This document shows, one piece after another, positions 1 through 64,000 of a stretch of DNA of 64,000 nucleotides (the stretch's first letter is position 1; the number at the start of each line of letters is the position of its first letter). A program made the position numbers and the translations under genes. Source of the stretch: Penicillium oxalicum (taxonomy: Eukaryota; Ascomycota; Eurotiomycetes; Eurotiales; Aspergillaceae); the NCBI RefSeq assembly GCF_001723175.1, contig NC_064655.1, forward strand, positions 2,542,001 through 2,606,000. The letters are read 5' to 3'. Below the pieces are notes generated by a model. It saw nothing but the letters and a program-made list of their open reading frames with translations, was not told the DNA's origin and ran no database searches.

Positions 1-335
1 GAACGGTCCCGTCGGCGCGGGCGAGCAAGGTACACTACATCCATCACCTTGGCCGCCAGGTCTCTTTGACCGGATTGCATAGGTATCTCGAACGGGAGAC
101 CGGGGCCGTGTACCGTGTGTTGAAGATGGGCGAGTGGTTGGAGGAAGCTACACAGGTGGGAATGGATGCGTTGCTACGCACGTATCTGGAGAGTATGGAC
201 AAGGAGGATGTCAAGGTCGTGTTTCCGCGATTAGTGGCCGGGAAGAGACACGCATCGACGGTGGGTGTGGCGAAGGGAGTGAAGATTGGGGAATCTTGGT
301 TGGAAAAGGGCAAGACCTTGTTGTTTTCTTGGTGA
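1..335 (+). CDS. 3' end of a megasynthase: probable terminal thioester reductase (R) domain
   Basis: An open frame enters the window in frame 3 and stops at 333-335, giving about 110 C-terminal residues. The pattern (VHYIHHLGRQVSLTGLHRYL, then GEWLEEA, then GMDALLRTYLE) resembles the end of the NAD(P)-binding reductase domain that releases PKS-NRPS or NRPS-like products as aldehydes: a V-x-Y/H-H strand, a helix starting a T/S-L-x-x-L motif, and an E-W-L/V helix. The neighbouring trans-ER, FUS2-like hydrolase and Diels-Alderase are usual partners of a PKS-NRPS, so I infer this is the tail of that enzyme (PoxE-like). The fragment has no catalytic residues, so an NRPS-like reductase or another SDR remains possible. 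That it is coding is fairly sure; the family is less so. Confidence 0.5.
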   Translation, partial: TVPSARASKVHYIHHLGRQVSLTGLHRYLERETGAVYRVLKMGEWLEEATQVGMDALLRTYLESMDKEDVKVVFPRLVAGKRHASTVGVAKGVKIGESWLEKGKTLLFSW

Positions 336-1275
336 TTTGTTGAGGGGATTACTACCAGTTACTAGAACCGAGATCAGTATGGCTCTACCCAGCTCTCAGG
401 ACGGCCGCAGGGCCCGAAATTTTAGATGCCCTGTTTCATATGGGCCATACAAAGTAGATTCCCCAGGCAGGAAAGCTCCTGAGATCACTGTACAGTTAAC
501 TTATCCTGTCATTGTAGATCAACCTCGAGTCAAACCATCTACACAGCGCCGGGTGCATACCTGCCATAATAGGATCCGTAGGCTGTATAAACTATCTAGG
601 ATGGAATAGTACCCATCCCGCCATCTACAGTCTCTCGAGTCGGTGATCTCGTGTCATGAAGCTGTGCTACCAAATAATTTCTGATTTCCATCGGGGCTTG
701 AATCCCCAGTAAAGAGTACCTGACTGCCCTCAATTCCTCGCAATGTTCGAAGGGCTCATTGTTACGTGTGTCATGAACCACAGCGATGTGCACTAGGGAA
801 GAGGAACCCATCAACGGGTCCATCACTTTAGCAACTCCGGTAGACCGGAACAAAAACTCGTAAGAACTGTCAGATCACTTGATCCACTTGAGTATCATGC
901 ACAAGGCGCGGCTAGATATTTCTCCTTCATCGGTAGGACCGTCAAGGCTGAGGGCCTCCTCCTCCGACCCCGACCCGAAAGGATTCGGTGGACTGTCCGA
1001 AGGAAAATCGGAGAGCACCGGACCCTGCATCGTCAGATATCAAACTCCTCACTGGTTAATTCGTGCATATACTTGGCTCCCATGACAGGGACTGTCCTTT
1101 TAACAGATTCAGCCCGCATAGTGGACTACGAAACAGGAATCATAACTGCTCTTACCTACATCCTTGATACGCAAAGACCACAAGATAAAACGACCTATCC
1201 TCCGCTCTAGCCTAGACCCCAACCCTTCCTCATCTTTCTCACTTACTATCGATTTGACCACAACATCTCTACCTA
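336..1275. other. Intergenic region: 3' flank of the upstream megasynthase and HR-PKS promoter
   Basis: No credible coding frame; the short open frames here show no family resemblance. The last 320 bases before the HR-PKS start hold the clustered TCGGA-type motifs listed separately, followed by a pyrimidine-rich stretch (about 1198-1255) typical of fungal transcription starts. Confidence 0.6.
962..1014. promoter_or_regulatory. Putative cluster-regulator sites in HR-PKS promoter
   Basis: On the minus strand 962-978 reads as three TCGG half sites at about 6-bp steps. Positions 996-1014 hold TCCGAAGGAAAATCGGAGA, an inverted pair of CCGA/TCGG half sites. Similar arrangements recur upstream of other cluster genes. 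CGG-type half sites are the usual targets of fungal Zn2Cys6 factors; the assignment to a cluster regulator is inference. Confidence 0.4.
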
Positions 1276-4200
1276 ATGATCGCCCCAGTAAATGCAGGCG
1301 ACACGGACGCCTCTGAGCCTGGCGACCTGGGCGTCATGCCCATCGCCATCATTGGCATGGCCTGTCGATTCCCCGGCGACGCGTCTAACCCGGAAAAGCT
1401 CTGGAACCTCTGCGCCAAGGGAAAGAGCGCCTGGTCGCCGATTCCGGAGAGTCGGTTCCACGCGGAGAGCTGGTATCATCCAGATAAGGGACATCTTGGG
1501 ACAGTATGTTCACAGATTCTGCTCCTGTGGAGGCTTATTGGGGAAAGAATTGTCTGACAAGTATATTCGATAGTCATACGTGAAAGGCGCACATTTCCTC
1601 ACAGAGGATATCTCTCGATTTGATGCCGCGTTCTTCAACTGTACGGCCGAATCGGCTAGCGTAGGTTTTCCAGTTGTCTTCAAATGCCGGTGAAGAAAAA
1701 AAAGGAAGAAGACCGGGACTGATGTTATTCCAGACAATGGACCCCGAAGTGCGCATGCAACTAGAGACCGTCTATGAAGCACTGGAGAGCGCCGGGCTGC
1801 CGCTGGACCAAGTGGCAGGGTCGCGCACGGGGGTATATGCAGGCACCTGCTTCCGAGACAACCACGACAGCCTAATGCGCGACCCAGACACGCTGGCGCG
1901 GTTCTTCCTGACGGGGAACGGGGCGGCGATGATCGCCAATCGGATCTCGCACTTCTTCGATCTGCGCGGCCCCAGTCTGATGGTCGACACGGGGTGTTCG
2001 ACGACGCTGACCCTGCTGCACCTGGCGTGCCAGAGTGTGCGGGCTGGAGAGTCGGAGATGGCAATCGTGGGGGGGTCGAACGTCTTACTCAACCCGGACA
2101 TGTTCATCGCCGGCTCGAATCTGAGTTTGTTGTCAGAGGCCGGCCGGTGTTTTGCGTTTGATTCCCGCGCCGCTGGGTATGGGCGCGGCGACGGCATAGC
2201 CAGCATCGTCATCAAGCCCCTGGCAGCAGCGCTGCGCGATGGGGACCCTGTCCGCGCGGTTATTCGCAACTCGGCGGCGAACCAGGACGGGAAGACGGCC
2301 ACACTCACGTCGCCGAGCCAGGACGCGCAGGAGGAGCTGATGCGCGAGTGCTACGACATGGCGGGACTCGATCCACGCGACACGAGCTACGTCGAGGCCC
2401 ATGGCACGGGAACGCAGGTAGGCGACACGATCGAAGCCCACGCCATCGGACACGTCTTCGGCGCGGGGCGGAGTAGCGAAAGCCCGCTGGTGATCGGCTC
2501 GGTGAAGACAAATATCGGCCACACGGAGGCGGCCAGCGGACTGGCCGGTGTGATCAAGGTGGTTATGGCGATGGAGAAGCGGGCGATCCCCCCGCATATG
2601 AACTTCGAGTCTCCAAATGAGAAGATCTCGCTGGAGGGGTTGAAGCTGAAGATCCCTCTGAGTTTGCAGGAATGGCCATCACCGTTGCTGCAGCGGGCGT
2701 CGATCAACAATTTCGGGTATGGTGGTGCGAATGCTCACGTCATTGTGGAAAGCCCGCAGAGCATGTTGCTGCCGTTAACTCCATCTTCCTCAGAGATGGG
2801 CAATACCCCTAACCCGAAGAAGCGGTCCCGCGTATTCCTGCTCAGTGCCAAGGATCCCGCCGCCGCCCGCAGCATGGGGGAGAACCTGTACGACTACGTC
2901 GCCACCACCCTGGAGAACAGCCGTGAGAACGAGGAACAGATCCTCGATCAGCTAGCCTTCACCCTCGGGCAGCGACGCACCCGCTTTGCATGGACCACAG
3001 CTTGGAGTGGCTCATCGCTCGCCGATGTACATGCCAGGCTTGGCTCCGCCCGGTCGACGGCAGAACGCAGCACACGTGCGCCACGCGTGGGCATGGTCTT
3101 CACCGGTCAGGGCGCGCAGTGGTTCGCCATGGGTCGCGAGCTATTCAGTGCTTATCCGGTTTTCTATGACACAATGCATGAAATCGATGCCTGCCTCAAG
3201 AATATGGGCGCCACCTGGTCCGCGGTTGAGGAGCTGCAGCGGGACGCCAAAGAGAGCCGCATCAATCAGGTCACGTTCAGTCTTCCGCTAAGTGTGGCCA
3301 TCCAACTGGCGCTGGTGGACTTGTTGCGTTCGTGGGGAATCCGTCCCGCAGGAGTCACGGGCCACTCCAGTGGCGAGGTTGGTGCGGCCTATGCCGCCGG
3401 TGCCATCACGCTGGCAGGCGCAATGGCAATCGTCTACACGCGTGGCGATCTGACTAGCCAGTTCCAAAAGCTCCTGGATCGCCGCGGCGGCATGGTCGCC
3501 GTAGGTCTGGGGCGCGAGGAGGCCGAAAAGGCGCTGGCGGAGGTCCAGTCCGGCACGGCGGTCATCGCCTGTGTCAACAGCCCGTCTAGTGTGACGATCT
3601 CCGGTGACGAGTGCGCCGTGGAGGAAGTCGAGGCAATGCTCACAGCCCGCGGGGTATTTGCGCGCCGTCTCAGGGTCGAGGCAGCTTATCATTCGCACCA
3701 CATGTTGCCGCTGGCTGAGGCCTATCGGGTGTTGCTGTCGCGCTTCCTCGAGCCAAATACCGAGTTCGACTCCACCGTCGTCTACTCGTCCCCAACCACG
3801 GGTGACCGGATGACGTCCGCCGCGGATATCGCTCATCCCGATCACTGGGTGCGCAACATGGTGCAGCCAGTCGAGTTCCTGAACTCCCTGCGCAACCTGT
3901 GCAGTGGTGCTGCTCCGGCCCGCACCAGCACTAGCACGGCGGTCGACATGCTCGTCGAAGTCGGGCCACACGGCGCTCTTGCCGGACCAATCCGGCAGAC
4001 GTTAGCGCTGCCGGAGCTGAAAGACGCGGGGATCACCTACGCCTCGTGTCTCTCTCGTGGCCAGGACGCGGTCCAGACCATCCATCAGCTCATCTGCACT
4101 CTCCTGCAAGCCGGATACCCTGTTGACCTCGAGGCCGTGAACTTCCCCTACGGCCGCAGCGACGTGCAGGTCCTGACTAACCTGCCCCCGTACCCCTGGA

Positions 4201-7200
4201 ACCACGAGACATCGTACTGGGCCGAGCCCCGTCGCGCAAAGAACTGCGCGCCCGAACCGTCGCACCCCACGATCTCCTCGGCGTACCGGCCGCGGGCTCG
4301 ACCCCGACCACGCCAGCCTGGCGACACGTGGTGCGTCCACGCGACATCCCATGGGTGCGCGACCACATCGTGCAGGGGGCAATCGTCTACCCGGGAGCAG
4401 GATATGTCAGCATGGTCGTCGAGGCGCTGCGACAGCTGCAGACGCCCGACAATCCCAGCCACGGCTATCAATTGCAGGACGTCCAAATCCGCAACCCGTT
4501 GATCCTGGAAGACACGGCGGAGGGAGTCGATGTGCAGTTGTCGCTGCATCCGTGTGGCGATCGCGTCCGCCACGCTCAGGGGTGGTATGAGTTTCTGATC
4601 CAGTCCGTCAACCAAACCGGTGATTTGTGGACCTTGCACTGCGAGGGCCTCTGCTGCACGCCGTCCCCCGCCCAGGGCACGGGCTGGGCAGGCCCGCCTG
4701 CGCCGGTGAATGCGCCATCCTTCACTGTGCCAGCCAGTGCGTGGCGCATCCTCAACCCTGCGGATACATACAAGACGCTGCACGAGGTCGGCGTCTGCCA
4801 CGGCCCGATCTTCCAGAACTTGATGTCCGCGCAATCCGCGCCGGGACACTCGCAGTCCGTATTCCAGGTCGCCGACTCGGCCGCCACCATGCCCCAGGGA
4901 TACCAGCAGTCCCACGTCATCCATCCGATTACGCTGGACGCGGTGTTCCAGGCCGTGTACCACAATCTCCCCGCTGGGGGAACACAGCAGCGCACCGCCA
5001 TGATCCCGACGTCGATACAAAACCTGTACATCTCGGCAAAGCTGATCACCTCTCCTGGTCACCAGTTCCGCGCCGATTCAACCCTGATGAAGATCAGCGG
5101 ACAAGGGTTCGAGTCCTCAGTCCGTGTCATCAACAACGCAGGCACCGCAGGCACGAGGCGAACGAGCCACCAACACCGGTACTCACTCTAGATGGGCTCT
5201 TCTGCCAGTCGCTAGGTTCCAGTGCCGTCGTATTGACACCCGACGACAAACTCTGTTATACTTCTGTGTGGGCGCCGGACTTCGACTTCCTGCGGCCCGA
5301 GCACCTTCTTAGAAAGGCCGAGGGTGCCCATCAGCACAGTTTCTCCGAGCTGCAAGCCGCCGCCGTAGTATTCATTAACGATGCCCTGCAGGAGTTCGAG
5401 AACGAGCAGGTGGTGGCAGCGGAGCACCAGAGTTACTGGGATTGGATGAAGGGTGTGGTGGATCAAGCCCGCCCGACGCTGGACCTCGCCGGGGTGACGG
5501 CGCAGTATATGGCTGCGTTGACGGAGGACCTGAAGCAGGGCGTCGACGGGAGACTGTTGTGTCGATTTGGGGAGCGTCTCCCTGAAATTCTGTCGGGACT
5601 GGTCCCGGCCAAGGAGATCCTGCGGGACTTCCTGGTGGAGGACCAGGCTGAATGGTCCTCCGTTTCGGAGTATCTCGAGCCGTTTATGTCTTCGCTAATG
5701 AAGCTCCACGGTCATAAGCGTCCTCGGGCTACGGTCCTCGAGATCGGCACGGGCAATGTGGCTAGTACACGGATGTTTGCGAAGGCGTTGACGCGCAACG
5801 ATACGCAGCTCTTCGCGCGCTACGACGTGACTGCACCCAGCACAGGGCTGGTGGAGGTTGCGAGCAAGGCACTCCGGGACGACACACGGGCTGAATGCAA
5901 GGTTCTGGATTTGGACACGCCGGCTGGAGACCAGGGATTTACTCGCGCAAGTTACGATCTACTGATTCTGTCGGCATCGGCCTTGTTGGCTGCGGAGGAT
6001 GTGGTCCAATCCCTTACCTCGCTGCGTGCTCTTCTTGCCCCGGGTGGTAAATGTATCCTGTGGGGCCCCACCCTGGGTGATAGTGCTCTGCAGACTATTG
6101 TTCGACTCCTCCCAAGATGGAGTGGTGTTATTAATGCCACTCCCACGTGGCAGAGGCTTCTCGCGAAGGCGGGTTTCGAGCCGAGCAACTTCCAGCTCGA
6201 GGAAGGCCTGAACAGTAGCGGCTACCAAGGGGAGGTGGTTATAGCGACCGCTAAAGCTGATACGACAATTTATTCTGCAGTCAAGGTTGTCCTGGTTTCT
6301 GGTACGAGCCCTCCGGAAGAATGGCAGCAAACACTGCAGCACTCGCTTCCTGCTGATGTTGTATCTGGGATTTCTGTGGTCTCGTCGCTCGAGGACGTCG
6401 ATGTTGAGGACAAGGTGTGTTTGATCCTTGAGGAGTTTGTTCAGCCTATCCTCGAAAACCCTTCCGAGGAGCAATTCTACGACCTGCAACGTGTGCTCGG
6501 CAGCAGTCGGGCTACCGTGTGGGTGTCACGCGGTGCTCAGGGCGATGCTGAAGATCCTCGGGGCAGTCTGCACCAGGGTCTTCTACGCACCTTGCGCTGC
6601 GAGAATATTCTCCGTCAGTATGTCTCGGTGGACTTGGACCCGAATGCGCCCGTCTGGTCATCTTCGTCGGCGACCCAGATCGCGTGGATCCTCAGCAACA
6701 TGCTCATTACATCGTCCTTTCATCTTCCCGAGACCGAGTATGCGATTCGCAATTCGGTGGTTCAGATCTCGCGAGTCTATGGCGACGAGCAGGAAGCCCA
6801 GCTAGTGGGTACCACGAAGCCTCAGAACCCGGAGCTACGACCCTGGTCTACTCCTGGGCAGAATATCCGCCTTGGAGTGGCCACCCCGGGACTGCTAAAC
6901 AGTCTTGTCTTCACAGAGGACCCGACGATTGAAGAGACCCTTCCGGACGATTGGGTGGAGATCGAGCCACGGGCATTTGGACTCAACTTCCGCGACATAA
7001 TGGTGGCGCTGGGTCAGCTCGATGAGACGCGGATGGGTTTCGAATGTAGTGGAGTGATTACGCGCGTCGGACAGTCCGCCCAAGCAGCGGGCTTCTGCCC
7101 GGGACAGGGGGTGTATGCGTTCATCATTGGCTACTTCGCGACCAAGGTGCGCATCCCCTTCACCAGTGTGGCCTCGATCCCCGCAGGCATGGACTTCGCT

Positions 7201-9055
7201 ACGGCCGCGTCCATTCCGCTGGTCTTCATCACGGCGTACCATGCACTGGTTGACCTGGCGCGTCTCCAGCGCGACGAAACAGTGCTCATTCACTCGGGCA
7301 CGGGCGGTGTCGGTCAGGCGGCCATCATGCTGGCGCAGTCAATCGGGGCGGACATCTTCGTCACGGTCGGCTCGGAGGATAAACGCGAGTTCCTGATGCG
7401 ACAGTATGGGATCCCTTCGTCGCGGATCTTCAGTAGCCGTAATCCGTCCTTCGCTCAACATATCATGTCGGAGACGGACGGCAAGGGAGTGGACGTAGTC
7501 CTCAACTCCCTGGCGGGGCCACTCCTACGAGAGACGTGGCGATGCGTTGGGATGTTTGGTCGATTCATCGAGATCGGCAAGCGAGACATTGAGCAGAATA
7601 GTATGGTGGAGATGGGGCCGTTTGTGCGGAGTACGCTCTTCGCGTCGCTGGATCTGATCACATTAGGGGAGCAGCGAGGTAAGGAAGTCCAACGCATCTT
7701 CGCGGCTATTAATGAATTGCTGGCCGATGGAGAGATCCGACCAGTGGGACCCATCACCCGATTTGGGATAGGAGAAGTTGAGAAGGCATTCCGTACGATG
7801 CAGACAGGGAAACATATGGGGAAGATTGTTTTGGAGCCTAGACCGGGAGATCAAGTCAGGGTTCTCACCGCCGGGCCCCGACCGGCAGAACTGTCGCCTG
7901 ATGATACCTACCTCCTTGTAGGCGGCGTGGGTGGCATCGGCAAGTCTCTCTGTCAATTGCTCGTCGATCGCGGTGCAAGGAATCTCCTCGTCTTGTCACG
8001 CAATGCAGCTCGTATCACCCCAGAAACCCAACAGTGGCTGGACGTTTTGCAGGCCACCGGTGCAAGAGTTGTGTTGGAGAGCTGCGATGTGACCCAACGT
8101 GCTCAGCTTCAAGCTGTGTTTGAGAAGTATAGTTCTGAGTTGCCGCCCATCCGCGGCGTCATCCAAGCCGCCATGGTGCTCAAGGTACGTGTTCGTTCTC
8201 TGTTCTCTACTACGGCATTACTAACAACTACAGGATGGGATCTTTGAATCCATGACCCACGAGGACTATCTTGCGGCCCTCAAACCCAAAGTCCAGGGAA
8301 CTTTTAACCTGCACACCCTGCTCCCGACCGATCTTCGCTTTTTTATTCTTCTGTCATCCATTAGCGGATTCGGTGGTAACGCCGGCCAAGCCAACTACGC
8401 TGCCGGGGGCAGCTACCAGGATGCGCTGGCCCGCCATCGTGCCGGCCGGGGTCTCCCCGCCGTCTCCATCGATCTAGGCATGGTCTCATCGGTGGGCGTG
8501 GTCGCTGGTACGCAACATGTCGCCGATCACCTCGAGAAGCTCGGCCTACGGGCCGTTTCCGAGCAAGAGGTGTGGGCGTTGGTCGAATCCGCTATCCGCC
8601 ACCCCATCCGCACCCCGGAAACCTGCCATATCGTAACGGGTCTCCCAGGTGGATTTGTCCGGTCGGACTCCCCCGTCTGCTGGAACCGGGACGCCCGATT
8701 CGCAATTCTCGAACAGAAGGATTTCTCTTCCTCGGGCCTGGCGTCTACGTCTAACCCCGGAGCCGGTCTGAAAGAGCGGCTGTCGGCTGTCACGACTCCC
8801 GCGGAAGTCACGACCCTCATTCAGAGCGCCTTGATCACGAAGCTGGCGGAGATGTTCAGTCGCAGCCCGGAGGAGATCGATCCCTCCTTGCCTCTGGCGC
8901 ATTTTGGTGTCGATTCCTTGGTCGCCGTTGAGTTGCGCAATTGGTCGGTCGCAACGGTGCAGGCCGATTGCTCCATCTTCGATGTCATGCATGCGGTCTC
9001 GGTCACGGGGCTTGCAGGCCAGATGGCCAAAAAGAGTCGATTTGTGAAGCTGTAG
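1276..9055 (+). CDS. Highly reducing polyketide synthase (KS-AT-DH-MT-like-ER-KR-ACP), with two apparent frameshifts
   Basis: Exons 1276-1503, 1574-1660, 1734-8184 and 8234-9055 (about 2529 aa). KS: Cys in DTGCST (about residue 191), His in EAHGTGT and [15 protein letters not shown] (about 646). DH: His in RDHIVQG (about 982) and Asp in [10 protein letters not shown] (about 1168). Then a methyltransferase-like region with LEIGTGN (about 1440) that departs from the usual G-x-G-x-G; ER with [11 protein letters not shown] (about 1958); KR with GGVGGIG (about 2168); ACP Ser in FGVDSL (about 2484). No releasing domain. Reading must shift near 4240 (between the AT end and DH) and near 5145 (end of DH); each looks like one missing base with no plausible intron. 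Either a broken gene or sequence errors. By context it may supply the carbon skeleton of an amino acid used by the PKS-NRPS (PoxF-like; inference). Confidence 0.9.
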
Positions 9056-10386
9056 ATTGTAGACGATCGATTGATGTATATACCGTTCTTTGCATTTGTG
9101 GCGCATATTGGATATCTTGACGGGTCTTGATTTGGGTCTCGCTAGAGACTTAGCGATGTGCCATGAGTGAAGGAAGGCATTCCCGGACATTCCATAGTTT
9201 GGGCTATATCTCGACTTGTTACTGTACACATTCCCTTCTGTTCTATACTCTATAATATTCCCTGGCACGTCCACCGCATCTATGATCCCATCGAGTGTAA
9301 CGATGCGTACGATGCCGCATCCCACTCCTTACCCAATCATCCCTCCCCTCGATCTCATCCCAAGATGAACCAGGCTGAGGTCATGTTTTCTGAGCCGGTT
9401 TGCGCGAAGCAACCTTCCCCGTGGAATCAGGAAGATCGGGGTCTAGGTCGATGGTGAGATGTGAACTCGTGAAAACCTGCGAGATAGTAGATAAAAAGGG
9501 GCTCTGCTAGTCTTCGACTGCTCTGATGATGATATGATACTTCGGTCTTGAAATCTCTCTAGCTCTTGTATCCCGCATTACTCGGAGTTCCCAAGCTAAT
9601 AGGCAGAGCATAATTTCAACTCCCCGTAGAGTACTCAGTACATAGCCCCCTACTATTATTAAGTCACGCTAGGTTGCGCCCCAGAAATCATCAGACATTT
9701 ATTAGATAGCTAACAAGCTTACAGATTTAGCTCTTTTGGTATACGAAAGAAAAGGTATATATCCTTTAAACATCTAGAAGATTACTAACTCTTGATAGAA
9801 TACGGACGGCTTGTTAGAATGTATACTAGGCATCTAATAAACGTCTGTTATATGTTGAAGAATCAGCCTCAATTGTCGCTGAGGACTTCTACCAAACACT
9901 ACCATGACTGTGTACATTCGGATATTACGCAGGAGGACGAATTCCCCACTGTTTTGTATCAGAAAGAGTAGCTCCAGTGAAGGGTATAAAGGTACTCTTC
10001 CATTCAGGGGTTATTCCAATCCCTTAATCTCCAATTTCACCTCCTCCGGGTTGCCTACAAGGTGTATGCCCTCGCATCTAGTATATCCTCTCCTTCAATA
10101 TTATATATATATCTTTACTTAGCTCTCTCCCCCTCGTATTAATCCCTCCTGAATCAAACGATCTTTCGCCTTATCCATCTTATCCGGATAGCTCCCTTGA
10201 AAAGTTATAGTAGATGTATAAAATAAGCTAGGTATGCGAAGAAACTCGGTCGGTAATCGTAAAAAGAGAGAAATTCATTCGTGTGTATTCGATTGTTTTA
10301 TATACAGCGCTAATCCTGTTCTAGCAGCTCGGCCCACGAGTTAGTTCTTAAAAGAAGTGAGATGAAAGTCACGATTTGGTGGGGAA

Positions 10387-10466
10387 GATCATCTTAACCG
10401 GGGGATCGGCTGATCGTCTTTGAGTGATCATCTTCGGGTGATCATCCTAACCGAGTGATCATCTCC
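10387..10466. repeat. Short irregular array of GATCATC units
   Basis: GATCATC(T/C) occurs four times, three of them as GTGATCATC starting near 10424, 10438 and 10455, with CCGAG/CGGG spacers. The unit contains the palindrome TGATCA. Its function is unknown. Confidence 0.4.
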
Positions 10467-11509
10467 GGAAGATTAAGTTATCTCCTGCCTCCGGGGTCCG
10501 CCTATTCTGCCCTCGTTCACTCCAGAAGAATCCCAAGAGCTTTTGACCAGACCATACATCAGCAGTGCCCGCTGATTGATAACATATATTTGACACGTTT
10601 GCAAAACATGACGGAGCTGTGTTGTGTTCACGGCGGAGACCGATCGAGCTTGAGGTCGCCGAGACAAGCTGTGGATCGAGAACGTTGAAAGGATTGTCAA
10701 AGTCCCAAGCCATCGAGGAGTGCATTTAGATAAGATCATTGCTGAAATCTGGGCAGTTCCCTTCTCTGCTGCAGGCTCTAACCATTTCGTCCTGGCCAAG
10801 TACTGCGATGCAGAGTAGCCAACTGGCCAATGGACACGGCCAAAGGGCCGCTGGCCACGAGGTCCCCTGTCCATACCGGATCCCCGTCGGAGAACCCGTT
10901 GCTGACCATACAGCACTTACGTCTGTGCGTCTTCCTGTCTCTGTAAATGTGCTGGTCACGCGCAGAGTCATTGTTAGGTAGTCGGAGCCTTTTCTACGCT
11001 CTTTTTTGATATGAATATTTAGAAATATAATCTCGAGTATTTTCTCATCTTCGCTTACGCCTAGCTAATGGCAATTCTTCTTCTTCATCATCATCATTAT
11101 CACCACAAACTTAATTTTGAAACTATACCTGCTAATATAATACTACCTGATGTTTGGCGCTGCTTTAGATTTATGTGTACATTATCAGGAGAGTTTCATA
11201 GTTCTCGCCCGTGTCTAACTTTTAAGGCCCACGGTCGTATTGACCAAAAGATGATTAGGAGCATAACGCAGTCACCTAAATCCGAAAGCCAGAATTTGCT
11301 TCCATTCGCCATGCCAGCAGCCACCACAGCATACCGTACTCGAGGTAGCATTTCTACATCCAAGAGTTAGAGCAAGCACGGCAGGACCGAATGTGCCGAG
11401 ATGGAACTTGAACTTGTTCAGTACGGCTGGGGAAGCAAGGTTAGGCCGCTATGGCTGAGAGTCGCTCGGGTTGACAACGACAAATGAGAACATGGATCCC
11501 CAGCGAGAC

Positions 11510-11526
11510 CTCCGAAGAAGTCGGAG
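11510..11526. promoter_or_regulatory. Inverted CTCCGA/TCGGAG site upstream of thioesterase-like gene
   Basis: CTCCGAAGAAGTCGGAG is a CTCCGA-N5-TCGGAG palindrome about 250 bp before the start at 11776. Almost the same sequence (CCGAAGTAGTCGGAGA) is in the promoter between the membrane protein and hydrolase genes at 26232-26247. Confidence 0.4.
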
Positions 11527-11775
11527 ACTCAGGCGGTGTTTCGTTTGTTATGGTGGTGGGGATTTAGCAGTTTCGGCGAGGTGGGCTACCGGTGCTTATG
11601 GACCGGTGGTTCCACGCCGAGTGCAGGCACGGCTACAGTCATCATATAGGGTAAATCCACTTCCGACCAACAATTTAGGGTTTATTCTGGTACCGCTGTG
11701 TTTTCTGCTCTTTGCTGGTCCCTCTTACCTGCTGCTGAATCGTGAACAGAATTGTCATTAGGGCCGTACGAGACT

Positions 11776-12739
11776 ATGATGGTTTCTCTTTCTTGCCTGA
11801 TCAGCTATGGTGAATGCCTCCTCGAAACAGTGCAAACCCATCCGTGGTCAACTATTGGCGTTGTTGTCTTCCTTTCGAGTGTAAAAAATGCACCGCTGAT
11901 GTGGCATGTACGTACTTGTCCCACTGGATATATGTTTTCCCACTCACATTTTGTAGGCGCGCCTGATTATAGCCGTTTTCTACCATTCTGTTACAAGGAA
12001 GAACGACGTCGTTACTATTGAAAGGTACGGACGGCAGGGCCTATTCGGCTATATCGTGACGAGCTCGCGCAGCCCGCTCTACGAGTGCGACATCAACGGC
12101 CACAAGTCCGACAGCACGTATTTCAGCGACCTCGACATCAACCGCATCCATCTCATTACGAGGCTGTTCAAAGGCGCGGGAGATCTGTCACTGCGACCTG
12201 ACCGACCGAATGTTGCCCCAGAGGATCGGCCCAAGAAGATGCGAGTCCTACTCGGTGGAACATGCTGCAGCTTCCGAAGGGAAATCAAGCCGTATGCGGC
12301 GTACGAGATCCACTCTAGAGTATTAGCCTGGGACGAGAAGTGGCTATACGTGGTGAGCTATTTTGTCAAGCCGGGAAGCGCACGGAAAATGGCCTCGTTG
12401 CAGACCGAGGTCGGTGACAAGTGTGAGATGACGGATTTAGCCAGAAGCATGGTGTTCACCTCCGCTATTACCAAGTTTGTCTTCAAGGATGGGCGGAAGA
12501 CTGTTCGTCCAGCGGATGCGCTTGAGGAGATGGGCCTTCTTTCTGCATCCGAAGAAGTAGTAGAGACCTCCGAGGCAGGGGAAGACCTGTGGACGAGGAG
12601 TCGGGTGGAGGAGCGGCGGAAAACTGGGATAAAGATTGCGCAGCATTTCATAGCGCTGGATGAGTTGCATGACCAGTTTGAGCACGTATCAGAGCACCCT
12701 TTCCTTGGGAAGTTCGGTGTTTTGGGAACGATGTTTTGA
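11776..12739 (+). CDS. Thioesterase-like (4HBT/hot-dog, THEM6/DSCD75-type) protein
   Basis: Two exons, 11776-11907 and 11957-12739, with a clean GTACGT...TTGTAG intron; 304 aa. After a hydrophobic N-terminal segment (about residues 1-45) comes the family signature of fungal thioesterase-like proteins: SSRSPLYECDINGHKSDSTY with following FSDLDINR, the D-x-N-x-H...Y...D...R pattern of hot-dog folds. Start: the first of two adjacent ATGs; the short N-terminal helix may anchor it to a membrane. The HR-PKS next door has no release domain, so hydrolysis of its ACP-bound chain, or editing, is a reasonable inferred role. The reading frame is intact. Confidence 0.75.
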
Positions 12740-13213
12740 AACAATCAAGGGGAAAAGAAGAAGCTGTGCTGTTTTTGTGGAAGGAGGCACGGGCTCGTTT
12801 CCTACAACAGAGTGCAGTGACAATGTGGACTACGGCCGTATCCGCAAAAGAAATTATCATTTTGGCTTTTACGAATTTAGAATCTTCGTCAATAGGGACT
12901 CGTAAGTAATATATTTTATTTAACTACAGTAGTTAGTAGCTAACTATAGTCTCCGCTGAAAAAGTAAGCACTACGGGTGATGTTAATGACCATACGCCGT
13001 GATTCAACTAGGCTTATATAACGTTATAAATCAAACTTCGGTGTGGTCGCTTGAGACTGATCCAATACGAGTTCTAGTCTTTGTAGTCTGACTGTATAAG
13101 CATCTGCCCCCAGCTCGATCCACTGGAAGCATACAACTCCCAAAGATGCGTCTATGTAAATCTCCCAACCACACTCGCAACCAAAGCCACCACAGAAGCG
13201 CAACCTAACCAAT
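12740..13213. other. Convergent 3' intergenic region
   Basis: Lies between the 3' ends of the thioesterase-like gene and the minus-strand dehydrogenase gene. A+T-rich from about 12900 to 13030; nothing else recognised. Confidence 0.5.
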
Positions 13214-14467
13214 TCACTCCTCCTGCACCCGAACAATAATCTTCCCCTTTGCTCTCTTACTCTCCATCCGCTTATAAGCCTACCCCAAATCCCAGTTAGC
13301 TTCAATCCTACCCCGGTGTATAATAAGAAAAGAAATACGTACCATCTTCGCATCACGCATCTCCCACACTGAATCCACCACCATCCTCAATTCCCCACGC
13401 TCCACCAACCGCATCACCCTACCCAAAGTCTCCCGATTCGGCCGTGCACTATAGAACTGATAGCTTCTCGGCACGCCGCCCAGCACCCACCCCGGCCACA
13501 GGGGCGCCATATGCTGATTCCAGACGAATGATAACAAACCCCAGAATGTGGGCTTGGCCGTCATCGCACCTAAATTGATAAACAGTTTGCCGGGCGCAAG
13601 ATACGGCTCGCAGTGCGTGTATAGCTCCGCCACGCCGACGCAGTCGATGATCGCGTCGAAGGGTCGGCCGGCGTGATGCGTGCGCAGGAACTCGTGCAGG
13701 GGGCGTTGGGCCGTGTAGTCGATGACATCGTCAGCGCCGACTGACCGGATCAGGGTAGCGTCGGTGCCTGACGCGATAATCGTGCCAGTCTGCCCTAATA
13801 CTTGGCGCGCGACTTGGATGATTAGCATGCCAACGCTGGTGCTGCCACCGTTCACGAATAGCTTGTCCCCTGCAACCAGCTTGGTCAGGTCCAGGACTTG
13901 CACGGCGGTGCAGCCGCAAGCGCTGAGGCCGGAGGCTTCGAGGAGGGATATAGGTGGTGCTGCTGGGTCCGGTCCTGGGCTTTCATCATCTTGGGTGGTA
14001 ACAGTAGAAAGGGGCCGCAAGGGAATCAATTGGGCTGCAGGCGCAATGACCCGTTCCGCTAGCGCCCCTTTCCCTTCAATGAAGACCCGTTTAGCAGCAC
14101 AGCAGCCCAGGACGAGAGTTGAGGGTTGGAGGTCGGGTCGAGTCGAAGGGATGGCCGAGCCAACAGCCAGTATACGCCCCGAGAATTCAAATTCCGGGAC
14201 GCCCAACCGCTTCTGACGGTTGTAGATGTGCGGCAGGGAGTAGGGCTGCGGCGGGAGGGAGCGCATCAGGGTCGTGAACCCCGAGTTCATGGCCACATAG
14301 TTGACCGCGATGAGGAGCTCGTCGGGGCCAAGCTCGGCAGCTGAGGGCGAGGGGGCCTCATCATCTAGCACGATCGTTTGCGATGGAAGGCCTGATTGCA
14401 TGTATGTCCAGGCTCGCATGGTCGTGGTGGTTGACATCTTCAGTGGTGTTGGGGGCTCCGTAGCCAT
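13214..14467 (-). CDS. Medium-chain dehydrogenase/reductase (quinone oxidoreductase/zinc-type alcohol dehydrogenase-like)
   Basis: Exons 14467-13343 and 13279-13214; 396 aa. An N-terminal GroES-like domain (about residues 15-150) is followed by a Rossmann domain with GDKLFVNGGSTSVGMLIIQ and GADDVIDY. The second exon restores the usual C-terminal end, AYKRMESKRAKGKIIVRVQ; reading through the intron would replace it with an unrelated tail. The catalytic zinc ligands of alcohol dehydrogenases are not evident, which favours the quinone-oxidoreductase-like branch. It probably acts as a tailoring NAD(P)H oxidoreductase (PoxH/PoxI-type position, from memory). The promoter on its right carries the cluster motif. 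Confidence 0.8.
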
Positions 14468-15340
14468 CGAACGCGTTCACATAATCAGTCAATCGTCGTT
14501 TCTCCACAGCCCTTCATGAGTGACTCGTGCGGAGGGGTTTACCTCCTCGTCTGATGTCAGATAAAGACTGCATGAGGATTGTGTTCCGATCTGTACTTCG
14601 TACTTACTGTCGTTTCGGTCGGGGAACCGGTCGGAGGCGAAGTTCCCCTCCCGAGTTCGGATTCGGACTCGTCCGATAGTAAGGTATCATTTAGTTATAG
14701 TAGTTATCAGCTTTTGACGAATGGCTTGGCATCTATTACCTGCGAACGAAAGCGAAGGATTATGAAACACGTCTGATTTCTACGGGAGGCGAAAGCGGGG
14801 AAGTGAAGGATCACGGCGGGCTATGTTGGAAAGAGTCCAAAGGTACTAAACTGAGGGCGACGATGACGGATAATGGAGGGATCCACTCGCCAGCGACGTA
14901 TCTGTGCGGAATGAGGTGAAAGAGGAAGTCTGCGTACAGCGTCCTCCTACGTTCGTCTTTGTCCGACCCAGGCTAGATATTGTACAAGACCATTGGCCCA
15001 TTTGCCTAAAACCACCCGCGCCGGGTGCCAATATGAAGATCCTCTCCGAGTCATGCACGCACCACGCACCAATCACAATCCCAACATCGGCCGATAGCTG
15101 CCAATAGCTGCCAATAGGCAGCGCCTCGTAAGGAATCTCTTTGTTAACGATGGAGTAACCTGGTCAACTAACGATGACTCGCATCGGATTACTAGTGTTA
15201 TGCCAATGCTCGTTCCTGTTTTCCAGAATCCACTATAATCATTCTCACACTCCATTGTTTTCTCCTTTTCCCTCGTAGAATGAATTTAACCCTAACACCC
15301 CGCTATCAATACCAACAAAATCTCCACTAAGAAGACGAAC
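14468..15340. other. Divergent promoter region between dehydrogenase and NmrA genes
   Basis: No coding frame. It contains the TCGGA array at 14656-14676 and a lone CTCCGAG half site near 15046. A directly repeated GATAGCTGCCAATAGCTGCC lies near 15095-15115. Confidence 0.5.
14656..14676. promoter_or_regulatory. TCGGA tandem site upstream of dehydrogenase gene
   Basis: TTCGGATTCGGACTCGTCCGA: two direct TCGGA half sites 6 bp apart plus an inverted TCCGA, about 190 bp upstream of the minus-strand start at 14467. The same tandem TCGGAYTCGGA occurs at 26198 and 29009. Confidence 0.4.
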
Positions 15341-16426
15341 ATGACCACCACTATCCAAAAAGTTGCCATCTTCGGGGTATGTCCACTGTCTACTATCCCT
15401 CTGTGATCCTAAAAAAATCCCCCCTCCCTTTGAAACTGACCCCTGCACGGGCATCGGGCAACTTTGGCACTCCCATCACCGCCGCCCTCCAACGCGCCAG
15501 CTTTAACATCACCATCATCACCCGTACCGAGTCCTCCTCGACTTTCCCCGCCGGTCTGCCCATCATCCGCACCAGCTACACCCTCGAAAACCTGACCACA
15601 GCCCTCGCCGGCCAGGATGCTGCCATATGTGTGGTCGGCCCCGGCGGCATCGGTGCGCAGGTCTTAATGATCGAGGCCGCCGAAGCCGCCGGCGTCAAGC
15701 GATTTATCGTCGACGACTTCGGCTGGGGCCCGGGTTTCCGCAACCTGCCGGAATTCCGCGCCATTCACGCGCATCGTCGCGCCGGTTGGGAACTAGCTAA
15801 AGCAAAGGCCCAGGCGAATCCCAACTTTACGTTCACGGGTATCACCTCGGGGAATCCGATTGATTGGGTAAGGCTTGTCTATTCTTGTCTTTCTTTTTGG
15901 TGTGTATGGGAGGAGGGGAATTTTTGGTCGTGCTGACCGGTGGTGCACCGTTCTTTCTTCTTTGTTATAGGCCATGAAACGATTCCCTCTGATGGGCTTC
16001 GATATCGCTCGGTGTTCAGCAATTATCTACGACTCTGGCACGGAGAAATTCACCGCCACCACCCTCGCAGGCATCGGGCAGTCAGTCGTCGGCGTCCTGC
16101 AGCATCCCGACGAGACTGCAAACCGGTTCGTCAAAGTCCTATCGATCATCACTAACCAAAACGAGCTGCTAGAGGCTTTCCAGCGCGTCACGGGCCGACA
16201 ATGGCCGGTGCAGCGCGCCTCAGCACAGACTCTGATCGAGAGCGGACAGCAGAAGTTTCAAGCGGGCATGGGCGGCTGGGTGTTGGAATTGGTGGTCGCG
16301 CAGATGTACGATGAAGGAGAGGCCCGATGTGTTATGGCTCCTTCGTGGGAGGCGTCGGATTCCCCCCTGTTGGGGGTGAAGAAAGAGAGCGCAGATGAGG
16401 TGGTGGCCAAGGTTTTGCAGTTGTGA
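15341..16426 (+). CDS. NmrA-like/isoflavone reductase-like oxidoreductase, first intron with no AG acceptor
   Basis: Exons 15341-15376, 15451-15867 and 15971-16426 give 302 aa. The N-terminal nucleotide-binding motif is split across intron 1: ...VAIFG in exon 1 and ASGNFGTP in exon 2. Then come VVGPGG, RFIVDDFGWG and a typical NmrA C-terminal half (MKRFPLMGFDIAR; LAGIGQSVVGVL). Intron 1 starts with GTATGT and has a CTGAC branch-like sequence, but the expected acceptor just before 15451 reads CACGG, and there is no AG anywhere between 15378 and 15451. Intron 2 is normal. Inference: an atypical SDR reducing a pathway intermediate (PoxI-like). As read here, exon 1 cannot be joined normally, so the gene may be inactive or the base may be an error. 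Confidence 0.8.
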
Positions 16427-16532
16427 AAATTTTGTTGTATGTAGAAAATTGAAGCATGGTGACCCCAATCTTGGCAATGGGATCGTCTTTTTTCTTTCTT
16501 TTCTTTTTTTCCTTTTCCGGCCACATTTGCGC

Positions 16533-17629
16533 TTAACGTTTCACGGGGTTCTTGGGCCGGCAATCAACGTCGTCAACTGGGTGGCATACCACGCGCGTAG
16601 GATGTTCCGGGGTGTTATAGCGGAAGCCCTTGCTCCAATCGTAGCTCACGGCGTAGGCGAAGATAGTGCCGTCGTGGTTGAAGCCCGTCGAGGTGATGGG
16701 GGCCCCGACACTGGGGAATGACTTCAGGCGGTGGTGCGCGTCTTTGTCCCAGAAGGCAAAGGTGCCGTCCGCACCGGCGGTGCTGAACGTGTAGTACTTG
16801 GGATGGAATGAGACGTCATTTACCGCGTACACATTCTGCGTATTTTTACTAGCAGCCATCTCGCGATGGCAGCGGAAGGTGAAGTTGAGACTGCAACCAC
16901 GATTGTTCGAGTCAATTTCTCTTTCTTTGGGCTGGAAAGGGGAGCTTACCTGGACTTGCTCTCGTCCACGTAGTGAAACCCGGTGCGCCCCTCGGTGCTC
17001 CCAATCGCAAACCCGGACGCATCTGGGATACAAGTGACGGTGCGAGTCTGATGCTTGAGGGGACTAGTCACCGTCTTGTAGATCTGGTCCGCGTTGCTCA
17101 GCTGTACGACATGCACGAGGCGTCCGGCCGTGGCCACGACGAGAAGGTTCTGACAGAGATCCATCGCATAGACTCGCTCCTGGCACTGGAGGGTCGCCAG
17201 GGGTCGATCCTGGCGTAGATCCCAATACTTGACCGTTTGATCCCAGGACCCAGTCACCGCGATGGGGTCGCGTACGCCTGGATTCCCAAAGAAGCGGACA
17301 CAGCGAACGGGAGCATCATGGGCTGCGACCTGCTGGGCTTCTTTTCCTGCCACCAGGTCCATCAGGCGTGCGGACCCGTCAGTGGCTCCCCCCAACACCT
17401 TGGCACCATCAGGCGAGAAGGTGCAGCTCAGAACAGGCGCAGGAAAGTTAAACAGTGCTTGCCCTTCTCCATTCCCCGACTGCGACACGTCGTAGATGCG
17501 CACCGTCTGGTCCCATGAGGACATCGCCAGGTGGTTTGCGACAGGCGACCAGCTCAGTTCTGAGATACTGTCAGAAGGGGGATTGGCCAGACTGACATCC
17601 TTGGCGAGGGGGCCCTGATTGTCGACCAT
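16533..17629 (-). CDS. RAE1: RAE1/GLE2 mRNA export WD-repeat protein
   Basis: Exons 17629-16950 and 16890-16533; 345 aa. WD-repeat beta-propeller: blades ISELSWSP...LAMSSWDQTVRIYDV, VLSCTFSPDG, VRCVRFFG...AVTGSWDQTVKYWDLR, then NFTFRCHRE...YAVNDVSFHPKYYTFSTAGADGTFAFWD in pieces, closing with NHDGTIFAYAVSYDWSKG, all characteristic of Rae1/Gle2. It acts at the nuclear pore with NUP98-type partners in poly(A) RNA export and in mitosis. The start at 17629 (MVDNQGPLA) is preferred over the in-frame ATG 28 codons upstream because family members start close to the first blade. It sits inside the metabolite cluster but is a housekeeping gene, intact, and probably a bystander. Confidence 0.9.
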
Positions 17630-20110
17630 GGTTGCTAATGTGCAGAGACGAAGGATGGTGATCGTGACTCTTAACGCTCGTTTCTTGAGGCGGGAGGCAG
17701 GATCGAGGCTCAAATAGGATAAATGGTAGGATAATTCGGTTCAGTCACAGCTTTCTTGGACAATCTCGAGGCAGACAAAAAGTTCACAGAATGAACGCGT
17801 AGCAGGACGGGGTGGGTTTCCCAGTCGACCATGTCAGAGCCTCCCATGTCTCTTTCTTTCCGCTCCACCCCCAGTTGGTTTTAGAATAGGGGGCCGAATT
17901 GACACACCAACGATCTTCGTGTCCGATTGGGTGGAGAGAGTAATCCGGGGCGCCGACTTTGTACCCTCTAGTCGGAGATCCGAATTGGAGATTATCGGAC
18001 CAGGCGAACAAGCACGCGGGACCCCAAACTCCCTAAAGTAGTCTGGCTTCTGTGCCATGAGGAGAGGAGGAGGAGGGGGTAGAGGAGAGAGTACGAAACC
18101 CGATTGCGCCGAATCCGAAAATGCAAATTTGTGTACTGTCGTATGGCACTGCGATAGCTACCGAGAGACCGATTGGCTTTCGTTGCCCCTCAGCCCGTAA
18201 CAGCCTCAGAGCACTTGAGGTCCTTGACATTGTTGGTTCTTCAGGAATCCTCAAGAAACATTCTTGCATAATCGGATGTTACTTTCCTCCTTATCGGACT
18301 GACAGGCTGCGTCGGCCATAAGAGATTACGAAAACAGCCTTGCCGTAATCGGATATTGCTCTGTTCCTTACTGGACTGACAGGCTGCGTTGGCGGTGCAT
18401 ATGAGATTACAGTGTGTCGCGAGCTTAGTGTGGCTTTCCAAATGCAAACTAGTCGCATTGCTCCACGCCAACGGCAATCTTGCTCGTGTGTGCAAGGTAA
18501 GCAGGACGTACGGCACGGACTCTACTGTTACCCTCGATTCGCAGGCCTTCAGTTAAAAATAAAATCTACGTGCAGGGGAGGCTTGCTTTCTCGTTGAAGG
18601 TAGATCCCATATATGGCTCGCTGCGCCAGAAGATTCGTAACCCCTCACGGCTAGATAGGTTCACTACATGCCTGGTAGCTCGGCTGCATATACTGTGTGG
18701 GTGAGTGGGCAGCCTGGGTGCCCTGTGAAGCTACCAAACGATGTATACTACCATCCGTATATGCACTCGCATCGTTGGCTCCCACGGCCTCCTGCGCGTG
18801 AATCATCTAGGCGTGCTCCTTAACTAATTAGTTGGTTGATAACGGTCTCTTTGTTATCCGCAAATCGTGTGAGTATTGCCACCAGGGTGGCACCGCAAAT
18901 GGGTTGATTCGCTCAAAACAGGCGATATCTTCGGCGAGCAGTGAGATATCTAGCCAGCAGGTAATCTTATCGTTGATTGTTGGCGCATTGTGAGGATTCT
19001 TACGCTTAGTGCTGATGTGAAAATGTATCCGCAGGCAACGCAGCGCTAAGGGCGGGGGGTACGGCGGTTTGTAGCGATCATGCGGCAACAACGCTGATTT
19101 GTAATGTTATGCAGCGGCAGAAATGTTGTGCAGAACGAAATACGAATACCATCGGTCCTGTTTTCGTCCATATGTTAGTAAACCACATCGCACAGAAGAG
19201 AGATTCTAAGGTCGCACAGAGACTAATATATCGTACAAAAGCAGAAATTATAAGTATCAAAAATATTTGGGTCATAAAATTAAGGCAGCAATTGAATAGA
19301 GCAATGAAAGCCGCAAAAAAAGCCGCGAAAATAGTAACTATCAAAGTAGCCATTAGAGCAGCAAAAAAATCAACTATCAAAGCAATGTATCAATACAGTT
19401 AAAGCCGCAGTTGAAAAAATAGGGAAAATAATTAGCAGAAAAGCAGGAAAAAATCAGGATAAACAAGCACTGCTCATTTTTGAAGGTAGGCTATTAAGAA
19501 TAGGATACGTCAGTGTTAGTACTAGAAGGAAGTATATATCGTCTATGATCCCAACGACTACAATTTCAATATCATTAATAGGTTAGCATCTCCGGAACAA
19601 GCACATGAAGGATAATGCAATGGGAAGCAATAAGGGAGTACGGCAACCTGGTAGAGGCAATTCGGTGGGCATAAACAATAGCGCGTTGGAGTAAAAGGAG
19701 GGGTAAGGAGCAGGACACGAAGCAATCATAGGTGGAGAACGTGCATATACATGCAGAAAGATGCGTCGAATCCTAAAGCCAAGACAGGCCAGTCCGATGA
19801 GAGCGAAATAAGGGCAAGAAAGGGGGCCAATGAGCGGCGCGCGTGGCGAAACAGTCCATACATAGTTAAGCAAGCTCTTTTTGCAACGGCTCGCGCACAC
19901 GGACATGCATGTTGATTAAAACCCTTTCACTCGTTCCTCGTTTCAGGGCAGTTAAAGTTGCAGAGCGATTTTGCGGAGTAGACCCAGCGTAGTTACCTGT
20001 AGAGAATTCGTAGACAATTTAAATTCAACTAGGAACTAGCACAAAAAGAACAACTAAGATCATGTCCGAGAAAGTAAAAAACGGATATTATGTATTTATA
20101 TCCAATAGCA
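17630..20110. other. Long intergenic region, no gene supported
   Basis: About 2.5 kb between RAE1 and the CmcJ-like gene. It includes the RAE1 promoter with a TCGGAGATCCGA palindrome at 17972-17983, a purine-rich run near 18058-18095, the direct repeat at 18268-18412, and an A-rich low-complexity stretch near 19240-19480 with repeated AAAGCCGC and AACTATCAAAG words. Open frames here look random. Confidence 0.5.
18268..18412. repeat. Two diverged copies of a ~65-bp direct repeat
   Basis: Copy 1 spans about 18268-18331 and copy 2 about 18344-18412. Shared words in order are TAATCGGAT, TTCCT/TCCTTA, GGACTGACAGGCTGCGT, GGC and GAGATTAC, with scattered substitutions. The copies start about 77 bp apart. 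This is an old local duplication; no function can be read from it. Confidence 0.5.
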
Positions 20111-21100
20111 TCACTCATCGCTGAAAACCAGGCAGGAAACCTCAATACTCCAACGGTCAGGAGCTCCCTGGGGAGTCCGAGGATCCCGGAAGGCCGAATG
20201 CACGGCTCTGCCCCCCTGGACGGTACTGTCCTTTTGCAGCGCGTTGGAGTCAAAGATCTGAATCAACAACGCTTCATCCTGAGTGATGCCACTAAGGTAG
20301 AACCACCGCTGCCCGTCCGCGTAGCGAGGCGCGCCGAAGTCCTCGCGGTACTGCTCTGACGCATCGGGCTTGGCGACCGGCCGTCCGAGGGGCATGTCCA
20401 GCCCGCCTATGCCCCCAAGATGACTGACAAAGATCTGAATATCGTTATCCTTGACTGTGGCAGAGCTGGCGACCGCCACGGGACAGGTATAGACGGGCCC
20501 GTTGAGGGGGGTCCAGAAGTGCACGATACGGTAGCGGCCTTGTAGCAGCCGGGGTCCCTCCACGGGGCCCATGTGCCGGAGCACGCGGTTGATGGCGGCG
20601 GGACCTGTCTGATCCAGATGTGCGATCATGGCTGGGGGATTGTAGGGCACTGGCCAGTTCTGCGTGTGGCGGATGCCGTGGCGGAAGATGTGCACGGTGT
20701 GGGCGCCGGGGATGGCGGACTTGATGGCTGCTTCGACAGCTGGGTAGAAGGTCTTCTCCACGCTTTCGACGCTGTTCCAGTTGACCTCGGGGCTGCGCGG
20801 GACGTCGGTCAGGCCTTGCAGGACTTGGAGCGAGTCGCGATCGAGATTGACGCTATTTTCCTTGCCACGTAGGTCCTCGACGGTGACCATTGCGGGCTCA
20901 CCACGAATGTTGGTGTAGGGAACTCCGGCGGGAGGAGGATTCTTGATGAACATGTACCCCGTGCTGGGCTTCTGGAAGTCTTGGGCAAAGAGGATGGGTG
21001 TAGTGATGTCGCCCTTGGGAGGTGGAGGGAGGGTTATGTCCTGTGCATGAGACGCCACAGTAGGAACAGGGGTTGCGGTAGCGGTCATTGCGGTAGCCAT
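20111..21100 (-). CDS. CmcJ/AsaB-like hydroxylase/desaturase family protein
   Basis: Single exon, 329 aa, starting at MATAMTAT (21100); an upstream in-frame ATG at 21190 adds a tail without family character. The family pattern is clear: VHIFRHGIRH, then AHLDQTGPAA, GRYRIVHFWTPLNGPVY, WFYLSGITQDEALLIQIFDS and VHSAFRDPRT, ending in RWSIEVSCLVF. HLD and the late VHSAF histidine match the H-x-D...H arrangement expected of a non-haem iron oxygenase in the GA4-desaturase/CmcJ-like group. Homologues (AsaB and similar) are common tailoring enzymes in fungal clusters. The substrate is unknown; hydroxylation or desaturation of a cluster intermediate is inferred. The promoter carries the cluster motif. 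Confidence 0.75.
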   Translation of the reverse strand: MATAMTATATPVPTVASHAQDITLPPPPKGDITTPILFAQDFQKPSTGYMFIKNPPPAGVPYTNIRGEPAMVTVEDLRGKENSVNLDRDSLQVLQGLTDVPRSPEVNWNSVESVEKTFYPAVEAAIKSAIPGAHTVHIFRHGIRHTQNWPVPYNPPAMIAHLDQTGPAAINRVLRHMGPVEGPRLLQGRYRIVHFWTPLNGPVYTCPVAVASSATVKDNDIQIFVSHLGGIGGLDMPLGRPVAKPDASEQYREDFGAPRYADGQRWFYLSGITQDEALLIQIFDSNALQKDSTVQGGRAVHSAFRDPRTPQGAPDRWSIEVSCLVFSDE

Positions 21101-21680
21101 GGTTTTGAAATAGACTGTAAGGATCTCGTGATACCGCTGTGTTAATATGACTGATGATTTGAATCGAAGATAACCTGCTTGATGTCTCAAGAGACTGGTG
21201 TTTCTGGTGCGTTAAATATACACAGATTAGGGTTTGTCTGTGCTTCATGAGGGATGTTTGCTCTCCGAAATACTCTCCGAAATGCCCACGGCGAAATCGG
21301 AGCCAAAGTCGGATATTGAGAGGGGCGCCTTAGAGGCTGGGCACCGAAAGGAACTATCAGATTTCGTGCATGATAATAGTATCTTGCTTTGCAGTGTGGC
21401 AAATTTGTGAGACGTATTATGTTCGATTGCGATGGAGGTTACAAATCTACACCGTACAATATCATGGCTTAAGTTACAAGCCGCAGCGCTTCTCATGGGA
21501 ATATGATGGATCAAAATACTTTGCAGCCATTCTTTTTAAATAGCTACCTTGGAAACGACTCATGAAATACAGATAGAACCCAAATAAGGAGCCAATAACG
21601 TAGAACAAACGTAAAGGAAGGCACAACTAGTTCAAAGCATGCAGATGTAGCATAAGTGATCCGGCGAGTGCGCCGGCTTC
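21101..21680. other. Intergenic region between CmcJ-like and aminotransferase genes
   Basis: Holds the CmcJ-like promoter motif block (21263-21313) and the 3' flank of the aminotransferase. I see no coding sequence. Confidence 0.5.
21263..21313. promoter_or_regulatory. Cluster motif upstream of CmcJ-like gene
   Basis: CTCCGAAATACTCTCCGAAATG at 21263-21284 is a direct repeat of CTCCGAAAT. It is followed at 21295-21313 by AATCGGAGCCAAAGTCGGA, so four half sites lie within 51 bp, 160-215 bp before the start. Confidence 0.4.
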
Positions 21681-23032
21681 TCAGGCGGAAACAGGCTGGA
21701 AATATGCACCTGGCTCATGCACCGGCACACACCAGTTGAAGACATCCTTGCCCAATCCCCGCTGAATATCTTTGATCGACTTGAAGAGTTTGTCTGCACA
21801 CGGGTAACCTCCATCCTCCGAGGGCTTGTAGACGATCAGATCCCTGAGCGAGTCGCGGGTTATGGATCCGATGGGCACGATAACTGCCGCCGTTCCAACG
21901 GCCAAAACTTCCGAAAACTCGGGCAACTCGGTGTATTTTATCTGGAATAATTAGTAGACGTGAGGTGCAGGGTTAGGGGATACTTACCGGCCGGACCTCA
22001 ACCGACCAGCCATATGATCTTGCTAGCTGAACGCAGCTGTCGCTGGTGACACTCTGGATGATACACGAACTATCTGGAACCACTATCGTAGTCTTCCCAT
22101 CATCATCTCTAACACCAATGAAGCCCGCAGCCGAGAACTCATCGATCTCGGTGCGCGTCTTGCTGTCTAGGTGCAGTGGAATTCCATACCCCCGGGCGCG
22201 CGCTTTGGCAGCCCAACGCAGAACAGGAGCATAGTTTCCACCGACCTTGGCATTCCCGGAACCCATAGGAGCTGTCCGATCAAACTCCTCCATGATCAAG
22301 GCATCCACAGGCTTGGTGCCGAGAAGACTTGTGACGGGAAGAACGAAAACACAGAATGTGTACTCTTCAGGCTGGGCAAGATTGATTTGAGGCCCGGAGC
22401 CAAAGGCCAGCGGTCGGATGTAAAGGGCAGCGCTACTGTCAAAGGGGGGAACGAACTCAGCGTTCACCGACACGGCTAAGGCGACCGACCGAATGAATTG
22501 TACCTGGGGAATAGGGGGAATGGAGACGACCTCACAGGAATGGGCCATGCGCGCTGCGTGCACTTCCGGGCGGAAGATGTGGATTTGACCCTGCGGATCG
22601 CGAAAGGCTGTGTATCCATGAGTGGTGATTGAACGGAATCTATTAGGCTCTGAGAACCTTACCTTTCATTCCTTCGTATGCTTGCTGGCCTATGCTCCGG
22701 TATGTTAGCGGCAGATAGATACTGTCATGAATAACCTACCATAGTTGAGAGCAGGTGAGAGTCCGCTGATGGTCAGGTCAATGCCCTTGACAACTTGAGG
22801 CTCACTCCAGGATTCAGTCGCAACGTTGTAGGCACATTCAACATGTCCATTGACTAAAACTTGTTAGATGGATGCATGGATCTGCTCTTTCAGACTACAT
22901 ACCCTCGCGGACTTTGATACCGATGTTGTCCCAGTCTGATGATTGTCAGCATTGCCCAAAGTCATAGCAGTCTACTGTAAAGAATTTACCAAGGTCCAGA
23001 GGAGCAGGTGGAAAGAAGTCTTTGGGTGCCAT
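21681..23032 (-). CDS. Branched-chain-type aminotransferase (PLP fold type IV)
   Basis: Six exons (23032-22990, 22935-22903, 22853-22740, 22689-22663, 22607-21988, 21941-21681) give 365 aa, all with GT-AG introns. Family landmarks: FFPPAPLDLDWDNIGIKVRE at the N-terminus, LNYGQQAYEGMKAFR, the PLP-binding Lys in GNAKVGGNYAP (about residue 193), TEIDEFSAAGFIGV, and the C-terminal ELPEFSEVLAVGTAAVIVPI. An open frame continues upstream to 23254, but MAPKDFF at 23032 fits homologues and leaves a 238-bp shared promoter with the P450. In the oxaleimide-type scheme such an enzyme (PoxL, from memory) converts an HR-PKS-derived 2-oxo acid into the amino acid loaded by the PKS-NRPS; that substrate is inference. 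Confidence 0.85.
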
Positions 23033-23156
23033 AGGAGCTCGGAAGGTTGAGGAAGAAGCGGCTTGAATCTGGTAGTCGTCGATTGTTGACACAGCGGACG
23101 TAGCTGCCGTATGATGAATATGTATATCTGTTGCACTCGGGGCCGTGGGCGCCCAG

Positions 23157-23184
23157 TCGGACCTCCGGCCTCGGGGTCGGGCTC
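23157..23184. promoter_or_regulatory. Cluster motif in the aminotransferase/P450 divergent promoter
   Basis: TCGGACCTCCGG followed by TCGGGGTCGGG, midway in the 238-bp space between divergent starts at 23032 and 23271. It is a weaker version of the motif seen at 26198 and 29009. Confidence 0.35.
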
Positions 23185-23270
23185 TAAGAAGTGTTCGTCG
23201 CCGATAGATATTACTTGCTGACCAGGGACTGCGACTATCGAGGAAAGGTAGCACTACAGACTGAAGAAAA

Positions 23271-25089
23271 ATGAATGCCCTGATCGGACAGTTGTTGAAC
23301 GCCCCTGTGGCCCTGTTGAAAGGGGCGACTATTGCGTTATCATTTTTTAGTCTCTATGTACGTTATTTTTGCTTTGTTCATTCGCGTTGGCTTGCTAACC
23401 TGCTCATCTGTAGCTGTTTGGCTTGGTCATTTACCGTCTCATCTTTCACCCACTTGCGCAGTATCCTGGACCGCTACTCGGCCGCATAACTAATCTCTAT
23501 GCTGCATACCACGCATGGAAAGGCGACATTCACGAGGATATCTGGCGTTGCCATCAGAAACATGGTAGCTCTCACCGGTCTTGTCCTTTTAGCTATTGAC
23601 TAATTGACCCACAAGGCAACTGCATCCGATATGCCCCGGATCGGCTGGCTTTTGACACTGCCAAGGCAGTATCAGGTAAGAAAATAGTTGAAGTGTAAGC
23701 TCTCAAACCCTAACCATACCAACAGACATCTATGGCTATGGTGGGAACGTTCGCAAATCACAAGTATACGACACGCTTGTCCATCGCACGGCCAACACTC
23801 TTACCATGCGCGACAAGAAGCAGCACGCCCAGCGACGACGCATCATGAGCCACGGTTTCTCGGACGCAGCCATTCGTTCATTTGAACCACGGGTCCAGGA
23901 GTTGATTCAGACTCTTTGCGACCTCCTGATTGTCAAAGATGCCAGCGCGGATAGCGAATGGAGCGCACCGCAGGATATGGCGCCTTGGTGTAAGTCAACG
24001 CTCATAGCGACTGGAAGTTGCGCTCACACCGGGGCTATCTAGTTGACTACCTGACCTTCGACATCATGTCTTCACTTATTTTCAGTGCATCATACGACAC
24101 CCTCCGCCAAGAGAAATACCGGTCGGTGATCCGCGCCATCGAAGAATCCAACGTCCGGGTCAGTGTCCTCCTACAGGCACCGATCGTCACCCTCTTCCGT
24201 AGCGACAAGAAGCTCTTCTCACAGTCCATCCTCGGCCGTAACCACTTCACCCGGTTCATTGGTAGTACAGTCAAGGAACGAGTGCAGAAGAGCAAGCTCC
24301 TCGCCGACCGGGATATATTTTCGTACTTCCAGAGCAGCAAGGCTGCGGCCAATGGCGATTCTATGAACATGAATGAACTCAGCGGAGAGGCTGCCACTCT
24401 GATTGTTGCTGGTCACTATCACCTTCGTTTAGCACCACATACCGCGATTGCTCTCTGACCTCCTTTCAACAGGCTCCGATACCACCGCCACCACTCTCGC
24501 AGCAACGATGTTCTACCTCAGCCAAAGCGCCGACATCTACCACCGAGTCGCCCAGGAAGTCCGCCAATGCTTCAACTCGGAGGATGAAATCCACGCAGGA
24601 AGCCAGTTGAACGCTTGTCGCCTACTGCGGGCGTGCATCGACGAGGCACTCCGCATGTCTCCGCCTGCGCCGCCTGCGGGCAGTGCGCTTTGGCGCGAGG
24701 TCGAGGCCGGTGGCATAACGGTCAATGGTCGTTTCGTACCCGAAGGCTATGATGTCGGCGTGGGGATCTACGCTGTTCACCACAACCCGACGGTCTACCC
24801 ACAGCCATTCCGCTTTGACCCCGATCGCTGGCTGGTAGATGACACTCACGACGTGCGCAGTGCGTTTATGCCGTTTTCTCTGGGAACAAGAAGCTGTATC
24901 GGTAAGGGCTTGGCGCAGATGGAAGCTCTCTTGACACTGGCAAACATCATCTGGCGGTATGACTTCCGGGCTGTTCCCGGTGGGGCGGTCCAGCCAGAGT
25001 ATAAGCTTAAGGATCATGTCACTGGAGCAAAAACCGGGCCTGTGTTGCAGTACCGTCGGATTGTTCGGGATAAGATAATGATAGGTTGA
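23271..25089 (+). CDS. Cytochrome P450 monooxygenase
   Basis: Six exons: 23271-23357, 23414-23564, 23616-23675, 23726-23989, 24043-24411 and 24473-25089; 515 aa, intact. It has an N-terminal membrane anchor (about residues 10-30), a proline-containing hinge after the first intron, the I-helix AGSDTTATT, the ExxR motif in DEALRMS, the PFRFDPDRW region, and the haem loop [12 protein letters not shown] with the cysteine thiolate (about residue 451). Microsomal, needing a P450 reductase. By position it matches the P450 next to the aminotransferase in oxaleimide-type clusters (PoxM-like, from memory), where oxidation of the HR-PKS product precedes transamination; the substrate here is unproven. 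Confidence 0.92.
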
Positions 25090-25489
25090 GGATGCGTTGA
25101 GATATGTTTCCCGGATAGCGGTGTATCTCTTCGCTGAATATGTGCATCTTAGAACAATGAGCATGTTCTTGAATTTGCTGGAACGTCGCTGCGTATACAT
25201 TTTAGTGGAGGAAACAGCCAACTTTGTTATCTATTCAAAATAATCGAAGTGAAGTCCAACAAATCTTATATTCAGAACCTGGAGCCCGAGATTCGTACTT
25301 TCCCCGTAACCAAATCCAGAAACCATCAGCTTCGAGCGAGCCTTATCTCCAGATTCGGCTTACTATTCCCACCCAGCACCGCAACCAGTCCCATCATCTC
25401 TCTCCACCCCACCTTCTATCTGCCCCCCTCTATTCTCCTTTCCTCATCCTCCAGACGTTAGGCCCGGATCTCCAACATAATTCCTGGAG
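25090..25489. other. Convergent 3' region of P450 and membrane protein genes
   Basis: C/A- and T/C-rich, with short open frames only. No gene recognised. Confidence 0.5.
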
Positions 25490-26080
25490 CTACGCTTTCA
25501 GACCCTCCAGGGTGGCCCAAACCCCAACCACCCAAAAAGGCACATCTACTATCCAAAACCTTATATTGTTGACCTTCATCCACCCTGCCAACAACTCCAT
25601 CGCGACATGCGGAACCGTCTCTGGGCTCATCATGCGCTTCTCGAACTTCAACATTTTGGGCGCCACCGACAAGTGCGCAAACGATAGGAAAAGTCCAACA
25701 CCGTAAAGAAAGCGGGCGTTGCTGCCAGCGAGGTCATCTGGGCGCACGAAGAGATTCAGGATGAGGGCAACCCGAGTGAAGAGGACGATGCTGATGACAC
25801 CTGTCCAGACGCGGGGAACGACTGTCTGCAACCAGTGCTGGAAGGCGGCACCGACGTGGTCGATTTTCTTGGGGGAGGTGTGAGGGGGAAGAAAGGTGGA
25901 GAGGGCGAAGTATTGGGCCAGGCGATTAACGAGGCTGTTCGTTGTGTTAATGTGACTTGTAGAAAAGGGGGTTGGAAGGGGAGCGCGAGCGTACAGGATG
26001 GTGGTGGTGATGAGAGGAGTCACTCGGAGGACCTTTAGGGCTAGGCTGCCCGCGGAGACAACCAGGAGATCGAGCGCCAT
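25490..26080 (-). CDS. Small multi-pass membrane protein of unknown function
   Basis: Single exon, 196 aa, start at 26080. Four hydrophobic segments are visible, at about residues 4-30, 88-112, 121-142 and 170-192. The charged loops include RPDDLAGSN and KFEKRMM. I do not recognise a catalytic motif. It shares a promoter with the divergent hydrolase gene, and that promoter carries two strong copies of the cluster motif, so it is likely a co-regulated cluster member (in oxaleimide-type clusters one protein of unknown function, PoxN, has this position, from memory). Possible roles are an accessory protein for a membrane enzyme, or transport. Confidence 0.65.
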   Translation of the reverse strand: MALDLLVVSAGSLALKVLRVTPLITTTILYARAPLPTPFSTSHINTTNSLVNRLAQYFALSTFLPPHTSPKKIDHVGAAFQHWLQTVVPRVWTGVISIVLFTRVALILNLFVRPDDLAGSNARFLYGVGLFLSFAHLSVAPKMLKFEKRMMSPETVPHVAMELLAGWMKVNNIRFWIVDVPFWVVGVWATLEGLKA

Positions 26081-26197
26081 TGTGGGGGTTTCTTTTTGGA
26101 GATTTTGGAGAATAATTTGGCCTGAGAGTGTCCGGCTGTGTGAATTCTGGCAGTGAATGTGAAGACGCAGTCCGCAATGTCTTTATTGTTAAGGCAG

Positions 26198-26247
26198 TCG
26201 GACTCGGATTCGGCCTCTTCGATAACCCCTCCCGAAGTAGTCGGAGA
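26198..26247. promoter_or_regulatory. Cluster motif pair in membrane protein/hydrolase divergent promoter
   Basis: TCGGACTCGGATTCGG (26198-26213, three half sites at 6-bp steps) and CCCGAAGTAGTCGGAGA (26231-26247). It lies 118-167 bp from the start at 26080 and 111-160 bp from the start at 26358. Confidence 0.45.
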
Positions 26248-26357
26248 TGTGGCCGGGTCAAAGTAAATGTACTAACTATACTAGCAAAACACAGCACTTC
26301 CAAAATCTGAGGTAGCCATACGACTAAGTCTTCAAATTGAACACATCAAATACACTC

Positions 26358-27623
26358 ATGATGCATCGGTTCTTCAAATCTGAATTCTTCAACTTCGAAT
26401 TCATCCGCATTCTCTCCGCCGCCCCCTACGGTGGAGCTGAAATCGCAGAATGCCTGGTGGCAGCCGGCCAAATCACCAACGATGACCCAGAGAGCTGGCA
26501 TCGGGCGTGGATAATCCAGGCCGACAAAGCGAAAGCCCTGGGAGATGAAGCCCTGCACTCTGGTGACACCGTCTCCGCGCGACGAGCCTACCTTCGCGCC
26601 TCCAACTACCGCGCCAGTGGCTACATGTTCCACGATCGGCCGGGGGCACCGGACGCTCGCGTCTTGCCCCTGGCGCAGCAGGTCCTGGACACTTATGCTC
26701 TCACCTTACCGCTACTAGACACCGGCGAAGCAAGCCAGCTCAAGATCCCGTTTGAAAACTACCAACTCGCCGCGTACCTTTACCTTCCGCGCGACCGCAC
26801 GAAGCCTGTACCCGTGCTACTCAGCCTCGGCGGTGCAGACTCCATCCAAGAAGAGCTGTACTACGTCTACGCAGCCAGCGGACCCCAATTGGGCTATGCC
26901 GTACTCACCTTCGAGGGACCGGGCCAGGGCATCACTCTTCGCCGCGACAAGATGCACATGCGCCCGGACTGGGAGGTCGTCGTCGGCCGCGTCCTCGACT
27001 TCCTGACGGCGTATATGCAGCAAAACCCCTCTGTGCAGCTGGACCTTTCACGCGTCGCGGTCGTCGGGGCCTCGATGGGGGGGTACTACGCCCTCCGCGC
27101 GGCTGTCGACCCGCGCATCGGGGCCTGCGTCTCGATCGACCCCTTCTACGACATGTGGGATTTTGTGCGCAACCACGTCTCGCCGGCCTTGCTGAACGCG
27201 TGGAACGCCGGGTGGGTGCCTTCGCGGGTCGTCAACGGCATCATGTCGATGGCGATGGCAGCTTCGTTCCAGGCTAAGTGGGAGGTCGGCCTCGCGATGT
27301 GGTTCTTCGGCGTCGACTCCCCGACGCAGACGCTGCGACATATGATGAAGTATACGCTCGCCCGCGCAGATGGGACGAGTCGGCTGGACCAGGTCAAGTG
27401 CCCTGTGTTGGTGTCCGGGGCGACGCAGTCACTGTATCTGGAGCCGGAGAGCGATGTGCTCCGTGTCTTTGATGCGTTGGCGCATCTGGGTGACGAGCGG
27501 CGCGAGATCTGGATCGCGAGGTCGCCGGAGGAAGGTGGTTTGCAGGCGAAGATCGGAGCGATCGGGCTGGTGGTGCAGAGGACATTTCGATTTTTAGATC
27601 AGCATCTTAATGTTACGCGGTAG
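26358..27623 (+). CDS. Alpha/beta hydrolase of the FUS2/cytochalasan-hydrolase type
   Basis: Single exon, 421 aa from the ATG at 26358 (a second ATG follows at once). The N-terminal helical cap domain (AYLRASNYRASGY) is typical of this FrsA/DPN-hydrolase-like family. The core holds an oxyanion-hole strand LLSLGGADS, FEGPGQG, the nucleophile elbow GASMGGYYA, and SIDPFYDMWD. The C-terminal segment where a catalytic His is usually found reads EEGGLQAKIGA and shows no His. Relatives next to PKS-NRPS genes (FUS2, CcsE, PoxO-type) are required in fusarin, cytochalasan and related pathways, around the aldehyde-to-pyrrolinone (Knoevenagel) step. Intact reading frame. Confidence 0.85.
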   Translation: MMHRFFKSEFFNFEFIRILSAAPYGGAEIAECLVAAGQITNDDPESWHRAWIIQADKAKALGDEALHSGDTVSARRAYLRASNYRASGYMFHDRPGAPDARVLPLAQQVLDTYALTLPLLDTGEASQLKIPFENYQLAAYLYLPRDRTKPVPVLLSLGGADSIQEELYYVYAASGPQLGYAVLTFEGPGQGITLRRDKMHMRPDWEVVVGRVLDFLTAYMQQNPSVQLDLSRVAVVGASMGGYYALRAAVDPRIGACVSIDPFYDMWDFVRNHVSPALLNAWNAGWVPSRVVNGIMSMAMAASFQAKWEVGLAMWFFGVDSPTQTLRHMMKYTLARADGTSRLDQVKCPVLVSGATQSLYLEPESDVLRVFDALAHLGDERREIWIARSPEEGGLQAKIGAIGLVVQRTFRFLDQHLNVTR

Positions 27624-27722
27624 TCAAGTTGAATAGTTCTATGCTATGAGTGAAGGAAGTTTGAAGTGGAAATGATTGCAACGTTAAAGCTATGCCATAT
27701 CATCTTATAGTGATGCATAACT

Positions 27723-28917
27723 TCAGGGATTTTCTCGATCGAGAAACACCACCAATTTCTCGCCAGACGTCCCTCCTGATTTAAGGATATCCAGACATTT
27801 CAGGATCCCTTCGAATCCTCCTTCAACCGTCCTGGTGGGGTGAGGAACGAATTTGCCCTCGTCTACTAGTCGTTGAATGGTCTGGAAAAACTCACCACTG
27901 CGGGCGCGCAACTGGGGGTTGGCGGTGCGCTCGTAGCCGTCCGCCAGGGCAATCTCCTTACCACTGGCAGCCAACCCAACAATCATCTCCTTGCGAACGG
28001 TGCGTCGGAGATGCAATTCTTCCGCGGGCTGTTCAAGGCAGGTGTACTTGCCCCCCACGCGGCTGAAGGTGTCGTAGCAGATCAGTTGGGATTGGAGGTC
28101 AGTGATGATGTCGAGAACGTGCCGAAGGCGGCCATTGGTGTAGCTCTTGATGTCGGCTGCACAGGTCTCGGATCGGTAGTCAAAGACCTTCTCAGCACCG
28201 GCGGCTCTCACGAGGTCGTTATTGTGGGGAGAGCAGGTGGCTATGGGACGATATCCAGAGCTGTATGCGTTTTGTCAGTAGTGTGGAATGGAACGTGTGA
28301 CCCGGGACGAGAACATACAGTCGCAGAATTTGGAGAGCTGCTGTTCCAGTGGAGGTACTACCCCCGTAGACCAACACGGGTGGTGGATCGTCCTGAAGAG
28401 GCATGTCGGGGGTCCCTTCCAGACCAAGAGACTCGTACAGGGCAATCCACAGAGTTGCGAACACGCTGCCTCCGAGAACGGCCCCTTGCGCAAAGGAGAG
28501 CTTGTTTGGCAGTTTCAAGAGCAGGTCTGCATGAGCAGCTACGTACTGCGAGAAGCTACCTGATGGTAGATCGATAGGATTTGACCCGTGAATGCCACCG
28601 CATACCCGATCGCCGATGCGAAGGTCTCTTCGGATGCGAGCTGCTTCAGGACCAATGGATAGCACGATGCCGGCAAAGTCACAGCCGATTCGAGCTCCGG
28701 GGGCAGGAAAGCGGGAAGGCATCTTCCAGTCACAAGGATTGATGGAGACAGCGATCGTCTTTACCAGCACCATGTGCGGTTCGGGGATTGGAAGTGGTGC
28801 ATCGTGTTAGATCGTAGCCTTGCCGGTCTCGTCTTCAGCGATCACCGTTTGCTGGGACGGGAGAGAAACCGCCGCTGGTAAAAACCCGGCTGGAAGTGAA
28901 CATGGCTGAACAGGCAT
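27723..28917 (-). CDS. Trans-acting enoyl reductase (LovC/CcsC type), with an in-frame stop near the N-terminus
   Basis: Exons 28917-28319 and 28260-27723 (58-bp intron) span 378 codons, the usual size for the family. A GroES-like domain ([30 protein letters not shown]) precedes the Rossmann domain ([25 protein letters not shown]), and the end is [20 protein letters not shown]. It acts in trans on the polyketide chain of a PKS-NRPS whose own ER is inactive. From the natural start at 28917, codon 37 is TAA (28807-28809), although protein similarity runs through it ([15 protein letters not shown] before, [11 protein letters not shown] after). Starting instead at 28773 would lose 48 residues including the first strands. 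Pseudogene, strain mutation or sequence error. Confidence 0.8.
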
Positions 28918-29008
28918 GTTGGTTGACAGTGAGGTGATAGATCCATAAGACTAGTATCATAAAGCTGGTATTAGTTCAACTGTCCTCCATCATCGTAGCT
29001 GCGGAGGG

Positions 29009-29030
29009 TCGGATTCGGAGATTCGGTCGG
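29009..29030. promoter_or_regulatory. Cluster motif in trans-ER/Diels-Alderase divergent promoter
   Basis: TCGGATTCGGAGATTCGGTCGG, four TCGG half sites in the same direction, located 92 bp upstream of the trans-ER start and 150 bp upstream of the Diels-Alderase start. Confidence 0.45.
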
Positions 29031-29179
29031 CGTCAATTCGGTTCAACCGGCCCCGTAAGCCCTAATCCCAGCTCCTAACACCCAAATAATCAGCTCCCAT
29101 TGCTCCAACACTTTACTTTTATGGTCCGGCTACTAGATTCTTTCACTTGCAAGAAGGTATCCCCCATTGTGTGGTCACA

Positions 29180-30520
29180 ATGGCTCGAATCCCATTGGAG
29201 TTTCTGTCCATCACTCTCCCCGTGCTCCTCCTCGCCTACTGCCTGGCCATAGAGTACGAAGTATCTCTCCCAACCATCGCCCACACCAGCCCCGCCAGCA
29301 ACCCCGAAGAATACCTTCAATCGATATACGAGCAATTGAACCTTGACCTCCCTTCCACCTGCACGGTGAACCACTTGTCCGCCTTCGACAACACACCCAC
29401 CTCACTCCTCAACTTCTCCACCTCCCCCGTCGAACATTTCGACGCCCCCAAGCTCCCTTCGGGCTTGAACGCCACCGCAGGGGAACAATGGGCGTTCGAC
29501 GGTACGTCCTCTTCCGGCCGCAGTGGCCTCCTGCTGGGTATCTACCGTGACGCATCGTACGCCTTCCTGGGGCCGGGGAACTTCCGCCTCTCGCTGGATC
29601 TGGTGTGGGATAATAGTACCACCTGGTCCACCGTCGACTACCTCTCCTCGTCGACCGTGCACACGTGCACTGATAAAGTGGTCGGCATCTGGTCCCACTC
29701 TGCAGATCACTATTACGTCTTCACTGTGACCGCCGACGCCAAGCACGCGCGCATTCACTTCCACACTCCGGACGTTGTTGGTGCCGTCGACCTGTACAGC
29801 ACCACCCCCGCGCGCTACCCGGACGGCGCGCTCTTTCCGTCCGAGGTATCGGTGACGCAGAACGCGCCCATGCTGCACTGGGTCGAGCCCATTCCCGGCG
29901 GATTGATCGATGTTGATCTCAAAGTGAAGGACACCCCTTTCCGGTGGACGGGACTCGGCGGCCACGAGCGCTGGTGGTCAGCGAAGGGCTGGCTGGATCT
30001 CATGACGCATTGGGAGGCCGTACGGCTGATGGCAGGGCCCTACGTGCTAAGCTTCTGGCAGCCCACCTCCCGCGTGAATGGGGTGGCATATCCGTCCGCG
30101 TTCTTGACCAAGTACGGTGAGAAGGTGTTTTCGGCTGTAAGCGGCAAGGTATCGGAGGTGGAGGATTATATTCTATATAGTCCGGTGAGAATGGAGAAGC
30201 AGGCAAGGGAGACGGGGTATGAAGTTGAGTTGGTCTCTCCGGCCCAAGGGAGGAGGTGGGTGTTTGGGTTGGAGTATCGCAACCAGGAGTTTGAGTTTGA
30301 GCTGGGCGACGCAGCCGGGGGGAGGGCATATGTGGGGAGAGCGAAGGGTGGGGAGGTTCATGCAGACGATAAGCCGGAAGAGCCATCTGAGGGCGTGTTC
30401 TTCATTGAACATGTGGATGTCAAGGCGTTGACTGTTCCAAGGGCTTATGTGGTTGTTTGTGAGTGGTACTATCGGGTGCAGGCGCAGGTGCTGAACTCGT
30501 GGAGGAATGGGGGGCAGTAG
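29180..30520 (+). CDS. Lipocalin-like Diels-Alderase (AttH/CrtC fold)
   Basis: Single exon, 446 aa from the ATG at 29180, intact. An N-terminal hydrophobic stretch (about residues 4-24, LEFLSITLPVLLLAYCLA) looks like a signal or anchor. Two beta-rich lipocalin-like domains follow, with family landmarks [60 protein letters not shown] and GPYVLSFWQPTSRVNG. Relatives (Fsa2, CghA, MycB, CcsF, PoxQ) catalyse intramolecular [4+2] cycloaddition of PKS-NRPS-derived polyenes, giving trans- or cis-decalins or the cytochalasan ring. With hydrolase and trans-ER adjacent, this gene defines the cluster type. Which ring it forms cannot be read from the sequence. Confidence 0.88.
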   Translation: MARIPLEFLSITLPVLLLAYCLAIEYEVSLPTIAHTSPASNPEEYLQSIYEQLNLDLPSTCTVNHLSAFDNTPTSLLNFSTSPVEHFDAPKLPSGLNATAGEQWAFDGTSSSGRSGLLLGIYRDASYAFLGPGNFRLSLDLVWDNSTTWSTVDYLSSSTVHTCTDKVVGIWSHSADHYYVFTVTADAKHARIHFHTPDVVGAVDLYSTTPARYPDGALFPSEVSVTQNAPMLHWVEPIPGGLIDVDLKVKDTPFRWTGLGGHERWWSAKGWLDLMTHWEAVRLMAGPYVLSFWQPTSRVNGVAYPSAFLTKYGEKVFSAVSGKVSEVEDYILYSPVRMEKQARETGYEVELVSPAQGRRWVFGLEYRNQEFEFELGDAAGGRAYVGRAKGGEVHADDKPEEPSEGVFFIEHVDVKALTVPRAYVVVCEWYYRVQAQVLNSWRNGGQ

Positions 30521-31333
30521 GATGCATGAAAACGACAAGATCGCCCTTTGATGTTGATGTTGAGAAACGAGGAATCAGTTTTTGGCTCTGACAAATTTAT
30601 CTGAGTCTTCCAGCTTTCGAGTTCGGCCCTCCAATACACGGAGCGGATATCTGGGTGGCCTGCTGATTGCGATATTTTCATTCAAATCATGATTTGCGTA
30701 TCGCACGATAAGTTAGATACCGACGACTAGATGTAATCGATATTTCCGATAGAAGATATAGTTAATTATGTACATGCCAGAGCCCGCTGCAAGCGTACGA
30801 ACTAGGAACATGGTAGCGAATGAGGACCACCAGCGAATCATCAGAAATATGCGCTCGATTGATTAAATGACCGGCAGGTAGAGGATATGTGAAATACGCA
30901 TCTGCGGAGTAGGCCAGTGGTTGATGAGTGGACGCCAAATGCTACACTGACGTAAGTCTCAACGCACTTGGACTCGGCAGCTTATCGAAGCTGCGTGATT
31001 CCAGATCTGCTGGCTGTCATGGAGCGGATCTGAAGCTGGCGGCCCTGGTGATGGTTCGGAGTGTGGATTTAAGGTGAAATTATCTGCCAGCAGGAGCTAT
31101 CACTTCGCCTTCCGCGATAAATGCTTCTTTTGCGACTATTTTGTCGACGAATCGATGAAAATTTGCCTGTTTCCTTTGCTGGAGCGTCCACTGCTTCTAA
31201 AGCCGGGAAGTGGTGGTTCTACAGCGAGTTCGAAGGCTGCTTGATACGTGCCACACGTAATCCCTATGTCTAGGCCATTCTTGGCTTTGGCTGGGGCGTT
31301 GAAGATTACCGAGGAAGACGACGAGATGTAATG
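30521..31333. other. Intergenic region at the right edge of the cluster
   Basis: 3' flank of the Diels-Alderase gene up to the MITE. No coding frame and no cluster-type motif array seen. Confidence 0.5.
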
Positions 31334-31887
31334 TAATTCCCAGTTAAACCGGTCAACCCAAACACCATAATAAATACATAATATTACAACTTAATAACTC
31401 AACACCCAAGACTTTATATAAGGTCTGGATTTATTCGAGTGCTAAATGTAATATAATGATTGTTCTTCCTCGGTCGGGAAGTATTTGAAGGAGTGAGAAT
31501 GTAGATATATTGAGTCAAGTCACTTTATGGGAATGTAATTTTAATAATACGTGTAAATAATCAGTTATTTAATATTCTAGTGACTCTGAGCTATTTCCCT
31601 CTATAACAAGTGCTATCTCACCAAAAATTAGGCAAATGAACATGTTGTTATTGATATGTTACGGCACTGCGGGATAGGTGGCTATACGTAGCCGTCGCTA
31701 CCCGCAGGTAACATTGATGCGATACTTATACCATCCCCGGGCATACCAGAACATGCGTTCTGGTATATTTCAGTCTTTTGGACTAGTTGGTTAGCGTGCC
31801 CGGGTTGCTACACTTAACATGATATACAGCAACCTCAAATTTCGTATTTACTGTGGTGTTTGGGTTGACCGGTTTAACTGGGAATTA
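31334..31887. mobile_element. MITE-like element with 44-bp terminal inverted repeats and TA target duplication
   Basis: Positions 31334-31377 and 31844-31887 are inverted repeats: the outer 34 bases are identical (from TAATTCCCAGTTAAACCGGT inward), then two mismatches in the next ten. The ends are flanked by TA, the target duplication of Tc1/mariner-pogo (Fot1/Tan1) elements. No transposase frame fits in about 550 bp, so it is non-autonomous, similar in kind to the Vader element of Aspergillus niger (size and 44-bp TIRs recalled from memory). The near-identical TIRs suggest a fairly recent insertion, and the element lacks the RIP signature of its right neighbour. Confidence 0.8.
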
Positions 31888-33850
31888 TGTTACTCCGCAA
31901 TCAATCCACAAATACTCCGTGCTAAAAGGCGAAGCCTCAATAACGGCTCTACGCCAAGAAACCCTACGCCTCGGACAAACCCTCGAGGTTAGGGGATAGA
32001 ATTACAAGAAACCGCTCTATAAAAAGAACGTATTAATAAATGGAATTGATGGAAAGGATGATGAAAAGACTAAGATCGGTAGGCTACTAAGCGGGGTTTA
32101 CTTCCCGGTGTTACCGCCCTTGTTAGTTAGCGGTTACTGTCCTATAATCCTACCGAATATATACGAATATATAAAATAAACGTAAAACCGCTCTGCTATT
32201 ATAGTAGGGTCCGAGCCCGCCGTAGTTTAGCTAGAATAATAAACTCCTTTAGTAACGCTAACTACTCTATACCCTTTTTATAGCCTATTATCGCTCTTTC
32301 TGACTATCTTACTTATATCTCCTTATACTATACTATTTACGCTAGCTAGCCTTATTTAGAAGTCTTTGTCTTCCTATTCTAGATCTAATAGACTGGGTTT
32401 ATTTAGTTATATTCTGCTAGATAAGCCTAATCTTTATCCTTATATAATAGAAGTTAGACCGAAATTATCTAGTAGCGTAGATAAGTCGGATTTACCCTAT
32501 CGATCTTAGCCTAGAGAGTTCTATAGCTTTCTATAGTTTTTCTCTGCTATCTCTCTATCTATACTCTTTCTTTAGTTATTACCTAAATTTAAATTATTTC
32601 TTTTCTTAGTTCTATAATTTACTTAATAAATTTATATTTAGTCTTTAGGCCCTTACGCCTAATATTTTCGTAATTCTTCTAACTATTAGTACTTTACTAG
32701 AACATTATTAACTAAGGCCGCTTTAGATATTTCTTCTAGATCGCCCTAATACTTTAGGGCGAAGTTACCTATCTTAGTTCTCTTATTAGATATTAATTTC
32801 GGATAGCGTTATTAAATATATTCTCCGCTAGTAACTATATTTAGCTTATTTATAAAGGCTATAGTCTTTATATAGTCTCTGTAATTTAAAATATAGGTAT
32901 TAATATCGAATAAGGGAACTTCTTCGTCTTCTTTCTTCTTTATTTATTAGAGTAACAGAAAGTATCTCTTATAAATTTATTCCTAGCTATCGAAATAATC
33001 CTTAAACTATTTCCTAATAGCTAGAGTAAACCTAATTAACGTAGTAATATTATTATCTAATAACTTAGTAGCTTATCTCTCCTCCTTCGTTAATTTCTAA
33101 AGGTCTTATAGGAGATCGTCTTCTTATCTATCTTTTATACGAGTATATTTTAGCTGTAAATTTATAAGGTTAATAAGTTAGTTAATAAGATTAGTATTAC
33201 TCTTATCTTCCTAGCTAGATTAGCTAGCCTTACTTAATAATTTAACTTAGTAGCCCTTAGCTATTAATAAGTAGTCGCTAATATTAAGGTTATTATTAGC
33301 TCTGTCCGCCCCCTATAACTCTTCCTATAGGATATTTTCTAAGTCTATTTATTATACTTCTTCGAATAGCTTATTATACTACTCGTTATAGATATCGACG
33401 TTTATCTATCTCTTATTAATTAGCTCTAGAAGTTATCGGTAACTTAGGTAATCTACAGAAATAATAGGTAATCGATTATTATATCTCTAAAGAGATTAAC
33501 TTAAATTATTAATAATCTCTCTATTCTACGCTACTATCTACTTATTCCGCCTACTCTTTTCTCTACTATAATCCTTTATCGTAATAGTTAGGCTAGTTAG
33601 TTACTTTTATCTTCTAATAACTAGTTAGGTAAATCGTAAGCTAGATAATCTAACTAATATTAAAGTCTAAGAAGAGTTAAAGAAGGTAAGTTAGGGATAG
33701 GCTACTCCGCTTAATAAATAATTACCCTGTAAATACTCTCTTATCTCCTTAGATAAATAGTAAATAATAAGAAGGTAATTATAAATAATTAACTAAGGCT
33801 ATAATTTAAATCGTAATATCTGCCTACTTCGCTCTCTACGACTCTCTTAA
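31888..33850. repeat. A+T-rich block with RIP signature (decayed repeat)
   Basis: From about 32100 the sequence is dominated by TA, CT and AG steps, and CA and TG dinucleotides are almost absent on both strands while CG persists, as expected after RIP changed CpA to TpA. No long open frame survives. At the left edge (31921-32160) a frame reads LKGEASITALRQETLRLGQT, meets TAG at 31996, then continues NYKKPLYKKNVLINGIDGKD; this looks like a remnant of a coding repeat I cannot name. Confidence 0.7.
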
Positions 33851-33920
33851 CTAGGCCTTGCAATTACTCGCGAGTTCGAGTCAGAAAGTCCGGCTCGCCG
33901 CGAGTAATTGCAAGGTCTAG
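33851..33920. repeat. 22-bp inverted repeat at the right edge of the RIP block
   Basis: Left arm 33851-33872 (CTAGGCCTTGCAATTACTCG and two more bases) and right arm 33899-33920 are complementary with a single mismatch, around a 26-base spacer. It may be the end-to-end junction of transposon termini or a hairpin. No partner copy of the arm is visible at the left side of the RIP block. Confidence 0.6.
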
Positions 33921-34465
33921 TAGAAGTACAAGAGTAGAAAAACTTGTTGTGCTTTCAGAGAAACTGACTACCTATTGTTTAAATATAGATAGATTGATAG
34001 CTTAATACTATAATTCTAAATCAGTCTCTACATTTCAAGAATAGAATGATTTTGTTGTATAATCTATCTAGAATCACTAGATAAAAGAATCTAGATAGCT
34101 CTCTTCTAAGAGGATTAGACTATTTAGAGTCTTTCCAGTAATTAAATACTAAGTCTACTGCCGCATACTCTCTGAGAAGCATTGTTATGCATAGAATATC
34201 TCTTCTAGAGAAAAAGGCATGATAATTCTAACTATAATTGAATCTGTACCTCTGGACGAAAGGATCGAAGCTGAAGAGGAAAGACAAGAAGTAAAGCTCG
34301 GTCTGAAGGATAGGCTAAAGTATATAGCAAGCAAACATCTCATATACTAAAAGAGATATTCTAGAGCTAACCCCGCATAATGAAGTTATCCCCAAGCCCG
34401 AAAGTCATAGCCGTCGCGGTTGATTGCAGTCAAAAGCATCACGGCATCAACGTCCTTTTTCCAGT
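33921..34465. other. Moderately A+T-rich spacer, no gene supported
   Basis: Less RIP-like than the block to its left (CA and TG are present). Short open frames only. Nothing recognised. Confidence 0.4.
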
Positions 34466-35368
34466 CTAGCCTCTCTTCTTAGCCTGGATCTTTTCAGCGT
34501 CTTCGATCGAATCCCAAACACGCTCTGCCAAGTCATGCAACAACATTTCAGCTGTTAGCACGAAATCGCCTTCGCCTTCGCCTGGTTCATCCAACAGGAG
34601 AGTATGGAATGGTATGGTTAGGCCCTCCCCTTCAATCGTAGGATCAGAGTTATCTCGCCCCCTCTTGAAGAGAACTCCCTGGGCGACCTGAGGTGGCGGA
34701 AGACTATCAATGTATCTTTTGACGACGTGGCGGCCACATAATGTGACATAGTCAAGGTGTGTGGAAGGCTCGAATGCCGGGATCCAGGATTTGATTTCAA
34801 TGCAGCCTGATCTTCTTTTGATGTCGACTGTGACCCCCATTCTCACTTCGCCTTTTGATTAATTGATCCACCAAGCGATATCTTTCTCCAGCTTTGCAGT
34901 TGTCTCTGAAAAGCCGACTTCTAATGCCACTGTTGGAAATTCCCTCGCTTCGCGGGCTGGCTTCCATGATCGATCTGCCTGCTTGCTTCGGCTAGGAGTA
35001 TCGATTCGAGTCGCTCCGCAGGCCGCAATCCGTCGATAGACTTGCATCTTCCTGGAAATTGTCACGATCATTGCCTCGAAACTAGCAGCCGCCTCTTCGT
35101 GCGGTTGACTAGGCATTCTGATTATAAGAATCCGAAGTATCGGCGAATAATCACAGCGCTTTGGTAAATCGTCGCATTCGGCGAACATCTCTGGCGGGAA
35201 ATGTTTCAAGACGATGAAGCGATCCTCGACCGAATACGGAGAAAGGAGGCTGTCCATAACACACTCTCGATCATAGTGGTAGACGGGCGTTTCGGGAGGA
35301 AGGTGCTCGAGAAACGGATTTGCACCTTCCTCCGACACAACACCCTCGCTTTGATAGACGTATGGCAT
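34466..35368 (-). pseudogene. Decayed PD-(D/E)XK-nuclease-like hypothetical gene with in-frame TAA
   Basis: A frame beginning at 35368 (MPYVYQSEG) runs to AWWIN at 34862, meets TAA at 34859-34861, and continues in the same frame as SKGEVRMGVTVDIKRRSG to 34466. Together they would be about 300 residues. The segment PTVALEVGFSET followed by KDIAWWIN and the strand VTVDIKR...IEIKSW resembles a family of fungal hypothetical proteins with a restriction-endonuclease-like core (E-x-G...), often expanded near repeats; this is recognition by eye. A CAA to TAA change at the stop would match RIP. The two halves could alternatively be a shortened but expressed protein. Confidence 0.55.
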
Positions 35369-35799
35369 TTCAGTGAGAGGTGTAGCGTCCCTTTTCGTCT
35401 GACTATGAGCTAGCTAAGTAGTTGGTTGTTGAGTGCAGAACGGATAGATGATCTTATATCCTAGGTAGAGAGATATTGTCCGGCTTGTTCCTGAATAGAT
35501 GTGTTTTGATGATGTCATATATAATACACCAGTAAATTAACACCACTATAGTCGAACCTGTTACCACGGGAACTCTGCTAGTAGTATTAATGATTCACCC
35601 AAGACAATTCAGCAGAGAGAATGGACCAAAGATAGCATATCAAATAGAAACAATTGATTCGTGACTGCCTACAGAACTTCCGGTTCTTGAGATAATAGCA
35701 CTGTAACCATAAGCAAAAAGTAGAACTGCGGTCGACAGCAAAGGGAAAAGAGAAGAACTAGGCACTCCCTCAAGAACTCTCCCTACGACAGTAGAGTTT

Positions 35800-36500
35800 C
35801 CCCTGGCCTCGTCGCCTCCCTATCATTTTGCTTCTTCAGCACATTCTTGACCTCTCGAATACACTGTTGCAGCTACTGGTTCTCCCGTTTAATAGGTTCA
35901 GTTCCAACTTTTGGAGCAGCGCCTCCTCGTACTGAGAGGTAGGATTCCTTAATAATCCTAGATAAGTATAGGAAACTGACTTACATTGGAGTATATGGAC
36001 GGGGTTCTATGAAAGGTGCACTAGTCGCTAAAAGGATACTATTGGTGAAAAAGCTCCCTCGGCTTCCTCCATAGTTTTGCCGAAACTTTGCCAAGCCATC
36101 TGCAGGACCTCATTCCGCTTCTGAAATGTCTTTTTCTGTAATATGAAGCCCATCAGCAGAATCGTCGATGACCGATGTAGAGGCTATTGATGCTACGGAA
36201 GCTGTCTGCTGGCGAAGCGGAGAAGCCTCTAAGTCGCTCAACTTCTAGATAAGAGTATTGATATTCGAGTAATCGTCGTAGAGCCGATGGCATCAGCTTG
36301 GAGTTTCTGCTACTAGGATTAGTGAAGCGAATAGCACGTTAAATAGCATAATGTATATTCTCGCGAGGTTATCTATACTGCATCGTTTCGAAAATATTGC
36401 TTTCTCTTCCATCTTGATCCGGTAGTCCACATCCTTTGCGGTAGAATGTTAGGTGTCATCATGGTCCCCGACCTTCTTGTTTAGATCCGGGACGCGTTCT
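35800..36500 (-). pseudogene. Probable decayed gene remnant (coiled-coil-like)
   Basis: Reading the minus strand, fragments in protein-like style are interrupted by stops and frame changes: DLNKKVGDHDD and KDVDYRIKMEEKAIF near 36480-36390, DDYSNINTLI then TAG then KLSDLEASPLRQQTASVAS near 36280-36200, and EPIKRENQ then TAG then LQQCIREVKNVLKKQND near 35905-35830. Both TAG codons fall where CAG (Gln) would fit. The last part looks like a coiled coil of the kind that follows a DNA-binding or repeat-encoded domain. The family is not recognised. Confidence 0.3.
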
Positions 36501-37447
36501 CGTAATTAATTTCGCTCAATGAGGTCATCACAGTTACCAAATTAGGGTTACGAACGTTTTGATAAAAGCCGATAACACCGACGATAGCGATAGTAATCCG
36601 CACCGGCTGGGCGGCGTTGACCTGACGTCAGTATAACTAGAGGGTGATACAGGGCGCGGGCGACCAAGCAGCAGCTCACCATTCAAAATGACGGGTGGAA
36701 AGATTCTGGAGAAAAGGCAAGTCAAGCTTTGGCCTTTACAAAGTGGCCGATCGTTTTTCGTTTTTTTGTCTGCGGCAATCAATAGCGCACTGCTGCCAAG
36801 AGAATATGGGTGTGCCTTGACTAGTTCGAAGTCTGGAGACTTAAATCCGCTCGCCCCTGGTATTATGAGTAAACAAGTATTAGCTGATGGATGGGTATAG
36901 CCAGGCCTGGGATTCGGATCTAAGGTCCGCTGTTGTACAGGGTTTGGCCAATTAAGCTCAACGCTGATCGTCCCTGAAGATCATTGAGTGCGGCTCTCTC
37001 GTCTACTTGCAGTACCACGCATCGCCACAACTGCCACTACTGCCACTACCGTGCTGCACTCTTATTCTTAGTTTTCGATGCCACCACTACCCACACGGCT
37101 TTCCTGCTTCGAGCATGACTAGCACGATTTTCAATTCCCGCACGATCCTCGCAATCTGTGAAAATGGCTGTCATACTACTTGGGTACCGTACAGGATCAG
37201 CATTGGATCCTTCCACATGTCATTCGTCGAGGATCCACCGTATTGCGCTCGTCCCGCGGTTATCGTCGGGCGGGGCGATAAGCCCTGCAGGAAAATCCTA
37301 ATCCGATCCAAATCCGATCCTAATCCGATCAGCCCATGGCGAAATCTTTTTGCTTTCTTACGACAACACCCAATATCTGAATCTTTCCCTTCTCCTGTAC
37401 ACCCACGCCTTGCACAATACATCTCCGGGTGCTCCTCTTTCACATCC
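36501..37447. other. Spacer and promoter of cystathionine beta-synthase gene
   Basis: No coding gene. Contains the CBS promoter with a three-fold short repeat at 37299-37331 and a pyrimidine/CA-rich leader. Confidence 0.5.
37299..37331. repeat. Three tandem AATCCGATC units in the CBS promoter
   Basis: AATCCGATC occurs at 37300, 37311 and 37322, exactly 11 bp apart, about one helical turn. It lies 117-149 bp upstream of the CBS start, so it may be a triple factor-binding site. The core resembles the half site CGAT/ATCG rather than a methionine-regulator (MetR) site. Confidence 0.5.
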
Positions 37448-39245
37448 ATGGCTTCAACCACCAAGCCCGTCATCCCGCCTGTGGCGCTGGATACCATCAC
37501 CCAGCACATTGGCAACACTCCCCTCGTGCGCCTGAACCGCCTGCCTAGCAGCTTGGGAATTGACGCTACCGTGTACGCCAAGTTGGAATATTTCAATGCT
37601 GGAGGCAGTGTCAAGGACCGTATTGCGCTCCGCATGATTGAAGAAGCCGAGCGCGAGGGTCGCATTAAGCCCGGTGATACCCTCATCGAGCCCACCAGTG
37701 GCAACACGTTCGTATTCCCGTCTTGACATGCCCGTCGAGGACTGCACCTGCAATGCTGACATGTCTTCACCTACAGTGGTATTGGTCTGGCGCTGGTCGG
37801 TGCTGTGAAGGGTATGCTGAGTTACTCCCTCCATGGTCGGGGTGTTGAAACCCCGACCTGGCAGCCTCGCTTCCCTTGTCTTCCTTGTGGCTAATCTTTG
37901 GTTCTCGTGACAGGCTACAAGACCATCATCACTCTTCCAGAGAAGATGTCCGCCGAGAAGGTCTCTGTGCTTCGTGCTCTTAACGCAACCATTATTCGGA
38001 CCCCCAACGAGGCGGCCTGGGACTCCCCCGAGTCTCACATCGGTGTCGCTCGACGCCTGGAAAAGGAATTGCCCAATGCCCACATTCTTGATCAGTACGG
38101 CAACGTGAACAACCCCCGAGCTCACGAATTCGGCACCGCCGAGGAGATTTGGGCCCAGACCAACGGTCGCATCAACGCCGTCGTGGCTGGCGCCGGTACC
38201 GGTGGTACCATCACCGGTATCGCCCGCGGCCTCAAGAAGCACAACCCCAACATTGAAGTGATCGCCGCCGATCCTCACGGTTCCATTCTGGCTCTGCCCA
38301 CTTCGCTCAACGACCCCCATGTCAACGAGCCCTACAAGGTTGAGGGTATCGGTTACGACTTCATTCCAGACGTGCTCGACCAAAAGATTGTTGATCGCTG
38401 GTACAAGACAGCCGACAAGGAGTCTTTCATGTACTCTCGTCGCCTGATTGCCGAGGAAGGTCTCTTGGTCGGTGGCAGCTGTGGTAGTGCCATGGCTGCT
38501 CTGGTCCACGCCAACAATGAACGCAAGTTCTCCAAGGATGATGTGGTTGTTGTTGTGCTCCCTGACAGCATTCGCAGCTATCTCTCCAAGGTTCGTAATT
38601 CCGGGGCGCTACGGACCCCCTTAAAGAATCTGTCTGCGCAAAGATCACTGACCGTTGCTGCAGTTTGCTGATGACGACTGGCTCGCTGCCAATGACCTCC
38701 TGCCCACCCCCACCGAGCCCATCCCTGAGAAAGCCCCGGCTGCCGCGGATCCCTTGGCGGGTGCAAAGGTCAGCGATCTCCGCCTGAAGCCCATCACCAC
38801 CGTCACCTCTACCTTCACCTGCGAGGCTGCAAATGAAATCATGCGTGACAAGGGCTTCGACCAGCTGCCGGTGCTTGCTCCCTCCGGTCGCCGACTCGTG
38901 GGTCTGGTCACCCTGGGTAATGTTCTCAGCCGTCTCACCCACGGCCGTGCCACGGGCAAGACCCCTGTCTCCGAGGTCATGTTTGATTTCTCCAAGATCC
39001 CCGAGGTTGTCACCGACTCTCGCGCGCTTGGTCGCTCAAACGGCCACGGAAGCCGCCGCCAGTTTATGGAGATCACCATGGACACTCCTCTCAGTGTGTT
39101 GAACCGCTTCTTCGAGTGGAACAGTGCTGCAATCGTCACCGAGAAGGGCGAGGGTGGCGCGCTCAAGCCCCTGGCCGTTGTGACCAAGATCGACCTGCTT
39201 ACCTGGATGCTGCACCACGGCAAGAAGCACACCACCGACGCATAA
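37448..39245 (+). CDS. CYS4: Cystathionine beta-synthase
   Basis: Exons 37448-37707, 37777-37811, 37914-38590 and 38664-39245; 517 aa. PLP-dependent fold type II enzyme joining homocysteine and serine to cystathionine in transsulfuration. Landmarks: [10 protein letters not shown], the PLP Lys in [23 protein letters not shown] (split by intron 1), [20 protein letters not shown], and [12 protein letters not shown]-terminal CBS-domain pair (about residues 360-515) starts with [12 protein letters not shown] and includes FDQLPVL and SRLTHG. It lacks the N-terminal haem-binding region of animal CBS, as is usual in fungi. The start MASTTKP is preferred over in-frame upstream codons. Confidence 0.93.
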
Positions 39246-39943
39246 ACATGAAATGACCCTGACGACCGAATGATTTCCATACGGGCTGTTGTAGCTCATT
39301 TGTATTCCCTTTCACCTGCATATCGCGATATACCATGTATATCGTGGATGGAGTTCTTTTTCAACATCCTTGGGCTGTGTTCATTCAATTTCTTGATTAC
39401 TTATTTTGTTCTTGATTCTCATTATCGTTTCGTTTCGGAGACTCGGTATTCGTACTTTCACCTGTTGAGATAGGCGTTTTCTCATCCCGGGCACTAACGC
39501 GCCCTTAGACGTGATTCAACACAACGTGCGTGGTGGAAATTTGGTTTTGAATAGATTTGGCGTCGCGAGTCACTAGTCCTGTGCGTGATTTCTCTGTAAA
39601 ACGCGTGCATTTAATCTACATCTTTTTCTTTGAGATTTCTGTGCTTTAATCATTCCTCGGAGATTTCTTGTAAAACAGTGGCATGAAGTCAAATCCAATC
39701 GATTTGGATCGAGATCGAATGCAACCTGAGATCCAGGGTTCGAGGTTTCTTGCTCTTTTTTTTTGCCATCCCATGCTGTGCCTCGCTATGTAGCGATGAC
39801 GTACAGTACCACGGCAGGTTCGAGTACTTTGGTTATCGCCGACCTTATCGCATCCACGGCTCTCTCATATACATATGAGCCCAATCCGCTGCTTTGGATG
39901 CTCGATCTTTGGTCAATCATATTCATTGCATATTTCGATAAAA
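39246..39943. other. Intergenic region CBS-SDR
   Basis: 3' flank of CBS and the promoter of the SDR. T-rich, no coding sequence recognised. Confidence 0.5.
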
Positions 39944-41468
39944 ATGTCGGGACTCAGAACATATCGTAACTATTCGTTGTCAGAAACGCCCTCCTTGGAA
40001 GGGCAGGTTGCAGTTGTCACGGTAAGTACCTCGTTAGTATGCTTTTACCTTGTTACTTCCACCTACTTTCCACCTGAGACGACAATCACTCGTGTTGTTT
40101 CGCCCATTTCATTCCTTTAAGGTGATATTTTTCTGCTCAATTACTCATTGATTTCATATCCAGGGTGGCCAAGAAGGTATCGGCAAGGGTAAGCCCAACT
40201 ACAACTGACATGTACAAAATCTGGGTCTTTGTTTCCTGTCTAAGCAAATAAACCACCATTGAAACATCTATCTGATACTCCCTCTGTACCTCGATTGCTT
40301 ATTCCTTATATACAGAGATTACCGCCCAGTTACTGCTCCACGGGATCGACCAGGTCATCATTGTCGCGAGAAATGAGGACAATTTCAAGTCTGCATACGA
40401 TGATTGGCGAGTCAGAAAGGGAACCAATCTGACCGAAGGCGACAACCGAGTCGTTTTTATGAAGTGTGATCTCGGCGATATGAAGAATGTTGCGGCCACC
40501 GCAGAAAGGATTAAGCAAAGAGCAGACCAGATTCACATCTTGATCTGCAATGCAGGTCAGACTACCTCCTATGATGGATCCCCACCTCATTCCATCAAGC
40601 CAGCCCTAACACACGCCCTCTCTCTCTCTCTCCAGGTCTTGGCGTACAACCCATTGAACCACTCAACGACGACGGTATCGACCCCATCTTCGCGGTCAAT
40701 TGCATCGGTCACCAAATGCTCACGACTCTCCTCCTCCCCAACATCAAAAGGGCTACCGCCACGGCTCCCCACGGCGCTCGCATCATCTTCACATCCTCCA
40801 GCATGCACCAATTCTGCAGAACTCTCGACCTGGCCGATCTGACCCGTCCTTCTGGAATCTATCCCCACCTGGCTGACTGTGTCTGGCGCTACGGCCGGTC
40901 GAAGGTAGGAAATACACTGTTTGCCAAGGAGCTGAATCGTCGTCTTCTTCTCGATGCCGCGGAGAATGATGATCCGGCGGCGAGAGATATCTACGTGAAC
41001 TCGTATTTCCCGGGTATCGTGGTCACGCGGCAGTGGCAAGGGTGGAGCGAGCATATGGGTGATTTGGTGGGGAAGGTGATGAGGTTTTTGGCAAGGTTTG
41101 GAGGGCAGAGTGATGAGGATGGTGCGGCGTCGGCGATATATTTGGCGGCGAGTCCAAAGGTGAAAGAGCTGGATTCAAGGGGGTTGTATTATATCCCTAT
41201 TGCAACGGTGGATGAGCCGACGGCCCTGGCACAGGATGAGAAGTTGGCGACTCGGTTATGGGTGAGTATTTCATCTATTTCCTCTTTTTGATGTGGGCGA
41301 TATGCTGGTTTATCCTGCTTGCTTTGAGGTGGTGTGACTCTTTCGATGGGAGAAGAAAAACAAGGCTACTACTTAGCTTAAGGCTACAGGCTAACATCTT
41401 TCTAGGACTGGATCGATGATCGAGTTGCGCAGAAGTTGGGGCCAGACTGGAAGACTGTGCAGTGGTGA
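39944..41468 (+). CDS. Short-chain dehydrogenase/reductase (retinol dehydrogenase-like)
   Basis: Five exons (39944-40021, 40164-40188, 40316-40555, 40636-41261, 41406-41468) give 343 aa. The cofactor motif TGGQEGIGKE is split over exons 1-3, including a 25-base exon. Then come CDLGD (adenine-side Asp), ICNAGLG, the Ser in FTSSSMH, and the catalytic pair in WRYGRSKVGN (Y-x-x-x-K). PG-IV-T region: YFPGIVVTRQW. The C-terminal exon adds DWIDDRVAQKLGPDW. It is the classical/extended type similar to fungal RDH/WW-domain oxidoreductase-like proteins. NADP(H) is likely; the substrate is unknown. Confidence 0.85.
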
Positions 41469-41932
41469 GTCCATGGGTCAGATGAGCTTTCGCATGTGAA
41501 TGCACATTGCATTTGCGCAGTGGAATTATGATTTATGCAAGATTGGAGTCTCGACCAGCTGGTTTGATCAAATGGGTGTACTTAATCGTTCCAAGTCATG
41601 GATGGTCATGCATGAAACTTAGATTTGACTGGCCTCCTTTATGAAGGTGCGAAATGGGCCTCGAAATACGAGAGCAAAGAGGAAGGGGGGGATCTTTTTA
41701 TCGAATTTAGTGACGATCCCCAAGAGAGGCTTTCCAAAGAAGTGACGGTATGAGAAGAGCCGCACTTGGCGGTGCAATATCTAGATACAAGAAAGGGTGG
41801 TCATACTCAAAAACAGAAGTGCTCAGTGCATCAGGATGGACGCATGTAGTCCTGGTCAACGTCATTGCCTCGGGGCATAGGTCCAGAGCAATCGCTGATC
41901 AGCTTCTCTCGAGATCAGTCAGATTTTTTCTC
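41469..41932. other. Convergent 3' region SDR/SRP receptor beta
   Basis: No gene recognised; short open frames only. Confidence 0.5.
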
Positions 41933-42953
41933 TCATAAACACATGCCAATCCATTCTTCCCATCGGCGCACCCCAGAGCCCACCGCCTCCTGTGGATCAC
42001 CCTTCACAGCTCCGCCGGTCACATCAACCTTGATACCCACGTCTTCCATGAGCCTGAACGTGAAGACGCCCTGGGCATCATCGTCGCCCAGAACTTCATC
42101 CTCACCATCATCCACTTCGGCGCTATCCATGCTCGCGTCCAACAGACCCTTGGTCTTGGACTTACGAACCCGGTCAATCTCGGCCTCCAACTTCTCTCGC
42201 ACCGACCCCGGCGGTAGAGCCGTGAAGAGGTCTTGTTTGTTTGCCGCGATTAAAACCGGAATCTCAGCTGCCCGTTTCGTTGATGAGCGGCCCTTGCCCA
42301 GTGACCGCTTTTGAAGCACAAGAAGGACGTCGTGGAGATATGTAGCAGTATCGCGGAGTACCGCCTCATCCACCAGTGCAGCAGTATCGACCATGAAGAT
42401 CACCCCCCGAAGCTTGCTCTTGCTGTCACTCGAGGTGGCCATCGTGTGAAGCTCTGCAATGCCTTGGGATGCGCGAAGCTTGCCATGGCCGGGAGTGTCT
42501 TGCAACCGGTACTTGATTGGGTTGCGCGAGGCCTCCTTCAAAGAAGGATCATTGACGGATCGGTATCGGTTGGACGCGGTTGGAACGCTGGGAGGTAGAG
42601 TGACCGTGATGAGCGTGGAAGTTTGCGACGTGTGTGTACTCGGAGTTGTTGTGGAAGCTAGAGAAGACTTGGCTTCGAGCTACACGAGGGTTAACTGCTG
42701 AACCGCTTCAGAGTCCCATCTGGTGTACTTGAGAACCTACCAAGGTGGTGAAAGCGGTCTTGCCCGCACCACTGGGCCCCAGCAAGAGAAAGTTGCTTGA
42801 CGGCGGCGATGCTGCGGCGCGGTAAAAGAAATAGTGCAGCAGGATGGGCACACCAAAGGCCACAGTCACAGCAATGACAATGGCTGTCAAGTTTCCACTC
42901 AGCAACAGGGTCGCAATGCCCCTGACCGAGTCCCAACCAGCTTGACTGGACAT
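41933..42953 (-). CDS. SRP102: Signal recognition particle receptor subunit beta
   Basis: Exons 42953-42741 and 42679-41933; 319 aa. An N-terminal membrane segment (about residues 20-45, LTAIVIAVTVAFGVPILLHYFFY) is followed by a Ras-like GTPase domain: P-loop LLLGPSGAGKTAF, DTPGHGKLR (switch II), FMVDTAAL, and the NKxD motif AANKQDL. It anchors SRP receptor alpha at the ER membrane and binds GTP constitutively. The insertion between the NKxD motif and the C-terminus is acid-rich (DDGEDEVLGDDDA), as in other ascomycetes. The second exon begins LEAKSSLAS. Intact. Confidence 0.9.
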
Positions 42954-43403
42954 TGTGTAGAGCGAAGTTCGGGTGGGCTGATGATGCGGACGGAGAAAGC
43001 GGCGAGCTGGTCACTCTGGGGGAGTTTCTCAGCTGGGCGATAAGAAGGCCTCGTGTGGGCTTATCGGCCTTGCACCTCATCAGCCCATTCGGCTTCCATC
43101 TCGCCTCTGATCCGTGGCTCGGCTTATCGGTTTATCGATAACTCTATCTGCTTATCTTGATGCTGCACATCATTTGCCTGTTTAGAAGTATGCAGGAATG
43201 AGACATGGCACTCCCTACTTGCCAGTGATGGTGAGGTTACATACCAAAGGCCAAAGGGGCATAGCATTGGCAGGCCCGTTGGGTACTGTTGGTTGCCCCT
43301 TGAGCTTCATGACACAGCTTCGACTCGTCCGCTCGTGTTCTGTCGTTGTTGTTGTGGCTAGCACTGCTTCTTCTTCTTGACACTTGTATCAACGCGCTCC
43401 AAG
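42954..43403. other. Divergent promoter SRP102/KNH1-like
   Basis: 450 bp with no coding frame of note. Confidence 0.5.
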
Positions 43404-44510
43404 ATGAGATTCGTCCCATTTTTGCCGGCGTTGCTTTCACTTTTGTCATCCGTCTCCGGTCAAACATCGAGTGGCTTGACTTTTGACGCTGGCGATGAGG
43501 TCAACTTTCTTTGGGCCTTCGATGGCATGACGACGGGACGGTATGATTTCTACCTGTGTGCCGGTGATGAATCTACAGGCCAATATGTGGGTGACCAGTC
43601 TTGGGGAGCTTTGCGACTGCTGTCTTGGAAGAACCTGGACTGACCAATATTTGTAGGAGTCTCTGGATCGAGTGATCGCCGACTCGCTCTTTTCACCCGG
43701 CGACCGCATTGCTTTTCGAGTGAATCCGCTCGTTGGAGGAAGTGACGCCAACGCATAGTAAGATGGCACTCTGGAGATATTTTGAGAGGCACAAATTGAG
43801 ATATGATTGAACTGACTGGATTGAATTCGGTTTCATTAGCTTCCTTCAAATCACTTCTGTTCAACCCAATGAATATTGGTCTGGATTCACTTCTCACTTT
43901 ACCATCACGAATATGCGAGGCAAATTTTCGCCTACAGTTATGGACGCTGTGAGGTCAATGCAGCCGCTCCCAATCCCATTCGCCTTGACCAAAAATGCCG
44001 ACTCAATCGACGCGTCGACCTTACAAGTTCCAGTCCTGGACGAGTCTCCCTCGCCCAGCGAGTCTGGCGAGCAAACCACGTCTATTCCTGATCTCCCCAT
44101 GCCAACCACGTCACCAAAGCTAGATCACAACGAGCTACGAAAGCGTGCTGTAGACCAGCACACAGTTCCCTGGGGCTTACAAACGGGGCTGACCAAATAT
44201 GCGCCCACCCCCAAGCGGGCCGGGTCAACGATCAAGTCTGGATCGCCAACACCTCAGTACCCACCGTTCCCTTTTCAGATTGCAACGACCTATCTGGGCC
44301 TGCCGACAGTTCAATACACTGATAATGCGTACTTGACTCCAACTGCGCCCTTTGTGGAGAACCCGGTAAGGAATGACGAGCGGGGAGAGGCTGTAGACAC
44401 CATCACTAACACGTTTCCCATGACTTCAGGCTCCTCACGCTTCTGCGCCAACGGTGGATCCAAAGAAGCAGGAATGGTATGAGAATTTAAAGGCGGAGTT
44501 CAACCTTTGA
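43404..44510 (+). CDS. KNH1: KRE9/KNH1-family cell wall beta-1,6-glucan synthesis protein
   Basis: Four exons (43404-43586, 43657-43757, 43840-44365, 44430-44510) give 296 aa. A signal peptide (MRFVPFLPALLSLLSSVSGQ) is followed by the immunoglobulin-like KRE9/KNH1 N-terminal repeat (EVNFLWAFDGMTTGRYDFYL; DRIAFRVNP; the end of exon 3 region ITSVQPNEYWSG), and the C-terminal domain with VPWGLQTGLTKYAPTPKRAG. It ends without a GPI-type hydrophobic tail. Secreted, thought to act in beta-1,6-glucan assembly. Intron 2 is phase 2 and removes an in-frame TAG/TAA created at the donor. Confidence 0.85.
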
Positions 44511-44766
44511 TCCGGTTGTCCATGATCGTATTGATACTTCCACCTTGCTATTTGCGACGATGGAGATAATGTTTCCTCTCTAGCTTGAATTCAACCTGCG
44601 ATATTGCAACTGTCCAATTATTTTTGCTCTATGATATCCGATTTTCTCTGTTGTGAATTTTAGGGCTGGTCAATCCTTTTGAAGGTCGATAGACCCTGCG
44701 GAGAATGTAGTATGTCGATCAAGCCTTTTTGCCGTTTGGATTCCAACTGTTTCCCACAGGGTCTTC

Positions 44767-46373
44767 TCAAGTGCGGCCATGGCTGGATGTTCTGGGGGAC
44801 TTCCATTCTTCCAACGCAGGAACCAGCGATGGTGTGGCAGGACGACTCTCCTGCGGATGGAAGGAAATATTCTCTCGCAACGCAACATATTCACTATCAG
44901 ACCAACCTAGCAAGGACTCGATATGTGTGCTGCGGTGGCCTTTGATCAATGCAATCTCCATAGAGCCGTAGTTCACTAACGCACGACCTACTTCCCGAGG
45001 CTCCTGAGCATGGTGATTGAAGTCTCCATTCAGGGCATCTGGAGGCAGCTTCTCCGCAACGACCAGCCGGACTGCTTCTTGCTTCGCAAAATGCCCTTCC
45101 ACACCAACGACGCCGGCAGGGAGCAGGCTAGCCTTGTGATTGCAGATCGCATCGTACGCGCCTTGGTCAATGTATAAAGTGCCGTGGGGAGTCAAGCCAT
45201 GCAAGAGCCAGAAAGTCACTGATTGGATTGGTTTGTCGGATGGAAGGAATCGAGTGTGGAGGGGTGGCGATGGTTGATCCGGTGGCAGTTGACCCTTGGT
45301 CTCTTGGAGGGCTTGGAGATATTTGACAATCTCGTGGACATTTCCAGGTTTTGAGCTTTTGGTGATGATTGTCGTCACGCCGGCGCTGGTCCCCAGCTTT
45401 GCGGCAACAATCTTGGTGCTCATACCACCAGTACCCAGCGCTGAGCCGGCAGAAGAGACATCAGCTTCCAAGCTGGAGATGTCAGACACCACTTCGATCG
45501 GCTTGGCGTCCGGGTTCGTTCGAGGGTTGGCTGTGTACAGACAGTCCACGTCGGTCATCAAGAATAAATAATCAGCTTTGACGGTGGCCGCAGCGATCGC
45601 TGAAAGGGTATCGTTATCGCCGAATTTAATTTCCTGGGGCGAGAATTAGTCCGAGTGTCTGAATTTAGGTGGATCATCGCTGAATAATTCTCCTTTCTCA
45701 CTGTCACTTACAGAAACAGCAAGGGTATCATTTTCATTAACAATGGGAACAACACCCATTTCAAATAATTGCTCAAAGGTATTTTGGGCGCTGATATATT
45801 GGGTTCTCTGTTCGAGGTGTTAGACATACTCGACAACAACAACATACAAATAGAAAGAGAAACAAGGCGTCGACTTACATCGGCAATGTCATTTCTCGTC
45901 AAAAGAATCTGAGCCACTGGCACTCGTAGATGTGAAAACAAGTTGTCCCAAAGACTCATCAGCCGACATTGACCCACAGCAGCAAGAGCCTGCACAGTTT
46001 GATAATTAGCATTCTCCTGGCCTGAGAAAACTTTTGTAACTTTGAAAACTGCTCCGATTCCGTCGGTGCCATACCTGTATACGGGGCAAATGCGTCGGCC
46101 GCTTATCCCAGTCCATCCTTCGTAAGCCGACGCCAACGGCCCCCGACGAGACCAATACGACACGGTGACCATCTTTGCGCAATTTAGCAACAGTCTCCAC
46201 GATCAACGTCAAGATGGACAGAATTGGCTCATGTGATTTCTCGTCCACAATAGAGCTCGTCCCTATACAAGTCAGCCATGTCAGTTGAGTCATACTCTCT
46301 CCGAGTAGCCCAAGATATGTTTGTATTCCCCGCACCCAATTTGATCACGATCGTAAGCCCAGAAGCTCCCATA
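44767..46373 (-). CDS. PRO1: Glutamate 5-kinase (proline biosynthesis)
   Basis: Five exons (46373-46337, 46262-46075, 45989-45879, 45807-45712, 45633-44767) give 432 aa. Amino-acid kinase domain: [70 protein letters not shown], and [17 protein letters not shown]-terminal PUA domain follows ([41 protein letters not shown]). It makes gamma-glutamyl phosphate from glutamate and ATP. Divergently transcribed from ATP23 with 245 bp between starts. No lesion seen. Confidence 0.92.
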
Positions 46374-46618
46374 TTGGACACGCACAAGTGACCTTCGCAG
46401 TAAAAGATAGTCTGAAAAGATCCAACCCTTCTTTCATCCGAGTAAAAATTGACCAGGACACCCCGGCGTTTCTGCTCCGAAATAGGACCTTTGCTTGCCC
46501 GGTTGCATCGGCGCGGAGCGAACTCCGCTATTTCTGCCGTCATCCCCCGCCTTCATCGGAGACTCTTCGACTCGACAGGTACCTCATCGATTGGACAGGA
46601 AAGATTGACCAGATCACA

Positions 46619-47467
46619 ATGTCTGATTCCCAGGCGCCAGGTGCAGCTGCACCTTCAAATAAAAAGCCCGATACGGGCTATGTTCCCGGGGATGATACTT
46701 TCACTCAATTCCGCAATATCTACCGAATCTTGACAGGGAGGATGACCTCGGAGGGGATCGAGCAATTCCGCGTTGCCCGAGACTTGCGCAATGAAGCTAC
46801 GGATTGCAAGCGCTGCGAGGACCAGCGTGACTACCTGCTACAATACAGTCAGTCACTGCGATCTTGGTATTAATATTGTGAATACAATAGCTGATGATTG
46901 AATATTCTCATAGGCCCTGTCATTCGATTCCTCAGCGACAATATTCGTCAGCTTGGCGGCGACCTCCACAGCCATAACATTTACTGCCGGCGGTGCACGA
47001 GTCGCAAGGCTGGTGGATTCGATCCCGAATTTGGAATCTTGCTATGTGCCAATGAGATGAAAGATCAGGGTCATCTGGAGGATACGATGGCGCACGAGAT
47101 GGTTCATGCCTATGACCACTTGCGATTCAAGGTCAATTGGACTGACAATCTGCGACACGCGGCTTGTACAGAGGTGGGTTCCCGCGAAACTGGAAGGTCA
47201 TTTTTGGTCCAGTAATGATCACTAACCCTTTAACATCAGATTCGAGCGAGTTCTCTGAGTGGAGAGTGCCGCTGGGCACGCGAATTCTTTCGTCGTGGTC
47301 AATGGAAACTCACCCAGCAACACCAAGAGTGCGTGCGGAGGAGAGCAATCCTGTCTGTGAGGGCGCGCCCAACCTGCCGGGATGAGGCTCACGCCGAGCA
47401 AGTGGTGAACGAAGTGTGGGACAGCTGTTTCCGAGACACGAGGCCCTTTGATGAAATTTACCGATGA
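46619..47467 (+). CDS. ATP23: Mitochondrial inner membrane metalloprotease ATP23
   Basis: Exons 46619-46847, 46914-47173 and 47240-47467; 238 aa. The zinc-binding HEMVHAYDH motif lies in [14 protein letters not shown], with the family [20 protein letters not shown] before it and [15 protein letters not shown] after it. The C-terminal half is rich in cysteines and includes [19 protein letters not shown]. Located in the intermembrane space, it processes ATP6 and helps F0 assembly and turnover of lipid-transfer proteins. The frame is open upstream of MSDSQ, but homologues start here. Confidence 0.92.
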
Positions 47468-47813
47468 TACCACATATTCGCATCTGCTCTGGTGTTTTCC
47501 ATTCTCCCTCCCCGCCGACGACTCCACTCGCTACTATACGCCGACCACCTCTTTTGTACTATAGACTTTGACTGAAATGTACCATATCTTTGCATTGGCA
47601 TCTTATGAAAGTAAATGAATTGAAAGCGCCACATGTGCCATGTCGTCGCCAATGCCCTTGCGCGCAATATTCCGTAGAAGTAAACTCCGCGTATGCCCCC
47701 AATTGAACGCCTTGAAAGTCGATGAATGCCAGCGAAATGGCCAAAAAGGAAAAAAAAATGGAACAAGTGTATCCCCAAACACCATCCCGTCGTTTGCGAA
47801 AAAAAAAAGGTAA

Positions 47814-49089
47814 TCATGCCTTGCCATCCTTGGAGGAAGCAGATGTTCGCTTGGGGTCCTTCACGCAATGCTTAACAATCCAAGGGTGGCGTTGAATGTC
47901 ATCCAAGGGAATGCGCTTCTCTGGGTCGAGGACAAGGAGCTGGAGCAAAATTAGTGGATGCCGAAAACCAGCTTGTGCATTCCGAAATGGAAACTCACTC
48001 TCTTTATCAGATCCTTGGCCTCCGGGCTAACAAAGGACGGTACGGACATGTCTGCGCGAGCAATTCGCCGTTGTGTCATCACTGGTGTGTCCTCGAAAGG
48101 TGCTTCACCAACAAGGAATTCATACGTCAAGACACCCAAGCTCCACAGGTCAACCTTTTCGCTGTAGAAGTTGTCTTGCGAGCCGGGCTTCAACATCTCT
48201 GGGGGCAGGTAGTCAAGCGTTCCGCACATTGTTTGGCGTCGGTTATTGGGAGCGTGGACACTCCAGCCAAAGTCGCTGATTTTGATTTCGCCGTGAATGC
48301 CGACCAAGATGTTCTCGGGCTTGATGTCACGATGCATGACATGTTTCTTGTGGAGATACTTCAGCGCGGCCGCCATTTGGGCAATGTACTGCGCAGCCTT
48401 CCATTCCGGGAAGCGGTGCTCCTTGCGCAGATGCTTGTAAAGCTCACCGCGGCCGGCGAACTCAAGAATCAAGAAGATGCGCTTGCTGTCGTGGAAATGA
48501 CCGTACAGTCGCAGGACATTCGGATGACGAAGATTGCTTTGGATTTCGATCTCACGTCGGACCTGCTTCTGGACACCACCCTGCTGCAGTTCTGACTTGT
48601 GGAGCACCTTCAAGGCACAAACAAAACCCGACGATCGCTCCTTGGCAAGGTATACTCGGCCAAACTTGCCTTTTCCAAGGGGCTTTCCAATTTCAAACAT
48701 GCCCAAGTGGAGTGTCTTGGGTTGATCGTAGAGGGGAGCTGCGTTGCGCTGATCGCCGTTTTCATCGGTGTTGCGAGAGACAATCACATTCTGTGACCCT
48801 TTCCCAGGCGATTGTGACACATTCATAGCATTGACCTTGTTGTCATTGGTGTTCTGAAGCGCAAGCTTCAATAGTTGAGCTCGCTGAGGATTGGAGGCAG
48901 AGCTGCCCAGGACGGTCGTTGAGTGAGATCCCTAGGGGAGGCGCTCGAGTCAGCACGTTATATCAGTCAATATTGAATCTCTTCGGCTTTCGATACCTTA
49001 TGTTTTGAATATGTGCGATCATTTCCGGCATCTTTCTCGTCTTTTACGGTCAAATGCTCGAAGCGAGCCTCCAATGTCTTGGTCGCCAT
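47814..49089 (-). CDS. IPL1: Aurora-type serine/threonine kinase (Ipl1/Ark1)
   Basis: Exons 49089-48997, 48931-47999 and 47939-47814; 383 aa. N-terminal 100 residues are low in conservation. Kinase domain: glycine loop [21 protein letters not shown]-type Lys in [39 protein letters not shown] (DFG and the Aurora T-loop with the activating Thr), then the P+1 region DYLPPEM and the late-lobe [10 protein letters not shown]. The last exon provides the closing helix ([20 protein letters not shown]). Chromosomal passenger kinase controlling kinetochore attachment and cytokinesis. Intact. Confidence 0.95.
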
Positions 49090-49397
49090 AGCGAGGTGTG
49101 AATGCGAAAAAAGTTCGATCGAGCAGGTAATATCAATGAGGCGACGGGATACAATGTTGTTTGTCGAGAGAGCCAGATAAGGTTGAAAAAAAGAGTTATT
49201 GAGTCGACGTGATCATACTTGGATTGTTGGAGGAAGTAAGTTGGTCGAATTGTCGGATGGATGTGGAATCAGATATGGAGCAGAGAGCAATGAGCTGTTT
49301 GGGTGATCATGTTGGCATGTCGCCCCGGCAACGCTGTCGGACCGCCTCTTTCTCCGTGCGCCGCGGGGGTTATCGCTATCAGTTGATGTGCCGATAA

Positions 49398-50422
49398 ATG
49401 GACCACATCCCCGCCTTTGCAAGCGTGACGGCATGGTCCTCAGCAGTTGACTTGTCCATGGCTTCAAGATCTTCTGCCGGGCCTACGGGCCATGTGACAG
49501 TCTCCCCTGAGATGAAAAAGCCCCAGTCGATCTCGGTAGGCGGCTTCCGCATCTCGACGCAAAAGCTTCCTATCCTCAAGGCCGAGCCGATCGACGAGAT
49601 GACCAAGCAGCTGGGCATTGCGCCCCCAGAGATGATCTTTGGTGATAATCACGTCACCATTGAGCATCAAAAGTCGGGTTGGGGCATTGATTTCAACGCT
49701 TTTGACGCGCTTGATCGGGTCGATAAGACTGGCCAGTCGATGCTGCAAGTTGCGCACTCGAAAGAATGGCAGCAAAGCAGGTATACATCCCGACCGCCCA
49801 ATGCAAAAAAAAAAAAAGAAAGAAAAATCCCAAAACAAGGCTGACTCATGTGTCTTGTTAGAGAAAAAACCCACGAGGGCATCAAAGAGGTTGTCAAGCC
49901 CTTCGACTGGTCATACAGTACCGATTACAAGGGCACATTAAGCCTCAATGCGCCGCCATTCGAGCCGACCGAAAAGCCCATTCCCGTTGAATTACTGAAA
50001 CGCCCAGATCCCATCCTCTTCTTCGATGAGGTGGTCTTGTATGAGGATGAGCTTGCAGACAACGGGATTGCCATGTTGTCATGCAAGATCCGCGTCATGC
50101 CCGGGCGACTTCTACTGCTATCTCGGTTCTTCATGCGCCTGGATAACGTCTTGATTCGATTGCGGGACACTCGCGTATACGTGGACTTTGAAACGCGGGA
50201 AGTGATACGAGAGTATCAGGCTAAAGAGTGCGAGTATGAGAAGGTCAGACAGGTAAATGAAGCCCCTGAGAATGCTGTATGGCGAATCCTTTACTGATCC
50301 CCTTTTAGATCCTCGCAGCTACTCGTGACGATATTCCGGCATTGATGCGAGACCCGAACCGGCTCTCTGAGATCTTGCCGATTGTAGAGAAGAGCTCTGA
50401 ACGTGTGGTTCTAGATGACTAA
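49398..50422 (+). CDS. TIP41: TIP41-like TOR pathway protein
   Basis: Exons 49398-49780, 49862-50252 and 50309-50422; 295 aa. TIP41 family landmarks: GGFRISTQKLPIL, PPEMIFGDNHV, SGWGIDFNAFDALDRVD, KPFDWSYSTDYKGTL, PILFFDEVVLYEDELADNGI and MPGRLLLLSRFFMRLDNVLI. In yeast it binds TAP42/PP2A-like phosphatases and modulates TOR signalling. Intron 1 has a 13-A run, a place where base miscalls are easy, but it is outside the coding sequence. Divergent from the Aurora gene with about 310 bp between starts. Confidence 0.93.
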
Positions 50423-52836
50423 GTGTCAGTTATGATGCGACACGTCAAGCGGCATGCTTCAAATTCACCAAACTGAAGTTCTTGGCGGCAGAGCGTCGTT
50501 GGTTTTGAAGTTTTGCGTAAGGTTACGACTCCGCCAGACCTGCTGTTGCCAGACAGTCAAAGTGTTTGAGAGATACGGTGCTTGCTGCATCATAAGCATG
50601 AAGAGAATGCGAAACCACGCTGATGCCCCTCTCTAGACACTTGCGCCTTCTACCCCTAGTTGACGCTTGTTTCGGTCCTTGAAGCGTGCAAGCAGCGCAC
50701 ATGGACTACATAAAAATACGCATGAATACACTCAACGAGCAGACGAAATCGAGATTTGGCCGGGTGTCCATGCCCCGTGCCTGGCTGCAAGGCGATGGGC
50801 AATATCCAACCTTGTTTTGCCTCATCAATGAGCATTTCTTCTAGCAGAAAATGACTTTTGGGTCAGAAAGAACCATTTTTTTAATGGGTTCCTTATTATA
50901 AATGGACTAGATATTCTCACATGATCGTAATTCATCACGTCTCTTAGACTCCATCAGTTCATAGGTTGGCTTCTGTCCGCCACGTTGAAAATGATCATCT
51001 TTTCCATCGCTTTGAGACGCTCAGTGGAATACTTCAGATGTGGAACAGTCTGGAGGAGAGTTTAACTTGCTTCCAGTGGCGATTTGAATTGATGTGGCAA
51101 TCTAATCCCTTGTTCAAGCATGAAGATGATAATATGGGGGTAGCAAATTCTTTTTTGCAAATAGCCAAAGAAGATCTCACCTCGTAGCAGCGCTGCATGA
51201 CCTTTCGACTTGGTGCTGAGAGCCATTCGTCTTCGATCGAGCAAAGCTGCTCGCCCTTGACTTGGTCAGAGGGCGCCAAGTATGAAACGGTTCGCTTCAA
51301 TGAGGCTGAAAGTATTCCAAGAAGCATTTCAATCCTCACGTAAGCAGAGCTCAAAGCATAGCGCAGGACTGGATGCTACGCTTGCTATATTACTCCACTG
51401 ATGCCAGCGGAAAATGCCGACTAGCGATCAATGGTGGCTGTGATTTTACTCTCATGAATTGTCCTCGTGTCTCTCAGGCGGCAAATTTTGCCACCAGAGA
51501 TCTGAAAGGACGGTGTGTTTTAACATCGTATTCGAGGTGCACCGAGATCAGACTTTGTTTGAGTATGGGCGCTTTATGTTCAACGAGCAATCCCAGCAGT
51601 ACCTTAGGCTAGCAGGCACTGGGCCTGAAGCAATGGCATCTATAGTGCGCACTTACCTAAAAATTCCGTGTCGTCAAAGGGGGATGGCGAAAGTACAAAA
51701 CGCAGGCTTTTGAAACCCTGGCCTGGACAGGCTATAAGATCATCAAGCAAGTCTGCTCATAGCTCGCATTACCAATTTATCCTATTTCCCGAGTGCGATC
51801 CAGGGATTCCAGGCCTGAACACCTCAGAAACTATTTGACCTCTCGCTCATCCTCCCCACCTCGAGGAAGCCAGGCTCCCCCGGATAATATGCAATATGCA
51901 GCATTGACCTTGGCTCAAGATTTCAATCACTTCCGTACCTGCCGGTTTGTGCATCCATTCCATGCATAAACCAAGGTGGCTGGCTGAGGTGACTGCAGAT
52001 GTGCCAAATGAGGACCTATTTCAGGTCCTCGATTGCTTTGCGGAGCTCGTCCCTTTCTGGCTTGAGCAAGGTTTCCGTGTTTTTCGTCACCGAAAGATTC
52101 CAAAGAACACGAGGGTGATGCTGTGGTTACATGCTTTGATCATTATGATTGTCAATGTGCAGTCTTAGGAGAACAGCGTTGGAATGAATCAGGTGGATCT
52201 TAGGGAGGCAAATCAGAAATCATCAAGAAGGCCGGGGAAGAAGAGAGAAAAGGGGCTGGTATATATTATGAAGAATCTCGAGTATGAACGAGAGATTTGC
52301 AACATCGACCTAGTCCCAAGTCTCGCATGCGGATGAGCTCAAGGGTGTAGATCACACTGCCTTGCATTAATTTCGGCTGCATGTTGATGCACGGCAGCCT
52401 CCACCTGATGAGACATGTCACTTTCGAATGAATCTCCACAACAAAAACGCATCAGTTATGTGCGACGTGAGACGCAAATATTGCTCGTGTTGACAATGTC
52501 ACCGAAGCTTATCGCGAACCCGACGAAGGGTGATACATCATAATGTAGAGGAATGTATGGCGTAATATTAACTCATTCCTTCAAGTCAATCATCTCAGGC
52601 TCTGCAGATATGATCTCAAACGTGCAGATTGTTCATGCAAGTTTGATGTGGCTCTCATAAATGGTGTAGCATGAATGTTTTTGTTGCTTTGCCAGCGAAA
52701 TTCCAAGTCATGATTCAGATAGCATGATAAAAACTATCATGTTGATATCGATCCGCTATTGCTTTTTCAATCTTCACAACGGTTAGATCTTCTTCTTTTT
52801 CTTTTACTCAGCGTTCGAAACTGATTTTGCAACTAG
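50423..52836. other. Long region upstream of ornithine decarboxylase, no gene supported
   Basis: 2.4 kb. Open frames are short and overlap on both strands without family resemblance. It may hold a long leader or a non-coding transcript. Fungal ODC genes are known for long regulated 5' leaders, but nothing here proves one. Confidence 0.45.
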
Positions 52837-54334
52837 ATGGTCATGTTAGGTCATTCGACAGAGACCCGGAAAGGCACTGCACTCACCCGTAACAAGTCGA
52901 CGTTGACTGAGGAGCATGGAGCAGATTCAAGAGAAGGTGTCGTTCTTGATGCGATGAGAGGGAGACTTTCGCCACTGTCCACAAAGTCTGAGTCGGAGCC
53001 ATTTTGCGTGATGGACCTCGGAAGTGTACAGGATCAATATGAGCACTGGATGTCATCTCTGCCGGCCGTGGAGCCATTCTACGGTATGCGATACTATTTC
53101 CCTGCCGTGAGTCAGTCAGTCCTCTTACTAAAACAAATGGGGGGGGATGGAAATTAGCCGTGAAATGTAATCCAGATAGCCAAGTGATATCTATTTTGGG
53201 CGATCTGGGGTCTGGGTTTGACTGCGCTTCTCGATATGAGATTGAACTTGTGATCAGCCAAGGCATCTCAGCTGACCGGATCATCTTCGCCAGTCCGTGC
53301 AAGAAACCATCCGATATCGAGTTTGCCCGAGAAGTCGGTGTTGATCGAATGACATTTGACAATGAGGCGGAGCTTCGAAAAATCAAACAGCTCTTTCCGC
53401 GCAGTCAGCTCATCCTGAGATGTTTCGCTTCCGATCCGTCCGCTACATACAGTCTATCTTCGAAATTTGGGGCGCATCCAGAGGAGTCTTTGAAACTTTT
53501 GAAATTGGCCAAATCTCTCGGACTGGAGGTCATCGGCGTGAGTTTCCACGTCGGATCCGGCTCCAAGGACCCGAAGGTCTTCGAGGTGGCCATCAAGGAT
53601 AGTCGCCGGGTCGTTGACGCCGGTTTGCAATTGGGGCATGAAATGCGACTTGTAGATATTGGAGGTGGATTTTCGACCGAGACGTTTGACATGGCCGCCG
53701 TCACGATCAAAGACGCTTTGAACACGCATTTTCGGGGTATGCCGATGGATTTTGTCGCGGAACCGGGTCGTTATTTTGTGGCCAATGCTCTAACCGTCGC
53801 TTGTGGGATCATTGCTCGTCGAGATTCGCGAGAGAATCCTGCTTCCCCTCAAGGCCCAATGAATCATATGCTTTATCTGAATGATGGGATTTATGGTTCT
53901 TTTTTAACCTATCTCTTCGAGCCATGTCCACAGCCCAAGGTCCTCCGCGCCTCGGGCGAATTCTACCCTCGCACCTGTTCGAGCGATTTGGCCAATTACA
54001 TCATCTGGGGACCTACTTGTGATGGGATCGATTGCATTTTAAAAGATGCAGAGCTTCCCGGAGATCTGACTTGTGGCGATTGGGTTTATTTCTCGAATAT
54101 GGGAGGTATGTCACTCCAGACAGAAATGGAGACGAGTCCGTGTGTGTGTTACAATCTGGCTAACCTGCTCGATTGTCTCCTTGTTCCCTAGCTTATACAA
54201 CATGCTTGACTACCAACTTTAATGGATTTATGGGCCATCGAGAAATCATCTACGTTTCAAGCAATGTTTCGTCTGGAATCAATATCCACCAGGCTGGCGC
54301 AGACGGTCTGCAGGAAGGGAGACTCTTTGCGTGA
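52837..54334 (+). CDS. SPE1: Ornithine decarboxylase
   Basis: Exons 52837-53083, 53158-54105 and 54192-54334; 445 aa. Group IV PLP decarboxylase: the PLP Lys lies at the intron 1 junction (FY, then AVKCNPD), LGSGFDCAS, MTFDNEAEL, HVGSGSKD, the glycine loop DIGGGFS, EPGRYFVA, and the active-site Cys in WGPTCDGIDC. C-terminus HREIIYVSSN. It converts ornithine to putrescine, the first polyamine step, and is usually a homodimer under antizyme control. Start: first of two nearby Met codons (52837 and 52843); either may be used. Sequence is somewhat divergent in the SRYEIELV region but all key residues are present. Confidence 0.93.
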
Positions 54335-55873
54335 CATTCGCGGGCAACTTTTCTTTTTCTGTGTTCCAATTGGCAGCTTTGCGCGAGTTACTATGGGTTT
54401 GGCTTTAGTCGTCGTATTCTGTCAGAAAAGCAATGAAACCGATTCAATCCTCATTCCGCATCCTCGAGTCATTTCCAATGATAGGGTTTGCAACCTAAAC
54501 GTTAGTCAAATCACCAGTCGATCACAGCCGTCTTTCGTCATTTTGGTCGGGGAGGATCGAAACCATCATCTCGTCGTCCATCTCTTCCAAGGTCTCTGTG
54601 CAAAGTGAATATTCCAGCGGTAGGGTTATCATGGTCCAGCAGATGTGTGGAGAGTCCAGCATAATCAAACCGAGCAATGCCGAGAACTTGACTGTTTCAC
54701 AATCCTCAGTGACGCAAGGCCTCTCTGTCCGTAGTCGTTTCTGGTTTTTGTCGGTTGTTGCCCATCTTTCTGTCAAGATTTCTCGATGTTTATTCAGCAT
54801 CATTATGAACTGTCGGGTTGTTCTTTGAGCAAGCTTCTCCACCCGACGGTATAGCCCTTCTTGGCCTTTCCGAGTGATCGATCTACCAGAGAGCGTCTCT
54901 TTCGGCAGGGTCTCTCCTATTTACAACTTACTCTCCCAGCTTTGCATCCTTCGATCTGCTAATTAATATTTTATTTTCGTTCAAGTGACCTTTGACTCTG
55001 CGCCTTTGTGTCTGGAATCAGTCGACCAAGCAAACGTGGGGGTTTCCATTCGCCATTTTGAATTCTTGCGGATCAATCTTCAGTCAGACTCGGGGCAACT
55101 CCGAGGCGAACTGGACCTGAGAATTCGGGGCGGTACTCCACTTCCATCGGCATCGGCGAAGCGCCGAAATGACATGACGATCTCACAGGGACTGCTTTTG
55201 ATCCATGGAAGAGAGCAATGAACAGTCGAGCTTCATACAGGTAATGATGGGTCTCGACTGATTTGTGAATGGCTGCATCATAGGGTGGATCAAAAAGATC
55301 TGTTGGCTAGAGAGAGAATACATGTCAAGCCTGTTCGAGCCTACCGTAGGGCTGTGGTTGTAACTCCTGAGTACGGACTCTCTAGAACAGTTGAGGATTA
55401 TCACAATAGAAATAGCAGAAATCTGGAAGAAAAGACATGACGGTGAGTACCAACTACATGCGATCTAGTGATAGCTTTCACGAATTGCCAAGTAAAAGCG
55501 ACATCCCCCGCATCCAATCCTGTCCTAAGCTTCCCCCGCATTGCCGACGGCCATCCAAAAACCCCCGCGGAATTACCCAAATTGGACGTGATCCCATGAT
55601 CTTCTGAAGAAAAAGTTGCCAGCACAGTCAGGTCCGAGGTCAGCCATGGTGGATTTATCATTGCTCTCCTATAAGAAGGACTATAAGAGGGAGAGGCGCC
55701 CCCCAGAGCTGACCACCCGAGGAGGAGGCTCAAGGATACATTTCTTAGCGTCGCGATTTCTCGCCCAACACACAAATTCACGCCCCAAAAAAGACCCAGA
55801 ATTCGACGAGTAGAGAGAAAGAATCATTGAAAACACTATAAGCGAGCTCCCCTCCACCCAATACTTGGCCACA
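54335..55873. other. Intergenic region ODC-DAK, no gene supported
   Basis: 1.5 kb. A 106-codon open frame on the minus strand (54522-54842) has no family character. The last 400 bases before the DAK gene contain CCCCGC words (55508, 55536, 55562) that could be CreA- or stress-element-like sites, fitting a glycerol/DHA enzyme; this is only suggestive. Confidence 0.4.
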
Positions 55874-57806
55874 ATGTCGCCAAAGCACTACTTCCCATCA
55901 ACAAGTGCCAACTCTCTCGTTCCCAGAGCGCTACGGGCGCTGGTCACGGCAAATGAACAATTAACGCTGGACTTTCCGGAACGAGTCGTGTCCAATGCCT
56001 ATCATGACGACTCGAAAGTGAGCATCATTGGCGGTGGTGGCTCGGGACACGAACCAGCGTGGAGTGGCTTCGTCGGCGAAGGTCTCTTGTCAGCCGCAGC
56101 ATGTGGTGACATCTTTGCCTCGCCGAGTGCCAAGCAGATCCTGAGAGCCATTCAGATGGCTCCTTCCACGAAAGGAGTCATTCTGTTAATCACCAATTAC
56201 ACCGGAGATCGACTGCATTTTGGACTGGCGGCGGAAAGAGCCAAAGCGGACGGACTGGCCGAGAAGATTGTCATTTTGCCTGCTACCGACGATGTCTCGA
56301 TTGGGAGGAGTCGAAACACGAACATGGGCAGGCGAGGTCTCCCGGGGCATGTATTCAGTGAGTTTTCACTTTGAAACTCCTCTCTCTTTTTTTTGACTCA
56401 TTCTTGGGAAAGGGGGCTCAACTTCTGGAACCCTCGGTTCAAGATGCAAGGCTGACATGTCTCTACTAGCCATGAAAATCATTGGCGCGGCGGCCGCAGA
56501 GGGACTCTCATTTGAGCAGTGCGTCACCATGGGACAAGTCATCAATGAGCAAACTGTCACCATCGCCTCCGCACTGAATCACTGCCACGTGCCTGGGCGA
56601 GAACAACAGGCTTCTGTCGCGGATGATGCGGTTGTCATTGGTGCGGGGATTCACAATGAACCCGGTCAAGTCCATGTCTCCCCGGCGCCATCGGTCGAGG
56701 AGCTGATAGAACGGTTGCTCAAGCTTTTGTGCGATGAGACAGATCCCGAACGAGCGTTTGTCGGCTTTGAAGCAGGGGACCAAATCGGGTTGCTGGTCAA
56801 CAATTACGGAGGTCTTTCCGTGTTGGAACTTCACGCGCTGGCCGATGAAGTTCAAATTCAATTAGACTCAACGTGGAAGATCAAGCCGTGTCGCACACTT
56901 TTCGGTGCATTTGAGACTTCTCTGGATGCTCCAGGCTTTTCGATCTCGTTGTGTAACTTGACCGCGGCGGCCCGTACGGCCGGTCAGTCTGTCGAGGACT
57001 TGGTTCGACTCTTTGACAGACCTACGACTGCCGTCTCGTGGCCCAACACCACACGTTCATCAAGTTTGTCGCAGAGAAGAGATATATCCAGCGTCACGGA
57101 GTCAAGCAGTAACCAACAAGTTTCCAGTGATAGCTCGCCTCAGATCAACCCGTCCCTCCTCGAAAAGGCCATCCGACATGCTTGCGAGAGGGCCATTGCG
57201 GCCGAGCCCAAATTGACCCAATGGGACATGATCATGGGGGACGGTGACTGTGGCGAAGCTGTACAGGGTCTAGCGGAAGCAATTCTCCAACGCATCGGGG
57301 CCGGGTGCGCTCAATCTGGCAATGTCTGCGAAGTCATCCGCTCAATATTGCAAGATGTGGATAATATGGGCGGGACACTCGGCGCCATCTTTGGTGTGCT
57401 TCTCTCCGCGTTCCTCAGCTCTTTGCGCAAACTTGCCGCGGGGGCTCAACTCGGCTCACAGTCCCCTGAGATCTATGCAGATGCCCTCCAGTCCGCGGTT
57501 TCATCTTTGAAGTTTCACACCGGAGCGAGAGTCGGTGATAGAACGGTCATGGATGTGCTTCTTCCCTTTCAGGAAGAGTTTAGCCGCACCAAGAAATTTT
57601 TATCGGCGGTGAAGATGGCCGCAGAGACAGCCGAGGGGACTCGGAAGCTCAAGGCGAAGTTTGGCCGTGCGACGTACGTTGGAGATGCGTCCCGTCAAGA
57701 AGTGCCTGACCCGGGTGCGTGGGCCTTGTATGAGATTCTTGCCGGTCTGGCTGATGGGCTTGGGACTGGGGATGGAGTCAATGTGACATGTGTAAACGAC
57801 AATTGA
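55874..57806 (+). CDS. DAK1: Dihydroxyacetone kinase
   Basis: Exons 55874-56357 and 56470-57806; 606 aa. DhaK domain: IIGGGGSGHEPAWSGFVGEG, AACGDIFASPS, NYTGDRLHFGLA, and GIHNEPG where the His that binds dihydroxyacetone covalently sits. The DhaL (ATP-binding) domain follows a Ser-rich linker (about residues 365-400): MGDGDCGEAVQG, NMGGTLGAIFG, TGARVGDRTVMDVL, and the closing DPGAWALYEIL. It phosphorylates dihydroxyacetone and glyceraldehyde with ATP, and is important in glycerol use and detoxification. Intron acceptor CTACTAG precedes CCATGAAAATC. Intact. Confidence 0.94.
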
Positions 57807-58334
57807 GAATCCATTGACTGGGCAACAAGAATAGCTCAGGTCTTACGGTGTGAGCTACTAATGGCATGCTTTGAGACAGCTGACGACTATCAAAATAACT
57901 GAATTACGGCTCATGGAATTCGCCAGTAAACCTCTAATTTTTACATGAGCAGCAAGATGCACTTGACTTGTATCGAGGAGGTATGGTTCCGAGGAGCTCA
58001 ATATTATCTAGGCAAATTATCTTACAGTCTTTTCCTATCTCGATCCTGTTTGCCATGTCCAATTCATCCAAAGGAAACTATCCCAACACAGGTTCTCAAA
58101 TTCGATCAGGCCACTACATAGCGCTCACAATGACATCAACCAGGCGGCCCGCCACTCGCATATAAGAAGCTGCTCAACCTCGCCCTGAACTGATTTCTTC
58201 CACTCGTCGATTGTCCAATCCTTGTTCAAAAAGGCAGAGTCAAAAAGCAATACCCAGCTCATTTCTCAATCTGATTCCCACACCACGCCAGGTTATCCTC
58301 ATCATCGCGAGGGGCCCAGCAAGCTCATAACAAA
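57807..58334. other. Intergenic region DAK1-His-rich gene
   Basis: No gene recognised. Confidence 0.4.
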
Positions 58335-58764
58335 ATGGAAGGTCAGACTTGGATTGAGTTTCATACAATTATCATGTTCCTGTTTGTTTTGTTTTGGTGA
58401 AATTTTCTTGCCGTGGGAATGGAAACTAAAGGACATTGTAAGCCGTGCAGGTCAGGTTGCTCAATCGTCATCTTCTCAGGATCAACACCATCGTTCCGGC
58501 AATTCAACTGTTTCCAAGCCCCTAGATGAGAATGGAAAACACGAGGGTCATGGTGGGAATCACCACCACAACCACCACCACCACCATCACCATCATCACC
58601 ATGGTGACAAAGGCGATCATCACAAACATCACCACGATGGTGGTGATGATGATGATGATGATGGCGACGGCAACAAGGCTGAAGATGGGGAAGCAAAGTA
58701 CGCTCTTCGATATCATGACGTCCCTGAAGATATATCAATCTGTTATCTAGTTCGGGAATCTTGA
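58335..58764 (+). CDS. Small His/Asp-rich protein (possible metal-binding or stress protein)
   Basis: A model with exons 58335-58341 and 58451-58764 (intron GTCAGA...TGCAG) gives about 106 aa starting MEGQVAQSS. Without the intron the frame extends upstream with a different N-terminus. The middle is a run of His with Asn/Gly breaks (about residues 39-66) followed by an Asp run. A second intron from 58699 (GTACGC) to a GTGCAG near 58799-58801 would instead end the protein just after EDGEAK. Such His/Asp tracts can bind Zn, Ni or Cu. The CAC/CAT and GAT repeats at 58560-58665 are also simple-sequence DNA, so the gene is uncertain. Confidence 0.4.
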
Positions 58765-59707
58765 GTGTATCCTTGAACTAATGATTGGACGTTGCGGTGC
58801 AGATGACAGTAATGTATCGTCCCGATTCAGCATTGCTCCTTGAGATTGTTGATTTCACTACGCCGACCTACGGACGTGAGAGCTCTTTTCTGATCATACA
58901 CGGCTCGCCCCCTGCCAGCTTGTTGCGTGGCTTATTATTTTCAAATGAAATCAGTACATTTAGGTTGCTCGGGGGAGAATACATCACCATGAAAGGCCGG
59001 GAGCATGGATCGAGACAGGTCAATTTGAGTCTTGAGAAGCGGCAATGGACCTAGTAGTTATCATCCTTCCCAAAGACGAAATGGGACATCTTTACATCTT
59101 TTTTAAGTTTCGAGAAGAAGGCTACTGAGGTTTCGAGTTTCGTTGTCTTGCTTGTAATTCCATCTCATCCCAATTAGAGCTGGCTCTCGCGTGTACAACT
59201 GGACGCTCTAGCGCTGGATATTGCTGTCGGACAAGTTGAGATTGTACAGGCAGTGTACCTCGATTTCCGGTTGGATCTGACATCTCGGCTCTACACCAGC
59301 GAGCCCAACAATTGAACTCCCGGACGGAGATCCAAAATGCACAACTAGGTTGTCATAAGATATCCTCGACACATTTCATCATCATGACCCTCCCATCTTG
59401 TCCTACACATAACCACTCCATCTCCCTCGTCATTCCTCATTGGCTGATCGACTGATCGGCCCGATCCAATCAAACAGTGCAAACAATTCTCTTTCCGTCT
59501 CCGATCCGCTTGCCAAAAATGATCGCATGCGGGCCCGCTGTGAAGGCAGAGAGAGAGAGAGAGGCAGATTGAAGCTGGTACAATACTGGCGTCATTCATC
59601 AGATTCTTGTTCTTGGACACTCGGCCTGGTTGGAAGCCTGATCTTGACCACTTTTCAAAGTGAGCATTTCATTTACGATCTCTGGTTTCGGGGGAATTGT
59701 GATCAGA
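58765..59707. other. Intergenic region with GA repeat, CBP3 promoter
   Basis: No gene recognised. A short GA run lies at about 59551-59564. Confidence 0.4.
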
Positions 59708-60997
59708 ATGTCTACGATCCGCGTCTCTTCACTATGGGCGCGAGAGCTGCGCGGCTCGCAACTTCAGCATGTTCAGGTGAGTTTTGCGGTTTGATGCGAG
59801 GGGAATGTTTGTCGAGGGAAGATGCAAAGAGGAAAACAGGGAGAGAGAGAGAGATAGAGAGAGAGAAAGAGAGGGAGGGAGAAGGGATAACAGAGGGAGT
59901 TGTACTACGACCTTTGAGACGTTTCTGTCTAGAGTGAATTCCGGGGGGATAAGGAGAGGGCGCGTTTTTGATTTTTTTTTTCTTTTTCTTTTTCTTTTTT
60001 GGAGGACTTTTCTCTGAATACTTACAATTTTTCCATATCAGCGACAGGTGAACTCTCGTGGATATCTCTCGACTACCTCTTGTTCAACTCCGACTCTTGT
60101 GCGAAGCGAAAACACGACCCAACATGCGACGTCACGATCGACTCCCTCGAGCTCGAGGCGCATATCCTCCACATCTCACACCTACGCCCAGGGCTCCGCC
60201 CTCTCTCGTCTGGCCAAAAGCGCCCTCTCACCCGGTAGCTCGGCCGAAACGTATGTCGCCTACGGCATGACGCAGAAGCTCTTCCAGGCATGTTCCAGTC
60301 AGGCGGATTACCAGGTACCGCAGGCGACGCAGAAGGATGTGCCGGTTCCCACGACCGAGTCTGGTGAACACTTGGGGGTATCAGATAGTTGGTGGTATAA
60401 AGGTGAGTTCTTCTCATGATCTTGCTTCTTTTTTTTGTCTCTCCATCCTCTAATCTTTGATTCTTTTTCTTACATCTTTTTTAGAACTCGGCCTCATTCC
60501 CACATTCTCAACTTGGTCCCAGATCACCTTTTTACACATGTACCTCCTGACCGTCCGACTGCGCGCTCTGCCCAACCGCGACAGTTTCCAAACTTACTCC
60601 CGCCACCTGATCGACCACTTCTCCCCACAACGCCGAGCACCGCATGGACGATCTGCACGATATCGGCTCCCGGTCCATTCGCAACAAGTACCTCAAGGAT
60701 CTATTTGTGCAGTGGCGGGGCATCATCGCCGCGTACGACGAGGGCCTGGTCAAGGGGGATGCAGTGCTGGGCGCGGCCGTGTGGCGCAATCTGTGGAAGG
60801 CCGAGGCAGTGGGACCGGATGGAAAGGAGTTGGATTGGAGTAAGATTGCCTGGGTGGTGGCGTATATGCGCCGGGTGACGGCGCAGCTGGGGAGGATGGA
60901 AGAGGCGGATATCGTGATGGAATTGAGTGGGGCGATGGGAACCGAGTCGAAGATTTTTGGCTATTCGCCTTTGGATCGAAAGATGGTAGAGGGATGA
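59708..60997 (+). CDS. CBP3: Ubiquinol-cytochrome c chaperone CBP3, with a one-base frameshift
   Basis: Exons 59708-59776, 60048-60402 and 60485-60997 (about 311 aa). The first exon, MSTIRVSSLWARELRGSQLQ, has the look of a mitochondrial presequence, followed by a Ser/Thr-rich region. The core reads ELGLIPTFSTWSQITFLHMY and, after the break, RNKYLKDLFVQWRGIIAAYD, VKGDAVLGAAVWRNLWKA, as in CBP3/UQCC1. It helps synthesis and assembly of cytochrome b in complex III. Between HLIDHFS and EHRMDD the frame moves by one at a run of four C (60623-60626): one C too many for the conserved frame. Since the gene should be needed for respiration, a sequence error is likely. The first intron (271 bp) holds GA repeats. 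Confidence 0.88.
59843..59882 (+). repeat. (GA)n-type simple repeat within CBP3 intron 1
   Basis: GAGAGAGAGAGATAGAGAGA and following purine-only sequence; simple-sequence DNA in an intron. Confidence 0.7.
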
Positions 60998-61564
60998 AGT
61001 GAGGGGATTTTTGGAAGAGAGAGAGAGAGATTTCATCAAGAGACGGTCAGGGAGGGGACGCACGGTTTCTTGATGGCCTAGCCATCTTTGAAAGAGGGAA
61101 TCTCTCGGTGGTGTGCATGTAATTGTACTCTATAGATCTATTGTTTCTGGTGTTTTTTTTTGTATGATTAGGAGGGATTTGTTCTCCATTCTTTTTCTTT
61201 ACTCTGGTTGGTATTTCGACACGAATTCTCCGTGGTGACATGATGTAGAGGAGAGCTGCAGTTAGGCTTAGGAACTATCTCATCACTCGAGACGATTATT
61301 GATACAAGCCAGTCATGTACGATATTCTTCAATCTGATGATCAATCCGTCACCCTGGTTCTCTCTATAGCAGCCCCCCCCCCCCCCCCCCCCCCCCAAAA
61401 AGGCATGTCGAGTATAGAAGGTCTTTAAATGCTCAAAGCACTTCTGATATTCCGCACAAGTCACATCCTTAAAATCGAGATTGATGATCTTGTTGTTTCA
61501 TTGCTCTTACGTTTTCTCTTCCTCTCTCCCTTTCCCTTCAACCCAACCCCAAAAAAACCCCTCT
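60998..61564. other. Convergent 3' region CBP3/aminopeptidase with poly-C tract
   Basis: No gene. Contains the homopolymer at 61373-61396. Confidence 0.5.
61373..61396 (+). repeat. Poly-C tract of about 24
   Basis: An uninterrupted run of about 24 C followed by AAAAAGG. Its length is probably variable and hard to sequence exactly. Confidence 0.85.
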
Positions 61565-64000
61565 CTACTTCTTCCCAAACAGATCCTTCTCCACCATCCC
61601 CGGCAAATCGGATGATAAAAGTCCTTGTACTTTTCAAACGTCTCAACCGCCACCGCGCGGTTGATCTTGGCCAGGTTCCGGAACAACGGGCGCACAAACT
61701 TCATCCGACCAATGCGACCCAGCAGTTCCGTGGTCGGCGCGACGACGCTCTCGTCACCCGCCTTCATGCCCACCTGGAGATAGAGATTGGCCACCTCGAT
61801 GTTGGAGCTCTTGGACAGGCCGTACACCTCTCCCATCAGCTTGGACAGGTCGGGAGTGAGGGGCTTTTCCCAGAGAAGAATCTGCTCCAGGAAGACCAGG
61901 ATCTGGTTGGCAGCCAGGCCCTCGAGATCACTGGCCTGCGGCTTGAAGCCGGAATCGGGCAGGGATTCCCATTTCTTGGCGAGCTCGTAGACGACGTCGA
62001 CCATGGAGGTGTCGAACTGGGGCTTCGGGGGCAGTCCGGGGGCGTAGAACCAGGTGTTCCAGTCGAGCTCCGTGAGGAGCTGGGTGGCTTCGGCGTCGGA
62101 TTTGAAGAAGTCGAGGAGCGTGGCCTTGAATTCAAACGAGTCGAGCGACTTGCACTTGAATGTGGTAAAGTACTATTTCAACGGGGTCAGCGGGGGATTG
62201 TGTTCCCTGGAGTCGTTGGAGAGGAGCGAAGGGCCCCCCCGTGACAAGTGGAGATGAATGAATACGTACGTGAGGAATGAACTTGTCAAACTTGGCCTTG
62301 CCCACGAGGTTTTCCAGGTGGAAGAGGAAATTGAAGCCCTTCTCGTAAGGGATGCTGGAAAACGCATCATCCGGATCCTTGCCCTTGAGGTCAGTGATCA
62401 ATTTGGTAAATTCATGATCCTTGCCAAAGTGGTCCACAGAGTCCTTGAGGGCCTTCCAGCCGATAATGGCCGAGAAGTGGCGGTAGGCTTCACCGTGGCT
62501 GTTGATGGGAATCATCACGCTGGTTAGTTACAAGCTTGAGAAGGGAGGGGGCTGCAACGGATTCGAACATACACGGCAGCCAGGATCTTTGAGAAGACAG
62601 ATTAGCATCAGCCAAGAAAAAAAAGGAGTTTGAAATCCCCATCCCTGAGAAGACATGAGGAATGTGACGACTTACTCGGCGCTCAAGATAAACGGTCCAG
62701 CCCTCATTGAGCCAGAAGTGCTCCCACGAGCAGTTGGTCACGAGGTTACCACTCCAGCTGTGGGCCAGCTCATGGGCGATAACATCCACATTCTCTCGGT
62801 CCTATATGATTGCGAATCGGTGAGATATCGACCCATGATGACACCATGGACATGATCATGACCGGCCGTCTGGTCTGAATCGGAACCTACCTTGGAGATA
62901 ATGCTGGGAGTGGCAAAGGTGAAGATGGGATTCTCCATTCCTCCGTAGGGGAAGCTGGGCGGCAAGATGAGCACATTGTACTCGCCCCAGGCGTAGGGGT
63001 ACACAATTTTCTGACGATTCCATTAGCTGTGCCGATGCGGGCAGATCACAGCGAGTCACGGTATCTCACCTCGATGGTGTTGATAAAGTTCTCGGTGTCG
63101 GCCTCGAGTTCCCACTTGCATTCGTCCAGCTTGTCGGGGCTCGTGGCAACCACACTGCGGGGACCGATGGGAGCCTCGGCGACGTCGCTATACAGGAGTT
63201 AGCCGGAACCCGCCTGACTGGGGACTTTGGGAGGGTTGGCAGAAGGGACAAGGAGAGAGATCTGACCCGGATGCAATAGCAAAGAGATAGCTCGGAATCG
63301 GCACCGATTGGTGGAAACGGTACACCTTGTTCTCAGATTGAGTGGTAGTATCGGAGGCGTCTCGAATCGGCAAACCGCTGGTCATGACCGGCAGCGGGGA
63401 GGTGATGTTAAAGTCAAAGGTACTCTTGACATCCGGAGTATCCTGGCAGGGGAAGATGGAGCGGGCATGGATGGCCTGGCATTGCGAGACTGGTGAGACG
63501 TTCCATCGTGTCAGTGAATTGGTCGATCCCGAGTTAAGTCGGCGTTGCAGATGCGGAAACTGGAGGCATTGACGGAGTCATGTGCAAGGACACTTACACA
63601 TGTATGGGTGCTTCTTGTTGGAGGTTTGCGCCGGGGTCAACCACTGCAGCGCGGTACACTCGTTGGTCGTTTGAACCGCAATCTAGCCATGATGATTTTA
63701 GCAGTGCTTTCGAGCAACGGGGGAGCTCCGTCGTTGCGCGTCTCTCCCGCACCTCGTGCTCGCAAGACAGGGGCGACAAGACAGGTCCCGAACAAAGAAA
63801 AGGAGAGGCATGAAGAACGCACATCGACCTCCACAGTCCCGTCCAGCTCCACGGGCTTCTCCAGCACAATCTTCAATGGGGTTCCGTAGGGAGCCACGGC
63901 GGGCATCCACTCCCACTGCGACTGCTGTCCATTGACCTTGACCTCGCCGATATCGAGATAGCTCGTGTCGAGGATGATCTCACGCGATTGCGCCTCGGTG
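61565..64000 (-). CDS. Leukotriene A4 hydrolase-type M1 aminopeptidase, 5' part beyond the window, one-base frameshift near the end
   Basis: Exons from the right: 64000-63823, 63682-63598, 63489-63267, 63187-63070, 63010-62891, 62801-62676, 62586-62573 (14 bases), 62498-62270, 62172-61565. M1 landmarks: [19 protein letters not shown], the exopeptidase loop YGGMENP, the zinc site [13 protein letters not shown] with distal Glu in [13 protein letters not shown], then [16 protein letters not shown], and the C-terminal helical domain ([17 protein letters not shown]). Cytosolic zinc aminopeptidase/epoxide hydrolase. The last codons need one more G in the run at 61598-61601 for the expected ending [10 protein letters not shown] and stop at 61565; as read, the frame goes on to 61507. 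A sequence error is likely. The N-terminus is outside the window. Confidence 0.9.

Follow-up and report, generated by a model that had tools for sequence, protein, structure and literature searches.

The oxaleimide (pox) cluster of Penicillium oxalicum, recognised by sequence matches, with an internal Rae1-like gene and a common promoter repeat

The oxaleimide (pox) cluster of Penicillium oxalicum was reportedly described by Sato et al. in JACS in 2017. In fungi, self-resistance through target duplication is known for mycophenolic acid (IMPDH), fellutamide (a proteasome subunit) and aspterric acid (DHAD). For the pox cluster, a review states that PoxF, PoxM, PoxL and PoxE act in a route in which an HR-PKS chain, a P450 and an aminotransferase yield an unusual amino acid that is loaded by the PKS-NRPS (PMC8902786); the same route had been put forward by the original prediction for this DNA. 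According to another source (PMC7421883), 40 fungal PKS-NRPS clusters make up the oxaleimide clade III-C, for which a type II-beta Diels-Alderase, a transaminase and a trans-enoyl reductase (trans-ER) are listed, the combination of trans-ER and type II-beta Diels-Alderase being given for three clades.

All of these clade III-C functions were also present in the window, i.e., the whole stretch of 64,000 nucleotides that was analysed (Table 1). On the evidence of its sequence, the region is the pox cluster. Indeed, the Diels-Alderase matches UniProt poxQ of the same species at 424 of 426 aligned residues, differing from this UniProt cluster representative by two substitutions and another predicted C-terminus, the aminotransferase is 100% identical to UniProt poxL over 365 aa, and residues 100-940 of the HR-PKS are 100% identical to a P. 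oxalicum protein. The architecture is in line with these matches, both loci having a PKS-NRPS, an HR-PKS, an aminotransferase, a P450, a hydrolase, a trans-ER and a Diels-Alderase. As in the pox cluster, a PKS-NRPS stands beside a separate HR-PKS, the PKS-NRPS lacks an ER and a separate trans-ER gene is present, a PoxL aminotransferase accompanies a P450 (PoxM by order only) for the unusual amino acid, and the Diels-Alderase is of the lipocalin-like PoxQ kind. The oxaleimide type, originally guessed from gene content, is thus confirmed by the poxQ and poxL matches; as the system is published, this is not new. The new leads are the Rae1-like copy and the common promoter repeat.

Domains were assigned from Pfam and NCBIfam matches. 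All elements listed in the original prediction are there; its inventory had, however, omitted a WD40 (Rae1-like) gene. The gene finder missed small exons (in the aminotransferase and at the starts of the HR-PKS and the thioesterase), which were fixed by eye, and also output antisense artefacts. The pox letters Q and L are UniProt names, E, F and M follow the review, and the rest are tentative and follow gene order. The 196-aa protein had no match in a Pfam search, and an Rfam scan (gathering threshold) and a tRNA scan of the whole window gave no match. The P450 of the window carries a putative heme-type motif, the alpha/beta hydrolase is presumably of FUS2 type and corresponds to letter O, and the trans-ER presumably corresponds to letter P.

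Table 1. Positions of genes and promoter repeats in the window.
Feature	Position	Strand	Basis or remark
PKS-NRPS (PoxE) gene, 3' end	1..335	+	reductase-domain end; remainder left of window
TCGG-N2-TCGG site, E-F spacer	964..973	-	
HR-PKS (PoxF)	1276..9055	+	KS/AT/DH/MT/ER/KR/ACP matches
Thioesterase-like protein, 4HBT_2	11776..12739 (match in 11957-12736)	+	Pfam/NCBIfam; first exon by eye
Zinc-type medium-chain dehydrogenase/reductase (MDR)	13257..14467 (match in 13283-14476)	-	Pfam/NCBIfam
TCGG-N2-TCGG site, H/I divergent promoter	14657..14666	+	
NmrA-like NAD(P)-binding protein	15341..16426 (match in 15331-15933)	+	Pfam/NCBIfam; start codon by eye
Rae1/Gle2-type WD40 mRNA-export protein	16533..17629	-	345 aa, 2 exons; candidate self-resistance gene
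TCGGATTCGG site, promoter of Rae1-like gene	18109..18118	-	480 bp upstream of predicted ATG
CmcJ/NvfI-family oxidoreductase	20111..21100 (match in 20114-21211)	-	148.6 bits, cut-off 80
Class-IV (BCAT-type) aminotransferase, poxL	21681..23032 (match in 21976-22665)	-	365 aa, 6 exons; 100% to UniProt poxL
TCGG-N2-TCGG site, L/M divergent promoter	23171..23180	+	
Cytochrome P450, PoxM by position	23271..25089 (match in 23994-25086)	+	domain match; N-terminal exons of model uncertain
196-aa protein	25490..26080 (196 aa, 25493-26080)	-	hydrophobic stretches by eye
TCGG-N2-TCGG, two overlapping sites, N/O divergent promoter	26198..26213	+	
FrsA-like alpha/beta hydrolase	26361..27623 (match in 26328-27620)	+	Pfam/NCBIfam
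Trans-enoyl reductase (trans-ER), MDR	27726..28806, limits approximate, two frames	-	MDR match
TCGG-N2-TCGG site, P/Q divergent promoter	29009..29018	+	
Lipocalin-like Diels-Alderase, poxQ	29180..30520 (match in 29090-30517)	+	DA_N + DA_C; 424/426 to UniProt poxQ

The PKS-NRPS, which had been expected in the left flank, was found at and to the left of the window edge. Its predicted gene (C6:2529761-2542335) has 7 exons and encodes 4,067 aa with zero internal stops. The domain order is KS-AT-DH-MT-KR-ACP-C-A-T-R, with the motifs GATGFIG and YLATK in the R domain; the frames scanned contained no ER family match, and the protein has no ER-type motif. Farther left are two more genes of P450 type, besides the one in the window; among these three of the region, PoxM was chosen by order. 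The left flank also has helitron and Copia-type sequence, which separates the transporter side from the P450 side, and an HLH-domain gene, followed by a protein whose start, by eye, resembles a Zn cluster, and by an MFS transporter. From the literature, the HR-PKS chain would be converted by the P450 and the BCAT-type aminotransferase to (S,E)-2-aminodec-4-enoic acid, which would then be loaded by the PKS-NRPS. Judging from domains and motifs, the trans-ER would provide the reduction absent from the PKS-NRPS, the terminal R domain of the latter would release an aldehyde, the hydrolase could aid pyrrolinone closure, the Diels-Alderase would close the decalin and oxidative steps would complete the maleimides and succinimides.

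The direct repeat TCGG-N2-TCGG was detected in 8/10 cluster promoter regions, including that of the Rae1-like gene. As 304 dyad patterns had been scanned when it emerged, the repeat is a post hoc finding; the controls were class-wide (3,328 direct-repeat patterns, each with its reverse complement, 40 resamples) and genome-wide. The word TCGGATTCGG occurs at 107 sites in the 30.77 Mb genome, 4 of them within the pox cluster. Because these 107 sites compare with 23 for the reversed control, TCGGATTCGG is over-represented genome-wide and is not a cluster-only word. The AflR-type pattern TCG-N5-CGA was absent from the 10 cluster promoter regions and from 8 controls. The repeat is compatible with a pathway regulator, which would probably act at these sites. 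It is hence a candidate binding site of the cluster regulator and a possible way to define the cluster borders. It also gives indirect support to a possible co-expression of the HR-PKS and aminotransferase genes with the Diels-Alderase gene. The presence of the repeat upstream of the Rae1-like gene also suggests that this copy belongs to the cluster, of which it is probably a real member. The explanation as a whole, i.e., the published pox cluster with its amino-acid route, a regulator acting at TCGG-N2-TCGG and the Rae1 copy as a member, is in our view very likely correct.

Cytochalasan and other decalin or pyrrolinone PKS-NRPS clusters have the hydrolase, the trans-ER and the Diels-Alderase in common with this region. 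However, such an identity is extremely improbable, the gene-level matches to poxQ and poxL ruling it out and the second megasynthase and the aminotransferase also speaking against it. Within the pox cluster, an HR-PKS is present as originally predicted, but it had been missed that the frame shifts at two places around the DH domain (about 4.24 kb and 5.16-5.18 kb). The frames extend over 1665-4499 (KS-AT), 4181-5188 (DH), 4624-8244 (MT-ER-KR) and 8225-9052 (KR-ACP). Because the DH domain lies in a third frame, no single clean HR-PKS gene can be read in the assembly analysed here, which sets this locus apart from the described cluster. The changes reflect either a recent break of the gene or an error in the assembly. 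Introns were rejected, since the candidates (GT-AG, 40-199 nt, right phase, donor score at least -1; best 10-15 per join examined) would remove sequence that is read as protein in relatives. The public model P0022 has two gaps here, one that ends at 4411 and one of 44 nt at 5180-5223. As the latter gap, whose GT-AG pair falls under the donor cut-off, is read through by 15/17 relatives, both gaps are taken as forced introns. The frame changes call for caution, the public protein model of the genome being unreliable around the DH domain. That the HR-PKS is truly broken in the strain, with no or altered oxaleimides as a result, seems unlikely. The different frames of KS-AT and DH in comparison with 17/17 relatives tested, the second change at 5143-5176 in comparison with 15/17 and the DH frame of only 336 aa (none of the 9 DH-bearing frames that the genome yielded is shorter) would all agree with a break. 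Yet identity to the two closest relatives remains 85-88% over the DH stretch, which keeps the motif H-x3-G-x4-P (by eye), the neighbouring PKS-NRPS is unbroken over 4,067 codons, and a long-read assembly error is an equally good explanation. If no such error underlies the changes, the strain may have lost a working amino-acid branch.

The Rae1-like gene, interior to the pox cluster, invites an addition to this explanation that poses no challenge to the cluster identity, i.e., that it confers self-resistance as an oxaleimide-tolerant second copy. If so, oxaleimides would act on Rae1 or on the Rae1-Nup98 complex. We consider this quite possible, while leaning against it. In a search of solved structures, the four best matches (E 4.5e-79 to 2.3e-77) were to chains that bear the name mRNA export factor and that we take to be human RAE1, far above the WD40 proteins that came next (PkwA WD40 domain, 5.8e-29; Bub3, 4.7e-22). 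A second Rae1-type gene, presumably the housekeeping copy, lies on a different contig (two stretches with 172.8 and 76.7 bits; next WD40 match 46.4) and is 54.2% identical to the cluster copy. The 4 kb around this second copy contain no TCGG-N2-TCGG, whereas the promoter of the cluster copy does; the word found there is, however, over-represented genome-wide. Besides, the cluster copy changed at more sites than the other one (36 vs 22 in a relative-rate comparison), but not significantly so (chi-square 3.4), and a Thr in place of a Cys that human Rae1 and the second P. oxalicum copy have in common is one of 36 such changes. Self-resistance apart, we see an even chance that the gene is unrelated to self-protection, being either a bystander or a duplicate that has some regulatory or other role. 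Unrelated genes do occur inside fungal clusters. Against this, a second and diverged copy of a usually single-copy gene, bearing the repeat of most cluster promoters, is more than the usual trapped neighbour. As for a possible binding pocket, 4/5 of the Rae1 pocket residues named in PMC8790125 are kept in the cluster copy by alignment, the fifth being H, which is in favour of self-resistance.

A more specific proposal, in which the tolerant Rae1 copy is switched on through the cluster TCGG-N2-TCGG sites while oxaleimides block Rae1-dependent mRNA export, is possible but less likely than not. If true, it would make oxaleimides a class of natural products directed against the exit of mRNA through the nuclear pore. 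With the Rae1 copy, the target of oxaleimides becomes directly testable by one deletion. No link of Rae1 to a cluster with target-duplication self-resistance was found among the papers listed by the literature searches. Like the target-duplication genes known from other fungal clusters, the Rae1-like gene represents, inside its cluster, an additional and diverged copy of a gene of housekeeping type, the other copy being the presumed housekeeping one, and here it also carries the repeat of most cluster promoters.

As judged from protein sequence, the gene cluster in the window is the oxaleimide (pox) cluster. The cluster seen in the original prediction was thus confirmed and its oxaleimide-type interpretation is supported, since the Diels-Alderase corresponds to poxQ, the final residues of both predictions being unlike, and the aminotransferase to poxL. 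According to family matches, the domain content of the other cluster genes is consistent with the pox cluster. The genome sequence comprising the window, which corresponds to C6:2542001-2606000, amounts to 30,766,980 bp in 17 contigs, with 3,770,306 bp for C6 and 4,068,681 bp for C4.

Features of the pox cluster and its flanks (bare positions, window coordinates; L009, L013 and L014, stretches left of the window; C4 and C6, contigs; single letters, pox genes)
Feature	Position	Strand	Description
Diels-Alderase	29180-30520		UniProt poxQ, 424/426 aligned residues
Aminotransferase	21681-23032	minus	six exons; UniProt poxL, 100% identity
Rae1/Gle2-type protein gene	16533-17629	minus	345 aa; matches to solved-structure sequences
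Second Rae1-type copy	C4:3545111-3545879		two stretches, 172.8 and 76.7 bits
HR-PKS region with two frame changes	4180-5260		around the DH domain
Promoter regions with TCGG-N2-TCGG			C/D, E, F, H/I, J, L/M, N/O, P/Q
TRI12-type MFS transporter and protein with Zn2Cys6-like start (by eye)	L013:9394-10000, L014:5-1490, L014:3035-4759		probable outer cluster genes
Three overlapping TCGG-N2-TCGG sites	L013:9427-9448		predicted start of the MFS transporter
Copia/helitron stretch	L009:4130-9998 (C6:2516130-2521998)		Pol_BBD; Helitron_like_N, PIF1, DUF6570
AT-rich repeat and element after it	31900-34300		right of the cluster
Short inverted-repeat element	~33850-33921		after the AT-rich repeat

The PKS-NRPS that had been predicted to the left was found there: the gene starts 12 kb outside the window and crosses its edge. 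As read, it comprises 7 exons and 4,067 codons without internal stop, with six GT-AG introns of 52-84 nt. Its frames gave family matches to KS, AT, DH, MT, KR, ACP, C, A, T and reductase, and none to the enoyl-reductase family. The R domain contains GATGFIG and YLATK, as expected for reductive release. According to a review (PMC8902786), an HR-PKS chain (PoxF) is converted via the P450 (PoxM) and aminotransferase (PoxL) to an unusual amino acid, which the PKS-NRPS (PoxE) loads. The roles of the hydrolase, trans-ER and Diels-Alderase are known at the family level and are predicted for the pox members.

The HR-PKS reading frame changes in this assembly, KS-AT, DH and MT-ER-KR lying in three separate frames, and no intron was found that fits these changes. 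When 17 relatives chosen from the 120 listed were compared, frame 3 held KS-AT for every one of them, and frame 2 held DH from 4238-4247 onward; frame 1 was resumed between 5143 and 5176 in 15 of them, the next match beginning later in the other two (5641 and 5695). The DH frame, at 336 aa, is the shortest among nine DH-bearing frames in the genome, and the DH stretch is still 85-88% identical to the two closest relatives. The copies of relatives are continuous. Either the assembly contains an error at these points or the gene broke recently. The public protein model of this genome omits a stretch ending at 4411 and 44 nt (5180-5223), which look like forced introns.

A common promoter repeat was observed in the cluster. 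TCGG-N2-TCGG occurred 14 times in the window vs. 2.8 expected (at most 7 in 100 shuffles), with seven sites in cluster promoter regions, two in the HR-PKS coding sequence and five right of the cluster. When the left side was added, ten sites were distributed across 8 of the 10 cluster promoter regions, two of them in the E promoter, 1.9 kb from the predicted start. The repeat is absent from the G and K regions; K holds the wider form TCGG-N8-TCGG twice, and G neither form. Because the repeat was picked out post hoc from many scanned candidates (304 dyads), a class-wide control outweighs its nominal probability. Among 3,328 patterns of directly repeated 4-mers, with reverse complements included in each count, TCGG-N2-TCGG was the most widespread, and the only other pattern present in more than four of the ten regions was the same half-site with a gap of 8 (6/10). 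The highest value for any pattern in 40 Markov resamples was 5/10.

All ten promoter sites match TCGGRNTCGG. The genome contains 940 copies of this pattern vs. 650 of its reversed control, so that 0.35 would be expected in the 11,537 bases of cluster promoter regions. Right of the cluster, none was found in 18,678 intergenic bases, and one occurrence, at 63292, lies inside a predicted gene. The exact word TCGGATTCGG has 107 genome copies vs. 23 for the reversed control, and four of the 107 fall inside a 14.4-kb stretch of the pox cluster. Of the predicted genes, only the Rae1-like one can be controlled from the site at 18109, since the gene on the opposite side of this site ends towards it.

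This Rae1-like gene, missing from the original prediction, is probably a real cluster member. Its product matched 461 solved sequences, the top four being mRNA export factor chains (E 4.5e-79 to 2.3e-77), presumably human RAE1; the next molecule followed at 5.8e-29 and Bub3 at 4.7e-22. A genome search with its first 227 residues gave one other strong match, the copy on C4, before a WD40 match of 46.4 bits. The two copies share 54.2% identity, and identity to the RAE1 chain is 42.6% for the cluster copy and 46.8% for the other. Sites altered in one copy only number 36 for the cluster copy and 22 for the other, a difference that is not significant (chi-square 3.4). The second copy has no TCGG-N2-TCGG in the surrounding 4 kb. 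Five pocket residues of Rae1 are named in the available part of one study (PMC8790125); by alignment, four are retained in the cluster copy, the fifth being H vs. K in the other copy. As a diverged duplicate of a gene of housekeeping type, located in the cluster interior and carrying the repeat of most cluster promoters, the Rae1-like gene fits a self-resistance pattern, a role that is proposed here tentatively and is less likely than not. In literature searches covering mostly open-access papers, none of those on RAE1 with polyketide dealt with a fungal cluster, judging by titles and the opening of abstracts, poxJ with Penicillium gave nothing, and wider searches for a Rae1 link gave none relevant among the matches listed.

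The flanks contain Copia- and helitron-type sequence as well as repeats. The Copia-type fragment and helitron-type frames separate the regulator/transporter side from the P450/PKS-NRPS side, and the searched 1,470-bp helitron piece has no second genome copy. About 1.9 kb of the AT-rich repeat is 93% identical to a stretch of contig C7, and the inverted-repeat element has dozens of dispersed partial copies. The protein with the Zn2Cys6-like start is a model without Pfam match; the three overlapping sites at the transporter are coding according to the gene model.

The pox cluster is itself a published system; follow-up is worthwhile for the Rae1 copy and the common promoter repeat. In relatives, an equal longest contig is an indirect sign of HR-PKS/Diels-Alderase linkage: it was listed for both matches in P. 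roqueforti (2,903,681), and for these and the aminotransferase in Aspergillus sclerotialis (137,951) and Aureobasidium subglaciale (53,914). The P. roqueforti proteins (P0005, P0029, P0144) reach 73% for the HR-PKS over the scored region and 62% for the Diels-Alderase; its aminotransferase match (69%) lists a different contig (2,601,118). The HR-PKS relatives of Aspergillus aculeatus and Penicillium robsamsonii (P0023, P0024) each show 93% identity over KS-AT, which seems high for species so distant, and horizontal transfer is possible judging from this identity. Oxaleimide K production was reported for P. roqueforti in a paper whose main text, in its available part, does not contain the term "gene cluster" (PMC10235286). 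For the genome of another strain, the accessible text of PMC9911084 describes an oxaleimide cluster in which 60% of the genes are similar. In that of PMC7421883, oxaleimide is one of the PKS-NRPS clades; it comprises 40 clusters and is listed with a trans-ER, a type II-beta Diels-Alderase and a transaminase.
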